From assembly GCF_963678975.1 (NCBI RefSeq), contig NC_089280.1, forward strand, positions 1,454,501-1,518,500: DNA of 64,000 nucleotides, written 5' to 3'. The DNA comes from Dysidea avara. Taxonomy: Eukaryota; Porifera; Demospongiae; Dictyoceratida; Dysideidae. The notes beneath the pieces were generated by a model. It ran no database searches and was not told where the DNA came from. It was given only the letters and a program-made list of their open reading frames with translations. Shown in pieces: positions 1 to 64,000 of this stretch. A program made the translations under genes and the position numbers. Position 1 is the first letter of the stretch, and each line of letters opens with the position of its first letter.

Positions 1-157
1 CTGTGGTAATTAAGTAACCTAACTCATTGTAGTACCCACATAGCTCTTATAGTTGTAATAATAGGAGGCCCTTTATGATATATATATACTGTACATCATG
101 TATGTTATATCTTTGCTGAATGATAAGCAAACAGTATTCACATCATTAATAGAACAG

Positions 158-728
158 AAAACTCCACCAACCCCTGTCAAGCCATCCTCTACACGACCGA
201 CACTTTTATCAGCTAAGTCAGTAGAGATCACAGAGAGCAGTAGTGAGGAAGATGATGAAGCAGAAAGATTGGTTCAAAAGAAACTGGCAACTAAACCTGC
301 TAAAACAAGTGCCCCGCCAACCCAGAAATCTTCAGGCCTCACGTTACAACACTCAATCCCCACTACCAGTAAACCAGACGTGAAAAAGACAACAGAAGAT
401 ATCACAACTACTGAAGTTAAGGAGGAGAAAAAGAAGAAGAAAAGTTCACAGAAGAAGAAGAAGCAAAAAAGAGGAAAAGGATGACACTACGATATTACCA
501 GCTGTGGCCACCACTACAACAACAAGTGATCCATTCTCATCCTCTTTACTTGATGCCTGGCTGGATTCTCCTTCTGGTGATTCTTTGGTAAGTGTGTGTG
601 ATGTTTGATAGTGGTAGTGTTTGTTGGTTACTCTGATGATCTCTGTACATTTGTATACACAATATCTACCCATACAGACTCCTGTCCTGAAGCTCACTAC
701 TGCCACTGAGAGTAGTAAGAAAAAGTAA
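158..728 (+). CDS. 3' end of a lysine-rich protein gene (last two exons, 158?-587 and 678-728)
   Basis: I do not recognise this protein. The open frame has a Pro/Thr/Ser-rich start (KTPPTPVKPSS), an acidic serine patch (ITESSSEEDDEAE) and a lysine block (KKKKKSSQKKKK), then after a frame change a hydrophobic tail with DPFSSSLLDAWLDSPSGDSL. The donor GTAAGT at 588 and acceptor ACAG ending at 677 define a 90-base intron. The last exon reads TPVLKLTTATESSKKK and stops at 726-728. The exon start near 158 follows a weak AG acceptor and is uncertain, and the real start codon lies outside the window. The frame breaks in the A-run at 465-470: one A fewer would join the lysine block to EEKDDTTILPAV and on to the donor. 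This looks like a one-base indel, real or an assembly error. The composition suits a disordered, charged tail of a trafficking or nuclear protein; no function is claimed. Confidence 0.55.
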
Positions 729-867
729 GCAGTTATATCAGGAAGTGTCATTTTCGTATTACACTGTTAACAGTTAATGTTGCACTGGTAGACTGGTGAT
801 GCTACTGAAGAGGTGTGGTGTTTGTCTTTAGACACAGTTGACCATCTGTGTTCATTCAGCTAACAAG

Positions 868-1357
868 ATGGCAATGGCTTCAGCTTACAACAACTTTGGT
901 GTACTAGTGAAGATGCTGGGTAAGAAGGGACTACAATGTGTGCAGCAAACTGGCAATATGGTTGGTATGGAGATAGTGACATCACAACTTTGGAAAGCTA
1001 TCATTTATTATGGTGAGCACTTGTTCTTGGTGGAACAGCTTTATGACAGGTGGGTGTGGCTCTGTAATGAGTGTGGCTAATCATGTGATACACAACAGGC
1101 CCAAACAGAGTGCAGCGTTTGCTTACTTGGGTGGTTGTCATGATATGTTAATGGAATATCCATTAGCTGTACACTACCATTACCAGGTACCTGTCTGTCT
1201 GTCAGTGTGTACATGCTATAGTTTCCATCTGTTACAGCAGCTAATAGTGGCACAAGAGTTACGAGATTATCGTGGGGAGTCTAGAGCTTTGTGTAATGTT
1301 GGTAACTGTTTAAGAGCACAAGGACAACTAGAAGAAGCATACCCTTACTACCTTAAG
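868..1357 (+). pseudogene. Duplicated TPR exons, copy A (868-1049, 1099-1186, 1238-1357)
   Basis: Three exons with intact splice sites and compatible phases (2, then 0) repeat the first recognised exons of the TPR gene at 7458-13840. The peptide begins MAMASAYNNFGVLVKMLG and continues through PKQSAAFAYLGG to LRAQGQLEEAYPYYLK, a tetratricopeptide-type helix-turn-helix pattern. No later TPR exon follows before 6997, where copy B begins, so this copy alone ends in repeats. It may be a dead fragment, or it may supply extra exons to a longer transcript: its third exon ends in phase 0 and could join the copy B exon at 7826 or the one at 8396. Copy A has substitutions relative to B (for example NNF for NNL and LWKA for LRKA), which argues against a recent assembly artefact. 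Confidence 0.6.
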
Positions 1358-1439
1358 GTTTGAGAAGTGAAATACTAGTTGATTGTAAAGAGCAGATAAA
1401 ACTGTGTGGCTGCTTCGACACAAGTTTTAGGTACAGTGG

Positions 1440-1746
1440 CAATGGCGGATCCAGGATGGGGCATTTGGGGCAAATGCCCCCCCCCCCCCCCTTCAAGAAA
1501 TTGCATACAAGATCGAGATACTCTAATAGAGCAGTCGATTACTCTAATAAAGCAGTCACAATGTTCATGAGGCAGTGTAGCTTACCTATGAAGCTATAAA
1601 TAGGATTTTATTTTACATAACAAATGTGATATATTTGGTAAAAGATAACTAGCTATTATTGTTGTCACCTTTTTTTTCATTTGTCTTCAACTGTTTTTCA
1701 GCAAGGTGCCCCCCCCCCCCCCTTCCAAACTCTGGATCCGCCCCTG
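1440..1746. mobile_element. hAT-type MITE, GGGGCGGATCC family, 5-bp TSD
   Basis: The 5' end is CAATGGCGGATCCAG and the 3' end is CTGGATCCGCCCCTG. The TSD AGTGG lies at 1435-1439 and 1747-1751. Each end carries a long C run just inside the terminal repeat, and the core contains two copies of the ACTCTAATAGAGCAGTC motif. It is inserted into the mariner-type MITE that starts at 1434; copy B at 8036 shows the uninterrupted sequence. Five-base duplications fit the hAT5-type group, which is an inference. Confidence 0.8.
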
Positions 1747-1787
1747 AGTGGAACCTGTTAATCAGGACACTTGAAAATGAGAACACT

Positions 1788-2795
1788 GTATGAGTGACTG
1801 GGATCTTCAAAAACAAATATCGATACTTTTTTGGCACATTATCTCAATAACTACTAATATGCCACTTTGACACCTCAGATCAAAGGAAACCACAGGATTA
1901 TATATATCACATATTGCCCTGACCACAACTGCCTTTGAGGCTGAGGCATTACAAAGTGTTAGTTCTCTTTGATTACTTATATAGAGCTGCTTAAAGTTTT
2001 GTATTGTGGGTTTGAATTAGAACTGTTTAAAGTTTTGCATTATGGGTTTGAGTTAAACATGTTGGTTTAGTTAGGGCATTGTTGTGAAGCAAAAAGAGTT
2101 GAGTGAGTCAGCATTGCATAGTTCAGTTACTAAGCATCACTAAATAATCATTTTTGCAATGTGGGGATTGTTTTTCTACAGAGTATATTTCAACTGCATG
2201 AAAGGTACCTCAAACATTCACAACCTATATGTCTAAGTGTTTATTTTAGCACCTTAGGTTACTTTATTCATCCACAATGTGGTTATTTGGCTTAAAATGG
2301 TATCACTACAACCAGTGAAACCCACAATCATTTCTTTTTTGTGCCCACAATTTAAACCCACAATCGATGTTTGCAAACCTCTGCATAAAAGTAATGTAGT
2401 GAATGGGTTTGTCTTCTTTCACCTATTAGGTGAGCATACCAGAGTGGTATATATTGCTTATACCATGGTCACTTGGGATTTGCCTGATATTCATGCCTGT
2501 GCCTTCGGGCTTGGGCATATATATCAGGCTAATCCCTTGTGGCCATGATATAAGTAATAGTTGTATCGTGTACCCGAGTGATTTGCCTGATATGTACCAT
2601 GTAGGCTAATAGCCTACTGTGGTGGGCGACTAATCACCCAAGCCAATACGAGGCAACCCGCTGGATTTATTATATAGAGTCTTGTAAAATTCGATTATGG
2701 GTCAGCAGCAAGTAACGTTGCAGTTACGTTTGTTAACATAAACGGGGAAAATTCTATGAATATCACGGAAGCACTCAATTTTGCGATTTAACAAG
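1788..2795. other. No gene seen; palindromic hairpin near 2460-2640
   Basis: No supported coding exon was found. Around 2460-2640 there is an imperfect hairpin of the type ATTTGCCTGATAT...GGCATATATATCAGGC, related to the palindrome at 43605-43690. Confidence 0.5.
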
Positions 2796-2797
2796 TA

Positions 2798-3353
2798 CAG
2801 TGGAACCTGTGTTACGATCACCTGGATTAAGCGGTCACCTCTGCATAACGGCCATGGTCATGAGGTCCCAAATATTTTCTCAAACAAATGTATGCATTGT
2901 GGTCTGCATTAAGTGGTCACCTGTCTAACGCGTATAATGGCCAACCAACAATTCGCCTATGAATCAGTGTGTACATAACTTTCTCCTTCGTATAGCGGTC
3001 GCTACCTTTTATGGTGGCTTGTTAAGCCAATTGCTTGGTACCGCGGCACCATTTCAATTAATGCGCAATTATCACACTTCCTGCCTTTCAATGAATACAT
3101 CAGGCTTTATTGCTTAAGCATATTCAATAGCTACAACCAACATTCATAGACTCACCTTACCCTTTCTGTAGTAAAATAGTCAGACTCTATTGCGGTTGGC
3201 GCGGGCCTCTTAATGATAATTACCCATTTATAATGGTCATAGCCACTAAAATGCTGCTGACTGCCTTATGCAGGTTTTCTCTATAACAGCCACCTGTATA
3301 TAAAGGCCAGATATATCTGGTCCCAAGGTGACCATTATAGACAGGTTCCACTG
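2798..3353. mobile_element. Tc1/mariner-type MITE (TA target)
   Basis: The termini CAGTGGAACCTGT and ACAGGTTCCACTG are perfect inverted repeats flanked by TA on both sides (2796-2797 and 3354-3355). The 556-bp body holds repeated GCGGTCACC/GGTGACC boxes and no ORF. The TA duplication points to the Tc1/mariner superfamily. Related termini occur at 1434 and 8036. Confidence 0.85.
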
Positions 3354-3823
3354 TATTTCAAAGTTGCTACATCGTTTAACCACTGTTTATACAATGTTTT
3401 CTAAACATCCAGAGGGGTAAGCTTCGCTGTAGAGTGGCTACCTCGTGATATACGAAAAGTGGGCGTGGTACGTAATCAAACACGCGGACACGTGATTGTA
3501 AATTAACCATAACACTAGTTCTCACCTTAAACTTCCATTTGTCAACTCATAGGGTGGTAAGGGTGTCGAATCACCTTCGTATGAGTGCTGTATGAGTGCT
3601 GTAGAATGTAAGTAGCTAGTAATTTAAACTATACAATCCAATGCTAAGCAGAAGTTGTAACTATGCTAAATGTTGATTGCAGTGTTACAGCTATTTTGTG
3701 ACTGCTCTAATAGAGTATTTTGATCGTTTCAATGCAGTACAAGATGAAAGGCAAAAGGCAAAGTGTTATTAAGGGTTTACTAGTTAAAATGGGTGTTAGT
3801 TGACTGCAGTTGCATGCCACTAA

Positions 3824-4009
3824 CAGGGCCGCCCAGAGAAATTAGGGGGCCCAGGGAAAGGAGTTAAAGAGGGGCCCAGGGGCAAGGAAGGGTCTAGATC
3901 CTGACTGCTCTATTAGAGTATATCGATCTTTCTTTAAACAGGCAATCAAGGGGCCCCTTTTGGGCTGGAGCAGGGGGGAAATACCCCCCCCCCCATGTGG
4001 GCGGCCCTG
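3824..4009. mobile_element. hAT MITE with 8-bp TSD GCCACTAA
   Basis: The termini CAGGGCCGCCCA and TGGGCGGCCCTG are inverted repeats. GCCACTAA is duplicated exactly at 3816-3823 and 4010-4017, the classic hAT signature. The 186-bp body contains the reverse of the shared ACTCTAATAGAGCAGTC motif (3903-3919) followed by ATCGATCTTT. Confidence 0.9.
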
Positions 4010-4134
4010 GCCACTAAAATTACAGTTATATTTTAATGTTCTGTCACTGTAATCTGGGGTTTCTGTCAAAACCATGGAAACTCACCTACTGTTATCAACA
4101 GTGCATTGCTTATTCTAACAAAAAGTATTGAAAT

Positions 4135-4758
4135 CCCATCCAAAAACAGCTTATAGCTGTAAAAAAAGTGCGCGTCTAAGTAAAGCAGAGTTAACTGCGA
4201 CAAAAAGTAATGATATCATAATGCGGCCATGTACGAGGTGTGCAAGTTGTAAAATTCATATTAGCTAATCAGATAATACAATGTTATTGTTAAAGTGTTA
4301 ATGAGAACTATGTGCTGCTAGTTTTTAAGTGTGTGAGCATCTTCATAAATGCCACACAAATTTAATTCTCAATAAAGCAATGTGTATAGATTCTCTGATA
4401 GCAATAAATAGTTTGAGTTTGGCCGCCTTTCCTGTATACGGCAATGCTACGAACAAAGGAAAGGTGGCCAAACTCAAACTATTTATTGCTATCAGAGAAT
4501 CTATACACATTGCTTTATTGAGAATTAAATTTGTGTGGCATTTATGAAGATGCTCACACACTTAAAAACTAGCAGCATCACATAGTTCTCATTAACACTT
4601 TAACAATAACATTGTATTATCTGATTAGCTAATATGAATTTTACAACTTGCACACCTCGTACATGGCCGCATTATGATATCATTACTGTTTGTCGCAGTT
4701 AACTCTGCTTTACTTGGACGCGCACTTTTTTTACAGCTATAAGCTGTTTTTGGATGGG
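4135..4758. repeat. Foldback element, about 300-bp arms
   Basis: A near-perfect inverted repeat begins CCCATCCAAAAACAGC and ends GCTGTTTTTGGATGGG, with a loop around 4440-4455. It would form a hairpin of about 300 bp. The symmetry produces the same apparent 72-residue reading frame on both strands, so that frame is not a gene. No clear TSD was found. Its right end lies six bases from the TSD of the next element. Confidence 0.9.
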
Positions 4759-4773
4759 TTATTATTCTTTCAC

Positions 4774-5169
4774 TAGTCTCGCATAGCCAGACACTTTTCT
4801 TTCTTTTGTGTGGGGGCGGGGAAAGAAAAGGGTCTGGTGAACATAGTATAGCATCGTCGTTGGGCTATCCCGAGATTGTGGGGATTCTACTGCGCAGTTT
4901 CCGGATTGCTGATTGGCACGAATGACGCGATTTGGTAATATTTGCATCATTTGTATCCTGTTACCATAGCTACTACTGAAATATCTATGGTAACAGGACG
5001 CAAATGTAGCAGATCACGTCATTTGCACCAAACAACAATCCGGAAGCTGTGCAGTGGAATCCCCACAATCTCGGGATAGCCCAACGACGATGCTATACTA
5101 TGTTCACCAGACCCTTTTCTTTCCCACCCCCACACAAAAGACAGAAAAGGGTCTGGCTACGCGAGACTA
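4774..5169. mobile_element. MULE-type MITE, 9-bp TSD TTCTTTCAC
   Basis: The ends TAGTCTCGCATAGCCAGAC and GTCTGGCTACGCGAGACTA are inverted repeats, and the arms remain complementary deep into the element (TGGGCTATCCCGAGATTGTGG against its reverse). TTCTTTCAC is duplicated at 4765-4773 and 5170-5178. The related repeat at 24889 shows the unoccupied site ATTATTCTTTCACAGG. Nine-base duplications with long terminal repeats fit Mutator-like elements. Confidence 0.85.
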
Positions 5170-5489
5170 TTCTTTCACAGGCATAGCGAAGTTTACAAGG
5201 AGAATCCTGGGATAAAAAAATAGCAAGGCTCACTGAATGGATCATTGTGCGTGTCCATGACCTATTTTTGATTTCGTTTTCGGATGAAAATAGCCCAAAC
5301 CGGGCCGTTTCTTCTTGCCAAAACGCCATCACACTCGAGAAGCCATACAAGATTATGCTCAAAGTTAAGTTTTTTGGTGTACGCTGCTTGTGGCTAATAG
5401 AATCTGTCTTTATTAAACTCAGTATAGGCCAGGAAGCTTAATCTGGGCTGATGACTTTGTTGCAAAGTGGTTTTTTTGCTCCATGATTA

Positions 5490-5881
5490 GGCCACTCCAA
5501 ATAAATTCTCTGTTTCCCGTCCACCGCCCGCATCTGGTTACTGTCAGCTCTAAATACTCCATTACTCCATATTCTTCCATTATTTTCCGGCTATTCTTGC
5601 ATACTGATAGGCTCGGTAAAAGCTATCTTGAAACGGTGTCAGCTCACGTGTAAGCAGTGCTATCAAGTCAGCATAAACTTCATGTTTGTGTTATTTTTGC
5701 AACTTACAAAGGAAGGAACAAGCTTAAGCATGCTTTTATGCAGCCTTTTTGGGTGTGCCAGGCAAATAATGGCTTGAAAAGCTAGCCAACCTTATAATGA
5801 AATAATGGAAATGGACCGCCCGCCTGCATGCAAATATGCCTTAGTCCAGGACGGGAAACAGAGAATTTATTTGGAGTGGCC
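5490..5881. mobile_element. PIF/Harbinger MITE (TTA target)
   Basis: The termini GGCCACTCCAAATAAATTC and GAATTTATTTGGAGTGGCC are inverted repeats with TTA on both sides (5487-5489 and 5882-5884). The related locus at 25202-25212 reads GTGATTATTGTAC without the element. Two further copies of nearly the same length lie at 17958 and 18463. Confidence 0.9.
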
Positions 5882-6189
5882 TTATTGTACGTGGGCGGGT
5901 TATCCAGATTAAATACTCTAATAGAGCAGTCATGTAAATACTCTAATAATGCAGTCAAGTGTATAACAACAATCCTTGCACTGAATTTGACAGCTATTAA
6001 AGGCACCAGTAATGTAAATTGTAGCTCATATTAGGAGACTCTCAGTCTGTATGCACATTGCAATTTGATCGGTTTCATGTGTGTACTGAAATGTTGATGG
6101 TGTTACTATGCAGATTGCAAAATCACACTATTCACAGCAGTCTTCTTCATAATCCATTACTGGATTAATAAAAGTACACAAACTAGATG

Positions 6190-6480
6190 AATAAAAAATT
6201 GGAAATTTTAAAATGGGAATAGGGATCGCTGAAAAAAGCCACAAAACAAGAAGGGATCGCTGGGGTGGTAATGTAAACCACAAATCCCTATTTTGACTCT
6301 CTGTCGGTGGTAATGTAAACCACAAATCCCTATTTTGACTCACTTCAAAATGACATAGCATGTAACTAAATATTTATGACAGAGAGTGAAAATAGGGATG
6401 TGTGGTTTACATTACCACCCCAGCGACCCCTTCTTGTTTCGTGGCTTTTTTCAGCGTTCCTTATTCCCATTTTAAAATTT
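6190..6480. repeat. Inverted-repeat element, GATCGCTG family, copy 1
   Basis: The arms read AATAGGGATCGCTGAAAAAA...GGTGGTAATGTAAACCACA and return in reverse. Other copies lie at 16060-16370 and 25930-26212, with a partial one at 16505-16600. A further half-repeat of GGTGGTAATGTAAACC is inserted in the loop here. Confidence 0.8.
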
Positions 6481-6490
6481 ATTCATCTAG

Positions 6491-6996
6491 TTATTATTTT
6501 TATTCATACCGTAGATTCCCTAAAATTTTGGCATCTCTAAATATTCGGCACTCCCCGTGCTTTGAACGCAATGTGCTCTAAATTTCGGCAAGTGCAGGAA
6601 AGTTTCTAATCATAAGCGTGCTAATTTTTCAGCACTTGGAGTACTAGTTGACGAAGGTCTCTTGAGTACTGAGGATTCCCAGTGACCTCACACAATATGC
6701 TACCTCGATGCTGGATGAAGCACCAAGTGTGAAATTGTTCAGGGAACATACCCAATGATGTCATCGTGTGACACCATGGCTATTGCAAAACTATCTTTGT
6801 TTCCGTTCACAGAATATGTTCTCTCCTGGCCCCACATCTCCTTGTAACATGATACACCCTCAGATAACACTTTGTTAAGCCCGGCATGGAACACTTCATG
6901 CAGCGTCTGGTAGCGAGATTTATCACGAGATAGTTTAATAATATTATTGATTGTGGTTTCTATTTTTTATTACTTGTTGAAATCCTTAATATTACA
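6491..6996. other. Intergenic, no gene seen
   Basis: I found no coding exon or clear element boundary here. The stretch opens with ACCGTAGATTCCCTAAAATT, a sequence resembling one end of the CCGTATTTACTTGG MITEs, and ends at the start of duplication copy B. Confidence 0.5.
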
Positions 6997-8082
6997 GTAA
7001 GTGTGTGTGATGTTTGATAGCGGTAGTGTTTGTTGGTTACTCTGATGATCTATGTACATTTGTATACACAATATCTACCCATACAGACTCCTGTCCTGAA
7101 GCTGACTACTGCCACTGAGAGTAGTTAGAAAAAGTAAGCAGTTACGTATATCAGGAACCGTTATTATCATGTTGTAGTACCGTATTTACTTGATTTGTGC
7201 CCCAGGGGTACTATTCTTTTTTTGCCCAAAAATAAGGATAAAACCAATGATAAAACCCTTCAAATAGTACCACACTGCGGTAATATTTGAGGGTGCAGCA
7301 CAAATTGAGTAAATAAAGTGTATATTTATTACGTAGTTACAATTATATGTTTTGTTGCTAGGGTTACAGTGGATAATGAGCCTGGTGGTGCTACTAAAGA
7401 GGTGTGGCACTTGTCTTTAGATACAGTTGACCATCTGTGTTCATTCAGCTAACAAGGATGGCAATGGCTTCAGCTTACAACAACCTTGGTGTACTGATGA
7501 AGATGCTGGGTAAGAAGGGACTACAACGTGTGCAGCAAACTGGCAATATGGTTGGTATGGAGATAGTGACATCACGACTACGCAAGGCTATCAGTTATTT
7601 CGGTGAGCACTTGTTCCTGGTGGAACAGCTTTATGACAGGTGGGTGTGGCTCTGTAATAGGTGTGGCTAATCATGTGATACAACAGGCCCAAACAGGGTG
7701 CAGCATTTGCTAACTTGGGTGGTAGTCATGAGATGTTAATGGAGTATCCATTAGCTGTACATTACTATTACCAGGTACCTGTCTGTCTGTCAGTGTGTAC
7801 ATTCTATAGTTTCCATCTGTTACAGCATCTAATAGTGACACAAGAGTTACGAGATTATCGTGGGGAGTCCAGAGCTTTGTGTAATGTTGGTAATTGTTTA
7901 AGAGCACAAGGACAACTAGAAGAAGCATACCCTTACTACCTTAAGGTTTGAGAAGTGAAATACTAGTTGATTGTAAAGAGCAGATAAAACTGTGTGGCTC
8001 TTTAGACAGCACTTATCTAGATCACAAGTTTTAGGTACAGTGGAACCTGTTAATCAGGAGACTTGAAAATGAGGACACCTAC
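6997..8082 (+). repeat. Segmental duplication, copy B (partner 588-1787)
   Basis: The match to copy A starts exactly at the GTAAGTG splice donor, so the large exon upstream of that donor was not duplicated. The TPVLKLTTATESS exon is present but ends early at a TAG. Copy B flows into the full set of downstream TPR exons, so it sits at the probable ancestral TPR position. Confidence 0.9.
7180..7319. mobile_element. TA-flanked MITE, CCGTATTTACTTG family
   Basis: It begins CCGTATTTACTTGATTTGTGCC after a TA and ends with the complementary GCACAAATTGAGTAAATA near a TA. Duplication copy A lacks it, so it arrived after the duplication. A better-preserved relative is at 43245-43594. The right boundary is approximate. 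Confidence 0.6.
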
Positions 8083-11000
8083 AAAATCTGGATATTTGGT
8101 AATAGTCCCAAAGTATCCTTTAGCCTGGAAAATCAGGATACCTTGATAATCAGGACACATGGTCAATCTCAAGGTATCCTAGTTTCAGTGTACTTGTTCT
8201 GTGATAATTTCTAAATTCATCAGTTTCAGTGTTAGCCTCCTTGTGGGTCTATGGTGGGATAGTGTTATTTAGGAGACACTGAGCTGGTAAATATCACAGT
8301 ATAATATGGTATTGAGTGGTGTATGATATAACTGATGATCCACCTTAGTGAGGAATGTGTGTTGTCTGTTTACTATAGGATTTAGAGGTGTGTAGGATGT
8401 TGAAGATGTATGTGGCGAGGTTGTGGCCGTACTCAACTTAGCTATAACCAGTGAAGCAATTGGTGACCTGCACAAATCCATCGAGTGGTACTCCCTGGTG
8501 AGTGTCATGTGATCCACAAGAGTGTCATGTGATCTTATCCCTCTAGTTGCTAAGCATGAAAATGAGGTCAGATGACATGGTGGGTCAGATGAAGTACCTG
8601 CTTTTATTGGGGGCACTCTACTATGAGACTGGACAACTGGTGAAGGCTAAGGATTATTACACAAGAGTATGTCTCTCTTTGTGTCTATTATTAGATCTTA
8701 TGTGTTTCTTAATAAGGTAGTGGATCTATCACAACCACTAAAGGATTGTGATCTATAAGTGAAGGCCCTTCTCATCCTGGAGGAAGTACAGAGAGCTATG
8801 AAGAGGCAGAAACACTCAAATTACTACACTGTACGTAATACATTCCGATGTCTTAAGAAGAGGACAACCCAGCTCATACATGCCCATCATCATGTCTCCA
8901 CAAAACGTGTCCGACAGTTAGTCAGTCATGCTAGTGCTGGCTCATTGACCAAGCTGGGGGGATTTGGTGATACACCTTTGATTCAGCCACGCCTTCAGAG
9001 AGGTCGTGTTAAATTGGGTACCTGGTCTCATGGGTTGAAGAGGTGGGTCAGTGAAGGTGGCTCTACTAGTCTTCATGATGACATGGTGGCTCCATCACCA
9101 TTGGTTATTCATAACACCATGGCAACAAACAGCAAAGCTGCTAGCCTAGATGACATCACATGGGACGATGAAGTCACTGCCCCCAGTACCCAGTTCAGTG
9201 TCAGGGACTCTGTTCATGGGTACCTTAATGATAATCGACAACTCTCCTATCAGATGCAAGATGTGTTGATGTCAGCTGCTGCCACTGATACAACTGATGA
9301 AGGACTTCACCTACAGAGAGCCAGTAGTAGAATGAGCCTGTACTCTCGTGCTTTTGGTAGCCTGAGGCATATCCAGGAACTCCGTGTGATCGGTCAGGAC
9401 ATGTGTCAACCAGTTGTAGAACTGGGGCTTGATCATGGTGGGGATGAGTGGAAGGAGTGGGCTTTGTCACCCAATGATGACAGGTAGGTATTCAGTGAAC
9501 TACTCTCAGGTGACTGGTAACATGTCATCATCATATAACATCCAATGTTAAACAATGAAGCTCAGAGTAATATAAAGTATTCAGATACACACATGTCATG
9601 TGTAACCCTGACCTCTTTACTAACCTTCTTAATACAAAACTTTTCTTTCCTAGCTAGTAAACACCTGGTACCATGTTTGGTAGTGTAAACACATACATAT
9701 CAAAGGATTATGATGTATATCAATGTTTCTATGGTGATCCTTAATGGTTTTATTTTAATATACTGTACTGGAGCCATCTTATGATGAGGAACTTACTCAA
9801 TGAGGTAGAGGGCTAATCAAACATCTAAGGCCTGTTCAGCATTATAATGCTAATAGTGACGTAGTGCTGATATCATATCTCTTCTAGTGTATAATTGTAA
9901 AAAATTCAGCTAAGTTTTTTGAAATGTGAATCAGGGAAGGATAAGACTATAATGCTGTCATTATAACATGTGATATTATAGAAGTGAGCCCAAAAAGGTT
10001 TAAAATATTATATACTTCACTGACACCAATTTACTATATAGTACTAAACTGTTAAATGTATAGGTCAACTGCTATTGACCACACCTTCATTTACATGGTG
10101 TGTGTGGTATGTATTTTTTGGGTCAGTGGGTCCAAGGTTCAATTGGACCTTTGTAGGTAGTAGCCTACATCTTTTGTTGTCCTGGTTACTATTGGGGAAT
10201 AACCTATGTGCTGTGATCATGTGATTTACTATTCCTACAGGACATCAGTCCATTCATTACCAACAGATGAGTCATTGTTTGAACAGCAAACTACTGTAAA
10301 CTTGGAGCAGCCACACCCACCTAATGAGGTGCAGCCACAGTCACAAGATCAAAATCAACTACACCATAGTGGTCAGGTCCAGTCTTATCAAACAAATCAA
10401 GATCAACCACGTCCATCTGATTCAGAGCAACCACACCCACTTAATGGTAACTGATATATAAAGCATATAGGCAGTAATAATAAGGCTGATAAGCTGTCTG
10501 TCATTCTTCAGGCAACCAAAACATGTATTAACATGGGACTTTGATAAAGTTAATTGCTAATCACCTGGCAACTACAAGTTTGCTATTGTAGATCATTATT
10601 CTGGTACTGCTTCGCAACATATGGGACTGTTAGGACAGTGTATACCATATTTGATTGGTGGAAGGCAGGCCAACTGGATGTGTGTTGGTTTTGTCCTGTG
10701 TACAAGAAGTTCATTCACTTTCATACCTTCAGTTCTTCCTGATACATGCCTACTGACATGTAGTTAACAATTGGAAGAATTACCTTTAAAATGTAGGCAA
10801 GTAGTTAAGGTTACGGTATAGTCACGGGCAATCATTCAAAATTTTGAATGCCTATCAATACTTTTTGAGAAGCCCATAAAACCAGTCTAGCAGCGTGAAA
10901 AGTTTTAAATGAAGGTGAAGCCCTTTGTATTTAATGTTTTTATGTAGCTGCAGTGTAGTTTGAGGCTGTGGAACACTACAATTTGTTGTAACACAAGTAA

Positions 11001-13840
11001 GTCAGCCTGTACATCACTCAGCTCCAGCTGTCACTACCATGTTTTTCTGCTGCCAAATACAGCAAAAGCTGTAGGCTCTATGGGCATTTCTGGGGCATAG
11101 TGATACTGTATATTAAATTTATTAGGTCCTGTGGAAGTGTTTTTGACGTGTTTCTTCCCAGTGACTCAGATACAAGCCTTCAAAGAGCTTTTTTCACTCG
11201 AAAACTACTAAAAGTTCAATAAAACGTCTATACAACCAGTAACTTAAAAAAATCGCTTCCACAGGACCTAGATATTTTAGTTGTTTAGCCACTTGTGTTG
11301 AAATTATAAGGATTCAGTAATCTGTTAGTCTGGTTTTTGGCGGTGCTTTTTTATAAAACATCGCTCTATTGTAGACCACACACCCAAGAACAGTCGTTGT
11401 TCTGTAGTAAAAACAAACAAGCACAATTAGTTGTATTGCTAACACTACACAGTTGTTGAAATTATTTATCCCTGCTTGGTTTAAAGCAGGTTTGGTAATT
11501 TGTTCCGCCCACGCATTTTAAACTATTCCGTAACCTTAACATGTACTAGTCATTATCCCACTAGGGACCTACAAAGAAGGCTACTGTGTAGCAGGGAGTC
11601 ATATAGACTGCAAGCTCTTTGTGGATCAAGTCACCACCTGGTCTGGGATTAAACATAATTTTAATATCATGTTTCTTACCCCCTGCTACACAGACTTTCA
11701 GTAGCCTTCTTTGTAGGTCCCTAGTGGGATAGTAACTAGTAAATGTTACTGGATCTGCAAAAACCCGACATTATGATGCATTTGTCAAATTCTTTATTGT
11801 TGAGTATTTATAATCTACTTAGCCAAGTGTATGCTCTGGCCAACTTTCAACCTTGTATGCCAATAAATTTTGGAGTTACAGCACTACAAAGTAGCAACAA
11901 CAGAAAGATGAATTTGTACAGCATATTATATTCGAAAAATAAATTACAGGTGCTTGCAATAATGGCTGTAACTTGCAAACACAATGCAGTACAGATTTGT
12001 AACTCGCACCATTGGGGAGTCCATTATTTGGTAAGTTTTCCTTCTATCACCTTTCTTCACTATATGCAGAGATGAAATCAGTGAAGAAAGTTCGATTGCG
12101 TACGATCGCTTCGACATGACATAAACAAACGCCCATAACTCACATATCCTTTAGTCTACTGCTCATTTTCAAACTCCCCTTGAGTATTCAAATAAGATGA
12201 TATCCAGGTTTTTGTCATTACACCCTTTCTTTACAAAGAACAAAGTGTTTAAAAATTTTAGGAATTTTTTTCTATTTACGCAATTATTTTACCCATTACA
12301 ATCAATAGCCTATACTGAAAATTTAGGCTTGCATCATTATGTTGGGTTTTGCAGATCCGGTCACAAATGTTAACTACTTGCCTACGTTTTAAAATTAATT
12401 AACCTCGGTGCCAAAAAGCACCTCAGTAGATGGTGTACACCTCTGTGTTAAGTTAATCTCAAATTATTACTTTTACAGTACTGTACTGCAAATAGTGCTC
12501 ACCTTAAATATTTAATCTACATTTTTTTTAAAAGCAAGTGCACAGCCACAGCTGGCTGAAGGCTGGCTGTGGACGCACACCTGATTTACTGAATTAGTTT
12601 TGAAAAACTTTGTGTTTGCGTGTCTGTCTGACACCCTCTTGAGCAAGAAGGCTTTGAGCTACAGAAAATATACCTTCATTCAATGAATAAAGGTTGTTGA
12701 TGTACTGTATTAAAGCTCAATTTTCTATTTACATGAAGGGGGTGTGGCTGGTAACTGAAACCAGTTGAAACAGTTTAGTAGGGACCTGTAACAGTCACAT
12801 ACGTGATGACTAACAAAACAATGTAACAGGCTTTGTAGGCTACCAGAAATGGCACATCTTCTTGAGCTGAAAGGGGCATAACCCCATTAAATGCGATGGA
12901 AAATTAAGAGCAGCCGTAGGCTTTGTGTAGAGAATTTGTGTATGATAACATGTTAAACAAACTATAAAACAGTTAAGAAGATACTTCTGTGTGTAATTTG
13001 TGATTTAAAGTGGTTTGCTCTCCTTAGCGATGTATAGCAATGTAATTGATGAATTGCAAAATAATTGAAATACATTTAATTTTAATGTACTGCATATGTT
13101 GTTAACAAAAATGGCAAGAAACAAACCTTGTGTGGTTAATTTATGATTAATTCAAGGATTGGCAATTGTCAATACAGAATCTTATCACCTTGGTGATGGT
13201 TTCCTTGCATGAAGAAGAAGCCAATCATGTAATTGAAGATGAAAGAGTGTAGAAGGCAGACACTCGTTGGAACCAGAAAAAGCACGTGCCATCTGTGAGT
13301 TAGTTATTGAGGCGTGACGAGCGCCACCCAAAATGTTGTCATTAAAAATGTCATACTAAATTAAAATAGTCTTAGTGCATCTAACTTCTAATCCAGCATT
13401 AAAACAAGAATTTTCACAGATGGTCAGATATTATCTTTTTAAATAGTCAAAACCCGTGTGTCTTCCTGAGTAGTCGCAAGGCTAGAGGCCAAACAAAGCA
13501 GTACATGGCCGCCATTTTTTGGGGGACCCTACTTACTAAACAGTACTACTGTACTGTTTGAGGACATGAATGGTGCTGATCTTTAACGCTTCGTTTCCAG
13601 TACATTAAATATATTATTGTGGTTAATGTGGAATGCTGGATGTAGAAACTGGGTGTAAACCTCCTAGAAGTGTTGTAGTGTACTATACTATGTAATATAA
13701 TCAAGTGTGTTAAAATGACCCTTACTGCTACAGATGACAACAGGCCAGTCAGTCCTGTCACCCCATTGGATGGAATACAAGCTGTAATACAGTGCCTGGA
13801 GGCTGTACTGGAAGAAGAGCAATCAGAGTCTGACTCCTAA
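7458..13840 (+). CDS. TPR-repeat protein gene, 8 exons to the stop, one in-frame TAA
   Basis: Exons: 7458-7639, 7687-7774, 7826-7945, 8396-8497, 8547-8666, 8717-9483, 10241-10446 and 13734-13840. All junctions are GT-AG, phases agree and the total is 564 codons. The first five exons encode consecutive tetratricopeptide-like helix pairs (ASAYNNLGVLMKMLG, AAFANLGGSHEMLMEYPLA, ALCNVGNCLRAQGQLEEAY, VAVLNLAITSEAIGDLHKS, LLLLGALYYETGQLVKAKD), so a scaffold that binds partner proteins is likely. The rest is a basic, Ser-rich region, a Gln/Pro-rich exon (QPHPPNEVQPQSQDQNQ) and an acidic end (EEEQSESDS). An in-frame TAA at 8756-8758 (codon 218) separates the TPR part from the tail, yet the frame stays open for 240 codons beyond it. 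This means nonsense mutation, sequencing error or a short isoform. ATG 7458 is only the first Met of the conserved frame; upstream exons may be missing. The last intron is 3.3 kb and full of repeats. Confidence 0.75.
8036..8192. mobile_element. Mariner-type MITE in a TPR intron
   Basis: It starts CAGTGGAACCTGTTAATCAGG after a TA and ends near CCTAGTTTCAGTG before a TA. The left end equals the interrupted element at 1434 in copy A. The right terminus is degenerate, so its boundary is approximate. Confidence 0.55.
10785..12400. repeat. Nested inverted-repeat elements in the last TPR intron
   Basis: Three complementary pairs are visible. The outer pair is AATGTAGGCAAGTAGTTAA at 10790 and TTAACTACTTGCCTACGTT near 12370. 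A second, AAGGTTACGGTATAGT at about 10808, meets ACTATTCCGTAACCTT at about 11522. A third, TACTGGATCTGCAAAAACCC at about 11745, meets GGGTTTTGCAGATCCGGTC at about 12345. They look like insertions inside older insertions. No transposase frame was seen. Confidence 0.65.
11554..11731. mobile_element. Short MITE with about 33-bp terminal inverted repeats
   Basis: TATCCCACTAGGGACCTAC opens the element and GTAGGTCCCTAGTGGGATA closes it; the arms stay complementary through AAAGAAGGCTACTG. It lies between the second and third inverted pairs of the nested set. The target duplication is unclear. Confidence 0.8.
13200..13560. repeat. Dispersed repeat shared with 42690-43190
   Basis: Both loci contain GGCAGACACTYGTTGGAACC followed by GAAAA-GCAC, and further on AAACAGTACNAYNGTACTGTTTGA, in the same order and similar spacing. 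No coding frame or terminal repeat was identified. Confidence 0.6.
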
Positions 13841-14373
13841 TAGTGCACACCATTACATTATTGTACAGATAAACTGAATTTGATGTTGTGTCCTCTATAC
13901 CTTAGAGAGTGTGTGCATGTGTTTGTGTTCTTCTTGTACTTGTCACTACCAAAGTGTTGTCTGTGTAGTTGCTGTCATATGTGTAACTGCTTTCATACAC
14001 TTCAAACAAAATATTTATATGATCTTAGTTAAACATATTGGCTCTGTATATGGCATAACGCTATCTGTTGATCTTAATCTCTTCCTCATTAATTGCTTGT
14101 AAGACACAGAAGAATGAGAGGGCCAACAGTGACATAATTATGTTGACTGAACCATGCATCAATATACCTCACAATATACTGGTATGTGACATTGTACGAG
14201 CATATCTCCTTGAAGCTCCGAGATGGTATTTTAAATTATTTAATTAGAACATCTAACTATTTACTGTATTCCATTGGGTAAATACTGCACTTTAATTGTA
14301 GAGTAGGCTTGTGGTCAAGTTTGAATAGTTGCTGCATCAACAAGGTAATACATGTCGTAGTGTTTAACCAAGT

Positions 14374-14887
14374 AAGGGGCGGAGATATAGGGGGCTCAAG
14401 CCCCCCACTTTGACATCGGGGGGGGGGCATATCTCACAATACACATGCATTATGAACAGCAAAAGTGACATTACAAAGTACAAAATTATAGCTGAACTTT
14501 ATGTTTTACTATGCCTAATCCAAGACACAATGACTTGCTAGTACTCTAAAATTTAATTTGGTGGCAAGTTTTCACTCACTCTCTTTGATGTTCCATCTTT
14601 TACCCATCCATATTCTGTGAAAGACGTTAGCCATTTTGCCATGCCACCTGCAGAGTAGGTGCTAAACTATGACGTCACGTGATGCGAAGGGCACTTGATT
14701 ATACTTTAATGGAAGTTTTGGTCTAATTTTTAAAAATTTCCTGGGGGCATGCCCCCAAACCCTCTAGATAGGTCATGCTTTGCACTTCACCAAGTGAAGT
14801 CATTTCTACCAGTGTGCCCCCCTTAGCAAAATCCTATAGATTCTCCCCTGGAGCCCCCCAAGTTTTTGATAGTTGTCTCCGCCCCTG
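14374..14887. mobile_element. GGGGCGGAG-type MITE
   Basis: The ends AAGGGGCGGAGA and TCTCCGCCCCTG are inverted repeats, with further complementary blocks inside (GGGGGCTCAAGCCCCCC against GGAGCCCCCCAAG). It resembles the GGGGCGGATCC elements at 1440 and 57676. A target duplication was not found, and the first base pair of the left end looks mutated. Confidence 0.65.
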
Positions 14888-15016
14888 ACAGTACATATAA
14901 ACCTTATTAAAATAATTATGCAATTTTCTAAATATATTTGAAGTCATGTTTAGGTACATTAGTAACGTATGTTAGCATGCAGAAGAGGGAGAGGAGAAGT
15001 ATCTTACTGCCAGCTG

Positions 15017-15473
15017 TAGGGACCTGCCGATTATGCTGGCATAATTTTGAGCATAATAGGTACCTAAAAGCATTGAGCATAATGCCAGCATAATAGGCTA
15101 AATATTTGTACGATAGTGTAAATTCTTGCTGGAAAAATGACAATTGCAAAATAAGATCGATATACTCTAATAGAGCAGTCAGTAACTCTAATAGAACAAT
15201 CATCAAACTGACTGTTCTATTAGAGTATATCGATCTTTTCTCTTACATGTAGGCGTGCAGCAAGAATTTATTATTTGTGTTCCAGCCACTCATTTTTTTC
15301 TTTCTATACAGTGTTAAACTAGTAGCAAAGCATATGAACTAAGGCATGGACACTGAGCATAATCGAGCATAATAGGTAAATATTGAGCATTAATTTAAGC
15401 ATAATAGGTGAATTTTTGAGCAGTGCAGCATAGCATAATAGGTAAAATTATGAGCATAATCGGCGGGTCCCTA
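15017..15473. mobile_element. hAT MITE with 8-bp TSD GCCAGCTG
   Basis: The ends TAGGGACCTGCCGATTATGC and GCATAATCGGCGGGTCCCTA are inverted repeats. GCCAGCTG is duplicated at 15009-15016 and 15474-15481. The body has many GAGCATAAT/AGCATAATAGG boxes. Its centre (15154-15240) is itself a hairpin built from AAGATCGATATACTCTAATA and its reverse. A degenerate relative lies near 33680-33760. Confidence 0.9.
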
Positions 15474-16059
15474 GCCAGCTGTATGTATCTCATGTTATGA
15501 CCAAGGGTGGATGTAGATCCAATACTAATAATAGAGCTGTCCAGTTCAGATGGTTTAACATTGTTGTGACACTAGTTGTTCTGTTGTAGTTGTTATACAC
15601 AAACCTCATTGAACAGCTGAGTGTTCAATCATTTAAATTAGCTATCATCACTGACCAGATGTGGGGGCCAGACATTAATTTTGAAGTATATGCTGGATTT
15701 ATCTAAATCATGATCATTTACGTCACAGAAGTTTGAAGTTAATTATATAAGGTTTCCTGAAATTGGCTTTAATTTTGTTGGTAACGAAGGTATTAATTTT
15801 GGCACTATCGTAATCTAGTATTAAAGTAGGGGAGTATACTACACCTGATGGTCTACAGTTGGATGGGGCTAGATAACGTGCAGAGGATATATATATATAG
15901 TAGAGCTATATACTTGTCTGGTAAGCTCAAGTGGGACACCATACAATCCTGATAGCTATTATTAGTCATTGTAGCAAATCTTCACCTGTAACTTAATGAA
16001 TATTCAGATTCTGTTTGGTTGGTGGTGATTAGAATTCAGTCACATCACCATTATGCACT

Positions 16060-16370
16060 AGACATATTAAAAATTTAAAATAAGAAATAGGGATCTCTGA
16101 AAAAAGCCACGAAACAAGAAGGGATCACTGGGGGTGGTAATGTAAACCACAAATCCCTATTTTGACTCTCTGTCATAAATTTTTAGTTACATGCTCTGTC
16201 AATTTGAAGTGAGTCAAAATAGGAGTTTGTGGTTTACATTACCACCGACAGAGAGTCAAAATAGGGATTTGTGGTTTACATTACCACCCCCAGCGATCCC
16301 TTCTTGTTTCGTGGCTTTTTTCAGCGATCCCTATTTCTTATTTTAAATTTTTAATATGTCTAGTTTGTGT
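16060..16370. repeat. Inverted-repeat element, GATCGCTG family, copy 2
   Basis: The arms start CTAGACATATTAAAAATTT and AAATAGGGATCTCTG and return in reverse with GATCCCTATTTCTTATTTT. A truncated relative follows at 16505-16600 next to a second copy of the flanking sequence (TTTTTAATATGTCTAGTTTG), so a local duplication also happened. Confidence 0.8.
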
Positions 16371-16599
16371 ACTTTTTTCCAATCCATTTATGGATTATAA
16401 GTTAATTGGCACATTAGTGTAGTAAGCTAACAGACATTCCTCAGTTTAAAAGGTTAACTCAATAACTAGATATCTTAACGCATTATTAATTTTGTATTTA
16501 TAGAGAGTCAAAATAGGGATTTGTGGTTTACATTACCATCCCAGCAAAATTTTTAATATGTCTAGTTTGTGTACTTTATTCCAAATCCATTTACGGATT

Positions 16600-17614
16600 A
16601 TAAGTTAATTGATACATTAGTGTAGTAAGCTAACAGAGATTTCCTTAGTTTAAAAGGCTAACTCATTAGATATGTTAATGCAATATTAATTTTGTAATCT
16701 ATGATAAAGACTGTATTTTCATCCTGATTTGTACACACACAAAATATAAGGCAGGATACATTAATTCCTAGTCTATACTCAGTGTTTGAGCCATCATCGT
16801 CACACTTGGTGCCGTTGCTGAAAACACACTGCTATATGAACTACCTATCTGTCAGAAGAATTACTGATTGTGCACCTATCATACAGGAGACAGTGTTGAT
16901 GACAGCACAGGAGACTTGAAGAAGAACAAGATGTCTTAGGTGTTTATTCTAACAGAAGGACAAGAATGAAACTCTATGATACAAGTTATAAGAATGGTAA
17001 CTGTTAGTGTTGTAATTCCTGTAGAGTCCAATTTTTTTTTCAAAAGAGAAGATAAATTTTTCACGTGATATAACGATGCATACATCAAGCACGTGCATTA
17101 TAGGTGTAGAGTTGTCTAGCAGAATAGGTAGTGAAGAGATAGCTATACATTGTAGCTGTAGTGCTATTATTGTAGCGATGACGCTTTACAACACCTTTGT
17201 ATAAATGCACATATGAACAGGGCTGAATACAGCAGCAACACTGTGAGTTGGTATTAATCAAGCAAATAGGAGATGGCTAGGCTTGGCCGAAAAGTCTTCC
17301 TATGCTGGTGTCTTCATGTACAAATCACAATGTCACTACTAGTGGCCAGTGCATGGCATAGCCGGTCTGACATGATTACCAGGGATTTGGCAGTGATTAT
17401 CCATGCAGGAGTACTTTAAACTGGCATATTGAGTTTTAATTGCCAGGACTTAGACTGGGCTCTAGCCCTGGAAAGCCTAGGTGTAGCCTGCTAGCAGCAG
17501 TGTGTCATAAAGTGGAACACCATAGGTATAGTCAGCAAAGTCTGGTTAGCATGCGGTCATAGCTAAATGTTTGCAACTGTCAATGTCACTGTCAGGCTTC
17601 ACACTCTGTAAGTT
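16600..17614. other. Intergenic, no gene seen
   Basis: No supported exon, repeat boundary or RNA gene was found in this stretch. Confidence 0.5.
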
Positions 17615-17623
17615 GTTTATGAC

Positions 17624-17907
17624 TAGTCTGGCGCCGCCCGCCCCTTCGCATAAAGTAAGGGTCTGGTGAAATACAGATACTAAATCATTTCTAGCGCCCA
17701 GATTCGGCGCTAGCCAATTAGTGCATGCCAATGACGTTCACACAGAAATCGCCTTGGCAACACAATGCTTTTGTTCGAATTGAAGTGCAATCATCTGACG
17801 TAACAAGCAATACGTACGCTGTCTAATTGAATTCCTTTTGAAATGATTAGGTATTTGTATTTCACCAGACCCTTACTTTTTGCGAAGAGGCGGGCGGCGC
17901 CAGACTA
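17624..17907. mobile_element. MULE-type MITE, 9-bp TSD GTTTATGAC
   Basis: The ends TAGTCTGGCGCCGCCCGCC and GGCGGGCGGCGCCAGACTA are inverted repeats. GTTTATGAC is duplicated exactly at 17615-17623 and 17908-17916. The subterminal AGGGTCTGGTGAA/TTCACCAGACCCTT boxes are shared with the element at 4774, so both belong to one superfamily. Confidence 0.9.
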
Positions 17908-17957
17908 GTTTATGACATGGATACCATATGGGGAGGGTTGTTGATGATATATGGTTA

Positions 17958-18349
17958 GGCCACTCCAAATAAATTCTCTGTTTCCCGTCCTGGACTCAGG
18001 CATATTTGCATGCGAGCGGGCGGTCCATTTCCATTATTTCATTATAAGATTGGCTAGCTATTCAAGCCATTATTTTCCTGGTACTGCCAAAAAGGCTGCA
18101 TAAAAGCATGCTTAAGCTTGTTCCTTCCTTTGTAAGTTGCAAAAATAGCACAAACGTGAAGTTTGTGCTGACTTGATAGCACTGCTGACACGTGAGCTGA
18201 CACTGTTTCAAGATAGCTTTTACTGAGCCTATCAGTATGCAAGAATAACCGGAAAATAATGGAAGAATACGGAATAATGGAATATTTAGAGCTGGCAGTA
18301 ACCAGATGCGGGCGGTGGACGGGAAACAGAGAATTTATTTGGAGTGGCC
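17958..18349. mobile_element. PIF/Harbinger MITE, TTA target, copy 2
   Basis: The ends are GGCCACTCCAAATAAATTC and its reverse, with TTA at 17955-17957 and 18350-18352. It is the same length as the copy at 5490, in the opposite orientation relative to its asymmetric core. Confidence 0.9.
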
Positions 18350-18462
18350 TTAGACCACAAAATATTTTAAATGGTAGGGTTGTAATAAACACCCCACCCA
18401 ACCTTTTTTGCGTGTGAAAAGCAGCCATGATATCAGTGTTAACATTTATCTTCCACCTATAA

Positions 18463-18844
18463 GGCCACTCCAAAAATAAATTCTCTGTTTCCCGTCCACC
18501 GCCCGCATCTAGTTATTGCCAGCTCTAAATATTCCAATATTCCGTATTCTTCCATTATTTTCCGGTTATTGTTGCATACTGACAGGCTCATTTGAAACCA
18601 TGTCAGCTCATGTGTTAGCAGTGCTATCAAGTCTGCACAAACTTCACGTTTTGTGCTATTTTTGCAACTTCAAAAGGAAGGAACAAGCTTAAGCATACTT
18701 TTATGTAGCTTTTTATGATTGTGCAAGGTAAATAATGGCTTGAAAAGCTGCCAATCTTATAATGAATAATGGAAATGAACCGCCGCCCGCATGCAAATAT
18801 GCTTGAGTCCAGGATTGGAAACAGAGAATTTATTTGGAGTGGCC
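18463..18844. mobile_element. PIF/Harbinger MITE, TAA target, copy 3
   Basis: The ends are GGCCACTCCAAAAATAAATT and AATTTATTTGGAGTGGCC, with TAA at 18460-18462 and 18845-18847. It sits 110 bp from copy 2. Confidence 0.9.
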
Positions 18845-18847
18845 TAA

Positions 18848-19340
18848 TGGACAAACAAAGCACTCACTGTGATGGCTAGGAAGAAGAATAAACTGAATGC
18901 CTTGCATGCGCGCTTGAACGGCTTCTCGTAGCGAAGACGGGAAGCTCACTAGAGACCCTATTATGGCGATATATTGTAGAGTGCTGCACAACTTCAATCT
19001 GCCATCTATTAACGTTATAAAGACCATAGTTGAACAATATGCATCTTGAGCACACAAGATCCCGTAATTTTGTTCTTCTAGGGCTTCTTCCGTATACGGA
19101 ACAGCAGGCAATGGCGAAGAAGAACTTAGAAATTTATCGAGGTTGAGGCCGGTTAACGATCTGTGGAGTACGGGTTAATTAATGGGTCATGGACACGCGG
19201 AAGGACTCAGTGAGTAAGGCTGTGTAGTTTTTATCGCGAAAAATGGAAGCCTTGGGCTGTACCAAGAGTTCCTCTTTCTATATCAGTTATGAACTCTTGG
19301 CTGTACACGAGTGAAACAAAATAAAATTTAAAAAAGGGGG
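18848..19340. other. Intergenic; open minus-strand stretch of unknown meaning
   Basis: On the minus strand 19111-18863 is open (MPAVPYTEEALEEQNYGILC and on) with possible splice signals. I do not recognise it and cannot tell a host exon from chance. A run of about 16 G at 19337-19352 precedes the LINE. Confidence 0.3.
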
Positions 19341-19418
19341 GGGGGGGGGGGCTCAACTTCGTCCTTCACTACATCTCCTTCGTCTTAACTTCAAGACAGA
19401 CCTAAACGACGTGGTACC

Positions 19419-20446
19419 GTGTCAGCTTTAACGGTACCCTCAAGGCCAGCTGTATTCGTACCCTTCTGTTGTTTTGTGTGTCCTTTTTCAGCTCTGTGCC
19501 GGGCGCCAATTGGAGAAACCATGCTTGCGAACAGAATTAAACGCCCCAGAACAGAATCGCCGTCGAAGAACAGCCCGGAGAACTGTATTGTTTGTTCAGA
19601 AAAGGCTACTGAAGACGTATTTGAATGATGTTGGTGCGAGAGTCGTCAGCACAGTGTGTGCGCCAAGATAAGTCCTGATCAGTGTAGTGTTTTGAGTAAT
19701 GTAGTGGGTAATATTGTGTTCTTTTGCTTAACATGCCTTGAAAAAGTGCCTATGGCCTTACAATATTTTGAAGAGCAAGTATGTGTTGATACTAGGCTGG
19801 AGTCTGTTGAAAGCAAACTTCAAGAGGTCCAATCCACCGAAAAGAAACTTTCTGAGGCAATTAAAAACATTGAATCCCAACTCGGTGGATATCACACGGA
19901 AATCACATCGGCAATAGCCAACAATTCCTCATCTGCCAACAACACAGATCCCACATCTTCACATACACCAACCGCAATTTCTGAGGAATCAGTTGTATGC
20001 TTAGCATCATCTTTGGCAGTGGAACAGAGGGAGAAAGAAAAAGGCAACTGAATGTTATTCTGCATAACCTGGTTGAGCCCACTGCTTCTGAGGGAGCCAA
20101 TAGAAAGAAAGAAGACATTAAGAAATGTAGCTCAATATTTCAAACCTACCTGGGGTCCCAAGTATGCATTACAAATGCTATTCGTCTGGGAAAGAAGTCA
20201 GACAAGCCACGTCTATTGAAGTTAACTCTCAGCTCAACCCAAGAAAAGTTCTCAATCCTGAAGAATAAGATCAAATTGAGATCATCAAGCAACCCAGAAT
20301 ATGTACGAAAACTATTCATTACACCTGACCTTACCCCTGGAGAACAGAAGCGACACAAAGAATTGCACCAACAATTAGCAGATATGAATAAAGAAGGAAA
20401 TTTATACATGATAAAAAATGGAAAGATAGTGCAGAGGCCGACGTGA
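19419..20446 (+). pseudogene. LINE ORF1 (zinc finger, coiled coil, RNA-binding region)
   Basis: The protein starts in one frame with a Cys-rich finger: CIVCSEKATEDVFE, then CWCESRQHSVC and FFCLTCLEKVP, a PHD-like C-C/C-C/H-C/C-C spacing known from CR1 ORF1 proteins. A TGA at 19626-19628 interrupts the finger. A coiled-coil-like stretch (RLESVESKLQEVQSTEKKL) follows. A frameshift near 20025-20050 leads into RQLNVILHNLVEP and a basic region up to GKIVQRPT at 20446, resembling the RNA-binding part of LINE ORF1 proteins. ORF1 probably binds the element RNA as a chaperone and particle protein, by analogy with the family. The stop of ORF1 overlaps the start of ORF2 by four bases. Confidence 0.75.
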
Positions 20447-23330
20447 GTCCCCTCTGCACTGATAATTACTGCCCTACCCCCTCAAGTGATTTACCCTCTT
20501 TAACTCCTACTAATCACTCTGATAAATCTCCACAACTCTCTGCACTAGTGGTTAATTGTCAATCCTTGGTAGCCAAAAAGGCATCTTTTTTAAATTTACT
20601 AAACTCGCACCACCCTGATATTGTGTTTGGATGTGAATCCTGGCTAAACCCTAGCATATCAAACAGTGAAATATTTCCACCAAATTACACTGTGTACCGC
20701 CAAGATCGTGATGATGGATATGGTGGAGTTTTTCTGGCCTGTCGTGACACCTTAATCACTCATGAAGTAACTCTAACTGACACAAATTGTGAATTAACAG
20801 TATGCCAAATCAACCTTAACAACCACTGTACTCTTCTTGCCTGTTCAGTCTATCGTCCACCATCAAGTGATGAACTTTACCTGGAAAATCTTTGTCAGCA
20901 GCTCACGAACATCAGAAGCAGCTTCCCTAATGCTGCTCTTTGGATTGGTGGTGATATCAATCTTCCAGATATCAAGTGGTGCGATGGTAGCATTGCAGGT
21001 CTCTCTAACTCATTAAATTTGAATAATATTTTTTTGGATTTCTTAGATAATAATGCTCTTTCCCAAATGGTAGATTTTCCCACACGAGGCTCAAACACTT
21101 TAGACATTTTTATAATTGATAGACCAGGTTTATTAGAAAGCTGCAATGTAGTTGATGGAATCAGTGATCATGAAGTAGTATGTGCATGTCACCTCATCCA
21201 TAACAGCAGACCTGCCACCACCTACCAGAAGAACTATCTATCTTTGGTCCCATACAGATTTTAATCTTATTAGGCAAACTGCTCAGTCACTTTGTCAACA
21301 TTTTGTCAGTACACATTCAACGTCAACATCAGTTGATATTCTCTGGAATGAATTTATGTCCATTTGTAATACTTGCATGGACCTGGTTCCGACCAAACTC
21401 TCTTCAACTAAGCACCACCAGCCTTGGATTAACAGCCACATCAAGCGTCTAACCCATAAAAAGCAACGTGCCTACAATCACACCCGTGCCACTAATACAG
21501 AATATGACTGGGCTAAATATAAGGATATTAAAAGACAGTGTCAGTATAAATGCCGCAAATGCTTTAACCAGTATGTAGCCAATCTCATTGATCCTAACAG
21601 TAATGTTGTTACCAAACGTTTATGGTCATATATTAAAAGCAAAAAACTAGATCACACAGGAGTCAGTACACTGAAACATCAGGGATCTACCTATACTGAC
21701 TCACAGGAAAAGGCAGATTTACTTGCAGACTACTTTTCATCCATGTTTACCCACGAAGATGCATCTCATATCCCAGACCTAAGTGGTGAAACATTATCTA
21801 GTAATTCCACAGATTGTAGTGCATTCAGATAGTGTAGCCCAGCTATTATCTAACATCAAAGTGAAAAAAACACTTGGACCTGATAACCTTCAAACACGTT
21901 TCCTACAAGAAGTTGCATATGAAATTGCACCAGTCCTTACTGTTATCTTTCAAGCATCATTAGACCAAGGTGTTTTACCAAGTATTTGGAAAACAGCAGC
22001 AGTTGTCCCAATTTTTAAAAAGGGTGCCAGATCCGATCCAGGCAATTATAGGCCAGTATCCTTAACTTGTATTTGCTGTAAAATCTTAGAACATATTGTA
22101 TATTCCAGCATTACCAAACACTTACAGTACCATGAAGTTTTATGTGATGGGCAACATGGATTTTGACAGAAACGAAGCTGTGAATCACAACTGATCACCA
22201 CCATTAATGATTTTGCCAAGAGCCTTAATGAGAAGAGTCAATGTGATGTCCTCCTGTTAGACTTTCGTAAGGCCTTTGACAAGGTACCTCATGCACGCCT
22301 TTTCCAAAAACTTCACCATTATAGAATTCATGGAGCACTACTACTTTGGCTTAAATCTTTCTTAACCGATAGATCACAATATGCCATACTAGATAACCAA
22401 AAGAGCCATCCAACCCCAGTATCATCGGGAGTTCCTCAAGGCACAGTGCTAGCCCCACTGCTCTTTCTATTGTATATAAATGATTTACCTTCTCGAGTAC
22501 GCTCTAAAGTAAAATTGTATGCCGATGATGTATTACTCTACTCCTACATTAAATCTGAATCTGATTATCATGCATTACAAGAAGACCTAGATGCTCTCGC
22601 ACAATGGGCACGTATTTGGCAGATGGAGTTTAACCCTAGCAAATGTGAATTCTTGAGAGTTACCAATAAGAAAAACCCCATTGTCGTAATTAATTACTGC
22701 CTTGAAGCTGTACCTATTGCCCAAGTTGCTCATACCAAATACCTTGGCGTAACAATTTCAAGCAACCTTTCATGGAATGAGCATGTCCAAAGGATTACCA
22801 ACAAGGCCAAACAAGTAAACAACTTTTTGTATCGTAACTTACACGAATGTCCTACTCACATTAAATGTAATTGTTTCAAGATTATGGTTCGTCCAATCAT
22901 TGAATATGCTGCATCTGCTTGGGATCCCCACACCTTGTTGAATATAAACAAGCTAGAATCAATCCAGAGAACTGCTGCTAGATTTTGCTTTAATGACTTT
23001 TCAAGATATTCAAGTGTTACTAACATGTTGTCTTCTCTTAATCTACCATTGTTACAGGCAAGAAGAACCCAAGCTAAATTAAGTACTTTTTACAAAATAA
23101 TTAATGGTAATTTGATTGTGCCTACAGATGATCTTACCCCTAAACTTTCAAGTTTAAGGAGTGGCTACTATCACCAACCAATGACTCTAATTGATGCATA
23201 CAAATTTTCCTTTTTCCCATCAACCATCAAATTATGGAACCAACTCCCTGCTGATGTAACTAATTCCTCTACCCCTAATGAGTTTTGTAATAACTTAAGT
23301 AACTTTTATGATCACACCTGTGCATTATAA
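20443..23330 (+). pseudogene. LINE ORF2 (endonuclease and reverse transcriptase)
   Basis: The endonuclease part shows VVNCQSLVAKK, CESWL, SVYRPPSS, WIGGDINLPD and SDHE, the metal-binding and catalytic motifs of AP-endonuclease-type LINE nucleases. A frameshift near 21190-21240 passes to the linker (WSYIKSKKLD), and another near 21790-21830 leads into the reverse transcriptase: PIFKKG, NYRPVSLTC, a TGA at 22164-22166 in place of a residue before QKRSCESQL, then DFRKAFDKVPH, GVPQGTVLAPLLF and the catalytic YADDVLLY near 22518. The C-terminal LWNQLPADV block ends with the stop at 23328-23330. The enzyme would nick target DNA and prime reverse transcription there. The catalytic residues look intact; the breaks make this copy non-functional. 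Confidence 0.85.
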
Positions 23331-23377
23331 TCTTTTGATTGCTGCACAGTAATAAATATAAATAAATAAGAATAATC

Positions 23378-23603
23378 ATGAACCACGATAGTGGGTTCAT
23401 AATAGGGATCGCCCATGTTTTTTTTTGCGAAAACTCTAATAGAACGCACGCCTAAAAACCACCTTGGAAAGTATCCTCCAACTCAAAACAACCTTCTGGT
23501 TGTTCTTTGCAATGAGTATAGGTCCACTAGTAAGTATCAAGTGAAAAGGAAACAGTATGTGTATTTCAGACAAAACTAAAATATGCCCGTTTGTTCATAT
23601 TGT
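23378..23603. repeat. Repeat remnant related to 38540-38650
   Basis: TGGTTCATAA...GATCGCC...TAATAGA-C followed by CCTAAAnAACC recurs near 38550-38605. A partial ACTCTAATAGA motif is included. No gene was seen. Confidence 0.45.
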
Positions 23604-23604
23604 T

Positions 23605-24885
23605 TTTTTTTTTTTTGTTTTTTTTTAACCATCAGAATAATGATGAAATGACAAAATTACATACAGAGCCTCGGACACATGCGACTACAAAGATAAGATC
23701 CGCGTAGGCATGGCAAGGATACATACAAAAATAATTAACTACAAAACTTAACTTAAAGTGTCCAGGTTGGATTACTACGTGCATAAAAGATTCTCTGAGA
23801 GGAAGTTATAGCCACAGCAGCTGCTCTATCAAGCAATGCTTTCGTCTTGGAAAAACTCAGATTTGAAACTCTTTTCATAGATGTTACTGTCTCTGTAAGG
23901 TAATGGCCAAGGCAACCAATTTCAACTGTGTGGTAATGACTAACAAAACCCAAGCGGTCAAGCTCAGCAATAATTTGCAGATATTCTGGTTTCTCCTGCT
24001 TACGTTCTCGTGCAGCAGAAAGGTCAGCACGAGAATTAAATGGGCAGGTAAGTTCCAGAAGTACAACAGATTTCATTTCTGCATTATATATAACAATGTC
24101 AGGTCGGTGAGAACACACTAGTACAGCAGGGGGAATGGTGGCAGGAGGAGAGTCAGACGCACGTTTGCCATCCAAATCAGCAAATATTTCTACATTATCC
24201 AAACAAGCTTGCAACTCAGACATCAAACATAATAAAACAGCATCATGACGAAAAGTAAATCTGCCTTGCTGCAAAGCCACAGGACACCCATTTAGCACAT
24301 GGTGACAAGTTGGACGAGGTGACAAACAAAGTGAACAAGTTGCACCAGTTTGTATATGCCAGCGACGTAAATTTAACGGAGTTGGTAATGTATCTGATGA
24401 AGCTCGCAGCACAAACGAAAGCTGGCCTGGATGAAAACCCAACAGGAGTCGATTCCACAACTTAGAGTCAGCTTCCAGAACAGCACTTGATTCAAATTTA
24501 CATTGAACAGAGAGAGTGTCCAGCTTCTCTTTGCATAGTGTCAGTTCTCTAGAAATGGCAAGGTGTTTGCTAGCTGTGTAGAGCTTGCGAGCCGTAGGAA
24601 TAGAGTCCAGTTGAGCTCTGGCTTCATTGAGTAACTCCTGATGAGAACTGTTAATCTGGAGGAAATTGGAGGAAAGATCCACTTGTAAGGCCAACTCCTT
24701 AATCATCGGATCTGATGAGCAGGAGATGTTGGCAAGTAAACTAAGTTTACACTGCTTTGAAATTGAACGCACACTAGGACAGCAAACACCTGGATAGTTC
24801 AAGATCACACGAGTGGCACTGCGAGGTAAACAGAGCCAACGTTTCAGGTATTTAGTAGCTAGATTATTATTATTCATAATATTAT
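23605..24885 (-). mobile_element. 5'-truncated LINE with restriction-like endonuclease (R2/NeSL-type)
   Basis: The minus-strand 3' end is an A-rich tail (the T run at 23606-23628). The 5' truncation point is an ATT repeat at 24868-24892 that abuts TTCTTTCACAGGC of the dispersed repeat. The body encodes the C-terminal part of a LINE polymerase whose nuclease is of the restriction type, a lineage different from the neighbouring CR1-type LINE. Confidence 0.8.
23753..24877 (-). CDS. Restriction-like endonuclease part of a LINE polymerase (374 codons, uninterrupted)
   Basis: The frame opens with a polymerase thumb-like segment (LATKYLKRWLCLPRSATRVI). After a helical region comes a zinc knuckle, CSLCLSPRPTCHHVLNGCP, around residues 180-198, then RFTFRHDAV. 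The PD-(D/E)xK-like site follows: RPDIVIYN near residue 258 and VVLLELTCPF near 272, then basic ARERKQEKPEYL. In R2- and NeSL-type LINEs this nuclease cleaves the target site. The reverse-transcriptase core is missing because of 5' truncation. The apparent start MNNNN comes from the ATT/AAT repeat at the junction, so the ORF only looks complete. There is no internal stop or frameshift, which points to a recent insertion or chance preservation. Confidence 0.75.
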   Translation of the reverse strand: MNNNNLATKYLKRWLCLPRSATRVILNYPGVCCPSVRSISKQCKLSLLANISCSSDPMIKELALQVDLSSNFLQINSSHQELLNEARAQLDSIPTARKLYTASKHLAISRELTLCKEKLDTLSVQCKFESSAVLEADSKLWNRLLLGFHPGQLSFVLRASSDTLPTPLNLRRWHIQTGATCSLCLSPRPTCHHVLNGCPVALQQGRFTFRHDAVLLCLMSELQACLDNVEIFADLDGKRASDSPPATIPPAVLVCSHRPDIVIYNAEMKSVVLLELTCPFNSRADLSAARERKQEKPEYLQIIAELDRLGFVSHYHTVEIGCLGHYLTETVTSMKRVSNLSFSKTKALLDRAAAVAITSSQRIFYARSNPTWTL

Positions 24886-25479
24886 TATTATTCTTTCACA
24901 GGCATAGCGAAGTTGACAAGGAGAATCCTGGGATAAAAAGTAGCAAGGCCTACTGAATGGATCATTGTGCGTGTCCATGACCTATTTTTGATTTCGTTTT
25001 CGGATGGAAACAGCCCAAACCGGGCCTTTTCTTCTTGCCAAAACGCCATTACGCTCGAGAAGCCATACAAGATCGCGCTCAGAGTTGAGTTTTTTTATGT
25101 GCACTGCTTGTGGCTAATAGAATCTTTCTTTATTAAACTCAGTATAGGTCAGGAAGCTTAATCTGGGCTGATGACTTTGTTGCAAGGTGGTTTTTTCGCT
25201 CCGTGATTATTGTACGTGGGCGGGTTATCCAGATTAAATACTCTAATAGAGCAGTCATGTAAATACTCTAATAATGCAGTCAAGTGTATAACAACAATCC
25301 TTGCACTGAATTTGACAGCTATTAAAGGCACCAGTATTGTAAATTGTAGCTCACATTGGGAGACTCTCAGTCTGTATTCACACTGCAATTTGATCAGTTT
25401 CATGTTTGTACTGAAACATTGACAGCGTTACTATGCAGAATGCAAAATTACACTATTCACCACAGTCTTCATTATCATT

Positions 25480-25690
25480 CAAAGAAATCCATGTTAATTT
25501 GTACACATCATATTGTAGTCAATAGAGTGAGAAGATATTGCTGAGATGATGATGTGTTCCAACAACTTGCAGCAAATACTAGTCAATGACATAGGTCTAT
25601 AGTTCAATGGATTAGTACACAGGCCTTTCTTGTATACTGGTGTTACAAATGCCCTCTTCCAGTCTGAAGGGAGTTCACCGTGATGTATAA
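25480..25690 (-). pseudogene. Reverse-transcriptase scrap, left palindrome arm
   Basis: Read on the minus strand this gives ELPSDWKRAFVTPVYKKG, then NYRPMSLTSICCKLLEHI, the N-terminal blocks of a LINE reverse transcriptase of CR1/Jockey type. It ends after about 60 codons and has a stop near the end. Confidence 0.75.
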
Positions 25691-25929
25691 TATAGTCATG
25701 TGTATAACAACAATCCTTACACTGAATTTGACAGCTATTAAAGGCACCAGTAATGTAAATTGTAGCTCATATTAGGAGACTCTCGGTCTGTATGCACATT
25801 GCAATTTGATCAGTTTCATGTGTGTACTGAAATGTTGACGGTGTTACTATGCAGAATGTAAAATTACACAATTCACAACAGTCTTCTTCATAATCCATTA
25901 CTGAATTAATAAAAAGTACACAAACTAGA

Positions 25930-26212
25930 TGAATAAAAATTGGAAATTTTAAAATAGGAATAGGGATCACTGAAAAAAGCCACAAAACAAGAAGGGATCA
26001 CTGGGGTGGTAATGTAAACCACAAATCCCTATTTTGACTCTGTCATAAATCTTTACTTACATGCTCTGTTATTTCGAGGAGAGTCAAAATAGGGATTTGT
26101 GGTTTACATTACCACCCCAGCGATCCCTTCTTGTTTTGTGGCTTTTTTCAGCGATCCCTATTCTTATTTTAAAATTTCCAATTTTTTATTCATCTAGTTT
26201 GTGTACTTTTTA
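25930..26212. repeat. Inverted-repeat element, GATCGCTG family, copy 3
   Basis: The arms are AATAGGGATCACTGAAAAAA and the reverse ending GATCCCTATTCTTATTTT. It forms the loop of the larger palindrome, so the symmetry may have spread outward from this element. Confidence 0.8.
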
Positions 26213-26439
26213 TTAATTCAGTAATGGATTATGAAGAAGACTGTTGTGAATTGTGTAATTTTGCATTCTGCATAGTAACACCATCAACTTTTCAGTACAC
26301 ACATGAAACTGATCAAAGTGCAATGTGCATACAGACTGAGAGTCACCTACAATGTACATTACTGGTGTCTTTAATAGCTGTCAAATTCAGTGCATGGATT
26401 GTTGTTATACACTTGATTGCATTATACATCAGAGTGAAC

Positions 26440-26640
26440 TCCCTTCAGACTAGAATAGCGCATATGTAACACCAGTATACAAGAAAGGCCCGCGTACTAA
26501 TCCATCAAACTATAGACCTATATCATTGACTAGTATTTGCTGCAAGTTGTTGGAACACATCATCTCCTCAGCAATATCTTCTCACTCTATTGACTACAAT
26601 ATCACGTGTACAAATTAACATGGATTTCTTTGATTGGTAA
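26440..26640 (+). pseudogene. Reverse-transcriptase scrap, right palindrome arm
   Basis: This is the mirror of the scrap at 25480-25690: TPVYKKGPRTNPSNYRPIS and SICCKLLEHIISSAIS on the plus strand, with stops. It differs from the left copy at several sites. Confidence 0.75.
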
Positions 26641-26960
26641 TGAAAACTGTGGTGAATAGTGTAATTTTGTACTCTGCATAGTAATGCTGTTAACGTTTCA
26701 GTACAAACATGAAACTGATCAAATTGCAATGTACATACAGACTGAGAGTGTCCCAATATGAGCTACAATTTACATTACTAGTACCTTTAATAGCTGTCAA
26801 ATTCAGTGCAAGGATTGTTGTTATACACTTGACTGCATTATTAGAGTATTTACATGACTGCTCTATTAGAGTATTTAATCTGGATAACCCGCCCACGTAC
26901 AATAATCACGGAGCGAAAAAACCACCTTGCAACAAAGCCATCAGCCCAGATTAAGCTGCT

Positions 26961-27180
26961 GGGTTAATCGAGATGCTGAACCTAATGCACACAAACTGAT
27001 TGCCACTTGATTCCAAGTGATTTTAAGGTCATTGGAATAGATTATGGTTGTATTTCAGTATTCTTTCAGAATGCGATCTGGTCCTTTTTATTCAGTTGTC
27101 CAGCACATGCTTTCTTTGTGCTGGGGGTGGTAGGCAAGGGCAGTCCATCCAGCCCGGGGAAAATAAATAAATAATTCTTT
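26961..27180. repeat. Repeat remnant, inverted match to 30219-30310
   Basis: GAACCTAATGCACACAAACTG and CACTTGATTCCAAGTGATTT recur in reverse at 30230-30300. An AATAAATAAATAATT run at about 27160-27175 resembles a LINE tail and lies just before the next reverse-transcriptase remnant. Confidence 0.6.
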
Positions 27181-27182
27181 CA

Positions 27183-28728
27183 GAATGTCAGTACGGATTC
27201 CATGGAAAACGTTCCGCTGAACTACAGCTACTACAAACTATTCACAATTTTGCTCTAAATTTAAACCACAAGGTACAAACTGATGTCATATTCTTGGATT
27301 TCTGTAAAGCCTTTGACAAGGTTTCACACCGATTTCTGTTACACAAGTTGCACCATTATGGTATTAGGAGAACCACTCTTCAGTGGATCTCATCGTTTCT
27401 TAATGGCCGTAGTCAAAGAGTTGCATGTAATGGTTGTATATCACACCCAGTGAATGTTACTAGTGGTGTACCTCAAGGGACAGTGTTGGGTCCATTATTG
27501 TTTCTGGTCTATATCAATGATTTACCAGAGTGTACATCATCATCCTGTGGCCTTTTCGCAGACGACTGTGTGTTATATAGACCAATAACCAATCAAATCG
27601 ATCAAGAAACTCTTCAGCAAGATTTGTATAATTTACAGCTTTGGGAAAATAAGTGGTTAATGATGTTAAACGTGAATAAATGTGAAGTTCTACACATTTC
27701 ACTGAAGCAGATCATCAAGAAGTTGTACTTATTATATGATGAACCACTAAAGTGTGTAAATGAAGCTAGATATTTGGGAGTAATGATTGACTCCAAGCTT
27801 ACTTTCAGCACACATGTAAATTTAGTATGTAAGAAAGCAAACAATACTTTGTCCTTCCTGAGAAGAAATCTGTCTTCATGCCAGCGTGAAGTGAAAGCTG
27901 AAGCTTACCTGATGTATTTGCGTCCCATACTGGAGTATGCTACTTGTGCTTGGGCCCCTCACACCCAATGTAATATTCTTATTATCTCTTATTATTTAAT
28001 TTTGCTGTGAAAACTTCACAAACAGAAGAATATACACAGATATAATATAATAAATAATGTTAGCTATTGATTGCAAAATAATAGTTACGTAGCAGAGATT
28101 TGAATATATATGTCAGTGTTTTCCGCTTCAAAGATGTAGCGAGGTAGTACGTTCCATTGCCTTGATGTTGATGGTATAAAGGAGTATTTGTAGGTGTCAG
28201 TGTTACAAAATGGTTCGATGAGTCTGAACATATGGCATGATCTGGTCTGTAGGTGGTACTGTGATGTCTGTAGATGAAACTCAGGTATGTATTCAGGTGG
28301 TAAATAGACATTTTGTTTAAGAATGTTGTATAGCATAGTTAAGGAGAGCTGTTCTCTTCGAGACTCTAGTGATTCCCACTTAAGTTCGTTAACCATCTGT
28401 GTTACACTAGCATGATAGGAGTATATACCTTTGACATATCGTGCAGCACGCCTCTGAACTTTTTCTAAAGCGATCTTGTCAGTTGAATGAGGGTTCCAGA
28501 CTGTAGTTGCATATTCAAGTTTAGGGCGTACTAGGCTAAGGTAGGCTCTCTCTCTAAGGTGAATAGATGATGTCCTCAAGTTACGCTTTAGCAGACCAAG
28601 CATCTGATTTGCTTTGGAGGTGATAGATTGGATATTGACAAGCTAGAAGCTGTTCAAAGACGCGCAGCCAGATTTGTTATTGGAGATTTTCGCTCCACCA
28701 GCAGTGTAACACAAATGCTAACTCAAGG
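27183..28728 (+). pseudogene. LINE reverse-transcriptase remnant split by a later insertion
   Basis: Segment 27183-27972 encodes YGFHGKRSAELQLLQ, LDFCKAFDKVSH, GVPQGTVLGPLLFLVYINDL, catalytic FADDCVLY and EYATCAWAPHTQCN, the fingers-palm-thumb of a CR1/Jockey-type enzyme. The sequence resumes at 28632 with IDKLEAVQRRAARFVIGDF and stops being recognisable at 28728, where a GGGCGGATCC repeat end begins. The 5' part is absent. The 27973-28631 stretch is a separate LINE on the opposite strand. Confidence 0.85.
27973..28631 (-). mobile_element. 5'-truncated LINE inserted in the reverse-transcriptase remnant
   Basis: The minus strand carries an open frame (28603-28085) with MLGLLKRNLRTSSIHLRERA, EYATTVWNPHSTDKIALEKV and QRRAARYVKG, and SFIPSTSRQWNVLP, the thumb and C-terminal part of a CR1/Jockey-like ORF2. 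A short 3' tail runs to about 27973. The host sequence is split inside the codons for N-I-D, and ATATT-like sequence lies at both junctions, so a short target duplication is likely. Confidence 0.8.
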
Positions 28729-28800
28729 GCGGATCCAGGGGGAGGGGGGGGGCTTTGGGGGCTGAAGCCCTGCCTTCATATTTAGGCTTTACTTGATCAA
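28729..28800. repeat. One end of a GGGGCGGATCC element
   Basis: AAGGGCGGATCCAGGGGG with a G run and GCTGAAGCCCT matches the left end of the elements at 1440 and 57676. No matching right end was seen nearby. Confidence 0.55.
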
Positions 28801-29165
28801 TATGATTATGATTATGATTATGATGTGATTTGGGTTGAGGCTTAGAAGCCTGTTCAATTACATACATATACATACATAAATTAGATGCAATGAACAAAAA
28901 TTAACTATGAATATAATTATTACATTAACATAAATCTATAGTCATAAAAGTAATTATCTATAGCTGATTTAAAATTATTTAATAAAGAATTTCCTACAAT
29001 ATCACTCGTAAGATTGTTCCAATCATTAATTACTCTAGTACCAAAATAGTTGACCCGACATGAAAGGTGGGTGGGGGGCTTAAGTAATTTATATGCGTGA
29101 CCTCTAGTTTGTGTATTGTGGGAGAAAGTAAAAAAGTTGAAGTGATCCAATATGCTAGGGTCCGC
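28800..29165 (-). mobile_element. 3' end of another LINE (minus strand)
   Basis: The frame 29150-28920 reads TRGHAYKLLKPPTHLSCRVN then FGTRVINDWNNLTSDIV, the typical last block of LINE ORF2 proteins. It is followed by a short UTR and an ATAATC repeat tail at about 28805-28825. It is strongly 5'-truncated and not related in detail to the neighbouring LINEs. Confidence 0.75.
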
Positions 29166-29202
29166 AATGCGAAAAATCGATATCCTCCAATCAACTACCT
29201 AA

Positions 29203-29805
29203 CTATTCAGTGTCATGTGCTAGGCTAAGTGTAACTTGAATAACACCAGCGTGGCAGCCAAGTTTGTTACTTTCTTCTGGTAGAAAACGATACAAATGTC
29301 TTAAAATCACGTGATTTTTTGCTGCAGCGGTTCGTAGGGTTCTTCGTATGCCACGATATTCACTCTCAACATTGTTCAAGTAGTCTATCATCAACTCAAA
29401 GTATTGGTGGTTTGATTTTATTGGTCAGTTTCTGGTGGCAGCACGATCTGTGCAGCTTTTTGACGACAGACAAAATGTTTCTTCCTCTGGAGCACAGGAC
29501 AAGCAGAGCAGCAACTGCGCCGTGGGTCAGCAATGACCAGTACTAGGTAAAGTACCTGCATGCGGAGTATGGTTATAATTGAAGCTTGTTAGCCATCTGG
29601 CTGAGCCATCTACATGTTGAAATTCGGCCAAAATGACGCGATTATTGCGAACAAATGCCAGAATGGTTGATACATCAGTGAGACAGTCTCCAACAGCAAG
29701 GATACGAAGCTTATAAACACCTAACAATACGGCTATCTCGCCCAGTAAACGCATAGAGCAGTCCAATGCATGAAATAGGCACTCACGTGATTGATATTCA
29801 AATCT
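29203..29805 (-). other. Possible host-gene fragment, unrecognised
   Basis: Two stretches in one minus-strand frame look protein-like: RRFEYQSRECLFHALDCSMR to WLTSFNYNHTPHA (about 29805-29555) and IDYLNNVESEYRGIRRTLRT to LSLAHDTE, stop at 29203. Stops between them would need an intron (a GT at about 29548 is a candidate donor). I do not recognise a family. It could be the 3' end of a gene or a pseudogene cut off by the hAT MITE on its upstream side. Confidence 0.3.
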
Positions 29806-29813
29806 CCGAAAAT

Positions 29814-30210
29814 TAGTATTGGGCGATATATCGATATTATATCGTATCGTTTGATTTTTTGCTGATATCGAAAAGTATCGATATATTTTACAGAATCCGA
29901 TATTTCGATACGATACATCATGTGATCTGAATTTAATTTTAAAATGCATTTTAGCTTATTTAATTGTTAATTGTAGCTTTCCATTACCTCCAGCAATTTT
30001 CAAATCACTATTACTCTTGTGTATGTGGGCGGGGAATCTCCATTGTGTATAGCTATAGCTACCTACTATCAAATTATGTAAGAAAACTGGCAATTTACAT
30101 GAACAAATAATGTTACAATATCGTATCGAAAAGTATCAATATCGGTCAATTTTAGTCAATATCGTATCGATATCGTATCGTTCTGAAAATCCTGATATCG
30201 CCCATCACTA
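29814..30210. mobile_element. hAT MITE with 8-bp TSD CCGAAAAT
   Basis: The ends TAGTATTGGGCGATAT and ATATCGCCCATCACTA are inverted repeats. CCGAAAAT is duplicated exactly at 29806-29813 and 30211-30218. The subterminal regions are dense in ATCGATA/TATCGTATCG boxes, a composition seen in hAT MITEs of several animals. Confidence 0.9.
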
Positions 30211-30218
30211 CCGAAAAT

Positions 30219-30530
30219 ACAACTATAACCTATTCCAATGACCTTAAAATCACTTGGAATCAAGTGACAATCAGTTTGTGTGCGTTAGGTTCAGCATTTC
30301 GACTAGTGCAGCAATCTAAGACACTTTCTACGATACCATCATAGTACAAATTACACACCTACACTGGCCCAGACCACGCCTGAGTGAACAATTAACACAA
30401 ATATTTACAAAAGGAGCACATTGCATGGTTCCTATTCAGAAATGAAAGCGATTTCATGGGTATTTCCGCAATTTGAATTTCAATCACGTGAGCAGTAGTG
30501 GCTTGATATGTGGAGAGGGTGATGTTGAGT
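30219..30530. repeat. Repeat remnant, inverted match to 26965-27060
   Basis: AAATCACTTGGAATCAAGTG and AGTTTGTGTGCGTTAGGTTC are the reverse of the sequence at 26970-27050. The remaining 200 bases show no gene. Confidence 0.55.
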
Positions 30531-30534
30531 TTTG

Positions 30535-32600
30535 GGAAGGGTTACATAGTAACAAAGGTAACAAAGTAACAAAATGTTATAAAGTGTAGTAGCTAGCTAC
30601 ACTGTGCCCCTGGGCTCCAACAGCAAATTGCTGACTAGCCAGTGCTCCAAATTGTAATTCTAAACATGAGTCTGGGAACGACAAGCAAAATCACGAATGA
30701 AAAACCTAGTGGAGATTGTATTTAGATAACTAACAAAGAAGCTAACATTTGAGCAGAATGGATTTAAAAAACGGAATGACAAATGGAAACCATCAAACTG
30801 GGTAACTAACAGCCATTTCAGTATGTAACTAGTAACCAGCCTAAATCAAGATGTAAGTTGTATAGTGATGAGAGTAAAATGGATTTGACAAGTACGTGTA
30901 GTATGATATGTGGTAACTGGGTAACTACCAAACAAATTTCAGCATTTACAGAGTAACAGAAATTTAACTAGCCAAAATAAAGATACAAGTTGTATGCCAT
31001 GAACGTGAGAGTAGAATGGATTTGACAAGTAGCATCATATGTGGTAACCATGTAACTGGGTAACTCCCAGCCAAATTTCATTATTTCTAGAGTAACAGAA
31101 AAGTAACCATCTGAAATAAAGATGTAAGTTGAATACCATGCACGTGAGGGTAGAATGGATTTGAAAAGTAGCTTCATATGTGGTAACCATGTAACTGGGT
31201 ACCTCCAGCCAAATTTCACCATTTACAGAGTAACAGAAAAGGAACCAACTTAAAAGATGCAAGTTGTATACCATGCTTGTGAGTGTAGAATGGATTTGAC
31301 AAGTAGCATCATATGTGGTAACCATGTAACTGGGTAACCTCCAGCCAAATTTCACCATTTACAGAGTAACAGAAAAGTACCCAGCTTAAAAGATGCAAGT
31401 TGTATACCATGCACGTGAGGGTAGAATGGATTTGACAAGTAGCATCATATGTGGTAACCATGTAACTGGGTACCTCCAGCCAAATTTCACCATTTACAGA
31501 GTAACAGAAAAGTAACCAGCTTAAAAGATGCAAGTTGTATACTATGCACGAGAGGGTAGAATGGATTTGACAAGTAGCATCATATGTGGTAACCATGTAA
31601 CTGGGTAACCTCCAGCCAAATTTCACCATTTACAGAGTAACAGAAAAGTAACCAGCTTAAAAGATGCAAGTTGCATACTATGCACGAGAGGATTTGACAA
31701 GTAGCATCATATGAGGTAACCATGTAACTGGGTAACCTCCAGCCAAATTTCACCATTTACAGAGTAACAGAAAAGTAACCAGCTTAAAAGATGCAAGTTG
31801 TATACTATGCACGAGAGGGTAGAATGGATTTGACAAGTAGCATCATACGTGGTAACCATGTAACTGGGTAACCTCAAGCCAAATTTCACTATTTACAGAG
31901 TAACAGAAAAGTAACCAGCTTAAAAGATGCAAGTTGTATACTATGCACGAGAGGGTAGAATGGATTTGACAAGCAGCATCATATGTGGTAACCATGTAAC
32001 TGGGTAACCTCCAGCCAAATTTCACCATTTACAGAGTAACAGAAAAGTAACCAGCTTAAAAGATGCAAGTTGTATACTATGCACGAGAGGGTAGAATGGA
32101 TTTGACAAGTAGCATCATATGTGGTAACCATGTAACTGGGTAACTCCCAGCCAAATTTCACCATTTATAAAGTAACAGAAAAGTAACTGCTCAAAATAAA
32201 GATATAAGTTGTAATATTGTACTCTTGTTTGTATATGGTGAGAGTAGAATGGATCTGACAAGTGGAATGATACTTTATTTGGTAACCATGTAACTGGGAA
32301 ACTCTCAGACAAATGTAGAGTAACAGAAAAGTAACCATCCAAAACAAAGATATAAGATACCGTGAGAGTGGAATGGATCTGACAAGTGACATGATATGTT
32401 TTAACTATTTAACTGGGTAAATCCCAGCAAAATTTCACCATTTACGTATGACTTAACAGAAAAGTAACCACAGTCATACGTTGTATAAAGCTAAAGTAGC
32501 TACCACAGAGATGGCTTGCCAGTATCATTTTTGGTAACCACACAACTGGCCTACTTCCAGTTAATTGTGAAGTAACAATGAATGCTGTGTCTTATTACTA
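30535..32600 (-). repeat. 136-bp satellite, left array (minus orientation)
   Basis: Units contain, on the plus strand, GGTAACCATGTAACTGGGTA, CCAAATTTCACCATTTACAG, AGTAACAGAAAAGTAACC and AAGATGCAAGTTGTATAC, repeating every 136 bp or so. The core (about 31300-32160) is homogeneous; units diverge toward both edges, and the outer edge fades into GTAACAAAGGTAACAAAGTA at about 30550. This is the same satellite as at 57230-64000, in reverse. The short reading frames in each unit overlap and are not genes. Confidence 0.95.
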
Positions 32601-35096
32601 ACAACAATAGCCTATATTACACAGGGTTATCTTAAGTATATCGCCACTAAGGGCTCGGACAGGAGCCCTGGCAAGGCAAATATTTAAATGTGGCCAGATT
32701 TGAGATAAGCATGCTTCCACACACACAAAATCAAACTGACGTTTTTACAAGAAATGGATTGCTAGCACGTTACACTATCAATTCTCACTATGTGTTTGTC
32801 TGAGTTGTGCTGAGTCTGCTTTTGCCAGCAGTTTTTGTAAGACCCTGTAAAAGCCACGAGTGGTAGCAAGGTGCCATTCAATGGCCATGGCTCTGTTTGA
32901 ACAGTCTGATGTGTGGTGGACAAGGCTTGTAGGGCTCTCCAGTCTCGTCTTTCATCATTTGTGAGTGATTTGAGTACAACAAGAGTCCATACACGGCCCA
33001 AGTTGGACCTCTGGATTACAATCGTCTTTTCACTTCAATAGGTACTCCTATATTAAGCCCACCCACCATGCATCCATGCCCACTTTCCCTATTACTACCA
33101 CCTGTGATATTAATACCTTTACGAAAAAAACAGTTCAAAACAGACTATATTTTGGGCACAAGAAACTTATACACCCACACACTGATAGCTATACATAGGT
33201 GAAAGTCAATTTCATTTGTTCAGCTTTACACATTACAAAGTTACAATACATTGATACTCAAAATCGCCATATCTACTAATGTAGTTTTGTACATGGAAAC
33301 CGGGTTTTGTCAAATCCAGTGACAAATTACATTCCAAATAATTATGTTATTACATTAAAATACAGAATATGCAACTACAGTGTTAATTGTGTGTGTACCG
33401 ATAACTGGTTATAAAAGTTTCATAACCAATCTGCATGAGCTAAATGTTTTCATGCACACACACACACTCACACACACATACACATTTTTGTACATAAACA
33501 TCTTGCCGTGCCCACATGTGTGTTTTAACACAACTGCGTGGTCGAATGTGATCGAGGATTTCATTCTCTTTGTCTGTTTGGTTGTAATCATAATAATTTT
33601 TTCTCATGATTGTTTCAATGATGGTTTTTAAAAAAGTGAAACATATGGCCGAAATTGAATGCTATATTATGTAATAGACTGGCATTGATTATGCCAGCAT
33701 AATTTCTGGGTAATTAAAAGCGTAAAGCATAATGCCAGCATACTTGGACCATAATGAGAAATTTTTCATAAAGTAATGCTGCCACAATACTGTCACTGTT
33801 TACAGTCACAGAGCTGATCTATTTTGAATATATAAGTAGCACATCCTTATTAAGAGTAGAAATGATAAACTGGAGCTGTGTTTCCACAGTTCCATTTGCA
33901 AGATCAAAAGCTTTCCATTGAGATTGTGGTCTGGCTGAGATTTCCATTATCGAGATATTCTAATAGAGCAGTCTAATACTCTAATAGGACAATCATCATA
34001 AGACAAAAAGGAAAAACTGAACAAAGGTTTGGTGTTTCTAATGAGAGAAAATTCTAGGAGCCGACCCTTTGCATAATGCTGCAAATACTGATGAACAAGT
34101 TCTGTCTTTGTATATCTATTACTTTTGTGCACAAAAATTACTGCCAGGTTGAAAAAGACTTCTTAGTAGTCTTAGAATACAGTATATAGTACAATACAAT
34201 GGGCCTAAATGTACGTATAAGGTAGACCCTATACTTATACAACATTGTTGTATAAGTATAGGGTCTACCTTATACTTCAATATACTGGCTTCTTTTCAAA
34301 CCCATGATCCTCTCTATTTCAGGGGCATATCCTGAATTTTTAAAATGGGGTTTCCGTCAGTATGAATGTACTGCTGTTTGATCACGTACTGACAATTGCT
34401 ACAGAATTTGGAGATGTTTATCTGAATCAGTATAACATGTCGTCAGTGTGTTAAAGCACCTCTAGTATGCTTGTTGTAGGGAGTCTGGAGTATGCCCACG
34501 CTCCCAGGAAATGTTTTGAGAATTAGACGCCGGGAGAGTGAATTTGATAACATTTCAGTCACTAAAATAAATTGTACAGTCTTTGTTGAAGCAACCTGGT
34601 TGCAAGTTGGATACAGGTTCAACACTACCATGAAGAAGCTAAGCAGCTAATAATAAAGTTAGCATTTAGTTAATAAGGCCATAAGCACCTTCTCTCGATT
34701 TGAACTATTGTCCTGTATTAGTATTGCACCGTAAAGCAAGTAAATTAATGTGTTTACATATATTGTGATTAGCAATTGGAAAGTATATAAACTATTTTGT
34801 TTACTGTAACAATGAACCAATCATGATTCTGGGAATTTATAATTATTGTTGTAAATTACATGTATATAGATGATAGACCATTTATTTCAGAGCTTAAATG
34901 TCTCAATCTTTTAAGTAGACAGTAATTACACATGTATAAGTATTCAAATTGAAGGTATCAAAGATGTTAAATCAACAATATACATTCAGCATATATACAT
35001 GTATTGTAGTTAAATTATAAATTACAGCAAATAACACACTGTGTAATTCATGTGTGAAGTAGATAGTTCATACATTACAAAATGCTCCGCTATACT
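32601..35096. other. Gene-free stretch between the left satellite and the KDZ-like gene
   Basis: No supported exon was found. It contains a CA-rich run (33455-33485), an old GAGCATAATGCCAGCATA-type remnant (33680-33760), the ACTCTAATAGAGCAGTC-type pair at 33957-33990, and a hairpin at 34220-34275 (GTATAAGGTAGACCCTATAC and its reverse). A minus-strand open frame at 33001-32762 is unrecognised and probably chance. Confidence 0.5.
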
Positions 35097-38000
35097 TCAT
35101 TCTTTAGTATTGAGTTTCTTTGCATGTATTGGTCTACGCCCATGCAAGTAACAATAAGAAATATATGCATTTCGCCTTTTCACCATGCGATGTATGTAAA
35201 AATGATGGTGGGTTTTTGGCATAGAGCAAACAATTTTTTTAAACCTGGACATCCATGCAAAAGTTTGCTCACATGCCATGGTGTTAAAACTTGGGTTCTT
35301 TTCTTTGATTGGTTGTGGATCATATAGGGTTTTGCACCTTGGATCACAGTGGTTGTTGATGTGAAGGCTGTCTATTATCTTATTTATATCTTTCCAGATA
35401 TACTTGAGATCTCCTGTGTAGAATACAAAACAACCACATGTCTTTAGATCCATTTAAAATGCCTGTACATACCTGGTAAGGGCAAATCATTCCTAGCAAC
35501 TTTCAGGTTATTCACATGACACATGTTGTCATATGCCAGAATTACTTCTTTCCAAGTTCTTCTTGTTTTGTTACCAAATGCCGCAATAAGCCATGATAGC
35601 ATTAATAAAAACACCTGGGCTGGCCCTTCAGATGTACATAAACAATAGTATTATTGAGAAAAGAATGCAACAACACTTATTAATGAATATTTATATATCA
35701 GTGAAATTTACTGGTGGATCTAGGATTTCTAAAAGGGGTGTATGAAACTTACTAATTAAGCATCCAAGGACATGGCTTAAGAAAATTATATACTTTTAAA
35801 GTGAACAGTTTTCATTTACTTACTTAAATTGCAAAATAAACAAACTAGCTAGCTAACTGCAAGGCTAAATTTGTAGCTAAGTTTCCCTTCTGATTACTCT
35901 ATTAGAGCAGCTAGTTGACTTCTCTATATGAATAGTTTGTTGACTTCTCTATTAGAGTAGTTCAATCCATTTTAATGCAATGGGTGGTGTCAATTGCAAC
36001 TGAGTAGGCTTCTGAAAAAGAATTTTGGTTGAAACTACCAAAACCCATGTAGATCTGCCACTGAAACTTTAAGAGTTCAAATTGCAACAAATGTTCGGAA
36101 AAACTTCAAGTTTTTTTTGTAGTTATTACATTTAAAATCTTTAGTGATAAGGTTCTACTCGACCATGTTACCTTGATGTCAACCAAATAGGCAATAACTT
36201 ACTTTTTGTTGTGCGATAATGTTATATAGTGTTTTACTTTAGTGTGCTTTAGTCAACAAGTATTATTATGACAATTCAATTTGTGACCAGATTTTACAGA
36301 ACCGATCCAAATCGCACATCAGGCAAAATCAAACTAACACCACCAGTGGATAGCTACACTATCGTACTACAAGTTTTGACCCTCAGCACTACTCAAACTA
36401 CACGAGGCTGGTTTTTACACACGTCTTTTCTGGGTGGTGTGGAGTGCTCAAATGGCGGTTTCAGGCCTTGTGAAGGACCTGGCTTGGCAAGAGTCAGTGG
36501 TTTACTGGTGGACAGCCTTATAATGTTGGCCAGACGTGTTCTCTGTTGAGTTTGCTACATATCAGCCACTAAGGAGCCAGCACAGCCCTGTAATCTCGTA
36601 TCTGGACTCCAATCGTGGTCTGCCTCCATTTTGAGGTCTATCTCTTGCCCTCCCCGCCACCCCCACCCTCCACCCCTTTGTGAGCACTCGTGATACTACT
36701 TCGCTCGTCCAACTGCTCAGATTTTCTATCTTATTTGGCGGGAAACTGTACAAGCAGCTACAAGTACTGGAAGTGGCTTGAAAGGTAAAAGATTGATGCA
36801 TCTTTGGTGTAAATTTCATATGCGTGCTTTCTATCCTTGGAGAGGTATGCTGGCTTCAATTCTTTAAAACCGTTTATCTCGGAACTTCTAATGTGCGATT
36901 TGGATCGTTTTTCCAAAATCCAGTCACATTTAATGATCTCCCTTTATTTTTTAAACCAGAATGCTGTAAACAAGCATAGATGTAGTGCTCATAAGTAGCT
37001 CATTACCACTACATATGCTAGTTAGGACTACGTCCACTTTCACAAAATAATTCTATGTGGTCCATGCATGTCCAGTACAAATGTAATAGATGTATGGTAG
37101 CTACAATCCCCACAAACAAACATAGTGTGCTCAAGACACCTGTTTAACACATCTATATCAAATTGTAAGCAATCCTAGTTTGGGAGAGTTCACTTCATAC
37201 TACTGTATGATATATTCAGTGTTTGTTGGCAGTGGGTATATTCACAATGCATTTGAACCTTAAAAACTAGTCAGTGCATAATGCAGGCAATCTCTGTAAT
37301 GATAAGGAATTCACAGAAAAAAAAATATGTGGGTACTTAGGCCACTTCAATTTACATTTAATTATTTGTTTCTTGTGCACAACTGACCCAACAATTTTCT
37401 ATACAAAATATTTGTTAACCACATGATCACAGTACACTTTGTGTTAATGTCACAAAGGGATTGCCAGAAGTAAGGCAGAGTAGTTATCTTCACTATATAG
37501 TGGGCTACTGACAAGTGGCACAGCAATCACAGTGTAGCTTAGCTACCATTTGAAATGTAGATTAATTTTCTGAAGTCATAAATGGTTAATTTTATTATGT
37601 CGACCTGACGACCCTCTACTTAGCTGGTTTTGGTCCGAGATACAAAAGATTAAGTAGAAGTGGCCTTATGATAAACAAAAAAAAATCCTGGCTTCATATT
37701 TAGTTAGTTTGTTACTGTAAACAATTTGTAAACATGTTACAATGCTGTGAAATTAAACCAAGGCCTTAGAACTTACTGGTACAGGGGCTGCCACATTTGT
37801 ATATGTCCACCACCACTGGCACACATCCAAATCCCTCTTGTCCATTTTTGGAGTTTCTTTGGTTGCCCCGTGTCTTTATTGCACTGTGTTTTTGTTGCAG
37901 CCACTTCTTTACAGCTGTCTAATTGTGATAAACCTGGATACTGTTCCAGAGCTGATGAAATGCCTGTAAATAACAGTATTGTTACAGTTATACAGTGTTA

Positions 38001-41000
38001 CACATAAAGCCATATATGTGTTAACATTTTCTTCAATATTTACTTTTAAATATATGTATTATATCTAGTATTTATAAAGTCTTCACTATAGCTACACGAT
38101 GCTGATTGTGTAAGCGTGTACAATCATGCACCTACCTTGACAATCTGCAGCAGTAAGATCTGCATTGGAATCAGCTGTCGGGCGCTCTTTAGAAGCTACA
38201 TTAACAAAAATATAGTATTATTTTCTGTATTTTATTCTTGTCAGGCACTACTACATATTACTTAAATTATGTTCATAATACAGCATGTTAGACTTCAGAT
38301 CACACCAGTCCACACTCTTTAGCTGTGGCATATAGTATATGCATAACTAGTCTTCTGTATGAAGCTAGATCTTACTATAGATGCATTCTTTAAAAACTGA
38401 AAGTTGTTAATGACAATGTCAGATAGCACTAAGCACATGTAGTACTAAAAATTTAAAATTTGTATATGGATCTTTCACAGATCATATAATTATTGGAAAC
38501 TGGTGATGATCTCTCACACACAGCCAATTACTCTTGAACCGCATGCAGTAGTGGTTCATAACAGAGATCGCCTAATAGAGCATATGCCTAAACAACCTCT
38601 TTAATTGATTTTCCAGTAACAAAAAGTTAATTGAAATAAGTCTAGTTAGTAACTATGAAGTCTAAAGGAACTGAAGAGGAAAAAAATTTAATTCTTGAAA
38701 TACACCAATTTCTTCATATTCATCTCATATATAATAATTTTTCTATATACAGGAGTACAGGAATAAATGTGGGAATAAAAACTGCATAAATTTGTCATTC
38801 TTGTGTCCTTGACTTATCTAAAAGTGTGATTCGGTATGATAACATCCACTTTGAAGCTGTTTTGCTTCCTTTAGGTTCCCTTTGCCATTGAGTAGCTATA
38901 GCTCGTGGTAGGGAGGCTATGGTTTGTGCACAATACAGCATTAATAGTTTTACCAAGTTGTGCTAGGTGTCACTATACTCATTGGATTAATTAACAATGA
39001 TCTGATTATATCATAAGGCATGTCAATTTATTAATAGAATCAAGGATCAAAAAAGTCAAGACATTAAATAATCCAAGAACTACAATGGAGTGTATGAAGC
39101 CCTTTAAAGTGTAACAGTTCTCTATCCAGGTTCAATAGGTATGATACATATCCAGTGTGATGGTAACTGTGAAACCTGCTTATTGTTGGATCAAAGTTCT
39201 TGAACTTATTACTATAGGCAGGTTGTTGGTCACATTGTACACAAATGGCACATTTAGAGATATACAAGTTGGTTGGCTTAGACAAGTGACCTTATCGAAC
39301 AGTGACCCAATTAGACAGGTTTCACTGTATTGTGTTTGTTGGATTATACAAAGAGATCAAGACGGATACATAAATAATAAGCCACGGCACAGTAAGTTGT
39401 TTAGCCTTGATGAGGAACTATAGTAACAGCTTGCTTTACAATATATAGATGATAAACCTGTACTGTGTGATTGAAGTGTTTATTAATCCAAAAACTGTGT
39501 ATTTCTGTGTAGTCTTTAATAATCAATTGAGTCTGAATAGAGTACTCTAAAGGGCTTTACATACTCCATCGTGCTGACATTTAACTATTGTCATAGCAAT
39601 CTCTATTTCTCATGCTTTAATTTGCAGATCCTGGGGATGCACCAGAAGTTAATGCTCCCCTTAGTGGCCTTTATTTCTACCAGCGCTACATATGGGACAT
39701 AGCTACAATTATAGAGCTGAAAAACTAATAATTAACCAATAATTTGTATTTGCTTGCAGCTTGCTTTATGATCTACATATGCTTATGCAGCTGTTGTTAA
39801 ATACCAAGTGAAGACTTCAGTGGTAATTGCAGCTAGATTTCTGAAATCTTTTTTGAAGATCCACATACCGCAATCACCCAAATAGAGCAGTCTGCCTCAC
39901 CTATTTGAAATTCTTGGTTGCGCCTTGATTGGTTTATACATTAGTGTCATTCACAATACCTTATTTTGAATATAGTTTCAATTAAAGTTACTGAATAACT
40001 TTATAGCGGTTTTTTCTCATGTTTTAATTTATTTTTCGCTGACCCTCCGTTTATGTATTTTTACACCAGTATTATTTTGCATGGCTAAGTAAGAAAGTGC
40101 ACAAACCTTCAAGTGAAAATTTTAGAAATTCTCGTAAAGTGCAAGGTATGCCTTTTTTCCCTGCATCTTGACAATGTTCCCCACAAAAGGCCATACCAGT
40201 AGCTGGCTCATTTGGACAGGAGTCCACATACTGCAATGCTCCATCAAAGCCAGATATTTCCTTGGGAACACGATACATGCATATTGGATAACAGAGTTTC
40301 CAGTTCCCGTCTACTGCAAATAGTTTTCCACAACCTATAAATAGATAAAGTATTATTAGTACTCTGCTGCATTCATCAGCATAATAAAATACAATTCCTA
40401 TTCTGGTATATGTAATGCTGTAATAATTCAATGTGAATGGTAAACAGCAATAATATTGTCTAGGCATACCAAGTGAACAATTTGGTTAGGGTTTGTATGC
40501 AGTCACAAGCATAGGCAGCTTCAGAAATTTTGTTGACCAGTTTCCAAACCAGCTTTTTGTGAAGTTGAGACCAAAATTTTATCAAAAACTCAAGTGAGAG
40601 ACTTTACACTTTTATAAAGGCCCTATAAATTCATGTGGTTTGGTGCCATTTTAATTTGGGGATATACTCCAAATCACCAAATGTACTGTGTGTACAACTG
40701 TATAATACAGACCGGTGATTCCAGCGATATACTTACACTCTTTTATCGTGGAACAAAAGATATAAGCTTGTGCTTTCCCTGCTAATTATTGGGTTAAAAT
40801 GATACTGATAATATTGATTAGTAGAGCTTAATGTAAGTAGAACTATACGTACATGTATTACCATACAGTACAAAAAGGAATCTTATTGCATCTAATATGA
40901 AATCCAACACAAACACGCTAATAAAATTATGAATATTTAACCAGGCTATTTTTCATATGTGACCATTAGGTAGAAATTGGTTACTAAAGTCTTTCAACAA

Positions 41001-44000
41001 ATTTATATAATTGATGTTCTGTTCTATTGAGGAGTATGTCAACACTTGCTCTTTCATACGTCAACAATGAAAACATTTAAGATGAACAGTAGTTCTCTGA
41101 CAAATTTTAATATATGTACAAGAGTGGTGTGAGATTACATTGTCCAAAGCTGTTGCTTTGTACATACCTCTATGTTTGCATTCATCAGAACAGGTGTCAT
41201 GATCATAAATGCTGTCTGCTCGCTGTTCATCTATTAGACTCATAGCCTTCTCTCTGTCATTTGTCCTGGCAAACAAAAAATTCTCCATGTCTCTATCTCG
41301 CAATTCCAGCTCAAGTTCATAATTCCAAAATCCATTTGCCACAGTTTTACGATGGATCTCAGCAGCAGTAGAGAAACCAAAATCATTTTCATCATCTCCT
41401 ACCAAATACAAAAGTACCTTGGAACAATATGGTATGCTGTACATGCAACTTCAATATCACTTATTAAAAATCAAATAATAAACAGACTCCAAAACAATAA
41501 AATAATAAGAACAAGAAAGTGATATACAAATTACCATACTTTCCAAGCAAACCCATGCATGTGCTGCCCTACATTTGACAACTTGAAAAAATCAGCAAAA
41601 CATGCAAAGACAAATAGCGTCTGGATATTATTGTGGCATAGTTTTGTGTCTATGTAATGCAAGTTCATAATATGTGATCCAGTCTGGGAAATGGGTCTTA
41701 TTGCCTATCTCAAGACACTTTATTTTTTGCCACAAACACAAAACTACATCACTAAACTATCAAATTGTACAGTGATCACCAGCAAGGATCCAGTACTGGC
41801 TGCTTTTAGTGGGTGCTGTGGCAATCCATATGATGGGTCTGTGGCCTTGATGAAGCACTGGCTAACCAGCAGGTGGTTTTGTGAGGCTGTACAGCTCTGT
41901 GGCACTGAATAAAGAGCTGTGCTGTAATTTAACGGCGTTTTTGGTCAGTTTTATTTTGTCTTGAATGGCTTATAACTTGGCCAAATTCATATCTATGGGA
42001 TGATATTAAATTTTTTGACATGCTTCATGCCACCACTGCCCACCACCCTTAACTGAAGCTCGCCTGATAAAGCCAATCTTGGTTTTACAGCTATCTAAAA
42101 TGGTGGAAAACTTTTAAGAATGCTGTTTCTACAATGGATGGTCTAAGAGGTAAGAAATTGTTGTAAAATATTTTTATTGTTAGCTTAGCTTCAACCATTA
42201 GCTAGCTATAACACTCTGAATACTTCAAACCATCATTTCACAATGCTTTAAATAGACGATGAGAGCCTTTTCCCCAGACCACGTCACATATTGTTCCATT
42301 CTTATGAAATATAGAGCATTTTGTGATAGGGAACAGGATCTCAAGTTCATTTATTACATACTAGCATTGGTACCTGCCCTACGTGCAGGACCATGTACCT
42401 ATAATACATTATTAAGTAAAAGATCAAATGTCAGCACCACTCATACCCTACAGCATACATGGTCATATTGCTTGCCTTATACAATCTTGTGAGCATATAC
42501 CATGGGCGTGGTCCACAACTAGTTAAGTACGAACATTTGCTCTGATTGATAAGGGCATGACAGTGTGTTATTATTGCGCCTACTTTGTTTAGCTATAGCC
42601 ATTAGGCTGTTTGATCATTTTGTAAGTGTAGCTACAAGCATCTACGTACTTGCTCCTACAGTATGGAATCAGCTATTAGTATTGTGACATCCGAATACGG
42701 CTGCTCTAAAGAAAGTGTCGATATGAAATAATACTGTCTCCGTGAGTGGAGAAGAAGAAGACGATTCGTATTTGGAGATAAAAGGAAAGGTAAAGCACAA
42801 AAGGCAGACACTTGTTGGAACCTGAAAAGGCACATCCCGGCAGCGAGTTAAATATTGTGGCAAACAATCTTGATCATGCGCTGCTTCATTTGGCCTGTAG
42901 GCTTGCGACTGTGGTCAGGCAGGCAGACAAAAATTCTATTTTAGCTTTTTTTTAGAAATAGAATTTCAGCACTTTTATGGGTATTTTCTGATATATAACG
43001 TTTAAAATAAAGTTAGAAACATGAAGAGTCTTTAGTGAAATGTTTATTTGGTGCATGAAATGTTTCTAGGATAATTTTTAAGGGGATGAAATCTAGGGCA
43101 CGTACCAAATCCACTGCGATCCCTACTTAAACAGTACTATCGTACTGTTTGATAACATTGTTGTACTGTTTGATACTCGTGAAACTTTTTATTAGTTCCT
43201 ACGCACACTTGCATATGAGTTACCAAAGTGGTACATATTAGTTACCGTATTTACTTGGTTAAACGCCGTACTTCAAATAGTCACCGCATTTGAATAGTCG
43301 CCGCAACATAGGTCACCAGTTTGATAATAAACGCCGCCCTTGAATAAACACCGCGTCTTTTATTCAGGTTCCATGTATAATCGCAGTTTCTAATAGAAAA
43401 TGAAGTTACAGTGTTGCTTTTAAACTACAGGTAGTGTAGTGTGCTAAGCAAACCTACTTACGTGTTGTATAGACTGATTGGTAGCCGCACGTAAAAGTGC
43501 TGTAAGTACAATAAACGCTGCCATTGAAAAGTAGCCGCACTGATTTTTAACATAAGGCTAATAGTAGTCGTGGCATTTAACCAAGTATATACGGTATACG
43601 GGCACTTGTGCTTTGCCTGATATATACGCACTTGCCCTCAGGCTTGTGCTTATATATGAGGCAAAGCACTCGAGCCCATGGTATGTATATATAGTATACA
43701 GTACATATATACTATAGTGTATAATTAAGCACATACGTACTGTATGCAGAGTGGAAAAAGCATAATACAGTCTATGCAGGACATAGTTACCTTCCTCCAA
43801 AGTAATTGGATAAGATCGACTAAAATCTACCATGTTGATGTAATTATGATTCTGAGAGTCTCTCATAGATTCATTATAAATCTCCGCAATAGATTCAAAA
43901 CTATTCCATCCATGATGGCTGTGTGACAATAACATTAAATGGTATATGGTGCTACATATATATCAAATCTAAATATATACAGCAACTGTAGAAATTTAAA

Positions 44001-47000
44001 TTACTTTATTGACACAAGTGATCAATCTTATCTCTATTATGTATGTTTGATTGCAAATACAGTAGCAATAGCCACAAATACACGATTTAATTTGCAATTT
44101 ACCATATACTAAATACTGCTTTTCCCTAGGGAAGCTTAAATTCATAGGGGAATTTAATGACAGCTTTTGAATGCTATAGTAGCACAAGGATATATAAATG
44201 TTAGAGGAGCAAACGTGAAAGGTTCACATACATGCAGAAACAGTGCTGCAGTTATGAGTAAATGTTAGGTCTAAAGTCAATTGCATGACTATAGTGTTGT
44301 ACTAATTACCAATAATTAAAATTAGACAAGTTTAAACTAACATCACAATGGCTATGCACACAAAGCTTGAACTATTGTTCAGTGCCTGTTTTAGTGAAGC
44401 CTACTGTAGTCAGTAAACTACAAACATGTCAATGTTCACAATGTATAGACTACTGTATGTGCATGTTTACTTCACAACATTTGTAAATACTACTTCAACT
44501 ATAACTTACGCAGCAGCACCCATATGTGCACAACAGAATCGATCCATATAGGCTACTTGTGAGCAGTGGACAAAAGGACGTGATTCACTGTAGTATCTAT
44601 ACCCATTTGTAGAATTTCCGTATTGCTCATATCGGTAATTTATGCTACAATGATCACATCGTAATGTAAGCTTAGAGGCTGGTAGTGGTCCTGACCAGGT
44701 ATAACAAATAACACTGGTAGGCAAATGATGGGCTTGTAATGATGAACCACACGTTAGACAATTATCAACTGGTGGTGATAAGTAAATATTATGGGCAGAG
44801 CCTTCTAAGAATGTTGTTTTCCATAAAACCGATTGCTCAATGGGACCAAGAACTTCCACAAATTTTTTATTTCTGCACATGTATTCTTCAGCAATGACAG
44901 ATAAACTTGTCAACTCTTCTACACTTGGTACAACCGTCTTGTCTGCATTGGATGACAGAATGTTTCTAAAAATACACGATATATTTCTAATATAATTAAT
45001 GTACACTTAATAACCAAACTATAAACCAACAATCCATACACACACCACTATACTGGTACCATCATATGAATGGCATCAAACAATTGAATAATTGGTTTAG
45101 AAACAACCCATGCTCTTTATGCAATTTGCTATATAAGAGACTATTACATGACAAAGTATATTGATTGTGATATACAGACATGTATGCATGTATTCAGATT
45201 TATCACATTGCACTAAAACTATAATTATTTCATGTGTACATTCATTAATATTATAGCATGATAATAATTACACTTAATTTTAAATAACACTAACCTTATA
45301 ATGTATATTCGGCGACTTTTGAAGTTTTTTGGGATATGAGATAGCAGTTTAAAGAAAAGCAAATAGTTTGGGTTCCCAAGTCGAGACATAAAATATTCTA
45401 GTGTATATGTTTCCATTGAATCTAAAAAGTACAAAATGCATAATTATGGATCATCTAAGTCCTTCAGTGTGCAAGCAAAGTGACTAAGATTACATACATT
45501 AATAAGTGAATCAAATTAATTTTGATAGTTGGTTCACAGCAATCATCAAGACAATGTATGTAAATATTTGAACAGGCTTGAAGTTCCACTACTGACAATG
45601 CGAACCACTCTCAAGGTTGAAAGGATTGCTTAGACATTCCCTAGATGTACTGTATACCGATACCTGAAAGCAAGTCACCAATGTGATGTTTCTGTAATAA
45701 AGTAACATTGTATAAGCACCATATGATTTCACTAGTGCGCTGGACAGTCCATGAATGTTATGGGCTAGTTGTATCTGTTTCATCTAGGTGTATTTTATCG
45801 ATAATTATGTGACCAAATTTGACAAAACCCAGCTTTAACATAATGTTGTTGTTATATTTAACATAATGTTGTTGTTGTTATGTGGCTGTTGTTGTTATAT
45901 ACAGTGCATGTGAACAACTATTAGGCCATTCCAAGTGGTTTTCCTGTTTCTGGTCCTGGCTGAATCAAAAATTGGATTCAGGTGGAAGGGCTTAGCCATT
46001 ATGTCATTATTTTGTCATGACCATATACCATTATTTATCAAGCAAGTTAGCCACTAGACAGATTTAAGCAAACAGTTTTTAGATATATAATGGTGATAAG
46101 ATAACAAAATATACCTTTAAACAAAAGCAAAGCCTACAGCAGCTGTGCAAAATACAGCTATTGCTGTCCTGTGAACCAGTGCTGGGATACCTGTGCACCA
46201 AGCACTCAAGCACTTGAGTCTGTACAGGCAAACCTTCTAGGGCAGGACTAGTAACCCTCAGGAGGACTATCCAGGTCTCATGGAATCAGGAGAGAACTGC
46301 GGAACCCAAAGTTCCACAACAGCCCCATACTGATAAATAAGACAAAGGCAGTTGAACATTTGCTTCCCAGCACTCCCCTGCAGGTCCCCATAACACAGCT
46401 GGGTAGCCCCTCTTGGATTTTCATGAAATTTGACACAGATATGGACCCTTCTCACACCAAACTTTGGCCCATTATATGGATCTCCCTTTAAGATATAACT
46501 GCTTAAAGTTTATTCTTAAAATATCACTTTGGTCTACACATATTCAATAAAATGGCCATAACGTTGTCAGCTATTGTCACAGCACCTTTCTGTTTTGATT
46601 TTTTGGAATGCTCATTAAATTCTCTTTTAGGTGATATATATATACTTTATTATAATTGCTCAAAGGAAAAAGGTCTAACCACAAAAATGTCACTTTTTCC
46701 TTTGATGTCATTATTTTTTTCAAAAATGGATATTTTAATTACTTCATTTTTAATCTGATTTGTCAAAGACAGGGTTTCACCAAAAGGCTCAAGATCTGCA
46801 CCAGGGTGCTTCCCAGATTACAAAAACTTGATGCACATCTTTAGGGGTAAATGAATACAGTCAATAACAGATGGTGAAACATTTTGAGAACATTTTAGAT
46901 CATCTATATAAGTTGGAACAATCTTCCTTAGTAAAAACAGAGTAGAAGTGATGATTAAATATCTCAGCTCTAATAGAATTGTCGGAGATCACCTCTCCTG

Positions 47001-49257
47001 AGCTATCCAAGATTGGAGGCAAAGGAGATCGGTGACGTTTAACAGAATTCACCCATGCCCTAAACTGCTTACGGTGTGATGAGTTTAACTGTGACAACAT
47101 CACAGCCTCTTTAGTGTCACGCCTGGTTTTGGAATGTACAACATTGCTGAGTTTATGATACTTGTCAATATTAGTGGGAGATGGATACGCTCAATGCTTC
47201 TTCATATGCTATGCCCTACCACATTGAGACTCCTTTGCTCAGAAATTAAAATATTGCAACTATTCACATAAAAAAAGAACTTAGCACATAGCTATGCAGT
47301 GACACAAAGCATACTTGGCTCCCTAAAATTTTGATGATGTGACCAGTTTTTATTCCAACCTTTTGTGAAGTTGAAACCTAAGAAATGTTTTCAAAAATTT
47401 TCAGGGTGCTGCACTGTCCTCTTTCAGCTTCTATTTCTTATTGCTTTCAATACTTACTTATCAACTACTAATATAGTGCATGAATGTGGTTTAGTGCAAT
47501 GATTGTTCTATTACAGTTTTGCTTCATCAGTTTCCCCAGAAATCCTCCTGGAACCACCCCTGCAAGCATATTATACTCTACCAACAAAAGTTAAACTAAC
47601 CTGAAAGAACTCTACACATTGTATGTTGTGCAATAACTGAAATTATGCTTGTGCAATACAAATAATGGCCAAATTCAATCTAAACTAGTAACTGATGTGG
47701 GGGGGGGGGGGGGGGGGACTAGAAACAGGATTTCTACTTGTAGTGGCCTTATGTCAAGTTGTATGAATGTCATAATAAGTGAATATATGACACCAAGGGT
47801 GTAGTGTATGGTGTACCAGAGCTGCCATTTTTTGTAATTTGCAACCAGAAATCAAAGAACAGACTCAAGGCATTACAGAGAAAATTTTAGACATACCGTA
47901 TTTACTTGGTGCAGCTACTACTATCTTATAGTAGTCAAAATTGATGCAGCGACTATTGAAAATCCACCACCACTTGACACTCAAAAAATGATTCCAACCC
48001 TTAGCTATAGTTGAAAACATGATAATTATCAGTGTTGTAAGTGGTCACTACTGCTTACCCACATGACCCACTGACCCAAATAGCAATCTGGATGTGACCC
48101 AGATTAATTAATGCAGATGCGGGTGTCAGAAGCCAAATTTTGAAGGTCCATGTACAGTTTTCCAGTATAGTACCATTTGCAGCTGATAGCTTGGATATTA
48201 TTATACTAGTGCGTAGTATATACGTAATATAGATGCCAGAAGACAAAAGATGGATAAGTGCTCTGATTAGTGGGTGTGGCTCCATGTCAGCTAATATGCA
48301 GGTACAGTTACCCATTTTAATACCTACAGCAGAAACACAACAAGTTGGTGTGGTTCCATGCAGTGAGTAGCATGTTATTCCATAAAGTGGGCGTGGCTTT
48401 ACGTACATCCGGGAATAACAAAACGCAGTGTAAATATAAAATTTTTAATCGCACGTTATCTCATCCGGGTCAGACCCAGATATCCAATAAAGTGGATGTG
48501 ACCCACTTGACCCGGACAAAATGCGACCCAAGTGACCCAGATACTCCGGATGACCCGACCCACTAACAACGCTGATAATTATATTGTGAGAGCACTCAGG
48601 TGCAATGATGCTATTCAAGGTGCAAAGTAAATACAGTAATGAAATGATCACTAACTACCTATAATAATAAACAGCATAGATTGGCATTGTTCATTTTAAA
48701 TGATTTTAGTATCAATTTTAAGCCCAATTTTCAAGCAATTCCGGCCAAACTTCTAAAGTTTGTGGGTGTTGCACAACCAGACCATTTTGAAATTACATTT
48801 TATAGAACAGTTATGCATCAATACTCATGCTGTGCCCCCTGTATGTCAGCATAGATATACCAACCCCAAATGTAGCTACCTGGGGTTAGTAGACTATACC
48901 TATTAGCTAGCTACTTATGATATTAGGTCTAGAATCGCCAGTACCCTTCTCTCTACAGTTATTACTGCAAACCATCACTTTCTATACTAGCTAATACACA
49001 CAGTTTACCCTCATTATTATCCACGCTGTATATATCCACGCCACTGCCCTGTACTTTAGATTTGCTGCCTCCCTTAGGAACATGCTTAGTTGGCTCAGGC
49101 TTTTCTCCACCTAAACGGTCAGTAGTGACATGAAACAAGAATCGACACTTCTACGATTCTTACCATCTTCTTCCACTAATTTATTTAGTCGGTCTAACAT
49201 CTTTCGCTTCTTACTGGGCCCAGGTCCAGGTCCAGATTTCTTTGCGCGCGTCGCCAT
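35097..49257 (-). CDS. KDZ-transposase-like protein with CxC5/CxC6-type zinc clusters (11 exons, 696 aa)
   Basis: Exons 5' to 3': 49164-49257, 49009-49110, 45295-45421, 44510-44965, 43791-43918, 41168-41398, 40107-40334, 38136-38195, 37777-37963, 35473-35633 and 35097-35413. They total 697 codons with consistent phases; nine of ten introns are GT-AG. The basic N-terminus (ATRAKKSGPGPGPSKKRK) resembles a nuclear signal. A first Cys cluster has CLTCGSS and LRCDHCSINYRYEQY, ending near WNSFESIAEIYNESM (CxC5-like); HDTCSDECKHRG precedes FAVDGNWKLCYPICM and FCGEHC (CxC6-like). The end holds RGIWMCASGGGHIQMWQPL, AYDNMCHVNNL and FNTMACEQTFAWMSRFKK. The D of VDGN, the D of YDNMC and the E of CEQ fit the acidic triad of an RNase-H-fold KDZ transposase. 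Family names come from memory of the Kyakuja-Dileera-Zisupton literature. It may be a large transposon's enzyme or a domesticated copy; the absence of breaks suggests selection. Confidence 0.75.
36282..36928. mobile_element. Inverted-repeat element in KDZ-like intron 9
   Basis: TGTGACCAGATTTTACAGAA and GATCCAAATCGCACAT at the left meet ATGTGCGATTTGGATCG and CCAAAATCCAGTCACA at the right. The target duplication is unclear. The termini resemble the TACTGGATCTGC pair at 11745-12345. Confidence 0.7.
37340..37665. mobile_element. PIF/Harbinger MITE in KDZ-like intron 9
   Basis: The ends GGCCACTTCAATTTACATTT and AAGTAGAAGTGGCC are flanked by TTA (37337-37339 and 37666-37668). It is more diverged than the three GGCCACTCC copies. 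Confidence 0.75.
42690..43190. repeat. Dispersed repeat shared with 13200-13560, in KDZ-like intron 5
   Basis: GGCAGACACTTGTTGGAACC with GAAAAGGCAC, and later AAACAGTACTATCGTACTGT, occur in the same order as at 13255-13560. Confidence 0.6.
43245..43594. mobile_element. TA-flanked MITE, CCGTATTTACTTGG family
   Basis: The ends CCGTATTTACTTGGTTAAA and TTTAACCAAGTATATACGG are inverted repeats flanked by TA on both sides. Internal AAACGCCG/AGTCGCCGC boxes recur. It lies in an intron of the KDZ-like gene. A partial relative is at about 47897. Confidence 0.8.
43605..43690. repeat. Palindrome with TATATA core
   Basis: GTGCTTTGCCTGATATATAC is followed by its reverse complement-like GTGCTTATATATGAGGCAAA. 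It is related to the hairpin at 2460-2640. Confidence 0.6.
45924..47748. mobile_element. Large PIF/Harbinger-type element or two flanking ends, in KDZ-like intron 2
   Basis: The left end GGCCATTCCAAGTGG, with CCTGTTTCTGGTCC further in, pairs with the right end CCACTACAAGTAG (reverse), with CCTGTTTCTAGTCC and a run of about 19 G. TTA flanks both ends (45921-45923 and 47749-47751). At 1825 bp it is far longer than the other Harbinger MITEs and contains a LINE fragment, so it may be one element enlarged by insertion. Confidence 0.6.
46890..47180 (-). pseudogene. LINE linker fragment (minus strand)
   Basis: The frame reads RAWVNSVKRHRSPLPPILDS then AEIFNHHFYSVFTKEDCS, the region between endonuclease and reverse transcriptase in CR1/Jockey-type ORF2 proteins. 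Nothing of the catalytic domains remains. Confidence 0.65.
48030..48574. mobile_element. hAT MITE with 8-bp TSD ATAATTAT, in KDZ-like intron 2
   Basis: The ends CAGTGTTGTAAGTGG and CCCACTAACAACGCTG are inverted repeats, and ATAATTAT is duplicated at 48022-48029 and 48575-48582. Subterminal GGGTCA/TGACCC boxes recur. Confidence 0.85.
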
Positions 49258-49411
49258 TTCAAAAGCTCTGCTTGTCTAGACTAGTAGGTTATCACGTGAG
49301 AGCCGGATATAATGAAATCTTGATTCTAGAGAAAGTGACTTCCGGTCATCTACATTATAATTAGCTAACTATCGAGCGCTAACTATAGACTATCTCTAGT
49401 GCTTGAGCGAG
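49258..49411. promoter_or_regulatory. Bidirectional promoter between the divergent KDZ-like and ATPase-PHD genes
   Basis: Only 154 bp separate the two start codons. The interval holds an E-box CACGTG (49293-49298) and an ETS-type ACTTCCGGT (49338-49346), motifs often found in bidirectional animal promoters. No TATA box is placed convincingly. Shared control of both genes is an inference. Confidence 0.55.
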
Positions 49412-52400
49412 ATGGCTGATGATTCTGCTAGAAAAGCACTGAAAGATAAGGTCGTCGTGAAGCATCAAGTGATAGGTAAGAGCATTGTCCTCAGCACTGT
49501 CACATGATTTAATAGTCTAGATGTAAATGTAGCTACACTGTAGTCACTATTCACTTCATTTGCATGCCAATATATAGGTGTCGCCGGAACAGATCAGCGA
49601 TGGCAAAAAAGAACCAATTTTTCTGTAAAGATTGTTTCGAGTGTGCAAACAGACGAGGATCCCGCCGTAGCGCCGTTTAGAGGATTCGAGTTTTTAATAA
49701 GGACAGACAATGGAATAAAGAGGTTAGCGTAATTTGATATGGTCTATAGCTAGCTGTACTGTATGGAATGGTATACAGGATAGATTGTACCCGCTATAGC
49801 TTTACACCGGCCCTGTAGCTAGCTACATCACATGTTTAATGTACATGAAGCCACTGCCATGATTCAGAAACTAATTGTTTTACTGAATTAGCTAACGGCT
49901 AAAGCACACCTGCAGACTTATGCTAGTATATAACTAGTCCTAAACACTAGACATACGAGCATCGACAATTTCAGATGCTTAATAGGACAGGCAGAACAAG
50001 ATACTCTAATAGAGCAATCAAAAAGGACTCAGAGAAGAGAGTGTGTTAGAAATAAGCGTACAAAGCCATGCATTTAGTATAGGTAACTCGGTATAAGATA
50101 TCTGGTTATAGCTACCATTTTGTCTTCCAAGTTACAGTAAGGCCCTGGCATCATGGAACCAAAGCCTGTTTACGCCCTCGGCTTGTCCTGGCCCAAAAGT
50201 CTAAGCATCTATTGGCCAGCTATAGCTGTAGTACATTTTATTTTAATCTATACACATATTATTATGCATCTTATGAGGCTGTATATTTTTTTTTTCAAAA
50301 ATAGAGTCAATTAATGTATAGTCATAATGTTACATATTTCATAGGAATTGTGTCATTTCGAATGAGGATGCCTTATCTCTAAGCAGATTTTGTAAAGCTG
50401 CAAGTGCAGTCCATCCAGACATACGGAGGTCAAAAATTTCAGACCAGCTATGGTCTCAATTTATTTTTGACATGGCTGAGGAATTTTGCAGTCTCCAGGA
50501 AGGTTTCAGAAAGAAAAAAAATGTTACTTGTATAGGGCGACAACCAGGTTCTACAACATGGGTTTTTAATCCAGACACACAAATTGACACAAATGGAACT
50601 CTGATTGAAAAGGATCAGCAATGTTATATTTGGTAAGGACATATACAATTACTTGCTCTGGCACTTTGAAGTAAAAAATAGACATGCACTTATAATATAA
50701 TCTATCTTTAACCAGTTTATAGACTTAAACAAAAGCTTACTATATAGCTTCATAAAAATCTTACTATATACTTTCCTGAGAAATATATATTATTGTAATT
50801 ACTTACTAAGATAAACAGGTATAGGATTAAATTGTGTGATAAAGGCATGTGCACCCTGTACCTCTCAACACTTCATCACAATCCTATACTGCTCTTTATA
50901 GGGTTTCATACAAAAAAAAAAGATTTTTAAGATAAAAAGCTACCACAAATCAGTACTGTAATCTAATGTATAATTTACAAGTTCTTGAGGTAGATGGCGT
51001 CAACTCCTCCTATTATGTCACTCTCATGGGAAACTCAGCCATTTCATATAGCTAGAGGATATCATAATGCATACAATGAAATGGTTAAATTTGTAGTTAC
51101 CTCACTGGAGTGGATGTATCTGTTTCAAAGTAGTATATTTGTTATATGATTTTCACTGTTCACTTGGATAGTACTGTTTGTAGGAAGCAATAATTATTGA
51201 AGAGGTTCGCAGAAAAGGAGGCATGTGAAATTTAAATGCACCTCATCTGTAAAAATGAAAAAGATCGATTCTTTTAGGCATGAGAATGAAGTTACACAGC
51301 AAGTTTTTGAAATTAAGGGTAGTTATTTTAATGCCTTCTACACAATTACCTCAGTGAATAGTTATTGAGCGGCACTTGTCACCTTTTCTGTTGATTCCTT
51401 CAATTTAAATAAACTTTTACTATTTGTTATTGTTATTGCTTTGGCTTTACAGTGACCAACACTGAATATGATTGTTGTATTGACATTTGACATTTGTTTA
51501 TATCAAAATAGTGGCATTGTTTCCCTGCAAAAAAAAAACAACAGATTGGGTGGTCAAAAACCTTTCAAAAAACAGGAACAGATTTTTTGACATTGGTCAT
51601 GACCAATACACAATTTAAATTGTTGCACATTGATTAATGCTAACATCACTATATGGGGTTTTCTGGAATTTTGTTTTTGAATTTTCATGGTCTCATGCTA
51701 AAGGGAGAGACCCTTTCACTAATTATGTACTGACATAAATGCTAATTATATTTCATTCTGCAGGGTGCCTGGATACAAACCACTACCTGATATTGACCAA
51801 TATCTAATTCCAGCTGAAATAGAACTTCCTCTGTCACTCAGACCATTTAAATATTTATTGCGAGCATCAAAGGAGTGTTTACAAAACAACTTTTTAAGTT
51901 GTTTTGCTACCATTGCTGGTAGTGTTACATTATTTCATTATGAATTGATCTGCGAGTAGCAAGACACGTGTCCACTAATACTGTGCTATAGTACTTCCTG
52001 TGGAACTGGTACAGATTTAATATTTGCTAAGCCACTAATATTTTGAAATTCTCTGTTAGGTAAAACAACGGCATTGCGAATTGCCTTGAGTATCTATGGA
52101 GGATTGAATAGAAACATCAACAGCCATAAAACTTCTTCATCGTCCTTGCTTATTCAGACTGCCTTAGGAACAACGCCAATTGGTATGTCACAATAAGGCG
52201 TATCACTTCACTTGTCACATCTTTGAGTATCAGGGTTATCACCAGTTCATATTGTACTTGTAGAAAATAAGTGTACTACTGCACGGACAATGCAACAAGT
52301 TGTGATCATTCAATGTAATGCTTTGATTTACAACATCAAGGGCATGACTCAGAGAAACAATCCAATTCATTGATGCATTGTCCCATTGACACCTATCACT

Positions 52401-55400
52401 TTCACTTTACTGCAAATATTGAAATAAAGCAAAAATTACTGAAAACTAAGAGTCGGATTAACCTGGATGCTCCAACTACGATCTCAAAAAATAAATGTAT
52501 TGTCTTCACACAGGCTGTAGGGTTCTACGAACCTTCAGCATTTTGTGCTGTTATCCCGTAATGAATAAATAAATAAAACCTGTAAATACTCTAAATGGTG
52601 TTATTCAAATATCATAAGGCTTCCAAGTTGTAATTTTGATTTATTTACAACTACTATACAGGGCTTGATGATGTTCAAAGCAAATTGAAAATCGAAGAAA
52701 TATCTGTTGAATTATTTAACGGGTTTTCAAAGAGAACTTTAGGAAGTGGATCAGTCAAACCTAAAACATCTATTATTGTTACCTCCAATGAAGCATTTTA
52801 CAACTCTGAAAGGTGAAGAGTAACATTTTATTTATGCTAATGTTCAATGTGCCGTGTTACTGTATTTCAGGAATACTCAGAGAATTATCCATGTCCCATT
52901 TTTTCCACCGGACAATGATTTGACTAAATCTGAAAAGCATGAATTGGAAGTGAAGCTTAGAGATGTGCTTAACAATGCATCTTCTTGCATAGGAGAATTC
53001 ATTGCTTTGGGTCAGAAATCCATGTCTGAAAATGCAACCAAGGAGCTTGAAGAGCAGATCATTCCTTTTGTTAGCAGTCAATTGCATGGTCTATCCTACC
53101 GAGTAGTCAAGGGTTATGCAATGATTGTAATGATGATGAAACTGGTAAGACAAAGAAATGCTTGTTGGGTATTTAAAATTATGTCTATGTTACACACATA
53201 GTTGTGCCGGATGTCTGGAAAAGTAGTGGAATATAAGGAGGTGGAGAGTTTCTTTAAAGAAAAATGGGCCCCGATCATTGTTAAACTACATCAGCCTGGT
53301 GGAGAGAACTTTTACTCAATTCTTTCAGAAGTAACCAGTGGTATGGAGAGTATGACCACAGAGAAGGTATGATCAACGGCTTGCATTACAGCTAAGTTTA
53401 TAGCTAATAGTTGACAGAATTTTTAAGAAAAGTGCAAGTTAAAACATTCAATTAAGTATAAAATTTATGCTAGTATTTTGAATGATATCAAATTATAATA
53501 TATCCTATATTCCAATTAATAAAACAGCACATGACACTTTTTTCAACTCAATTTGGATTCCCTTAGTTTCTCTGTTGCCTTGAAAATCAAAAGCTAACTT
53601 TTTTACGGATCTACAAACTACTACAGTTTCCACTTTAATGCACACATTAACATAACAGTTGCCATTTGACATGTTGCATGCTATTTGTACAGTCCAAGTA
53701 TCATAACTCCTTTTCCTTTTTGATCATAGTTTTCTCACACAGTCAGACCAAGATAGTACGTAATAGTTTCCTTATAGCAACTATCAAAAGAAACATGTTA
53801 TTTTCACAGATACAACTTTGATTATATTATTTCTCATACTCTTTGTTTGTACACAAACTTAACCAAAAATGAACTGTACCTATGCCAGTTATAATATCGG
53901 GTTGTATAAGACAGACCAACCGTATGAAAAATTATGCTTGCTAAGAATCATAGAAAAATCCTAAGGAATACCATCCATTCATGCAATATATATTATGTGG
54001 TGGATATTTAATTCTCACTTCATGTATAGCCATGGCTATTGGCTTTCAATTTAGAGCTACAGGCATATCTAACCTATACTTTTAGATCAATGGTTCAATA
54101 TAAATTCCTTCTTTTTGTAATTTTATTATGTTTCTGATATTCCCGTATGTAGTCTGATTCAGTACAATAAAATGCTAAACCAGTAATAACTGTTATGTGG
54201 CTCATACATCAGTTTGATAGAATATATATCTAATGCTGTTACTTTGACTTGAAGGTTAAATTTTCAACTGTAGATTCAGCAGATTTTAAGAACTGATGTG
54301 ATAACAACAAAGGTTACAGGAAATTGTGCAGCTATACACATGGCTTCAGCACGGAAGATGATTGTTGGCCTTACAGATAGACAGATAAATGATGCCATAA
54401 TACAAGCTGGAGGGTTGATAAACTTTCAGGTGAAATATCTAGGAAAAGCAAGCAAGTCCTTCCTGATTCCACATACTAGTATCAGAACTGACATCTTGAG
54501 TCGTTGGAGTCAACTGTGTAAGTAGAATTTATTTAACGTATTAAAAACCCATACTGTGACAGCTGACACAGCTCAGTGACGGAAAAGCACTGATACAGCT
54601 AGTATCTGCACATGTGCATAGATACATATTTACACTGCAGATACACCCGTTCAATTGATTTAAATTATCTGGCATGAAAAACTGCACAATCGTGTATGGG
54701 GTAAAATAGTGTTCTGTCCACAGACTCCACAATATTAATGAAGCTTTGTTGGAACACGTTTCTGGTCAGAAATCCAGTTACTATCCAGTTTGATCCCCCT
54801 ATGTTATGTGTGTATATTTATCCCGTCACCATTCAGTGGTCCCAAATTACTTATTACTGTGATTGATTATCAAGCACAATAGTTTTATGAAGGTAGTTTT
54901 ATGGTGATTTAAGGTCATTGGTTGGAGGCTGCAAAGCAGGCCACCCTGGAGAAACAGGACCAACCCAAGCCAACTTTGAATGAACTCAATATAAACTTAT
55001 CTTCATACAGATGGTGAAAGATATTGTTATGCATATTAGGCAACCTCAGTTAGTGGTAAGGTCAGGTTCATAGGCGGCTCTATGGGGACGTATGGGGGCA
55101 AGGCCCCCTGTTGATTTTTGCAACTTGTAGAAATGTTGGGCAAATTGTAGCATAGATTGGCATTGTTTGGTTTAACTTTTAATGGTATCAGCATCATTTT
55201 AAGCCATTTTCAAGCCATTCAATTGCAAGATTTTTACAGCTTTTGGGGGTTGCACCTCTATACCCCCCTGGAAGTTCATTTTATACTGCAACCACAAGTG
55301 CTGTGTCACATTTAATCCACTGCACATGTTCAAGTGGCTGCTAACTTGTATTCTTCCATTGGTATTGCTTACTAATATTTTGTCACTACCGCATTATTCA

Positions 55401-56901
55401 GCTACCTGTACTTACAGATTATACCATAGAGCCCATCTCTATTACACATATGCATTGTTATCTGTATCAACAGTATGCGTTTTGCCAACAGAGTATTTCA
55501 CAAAGTTATATCAATGGTGGAATTGATGTGTAGCATTTTGTTATGCACCGTTCCACTTCAGTCGGACCACACTGAGAACCCAACATCTACAGCTGTAGTG
55601 TCAAGTGCTGCTTCCTCCAGATGTAGCTATACATTTGTTTTGCATATTAATAGAGCACACTGACATATGTAGTGCACCAAGGCATAAAGTACCAAAAGTC
55701 TGTATGCATAAAGCTAACACTTAAGTTGTTTACATTTTGATCACATAATATTCCCAGTATGGGCTTCTTTATATTATGTAATATTTTCACTTTATATATA
55801 GATTTGGGAACTACAACAGATGACGATCAACAGCTACCTGAATTAGAAAACGATGCACTTGGGTCTACAAATGAGAATGGCTCTGAAAGCAATTGTCAGC
55901 CAACTAGGACTTTGAGTAATGCAGATACTGAAGATGAATCAGAGTTTAGCAGCAGCACCAATTTTGATAATGTTTCTTTATCTGCTAGCATCGAAGATAC
56001 TCAGGAGCAACCAGTATGTGTTAATTTTATACAATAGGACCTACAAAATAAGTATTTTTTTAGAATGATGACAATAGCCTTTTTCAGGAGGGTCAGAGTA
56101 CTGCATCACCTTCAGAAAAATGCATCTTCAGTGACAGCGATGATTGTGACAAGGTTTATATGAAATATTCAGTAAGAAATGATGACAATAGCCTTTTTCA
56201 GGAGACTCATGGTACTGCACCACCTTCGGAATCAAGCATCTTTAGTGACAACGATGATTATGACAAAATTTTATATGAAAAATTCGTAAAGAAGTGTCAG
56301 AGGTCTTACAAACTTAAGACGTTTGTGAAGCCTCACTACAAAGGTTTGTATGCATAGTTTGTAGGTGGTTGATACACCAGATTTGTGATTGCTGCAATGA
56401 AATTAAAGTGTACATTCTTGCAAATATCAGTTAGCATACAGTTCACCCAGGTTGTAACAGACACACTGATTATTCTAATCACTAATTCATAGCTATATTT
56501 ATATTAACAGGTACATTGAGAAAGAGGGTCATTAACTCCCCAAGAAATAGAACTATTATAAGAAAAGGTAAGTTTGCATCGCCAATATTAGTAGCTTTAT
56601 TTGTAATAATCATGTTGGTACATTTAATATAATAACTATCACTAGATTGCATAATGTGCACACTTTCCTTGTAGAACGTGTTCCTCTTGTGTCAGCCAAA
56701 CAATCAAGCAAAAGTTTGATAAAGCCTACCCTGGTTCCAGATACATGTGGTGCAACAACTTGTATTATTTCCAATTCAACAGCCAAAAAAATCGACTGGG
56801 TGAAATGCCAAAAGTGCAAGAAATGGATACATTTATTTTGTATCAATCTTATGGTCAAGAATTTACCCAAAGTTTTTTTTTGCAATAACTGCAATGAATA
56901 A
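49412..56901 (+). CDS. P-loop ATPase (AAA/helicase-like) with C-terminal PHD-type finger (13 exons, 824 codons, one in-frame TAG)
   Basis: Exons: 49412-49475, 49578-49722, 50345-50632, 51764-52008, 52060-52182, 52662-52812, 52871-53144, 53202-53366, 54274-54517, 55802-56013, 56064-56343, 56511-56567 and 56675-56901. All introns are GT-AG and the frame closes exactly. Walker A is TSCGTGKTTAL, split by the exon 4/5 junction, with Ser where the first Gly is usual. PIGLDDV may be Walker B, SIIVTSNEAF sensor 1 and NTQRIIHVPF an arginine finger. This arrangement recalls DUF927/SF3-like ATPases; that assignment is tentative. An acidic linker with a tandem peptide duplication leads to a zinc finger (CGATTC, VKCQKCKKWIHLFC, FFCNNC), PHD-like, which would bind histone tails. 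An in-frame TAG at 51957-51959 (codon 231) lies in exon 4. Using the donor GTAGTG at 51919 instead removes the TAG and most of the P-loop while keeping phase 1. Head-to-head with the KDZ-like gene. Confidence 0.75.
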
Positions 56902-57229
56902 TAATTAATCTGAATTAAACTGATGCAATATTTTGTGTGATTTAATGCTCTTTTATCCCTGCACAATCCAATCTTGTGAAATTAATAATAATAAATGAAT
57001 AGTTGAACTGTTTATAACGTATGTAGATAAGTTTAGTGTGAGTTTTAACTTAACTGCTGCTGCATATATATATTACACAGCCTAACAACGTCAGCCTTAT
57101 AGCCTGAAAATACTCACATAGGCTTAATGTATTACATCTCCTGCTCTGTATATGCTATAATAAGTCTGAGTATACACAAGTGGTACAAATTATGGGGTTC
57201 TTATGATCAAATTAAACTTTAAAGATATA

Positions 57230-57675
57230 AAAAGTAGAAATTTGATTGGAAGTTACCCAGTTACATGGTTACCACATATGATACTACTTATTAAACCTAT
57301 TCTGTTCTGACGTACATGGTATACAACTTATATCTATAGTTTGGCTTGTTACTTTTCTGTTTCTCTATAAAATTAATGGTGAAATTTGGTTGAGAGTTAC
57401 CCAGTTACATATTATCCACTTCTCAAATCTATTCTAATCTAACGTGCATGATATACAACTTGCATTTTATATCGGCTGGTTACATTTGTGTTACTCTGTA
57501 AATGCTGAAATTTGGCTAGGAGTTACCCATTTACATGGTTACCAAATTTGATGCAACTTGTCAAATCCATTCTACTCTCATGTGCATGGTATACAACTTA
57601 CAACTTTTTAGGCTGGTTACTTTTCTGTTACTCGGTAAATAGTGAAATTTGGCTGGGAGTTACCCAGTTACATGG
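57230..57675 (+). repeat. 136-bp satellite, right array, inner diverged units
   Basis: Three to four degenerate units (GTTACCCAGTTACATGGTTA, GTATACAACTTA, TTTCTGTT) lie in plus orientation, opposite to the left array. They are the inner edge of the array, cut by the GGGGCGGATCC element at 57676. Confidence 0.9.
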
Positions 57676-59402
57676 CAGGGGCGGATCCAGAATTTTCCAA
57701 AGGGAGGGGCTAAGCTGGAAGAGGATATACATATTGGTAGCTAGGTAGCTCAAGAAGTATTGGTGTCATAAGAACATTAGTGTGTGAAGCCCACTAGCAT
57801 GCGAAGCATGCCAAACTAGGGGGGTCTGGGGCATGCCCCCAACTAGGAAAATTTTGAAATTTAGGATATTTATATTGAATCTGGGAGTGTTTTCAGGACT
57901 TTTTAGCATGTGATTTTCAAGGCTGATCCAACCATTAGCATCACAATATTCTAGCTAGTTACATAATAAACACACGCTGATAGTTACCACTATTTAATGG
58001 ATCAGCTGCCTTGGTAATTATAATAAAATGTGTAAGGTGCAAGGGTAAACAGCAACCTGGTGATAAAGAGTGATCCATCAAAGTTACCCATACAGCAGAT
58101 TGCCAATAGACTGTACACAGCTATGTGAACAGATTCAGGAAGCGGAGGCTCTGAGCTTGTTTTCTCCTATTGGTTTTTATAGCTACTAGGAGGATGGGAC
58201 CTACATCTACACTGACCAACTAATATCTTACAAAAACTTCCCTCTATATGCTAGCTGAAAAGTAGAATGATTACAATTATGGGTTTGATGTCAGTTGGTT
58301 TTTTTCATCAAGGTCTGTTGTAATATCATCAGTCATCAATACCCTCTAATGTTAATCCCAGGCCCGTACACAGGATTCTCAAAAGGGGGGTTATAAATTG
58401 AATTGGTAGGCAATCGAGGTCAGACACTGAGAAATGTCTAATATTCATTGTCATGAAAGTAGCCACATTCTACAAGATGATGGCCTTTATGGGTTATTTC
58501 AAGCAAATTTCCATTAGTTAGTACTTTGTAGCCAAGTAGCTACTTGTAATCAGCACTAGAAAGCATATGTCAAATGTACCTTTAAATAAAAAAATATAAG
58601 TACTGTTATAAAATAGGAACCCCCTTGAACACCCCTGCATGCCTGAATCCAATGCCTCATGCCTGAATCCTGAATCTGATACAGGCCTGAATCCAACCTT
58701 GCCCAGGAAAAAGACTAGAACTATATCATGACTGCTAACGTTATGTGCAACACTGCATTCTTCTGTGCTGCGTCTTGTTTTGCTTAAAGCAGTTAGCTAC
58801 AAGCTTTGTGAAGTTGGGTGCAACTAAACTGATATTCCGTGCAGATATAATCCACTTCATGATGTAATCACACCTAGAATAGAGGGTATAGAATGGTTGG
58901 GTGAATAGGCCATGGCTAGTCTACTTATCAGATTGTTGGCCATACATGTGGTACAGCCAGCTTGGCAAGATGGCTGAGTTGCTGAATACTGTTAACAAAA
59001 TCACACTTTGAAAACATCATTATAAGTCACATAAATAAACAAGAGCTAAATATTTTAGTTAAGACTTACCTCTTATTCATAGCGGAAAATACCTGCCAAT
59101 TGACCATCTAAAGGCATTAAAGCAAAACCCACAATACAAAGTTTTGTAGCTACGGAATTGCAACCCACAATTGAAATTATTTTCTGGAGGGCCTGGGGAA
59201 CAAAGGATAAACTTCTTCTACAATGATATTAACCAATAGGTATAGTATATAGACATTAATAATGTTGTTAGTATTTTTTGTTTCTTAAATTAAGTTTGCT
59301 TTTGACTAACATAGAGGGTTTTGGCTATAATATAACTAAGTACTAGTCAATACTGGAAGGGGGAGGCTTCAGCCCCCCCCCCCCCCCCCCCATCCGCCCC
59401 TG
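57676..59402. mobile_element. GGGGCGGATCC-family element inserted in the satellite, 5-bp TSD CATGG
   Basis: It begins CAGGGGCGGATCCAG and ends CATCCGCCCCTG after a run of about 19 C. CATGG is duplicated at 57671-57675 and 59403-59407, and the satellite consensus TTACATGGTTACC supplies the empty site. The 1727-bp interior shows no transposase frame and may contain nested pieces (GGCCCGTACACAGGATTC near 58362). Confidence 0.85.
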
Positions 59403-62400
59403 CATGGTTACCACATATGATACAACTTGTCAAATCTATTCTACTCTCATGTGCATGGTATACAACTTACATCTTTTAAGCTGGTTACTTTTCTGTTACT
59501 CTGTAAATAGCAAAATTTGGCTGGGAGTTACCCAGTTACATGGTTACCACATATGATGCTACTTGTCAAATCCTTTCTACACTCACATCCATGGTATACA
59601 ACTTGCATCTTTTAAGCTGGTTACTTTTCTGTTACTATGTAAATGGTGAAATTTGGCTGGAGGTTACCCAGTTACATGGTTACCACATATGATGCTACTT
59701 GTCAAATCCATTCTACCATCTCGTGCATAGTATACAACTTGCATCTTTTGAGCTGGTTACTTTTCTGTTACTCTGTAAATGGTGAAATTTGGCTTGAGGT
59801 TACCCAGTTACATGGTTACCACATATGATGCTACTTGTCAAATCCATTCTACACTCACATGCATGGTATACAACTTGTATCTTTTAAGCTGGTTACTTTT
59901 CTGTTACTCTGTAAATGGTGAAATTTGGCTGGAGGTTACCCAGTTACATGGTTACCACATATGAAGCTACTTGTCAAATCCATTCTACCGTCACGTGCAT
60001 GGTATACAACTTGTATCTTTATTTCAGCTGGTTACTTTTCTGTTACTCTGTAAATGGTGAAATTTGGCTGACCCTCACATGCATGGTATACAACTTGTAT
60101 CTTTATTTCAGCTGGTTACTTTTCTGTTACTCTGTAAATGGTGAAATTTGGCTGGGAATTACACAGTTACATGGTTACCACATATGATGCTACTTGTCAA
60201 ATCCATTCTACCCTCACGTACATTGTATACAACTTGCATCTTTTAAGCTGGTTACTTTTCTGTTACTCTGTAAATGGTGAAATTTGGCTTGAGGTTACCC
60301 AGTTACATGATTACCACATATGATGCTACTTGTCAAATCCATTCTACCCTCACGTGCATTGTATACAACTTGCATATTTTAAGCAGGTTTCTTTTCTGTT
60401 ACTCTGTAAATGATGAAATTTGGCTGGGAGTTACCCAGTTACATGGTTACCACATATGATGCTACTTGTCAAATCCTTTCTACACTCACATGCATGGTAT
60501 ACAACTTACATCTTTATTTCAGCTGGTTACTTTTCTGTTACTCTAGAAATAATGAAATTTGGCTGAGAGTTACCCAGTTACATGGTTACCACATATGAAG
60601 CTACTTGTCAAATCCATTCTACCATCTCGTGCATAGTATACAACTTGCATCTTTTAAGCTGGTTACTTTTCTGTTACTCTGTAAATGGTGAAATTTGGCT
60701 TGAGGTTACCCAGTTACATGGTTACCACATATGATGCTACTTGTCAAATCCATTCTACACTCACATGCATGTTATACAACTTGCATCTTTTAAGCTGGTT
60801 ACTTTTCTGTTACTCTGTAAATGGTGAAATTTGGCTTGAGGTTACCCAGTTACATGGTTACCTCATATGATGCTACTTGTCAAATCCATTCTACCATCTC
60901 ATGCATAGTATACAACTTGCATCTTTTAAGCTGGTTACTTTTCTGTTACTCTGTAAATGGTGAAATTTGGCTGGGAGTTACCCAGTTACATGGTTACCAC
61001 ATATGATGCTACTTGTCAAATCCTTTCTACACTCACATCCATGGTATACAACTTGCATCTTTTAAGCTGGTTACTTTTCTGTTACTATGTAAATGGTGAA
61101 ATTTGGCTGGAGGTTACCCAGTTACATGGTTACCACATATGATGCTACTTGTCAAATCCGTTCTACCATCTCGTGCATAGTATACAACTTGCATCTTTAT
61201 TTTGGCTAGTTAAATTTCTGTTACTCTGTAAATGGTGAAATTTGGCTGGAGGTTACCCAGTTACATGGTTACCACATATGATGCTACTTGTCAAATCCAT
61301 TCTACCATCTCGTGCATAGTATACAACTTGCATCTTTTAAGCTGGTTACTTTTCTGTTACTCTGTAAATGGTGAAATTTGGCTGGGAGTTACCCAGTTAC
61401 ATGGTTACCACATATGATGCTACTTGTCAAATCCTTTCTACACTCACATCCATGGTATACAACTTGCATCTTTTAAGCTGGTTACTTTTCTGTTACTATG
61501 TAAATGGTGAAATTTGGCTGGAGGTTACCCAGTTACATGGTTACCACATATGATGCTACTTGTCAAATCCATTCTACCATCTCGTGCATAGTATACAACT
61601 TGCATCTTTTGAGCTGGTTACTTTTCTGTTACTCTGTAAATGGTGAAATTTGGCTTGAGGTTACCCAGTTACATGGTTACCACATATGATGCTACTTGTC
61701 AAATCCATTCTACACTCACATGCATGGTATACAACTTGTATCTTTTAAGCTGGTTACTTTTCTGTTACTCTGTAAATGGTGAAATTTGGCTGGAGGTTAC
61801 CCAGTTACATGGTTACCACATATGATGCTACTTGTCAAATCCATTCTACCGTCACGTGCATGGTATACAACTTGTATCTTTATTTCAGCTGGTTACTTTT
61901 CTGTTACTCTGTAAATGATGAAATTTGGCTGAGAATTACCCAGTTACATGGTTACCTCATATGATGCTACTTGTCAAATCCATTCTACCCTCAAGTACAT
62001 TGTATACAACATGCATCTTTTAAGCTGGTTACTTTTCTGTTACTCTGTAAATGGTGAAATTTGGCTGGAGGTTACCCAGTTACATGGTTACCACATATGA
62101 TGCTACTTGTCAAATCCATTCTACCTTCACGTGCATGGTATACAACTTGTATCTTTTCAGCTGGTTACTTTTCTGTTACTCTGTAAATGGTGAAATTTGG
62201 CTGGAGGTTACCCAGTTACATGGTTACCACATATGATGCTACTTGCCAAATCCATTCTACCATCTCGTGCATAGTATACAACTTGCATCTTTTGAGCTGG
62301 TTACTTTTCTGTTACTCTGTAAATGGTGAAATTTGGCTGGAGGTTACCCAGTTACATGGTTACCACATATGATGCTACTTGTCAAATCCATTCTACCATC

Positions 62401-64000
62401 TCGTGCATAGTATACAACTTGCATCTTTTAAGCTGGTTACTTTCTGTTACTCTGTAAATGGTGAAATTTGGCTTGAGGTTACCCAGTTACATGGTTACCA
62501 CATATGATGCTACTTGTCAAATCCTTTCTACACTCACATCCATGGTATACAACTTGCATCTTTTAAGCTGGTTACTTTTCTGTTACTATGTAAATGGTGA
62601 AATTTGGCTGGAGGTTACCCAGTTACATGGTTACCACATATGATGCTACTTGTCAAATCCGTTCTACCATCTCGTGCATAGTATACAACTTGCATCTTTA
62701 TTTTGGCTAGTTAAATTTCTGTTACTCTGTAAATGGTGAAATTTGGCTGGAGGTTACCCAGTTACATGGTTACCACATATGATGCTACTTGTCAAATCCA
62801 TTCTACCATCTCGTGCATAGTATACAACTTGCATCTTTTAAGCTGGTTACTTTTCTGTTACTCTGTAAATGGTGAAATTTGGCTGGGAGTTACCCAGTTA
62901 CATGGTTACCACATATGATGCTACTTGTCAAATCCTTTCTACACTCACATCCATGGTATACAACTTGCATCTTTTAAGCTGGTTACTTTTCTGTTACTAT
63001 GTAAATGGTGAAATTTGGCTGGAGGTTACCCAGTTACATGGTTACCACATATGATGCTACTTGTCAAATCCATTCTACCATCTCGTGCATAGTATACAAC
63101 TTGCATCTTTTGAGCTGGTTACTTTTCTGTTACTCTGTAAATGGTGAAATTTGGCTTGAGGTTACCCAGTTACATGGTTACCACATATGATGCTACTTGT
63201 CAAATCCATTCTACACTCACATGCATGGTATACAACTTGTATCTTTTAAGCTGGTTACTTTTCTGTTACTCTGTAAATGGTGAAATTTGGCTTGAGGTTA
63301 CCCAGTTACATGGTTACCACATATGATGCTACTTGTCAAATCCATTCTACCGTCACGTGCATGGTATACAACTTGTATCTTTATTTCAGCTGGTTACTTT
63401 TCTGTTACTCTGTAAATGATGAAATTTGGCTGAGAATTACCCAGTTACATGGTTACCTCATATGATGCTACTTGTCAAATCCATTCTACCCTCAAGTACA
63501 TTGTATACAACATGCATCTTTTAAGCTGGTTACTTTTCTGTTACTCTGTAAATGGTGAAATTTGGCTGGAGGTTACCCAGTTACATGGTTACCACATATG
63601 ATGCTACTTGTCAAATCCATTCTACCTTCACGTGCATGGTATACAACTTGTATCTTTTCAGCTGGTTACTTTTCTGTTACTCTGTAAATGGTGAAATTTG
63701 GCTGGAGGTTACCCAGTTACATGGTTACCACATATGATGCTACTTGCCAAATCCATTCTACCATCTCGTGCATAGTATACAACTTGCATCTTTTGAGCTG
63801 GTTACTTTTCTGTTACTCTGTAAATGGTGAAATTTGGCTGGAGGTTACCCAGTTACATGGTTACCACATATGATGCTACTTGTCAAATCCATTCTACCAT
63901 CTCGTGCATAGTATACAACTTGCATCTTTTAAGCTGGTTACTTTCTGTTACTCTGTAAATGGTGAAATTTGGCTTGAGGTTACCCAGTTACATGGTTACC
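59403..64000 (+). repeat. 136-bp satellite, right array with 1501-bp higher-order repeat
   Basis: More than 30 units follow in plus orientation and the array runs off the window. Units at 61232, 61368, 61504, 61640, 61776, 62051 and 62187 recur 1501 bp later (62733, 62869, 63005, 63141, 63277, 63552, 63688) in the same order and nearly identical, so a block of 11 units was duplicated recently. Units at 59643-59915 match 61504-61776 at a spacing of 1861 bp. A short internal duplication (TTTCAGCTGGTTACTTTTC) occurs at 60020-60130. Each unit yields an overlapping 61-codon frame that is not a gene. Confidence 0.95.

Follow-up and report, generated by a model that had tools for sequence, protein, structure and literature searches.

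Giant DNA transposons of the sponge Dysidea avara combine a KDZ-domain gene, an ATPase-PHD gene, and inverted satellite arrays

We found that two inverted satellite arrays and a divergent gene pair in the genome of the sponge Dysidea avara are parts of a single DNA transposon, which is 34,744 bp long and is a copy of what we term family A. The window (the whole 64,000-nucleotide stretch that was analyzed, C9:1454501-1518500) holds this copy from position 30493 onward, and its right end, at 65236 in window coordinates, falls outside the window; in genome coordinates, the copy runs from C9:1484993 to C9:1519736. Across the genome that we searched (550.8 Mb, 108 contigs), units with sharp ends insert with 8-bp target duplications, and both genes lie inside several such units. 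The explanation that we favor, at a probability of about 60%, is a giant KDZ-class transposon in which oriented GTAAC arrays would serve as transposase-binding platforms and an ATPase-PHD protein would act as a second mobility protein.

From the tips inward, the window copy consists of 420-bp terminal inverted repeats (TIRs), inverted arrays of a 136-bp satellite, and the divergent KDZ and ATPase-PHD genes. The left TIR (30493-30912, plus strand; tip CAGTAG TGGCTTGATATG) and its partner on the right (window coordinates 64817-65236, outside the window) are 99% identical, with agreement at 408 of 414 bases and more divergence in the outermost six. When the left flank was compared with the other satellite loci by BLAST, a single outer edge common to both sides was seen. 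In family A, one end has the tip CAGTAG-TGGCTTGA; the tip of the opposite end is TAGATA-TGGCTTGA (TAAATA in the C11 copy), and all six two-ended copies carry one tip of each kind. The window copy is flanked by an 8-bp target site duplication, CACGTGAG, at 30485-30492 and at window coordinates 65237-65244, the latter again outside the window.

The target repeat also exists in an unoccupied copy, 0.7 kb from this insertion. When the flanks of the window copy were joined, with one copy of the duplication kept, 170 of 180 bases matched window positions 29632-29811 (minus strand), and this match spans the junction: 30 of its bases come from the left side and 150 from the right. The joined flanks of a copy on C5 from a second family, B, described below, likewise match the end of a nearby repeat across the junction (49 of 58 bases, with a 5-base gap), and those of the C11, C2, and C15 copies gave no spanning match among the loci compared. 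Target duplications of 8 bp were found at 9 of 13 two-ended copies (four of six in family A and five of seven in family B), a count that leaves out two miniatures and a one-ended copy on C15 at 14.2 Mb; the four two-ended copies that lack them (C9 18.8 Mb, C2 32.39 Mb, C4 36.2 Mb, and C8 27.2 Mb) count against our preferred explanation. Taken with the sharp common ends, the TIRs, and the empty site, these duplications bear out the original prediction of a giant mobile element of more than 30 kb, with tandem repeats in inverted orientation as its termini and a repeated target sequence outside its outer edges. The limits of the unit needed correction, with the left end at 30493 rather than 30535 and the right end beyond 64 kb.

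A satellite probe gave 142 matches in the genome, and those above our threshold (identity of 75% or more across more than 100 bases) are confined to seven loci rather than widely scattered: the window on C9, C11, C9 18.8 Mb, C2 7.6 Mb, C2 32.39 Mb, C15 12.45 Mb, and C15 14.2 Mb. At these loci, the lower-lying satellite blocks are on the minus strand and the higher-lying ones on the plus strand. Four further loci (C2 23.39 Mb, C8 9.67 Mb, C2 43.58-43.59 Mb, and C6 22.49 Mb) have satellite matches that are weak or short and are not accompanied by a KDZ or ATPase match. As an inverted pair, the 420-bp TIR is present at at least eight loci, including two miniatures, and a ninth locus has a single end; this one-ended copy, at C15 14.2 Mb, looks rearranged. 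Among the matches listed, six copies have two ends, which lie 5,898 to 90,338 bp apart. In addition to the window copy, perfect 8-bp duplications flank the copies on C11 (CGTATTTC), C2 at 7.6 Mb (ACAAGAAC), and C15 at 12.45 Mb (GATGGTGT). Three of the six two-ended copies (C2 7.6 Mb, C2 32.39 Mb, and C15 12.45 Mb) look non-autonomous, since no KDZ or ATPase match was found between their ends, and this weighs against the favored explanation; perfect duplications flank two of these three. Near the right array, the C11 copy matches the window copy at 99.5% identity over 1,300 bases, and the two have a nested insertion in common.

This nested insertion lies in the right array at 57676-59402, begins CAGGGGCGGATCC, has CATGG repeated on both sides, and is an element that we take to be hAT-like; its start is also present in the right array of C11. 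A second insertion, a dispersed repeat of 653 bp at 36279-36932, lies in an intron of the KDZ gene and is absent from the copy at C15:14.17 Mb. The expectation that only one divergent gene pair would be found inside the unit therefore held for the pair itself but not for these two nested repeats. At least 40 copies of the 653-bp repeat are 96% or more identical, and some of these form short tandem runs (C11:22.33 Mb and C6:22.105 Mb). The repeat also made up most of the 37 candidates, of 11,936, that were scored in a wide DNA search, which was not informative on the interior of the C11 copy. By eye, an open frame at 46900-47190 (minus strand), inside the element, appears to be a fragment of a non-LTR retrotransposon. 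To the left of the element, the window also contains pieces of non-LTR retrotransposons at 20392-24895 and 27171-28010, with endonuclease, reverse transcriptase, and zf-RVT domains, and an inverted repeat with 611-nt arms (25155-25765 and 26347-26957) that are 93% complementary and 581 nt apart. Rfam and tRNA scans of the window gave no matches.

Five ATPase loci with the same match pattern led to family B and its copy at C5:31307834-31337388 (29,555 bp), in which the KDZ gene is on the minus strand and the ATPase gene on the plus strand, divergent as in family A. The gene order is the same as in family A and the tips are related, but the array unit is unrelated to the 136-bp satellite. This unit is 20 bp long, CAACAGTGGGTAACAGCAGG, and forms inverted arrays at both ends, as read in the C5 and C7 copies, with 26.5 and 23 units in C5 and 110 and at least 197 in C7. 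These two copies are 97.7 to 98.6% identical over three long blocks, and the KDZ gene of the C7 copy is broken. Probes made from the ends of family B found seven two-ended copies of 25.9 to 47.0 kb; they also found one left end and one right end that stand alone, along with shorter partial matches. Both genes are present in six of the seven two-ended copies, and the copy at C4 36.2 Mb has the KDZ gene only. The 8-bp duplications of family B are TATTAGTG (C5), ATGGTCAT (C7), CTTCAATG (C9 at 11.7 Mb), CATTTTGG (C4 at 6.7 Mb), and AGGCTTGT (C9 at 2.7 Mb).

A third family, C, has the same ATPase core at C3:1.165-1.173 Mb, with a divergent KDZ gene at 1.173-1.184 Mb; at C3:1165001-1173000, an exon that by eye resembles an Ulp1-type cysteine peptidase adjoins the ATPase gene. 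More families with tips like those of A and B probably exist, because a right-tip pattern built from both, with at most one mismatch allowed, has 60 matches in the genome (one for the reversed control) and only 16 of the 60 are known A and B ends. The tip variant TAGATATGGCACAATATGAGG occurs in 9 of the 41 tip matches for which letters were shown, for example at C1:29824412 and C3:11719988, and its recurrence suggests a further family. Two units with B-like tips at both ends, C2:38119839-38123195 (3.4 kb) and C2:37746408-37753278 (6.9 kb), are likely short non-autonomous elements.

The satellite arrays of the window copy were located by TRF at 30913-32187, 57228-57675, 59403-60070, and 60071-64000. 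The left array (30913-32187, minus strand) has 9.4 copies of the 136-bp unit, with degenerate copies to about 32.5 kb; on the right, an inner degenerate part of 3.3 copies (57228-57675, plus strand) is followed by the main array (59403-64000, plus strand), which continues to about 64816 in window coordinates. The two sides are inverted, with arms of up to 528 nt that are 94% complementary, in agreement with the original prediction that the same satellite lies on both sides in opposite orientations. Within these arrays, the motif GTAAC has a single orientation. The left array contains 44 inward and no reverse copies, the right array (59403-64000) contains 161 and none, the two family A arrays at 30913-32187 and 60071-64000 together contain 182 and none, and three family B arrays (both of C5 and the left one of C7) contain 158 and none, counts that are not independent because the array copies are in tandem. 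Across 24.2 kb of the family A interior, the counts are 14 and 26. The 136-bp unit contains five GTAAC motifs, a number that none of 20,000 shuffles reached; it has the 8-mer TGGGTAAC in common with the 20-bp unit of family B, and the number of 6-mers shared by the two units was equaled in 1.2% of shuffles. The left tips of families A and B adjoin a related block that is rich in GTAAC (0 of 1,000 shuffles). Three observations on this motif and its surroundings fit the preferred explanation less well: the right-tip block shared by A and B is weak, with its score reached by 63 of 1,000 shuffles; GTAAC has no orientation in the TIRs of family B (2 to 2 on the left and 0 to 1 on the right, compared with 6 to 1 in family A); and the two miniatures of about 0.5 kb (C2 12.16 Mb and C8 28.18 Mb) have TIRs and almost no array.

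These data bear on what the arrays do. In the explanation that we favor, the GTAAC arrays behind the TIRs would offer the transposase a row of binding sites and so concentrate it at each end of a very long element. The arrays lengthen and shorten independently of the tips, and the widely different copy numbers in C5 and C7 fit this explanation. The strongest competitor is a KDZ cut-and-paste transposon with passive arrays, which would have arisen as duplications inside the TIRs, changed by slippage and unequal exchange, and played no part in transposition. Array length differs greatly among copies of one family; this, the nearly array-free miniatures, and the reported growth of satellites within TIRs in Tetris and expansion of repeats in Galileo are all consistent with passive arrays. 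Two families have unrelated units, yet both have inverted arrays at both ends with the same oriented GTAAC motif, which counts against passive arrays, and we consider them possible but less likely.

The KDZ transposase gene (35097-49257, minus strand) was modeled with a probable first exon at 49257-49164, followed by exons at 45421-45295, 44965-44510, 43918-43791, 41398-41168, 40334-40107, 37963-37777, 35625-35473, and 35413-35097; the model comprises seven joined exons, one further exon, and the probable first exon. In Pfam, a hand-assembled product of this gene matched the CxC5/CxC cysteine cluster (PF18718) with 55.1 bits (cut-off, 26.9) and the KDZ domain (PF18758) with 29.5 bits (cut-off, 26.6), which supports the prediction of a KDZ-like protein. 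The KDZ match clears the cut-off only with exon 37963-37777, and the score is 20.4 bits when that exon is left out. Another protein of the same genome, P0001, matched KDZ with 32.7 bits, and P0003, P0004, and P0006 matched CxC5 and not KDZ. No Mutator or P transposase was found in the product with Pfam at an E value of 0.01, where KDZ and CxC5 were the only matches. Raw-frame Pfam scans of the unspliced gene regions missed both KDZ and CxC5, with the PHD finger as their sole match. We picked VDGNWK, YDNMCH, and CEQTF by eye as candidates for the DDE catalytic residues; an AlphaFold run on an alignment of 11 KDZ relatives, with the coral P0004 first, had a mean pLDDT of 44 and gave no usable structure. 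In the proposed mechanism, the KDZ protein would cut both ends with an 8-bp stagger in a DDE cut-and-paste reaction.

The partner gene (49412-56901, plus strand), modeled from GT-AG exons, encodes a P-loop ATPase with a C-terminal PHD finger, as predicted. A head-to-head gap of 154 bp (49258-49411) separates the presumed start codons of the two genes and is presumed to be a shared promoter. The Walker A and B residues are invariant across the three families, and the PHD finger (25.3 bits; cut-off, 24) is present in two of three ATPase family members, with the family B gene likewise ending in one. An in-frame TAG at 51957-51959 lies inside the ATPase exon at 51764-52008 of the window copy, and the matching stretch has no stop in the C11 and C9 18.8 Mb copies. 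A model with a 36-base intron around this TAG was used in the initial Pfam, PDB, and protein searches and in the genome-wide ATPase search, and it was later rejected because families B and C point to one exon with a stop. At the KDZ exon that starts at 35.6 kb, the splice acceptor is AC in the window copy and AG in family B. Given the ATPase stop and this doubtful transposase splice site, the window copy is probably dead.

The ATPase has a weak similarity to DUF927 (E value, 0.0063; 16.6 bits, under the Pfam cut-off of 22.6), and one of three family members has one to DUF5906 (E value, 0.08). Both are domains that occur beside primases. These similarities are what favors a self-replicating element with copy-out mobility, in which the ATPase would work as a replicative helicase, with the KDZ protein serving as integrase. 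Pfam scans of part of the element, including a raw-frame scan that also missed KDZ and CxC5, found neither a polymerase nor a primase domain, and we regard copy-out mobility as very unlikely. The partner foreseen in the original prediction thus stands as an ATPase, and the sole pointer to its being helicase-like is the weak DUF927 match. Protein searches with hand-assembled queries found no ATPase relatives at an E value of 0.001 among 7,992 and 7,995 word-sharing candidates scored. In a PDB profile search, the ATPase matched PHD fingers, along with phosphoribulokinase in three rows at chance level (best E value, 0.0065), and the part without the PHD finger returned three chance-level rows (best E value, 0.41).

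The two genes travel together. Three copies of family A and six of family B have both of them between paired ends, which substantiates the predicted link of the pair to the arrays. In the genome, 68 ATPase matches were clustered by hand into 21 loci, and 15 of these have a KDZ match on the opposite strand in divergent order (up to 25 kb away in 14 cases and 40 kb away in one), counts that are lower bounds because 56 of 129 candidates were scored in one search and 80 of 130 in the other. At the remaining 6 of the 21 loci, no KDZ neighbor was found, which counts against the preferred explanation. Because the ATPase is conserved and co-mobile with the KDZ gene, we infer that it is a partner in mobility; the divergent ATPase-PHD protein may be a regulator or remodeler that reads chromatin through its PHD finger. 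The least probable reading, a pair of host genes with satellite blocks on either side, or else a segmental duplication in inverted orientation, draws on the host-like appearance of intron-rich genes with a PHD finger, but it is refuted by the target duplications and the empty site, and contradicted by the sharp common ends and the copies on several contigs, and its probability is close to nil.

A more far-reaching version of our favored explanation, which we offer tentatively as a possibility, is that these elements form a separate group of giant animal transposons with a two-protein machine. The KDZ protein would be loaded on the long oriented GTAAC arrays, the ATPase would read histone marks and choose or license targets as a eukaryotic counterpart of MuB or TnsC, and each family would renew its satellite around a fixed motif.

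KDZ transposons and foldback ends are both known, and it is their combination with each other and with a partner gene that looks new. Among the titles and abstract openings listed in our literature searches, a set without subscription papers or Repbase, none describes a KDZ element that ends in satellite arrays or has an ATPase as its partner. The searched text of a 2019 review of giant eukaryotic transposons (PMC6431247) contains neither "Zisupton" nor "KDZ," and the words transposable, repetitive, satellite, and Zisupton are absent from the Dysidea avara genome paper (PMC12909245). The sponge elements show that in an animal a KDZ transposon mobilizes units of at least 30 kb, for which the complete ends, the target duplications, and an empty site are all available. 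They also tie satellite arrays to a transposase in two families that have unrelated repeats and the same oriented motif, and whether satellites begin as stacked transposase sites becomes directly testable.

Among known systems, Polintons/Mavericks are giant and carry an ATPase gene, according to the same review (PMC6431247). The sponge element resembles them in its size and its ATPase gene, and it differs in having a KDZ domain where they have a retroviral-type integrase; no Polinton polymerase, integrase, or packaging ATPase was found in partial three-frame scans (35.1-45.1 kb, minus strand, and 48.0-57.3 kb, plus strand), which missed KDZ and CxC5 too. With the foldback elements Tetris and Galileo, the sponge element shares long inverted ends with tandem repeats of varying number. 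Sections of the Galileo and Tetris accounts (PMC3573991 and PMC4079207) give a precedent for extra transposase binding sites in terminal repeats, as in Galileo. In contrast to these foldback elements, the sponge element has a KDZ transposase in place of the Mutator or P type, as well as a gene for a partner ATPase, and one C7 end has at least 197 repeats, compared with the two or three given for Galileo in those sections. The fungal Kyakuja families have the same class of transposase, and one tip of the sponge element starts with CA; those described in PMC12730594 have 7-bp duplications and no TIRs, whereas the sponge element has 8-bp duplications and 420-bp TIRs. In the same paper, target duplications of 8 bp are reported both for Zisupton and for a Dileera family, Zisupton-1_PGr. 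Zisupton and Dileera thus resemble the sponge elements in the KDZ domain, the cysteine cluster, and the length of the target duplication. No TET/JBP domain was found in the Pfam scans, which covered part of the sponge element. What sets the sponge elements apart from Zisupton and Dileera is their size (34.7 kb in family A and 25.9 to 47.0 kb in family B), their ATPase-PHD partner, and their inverted satellite arrays.
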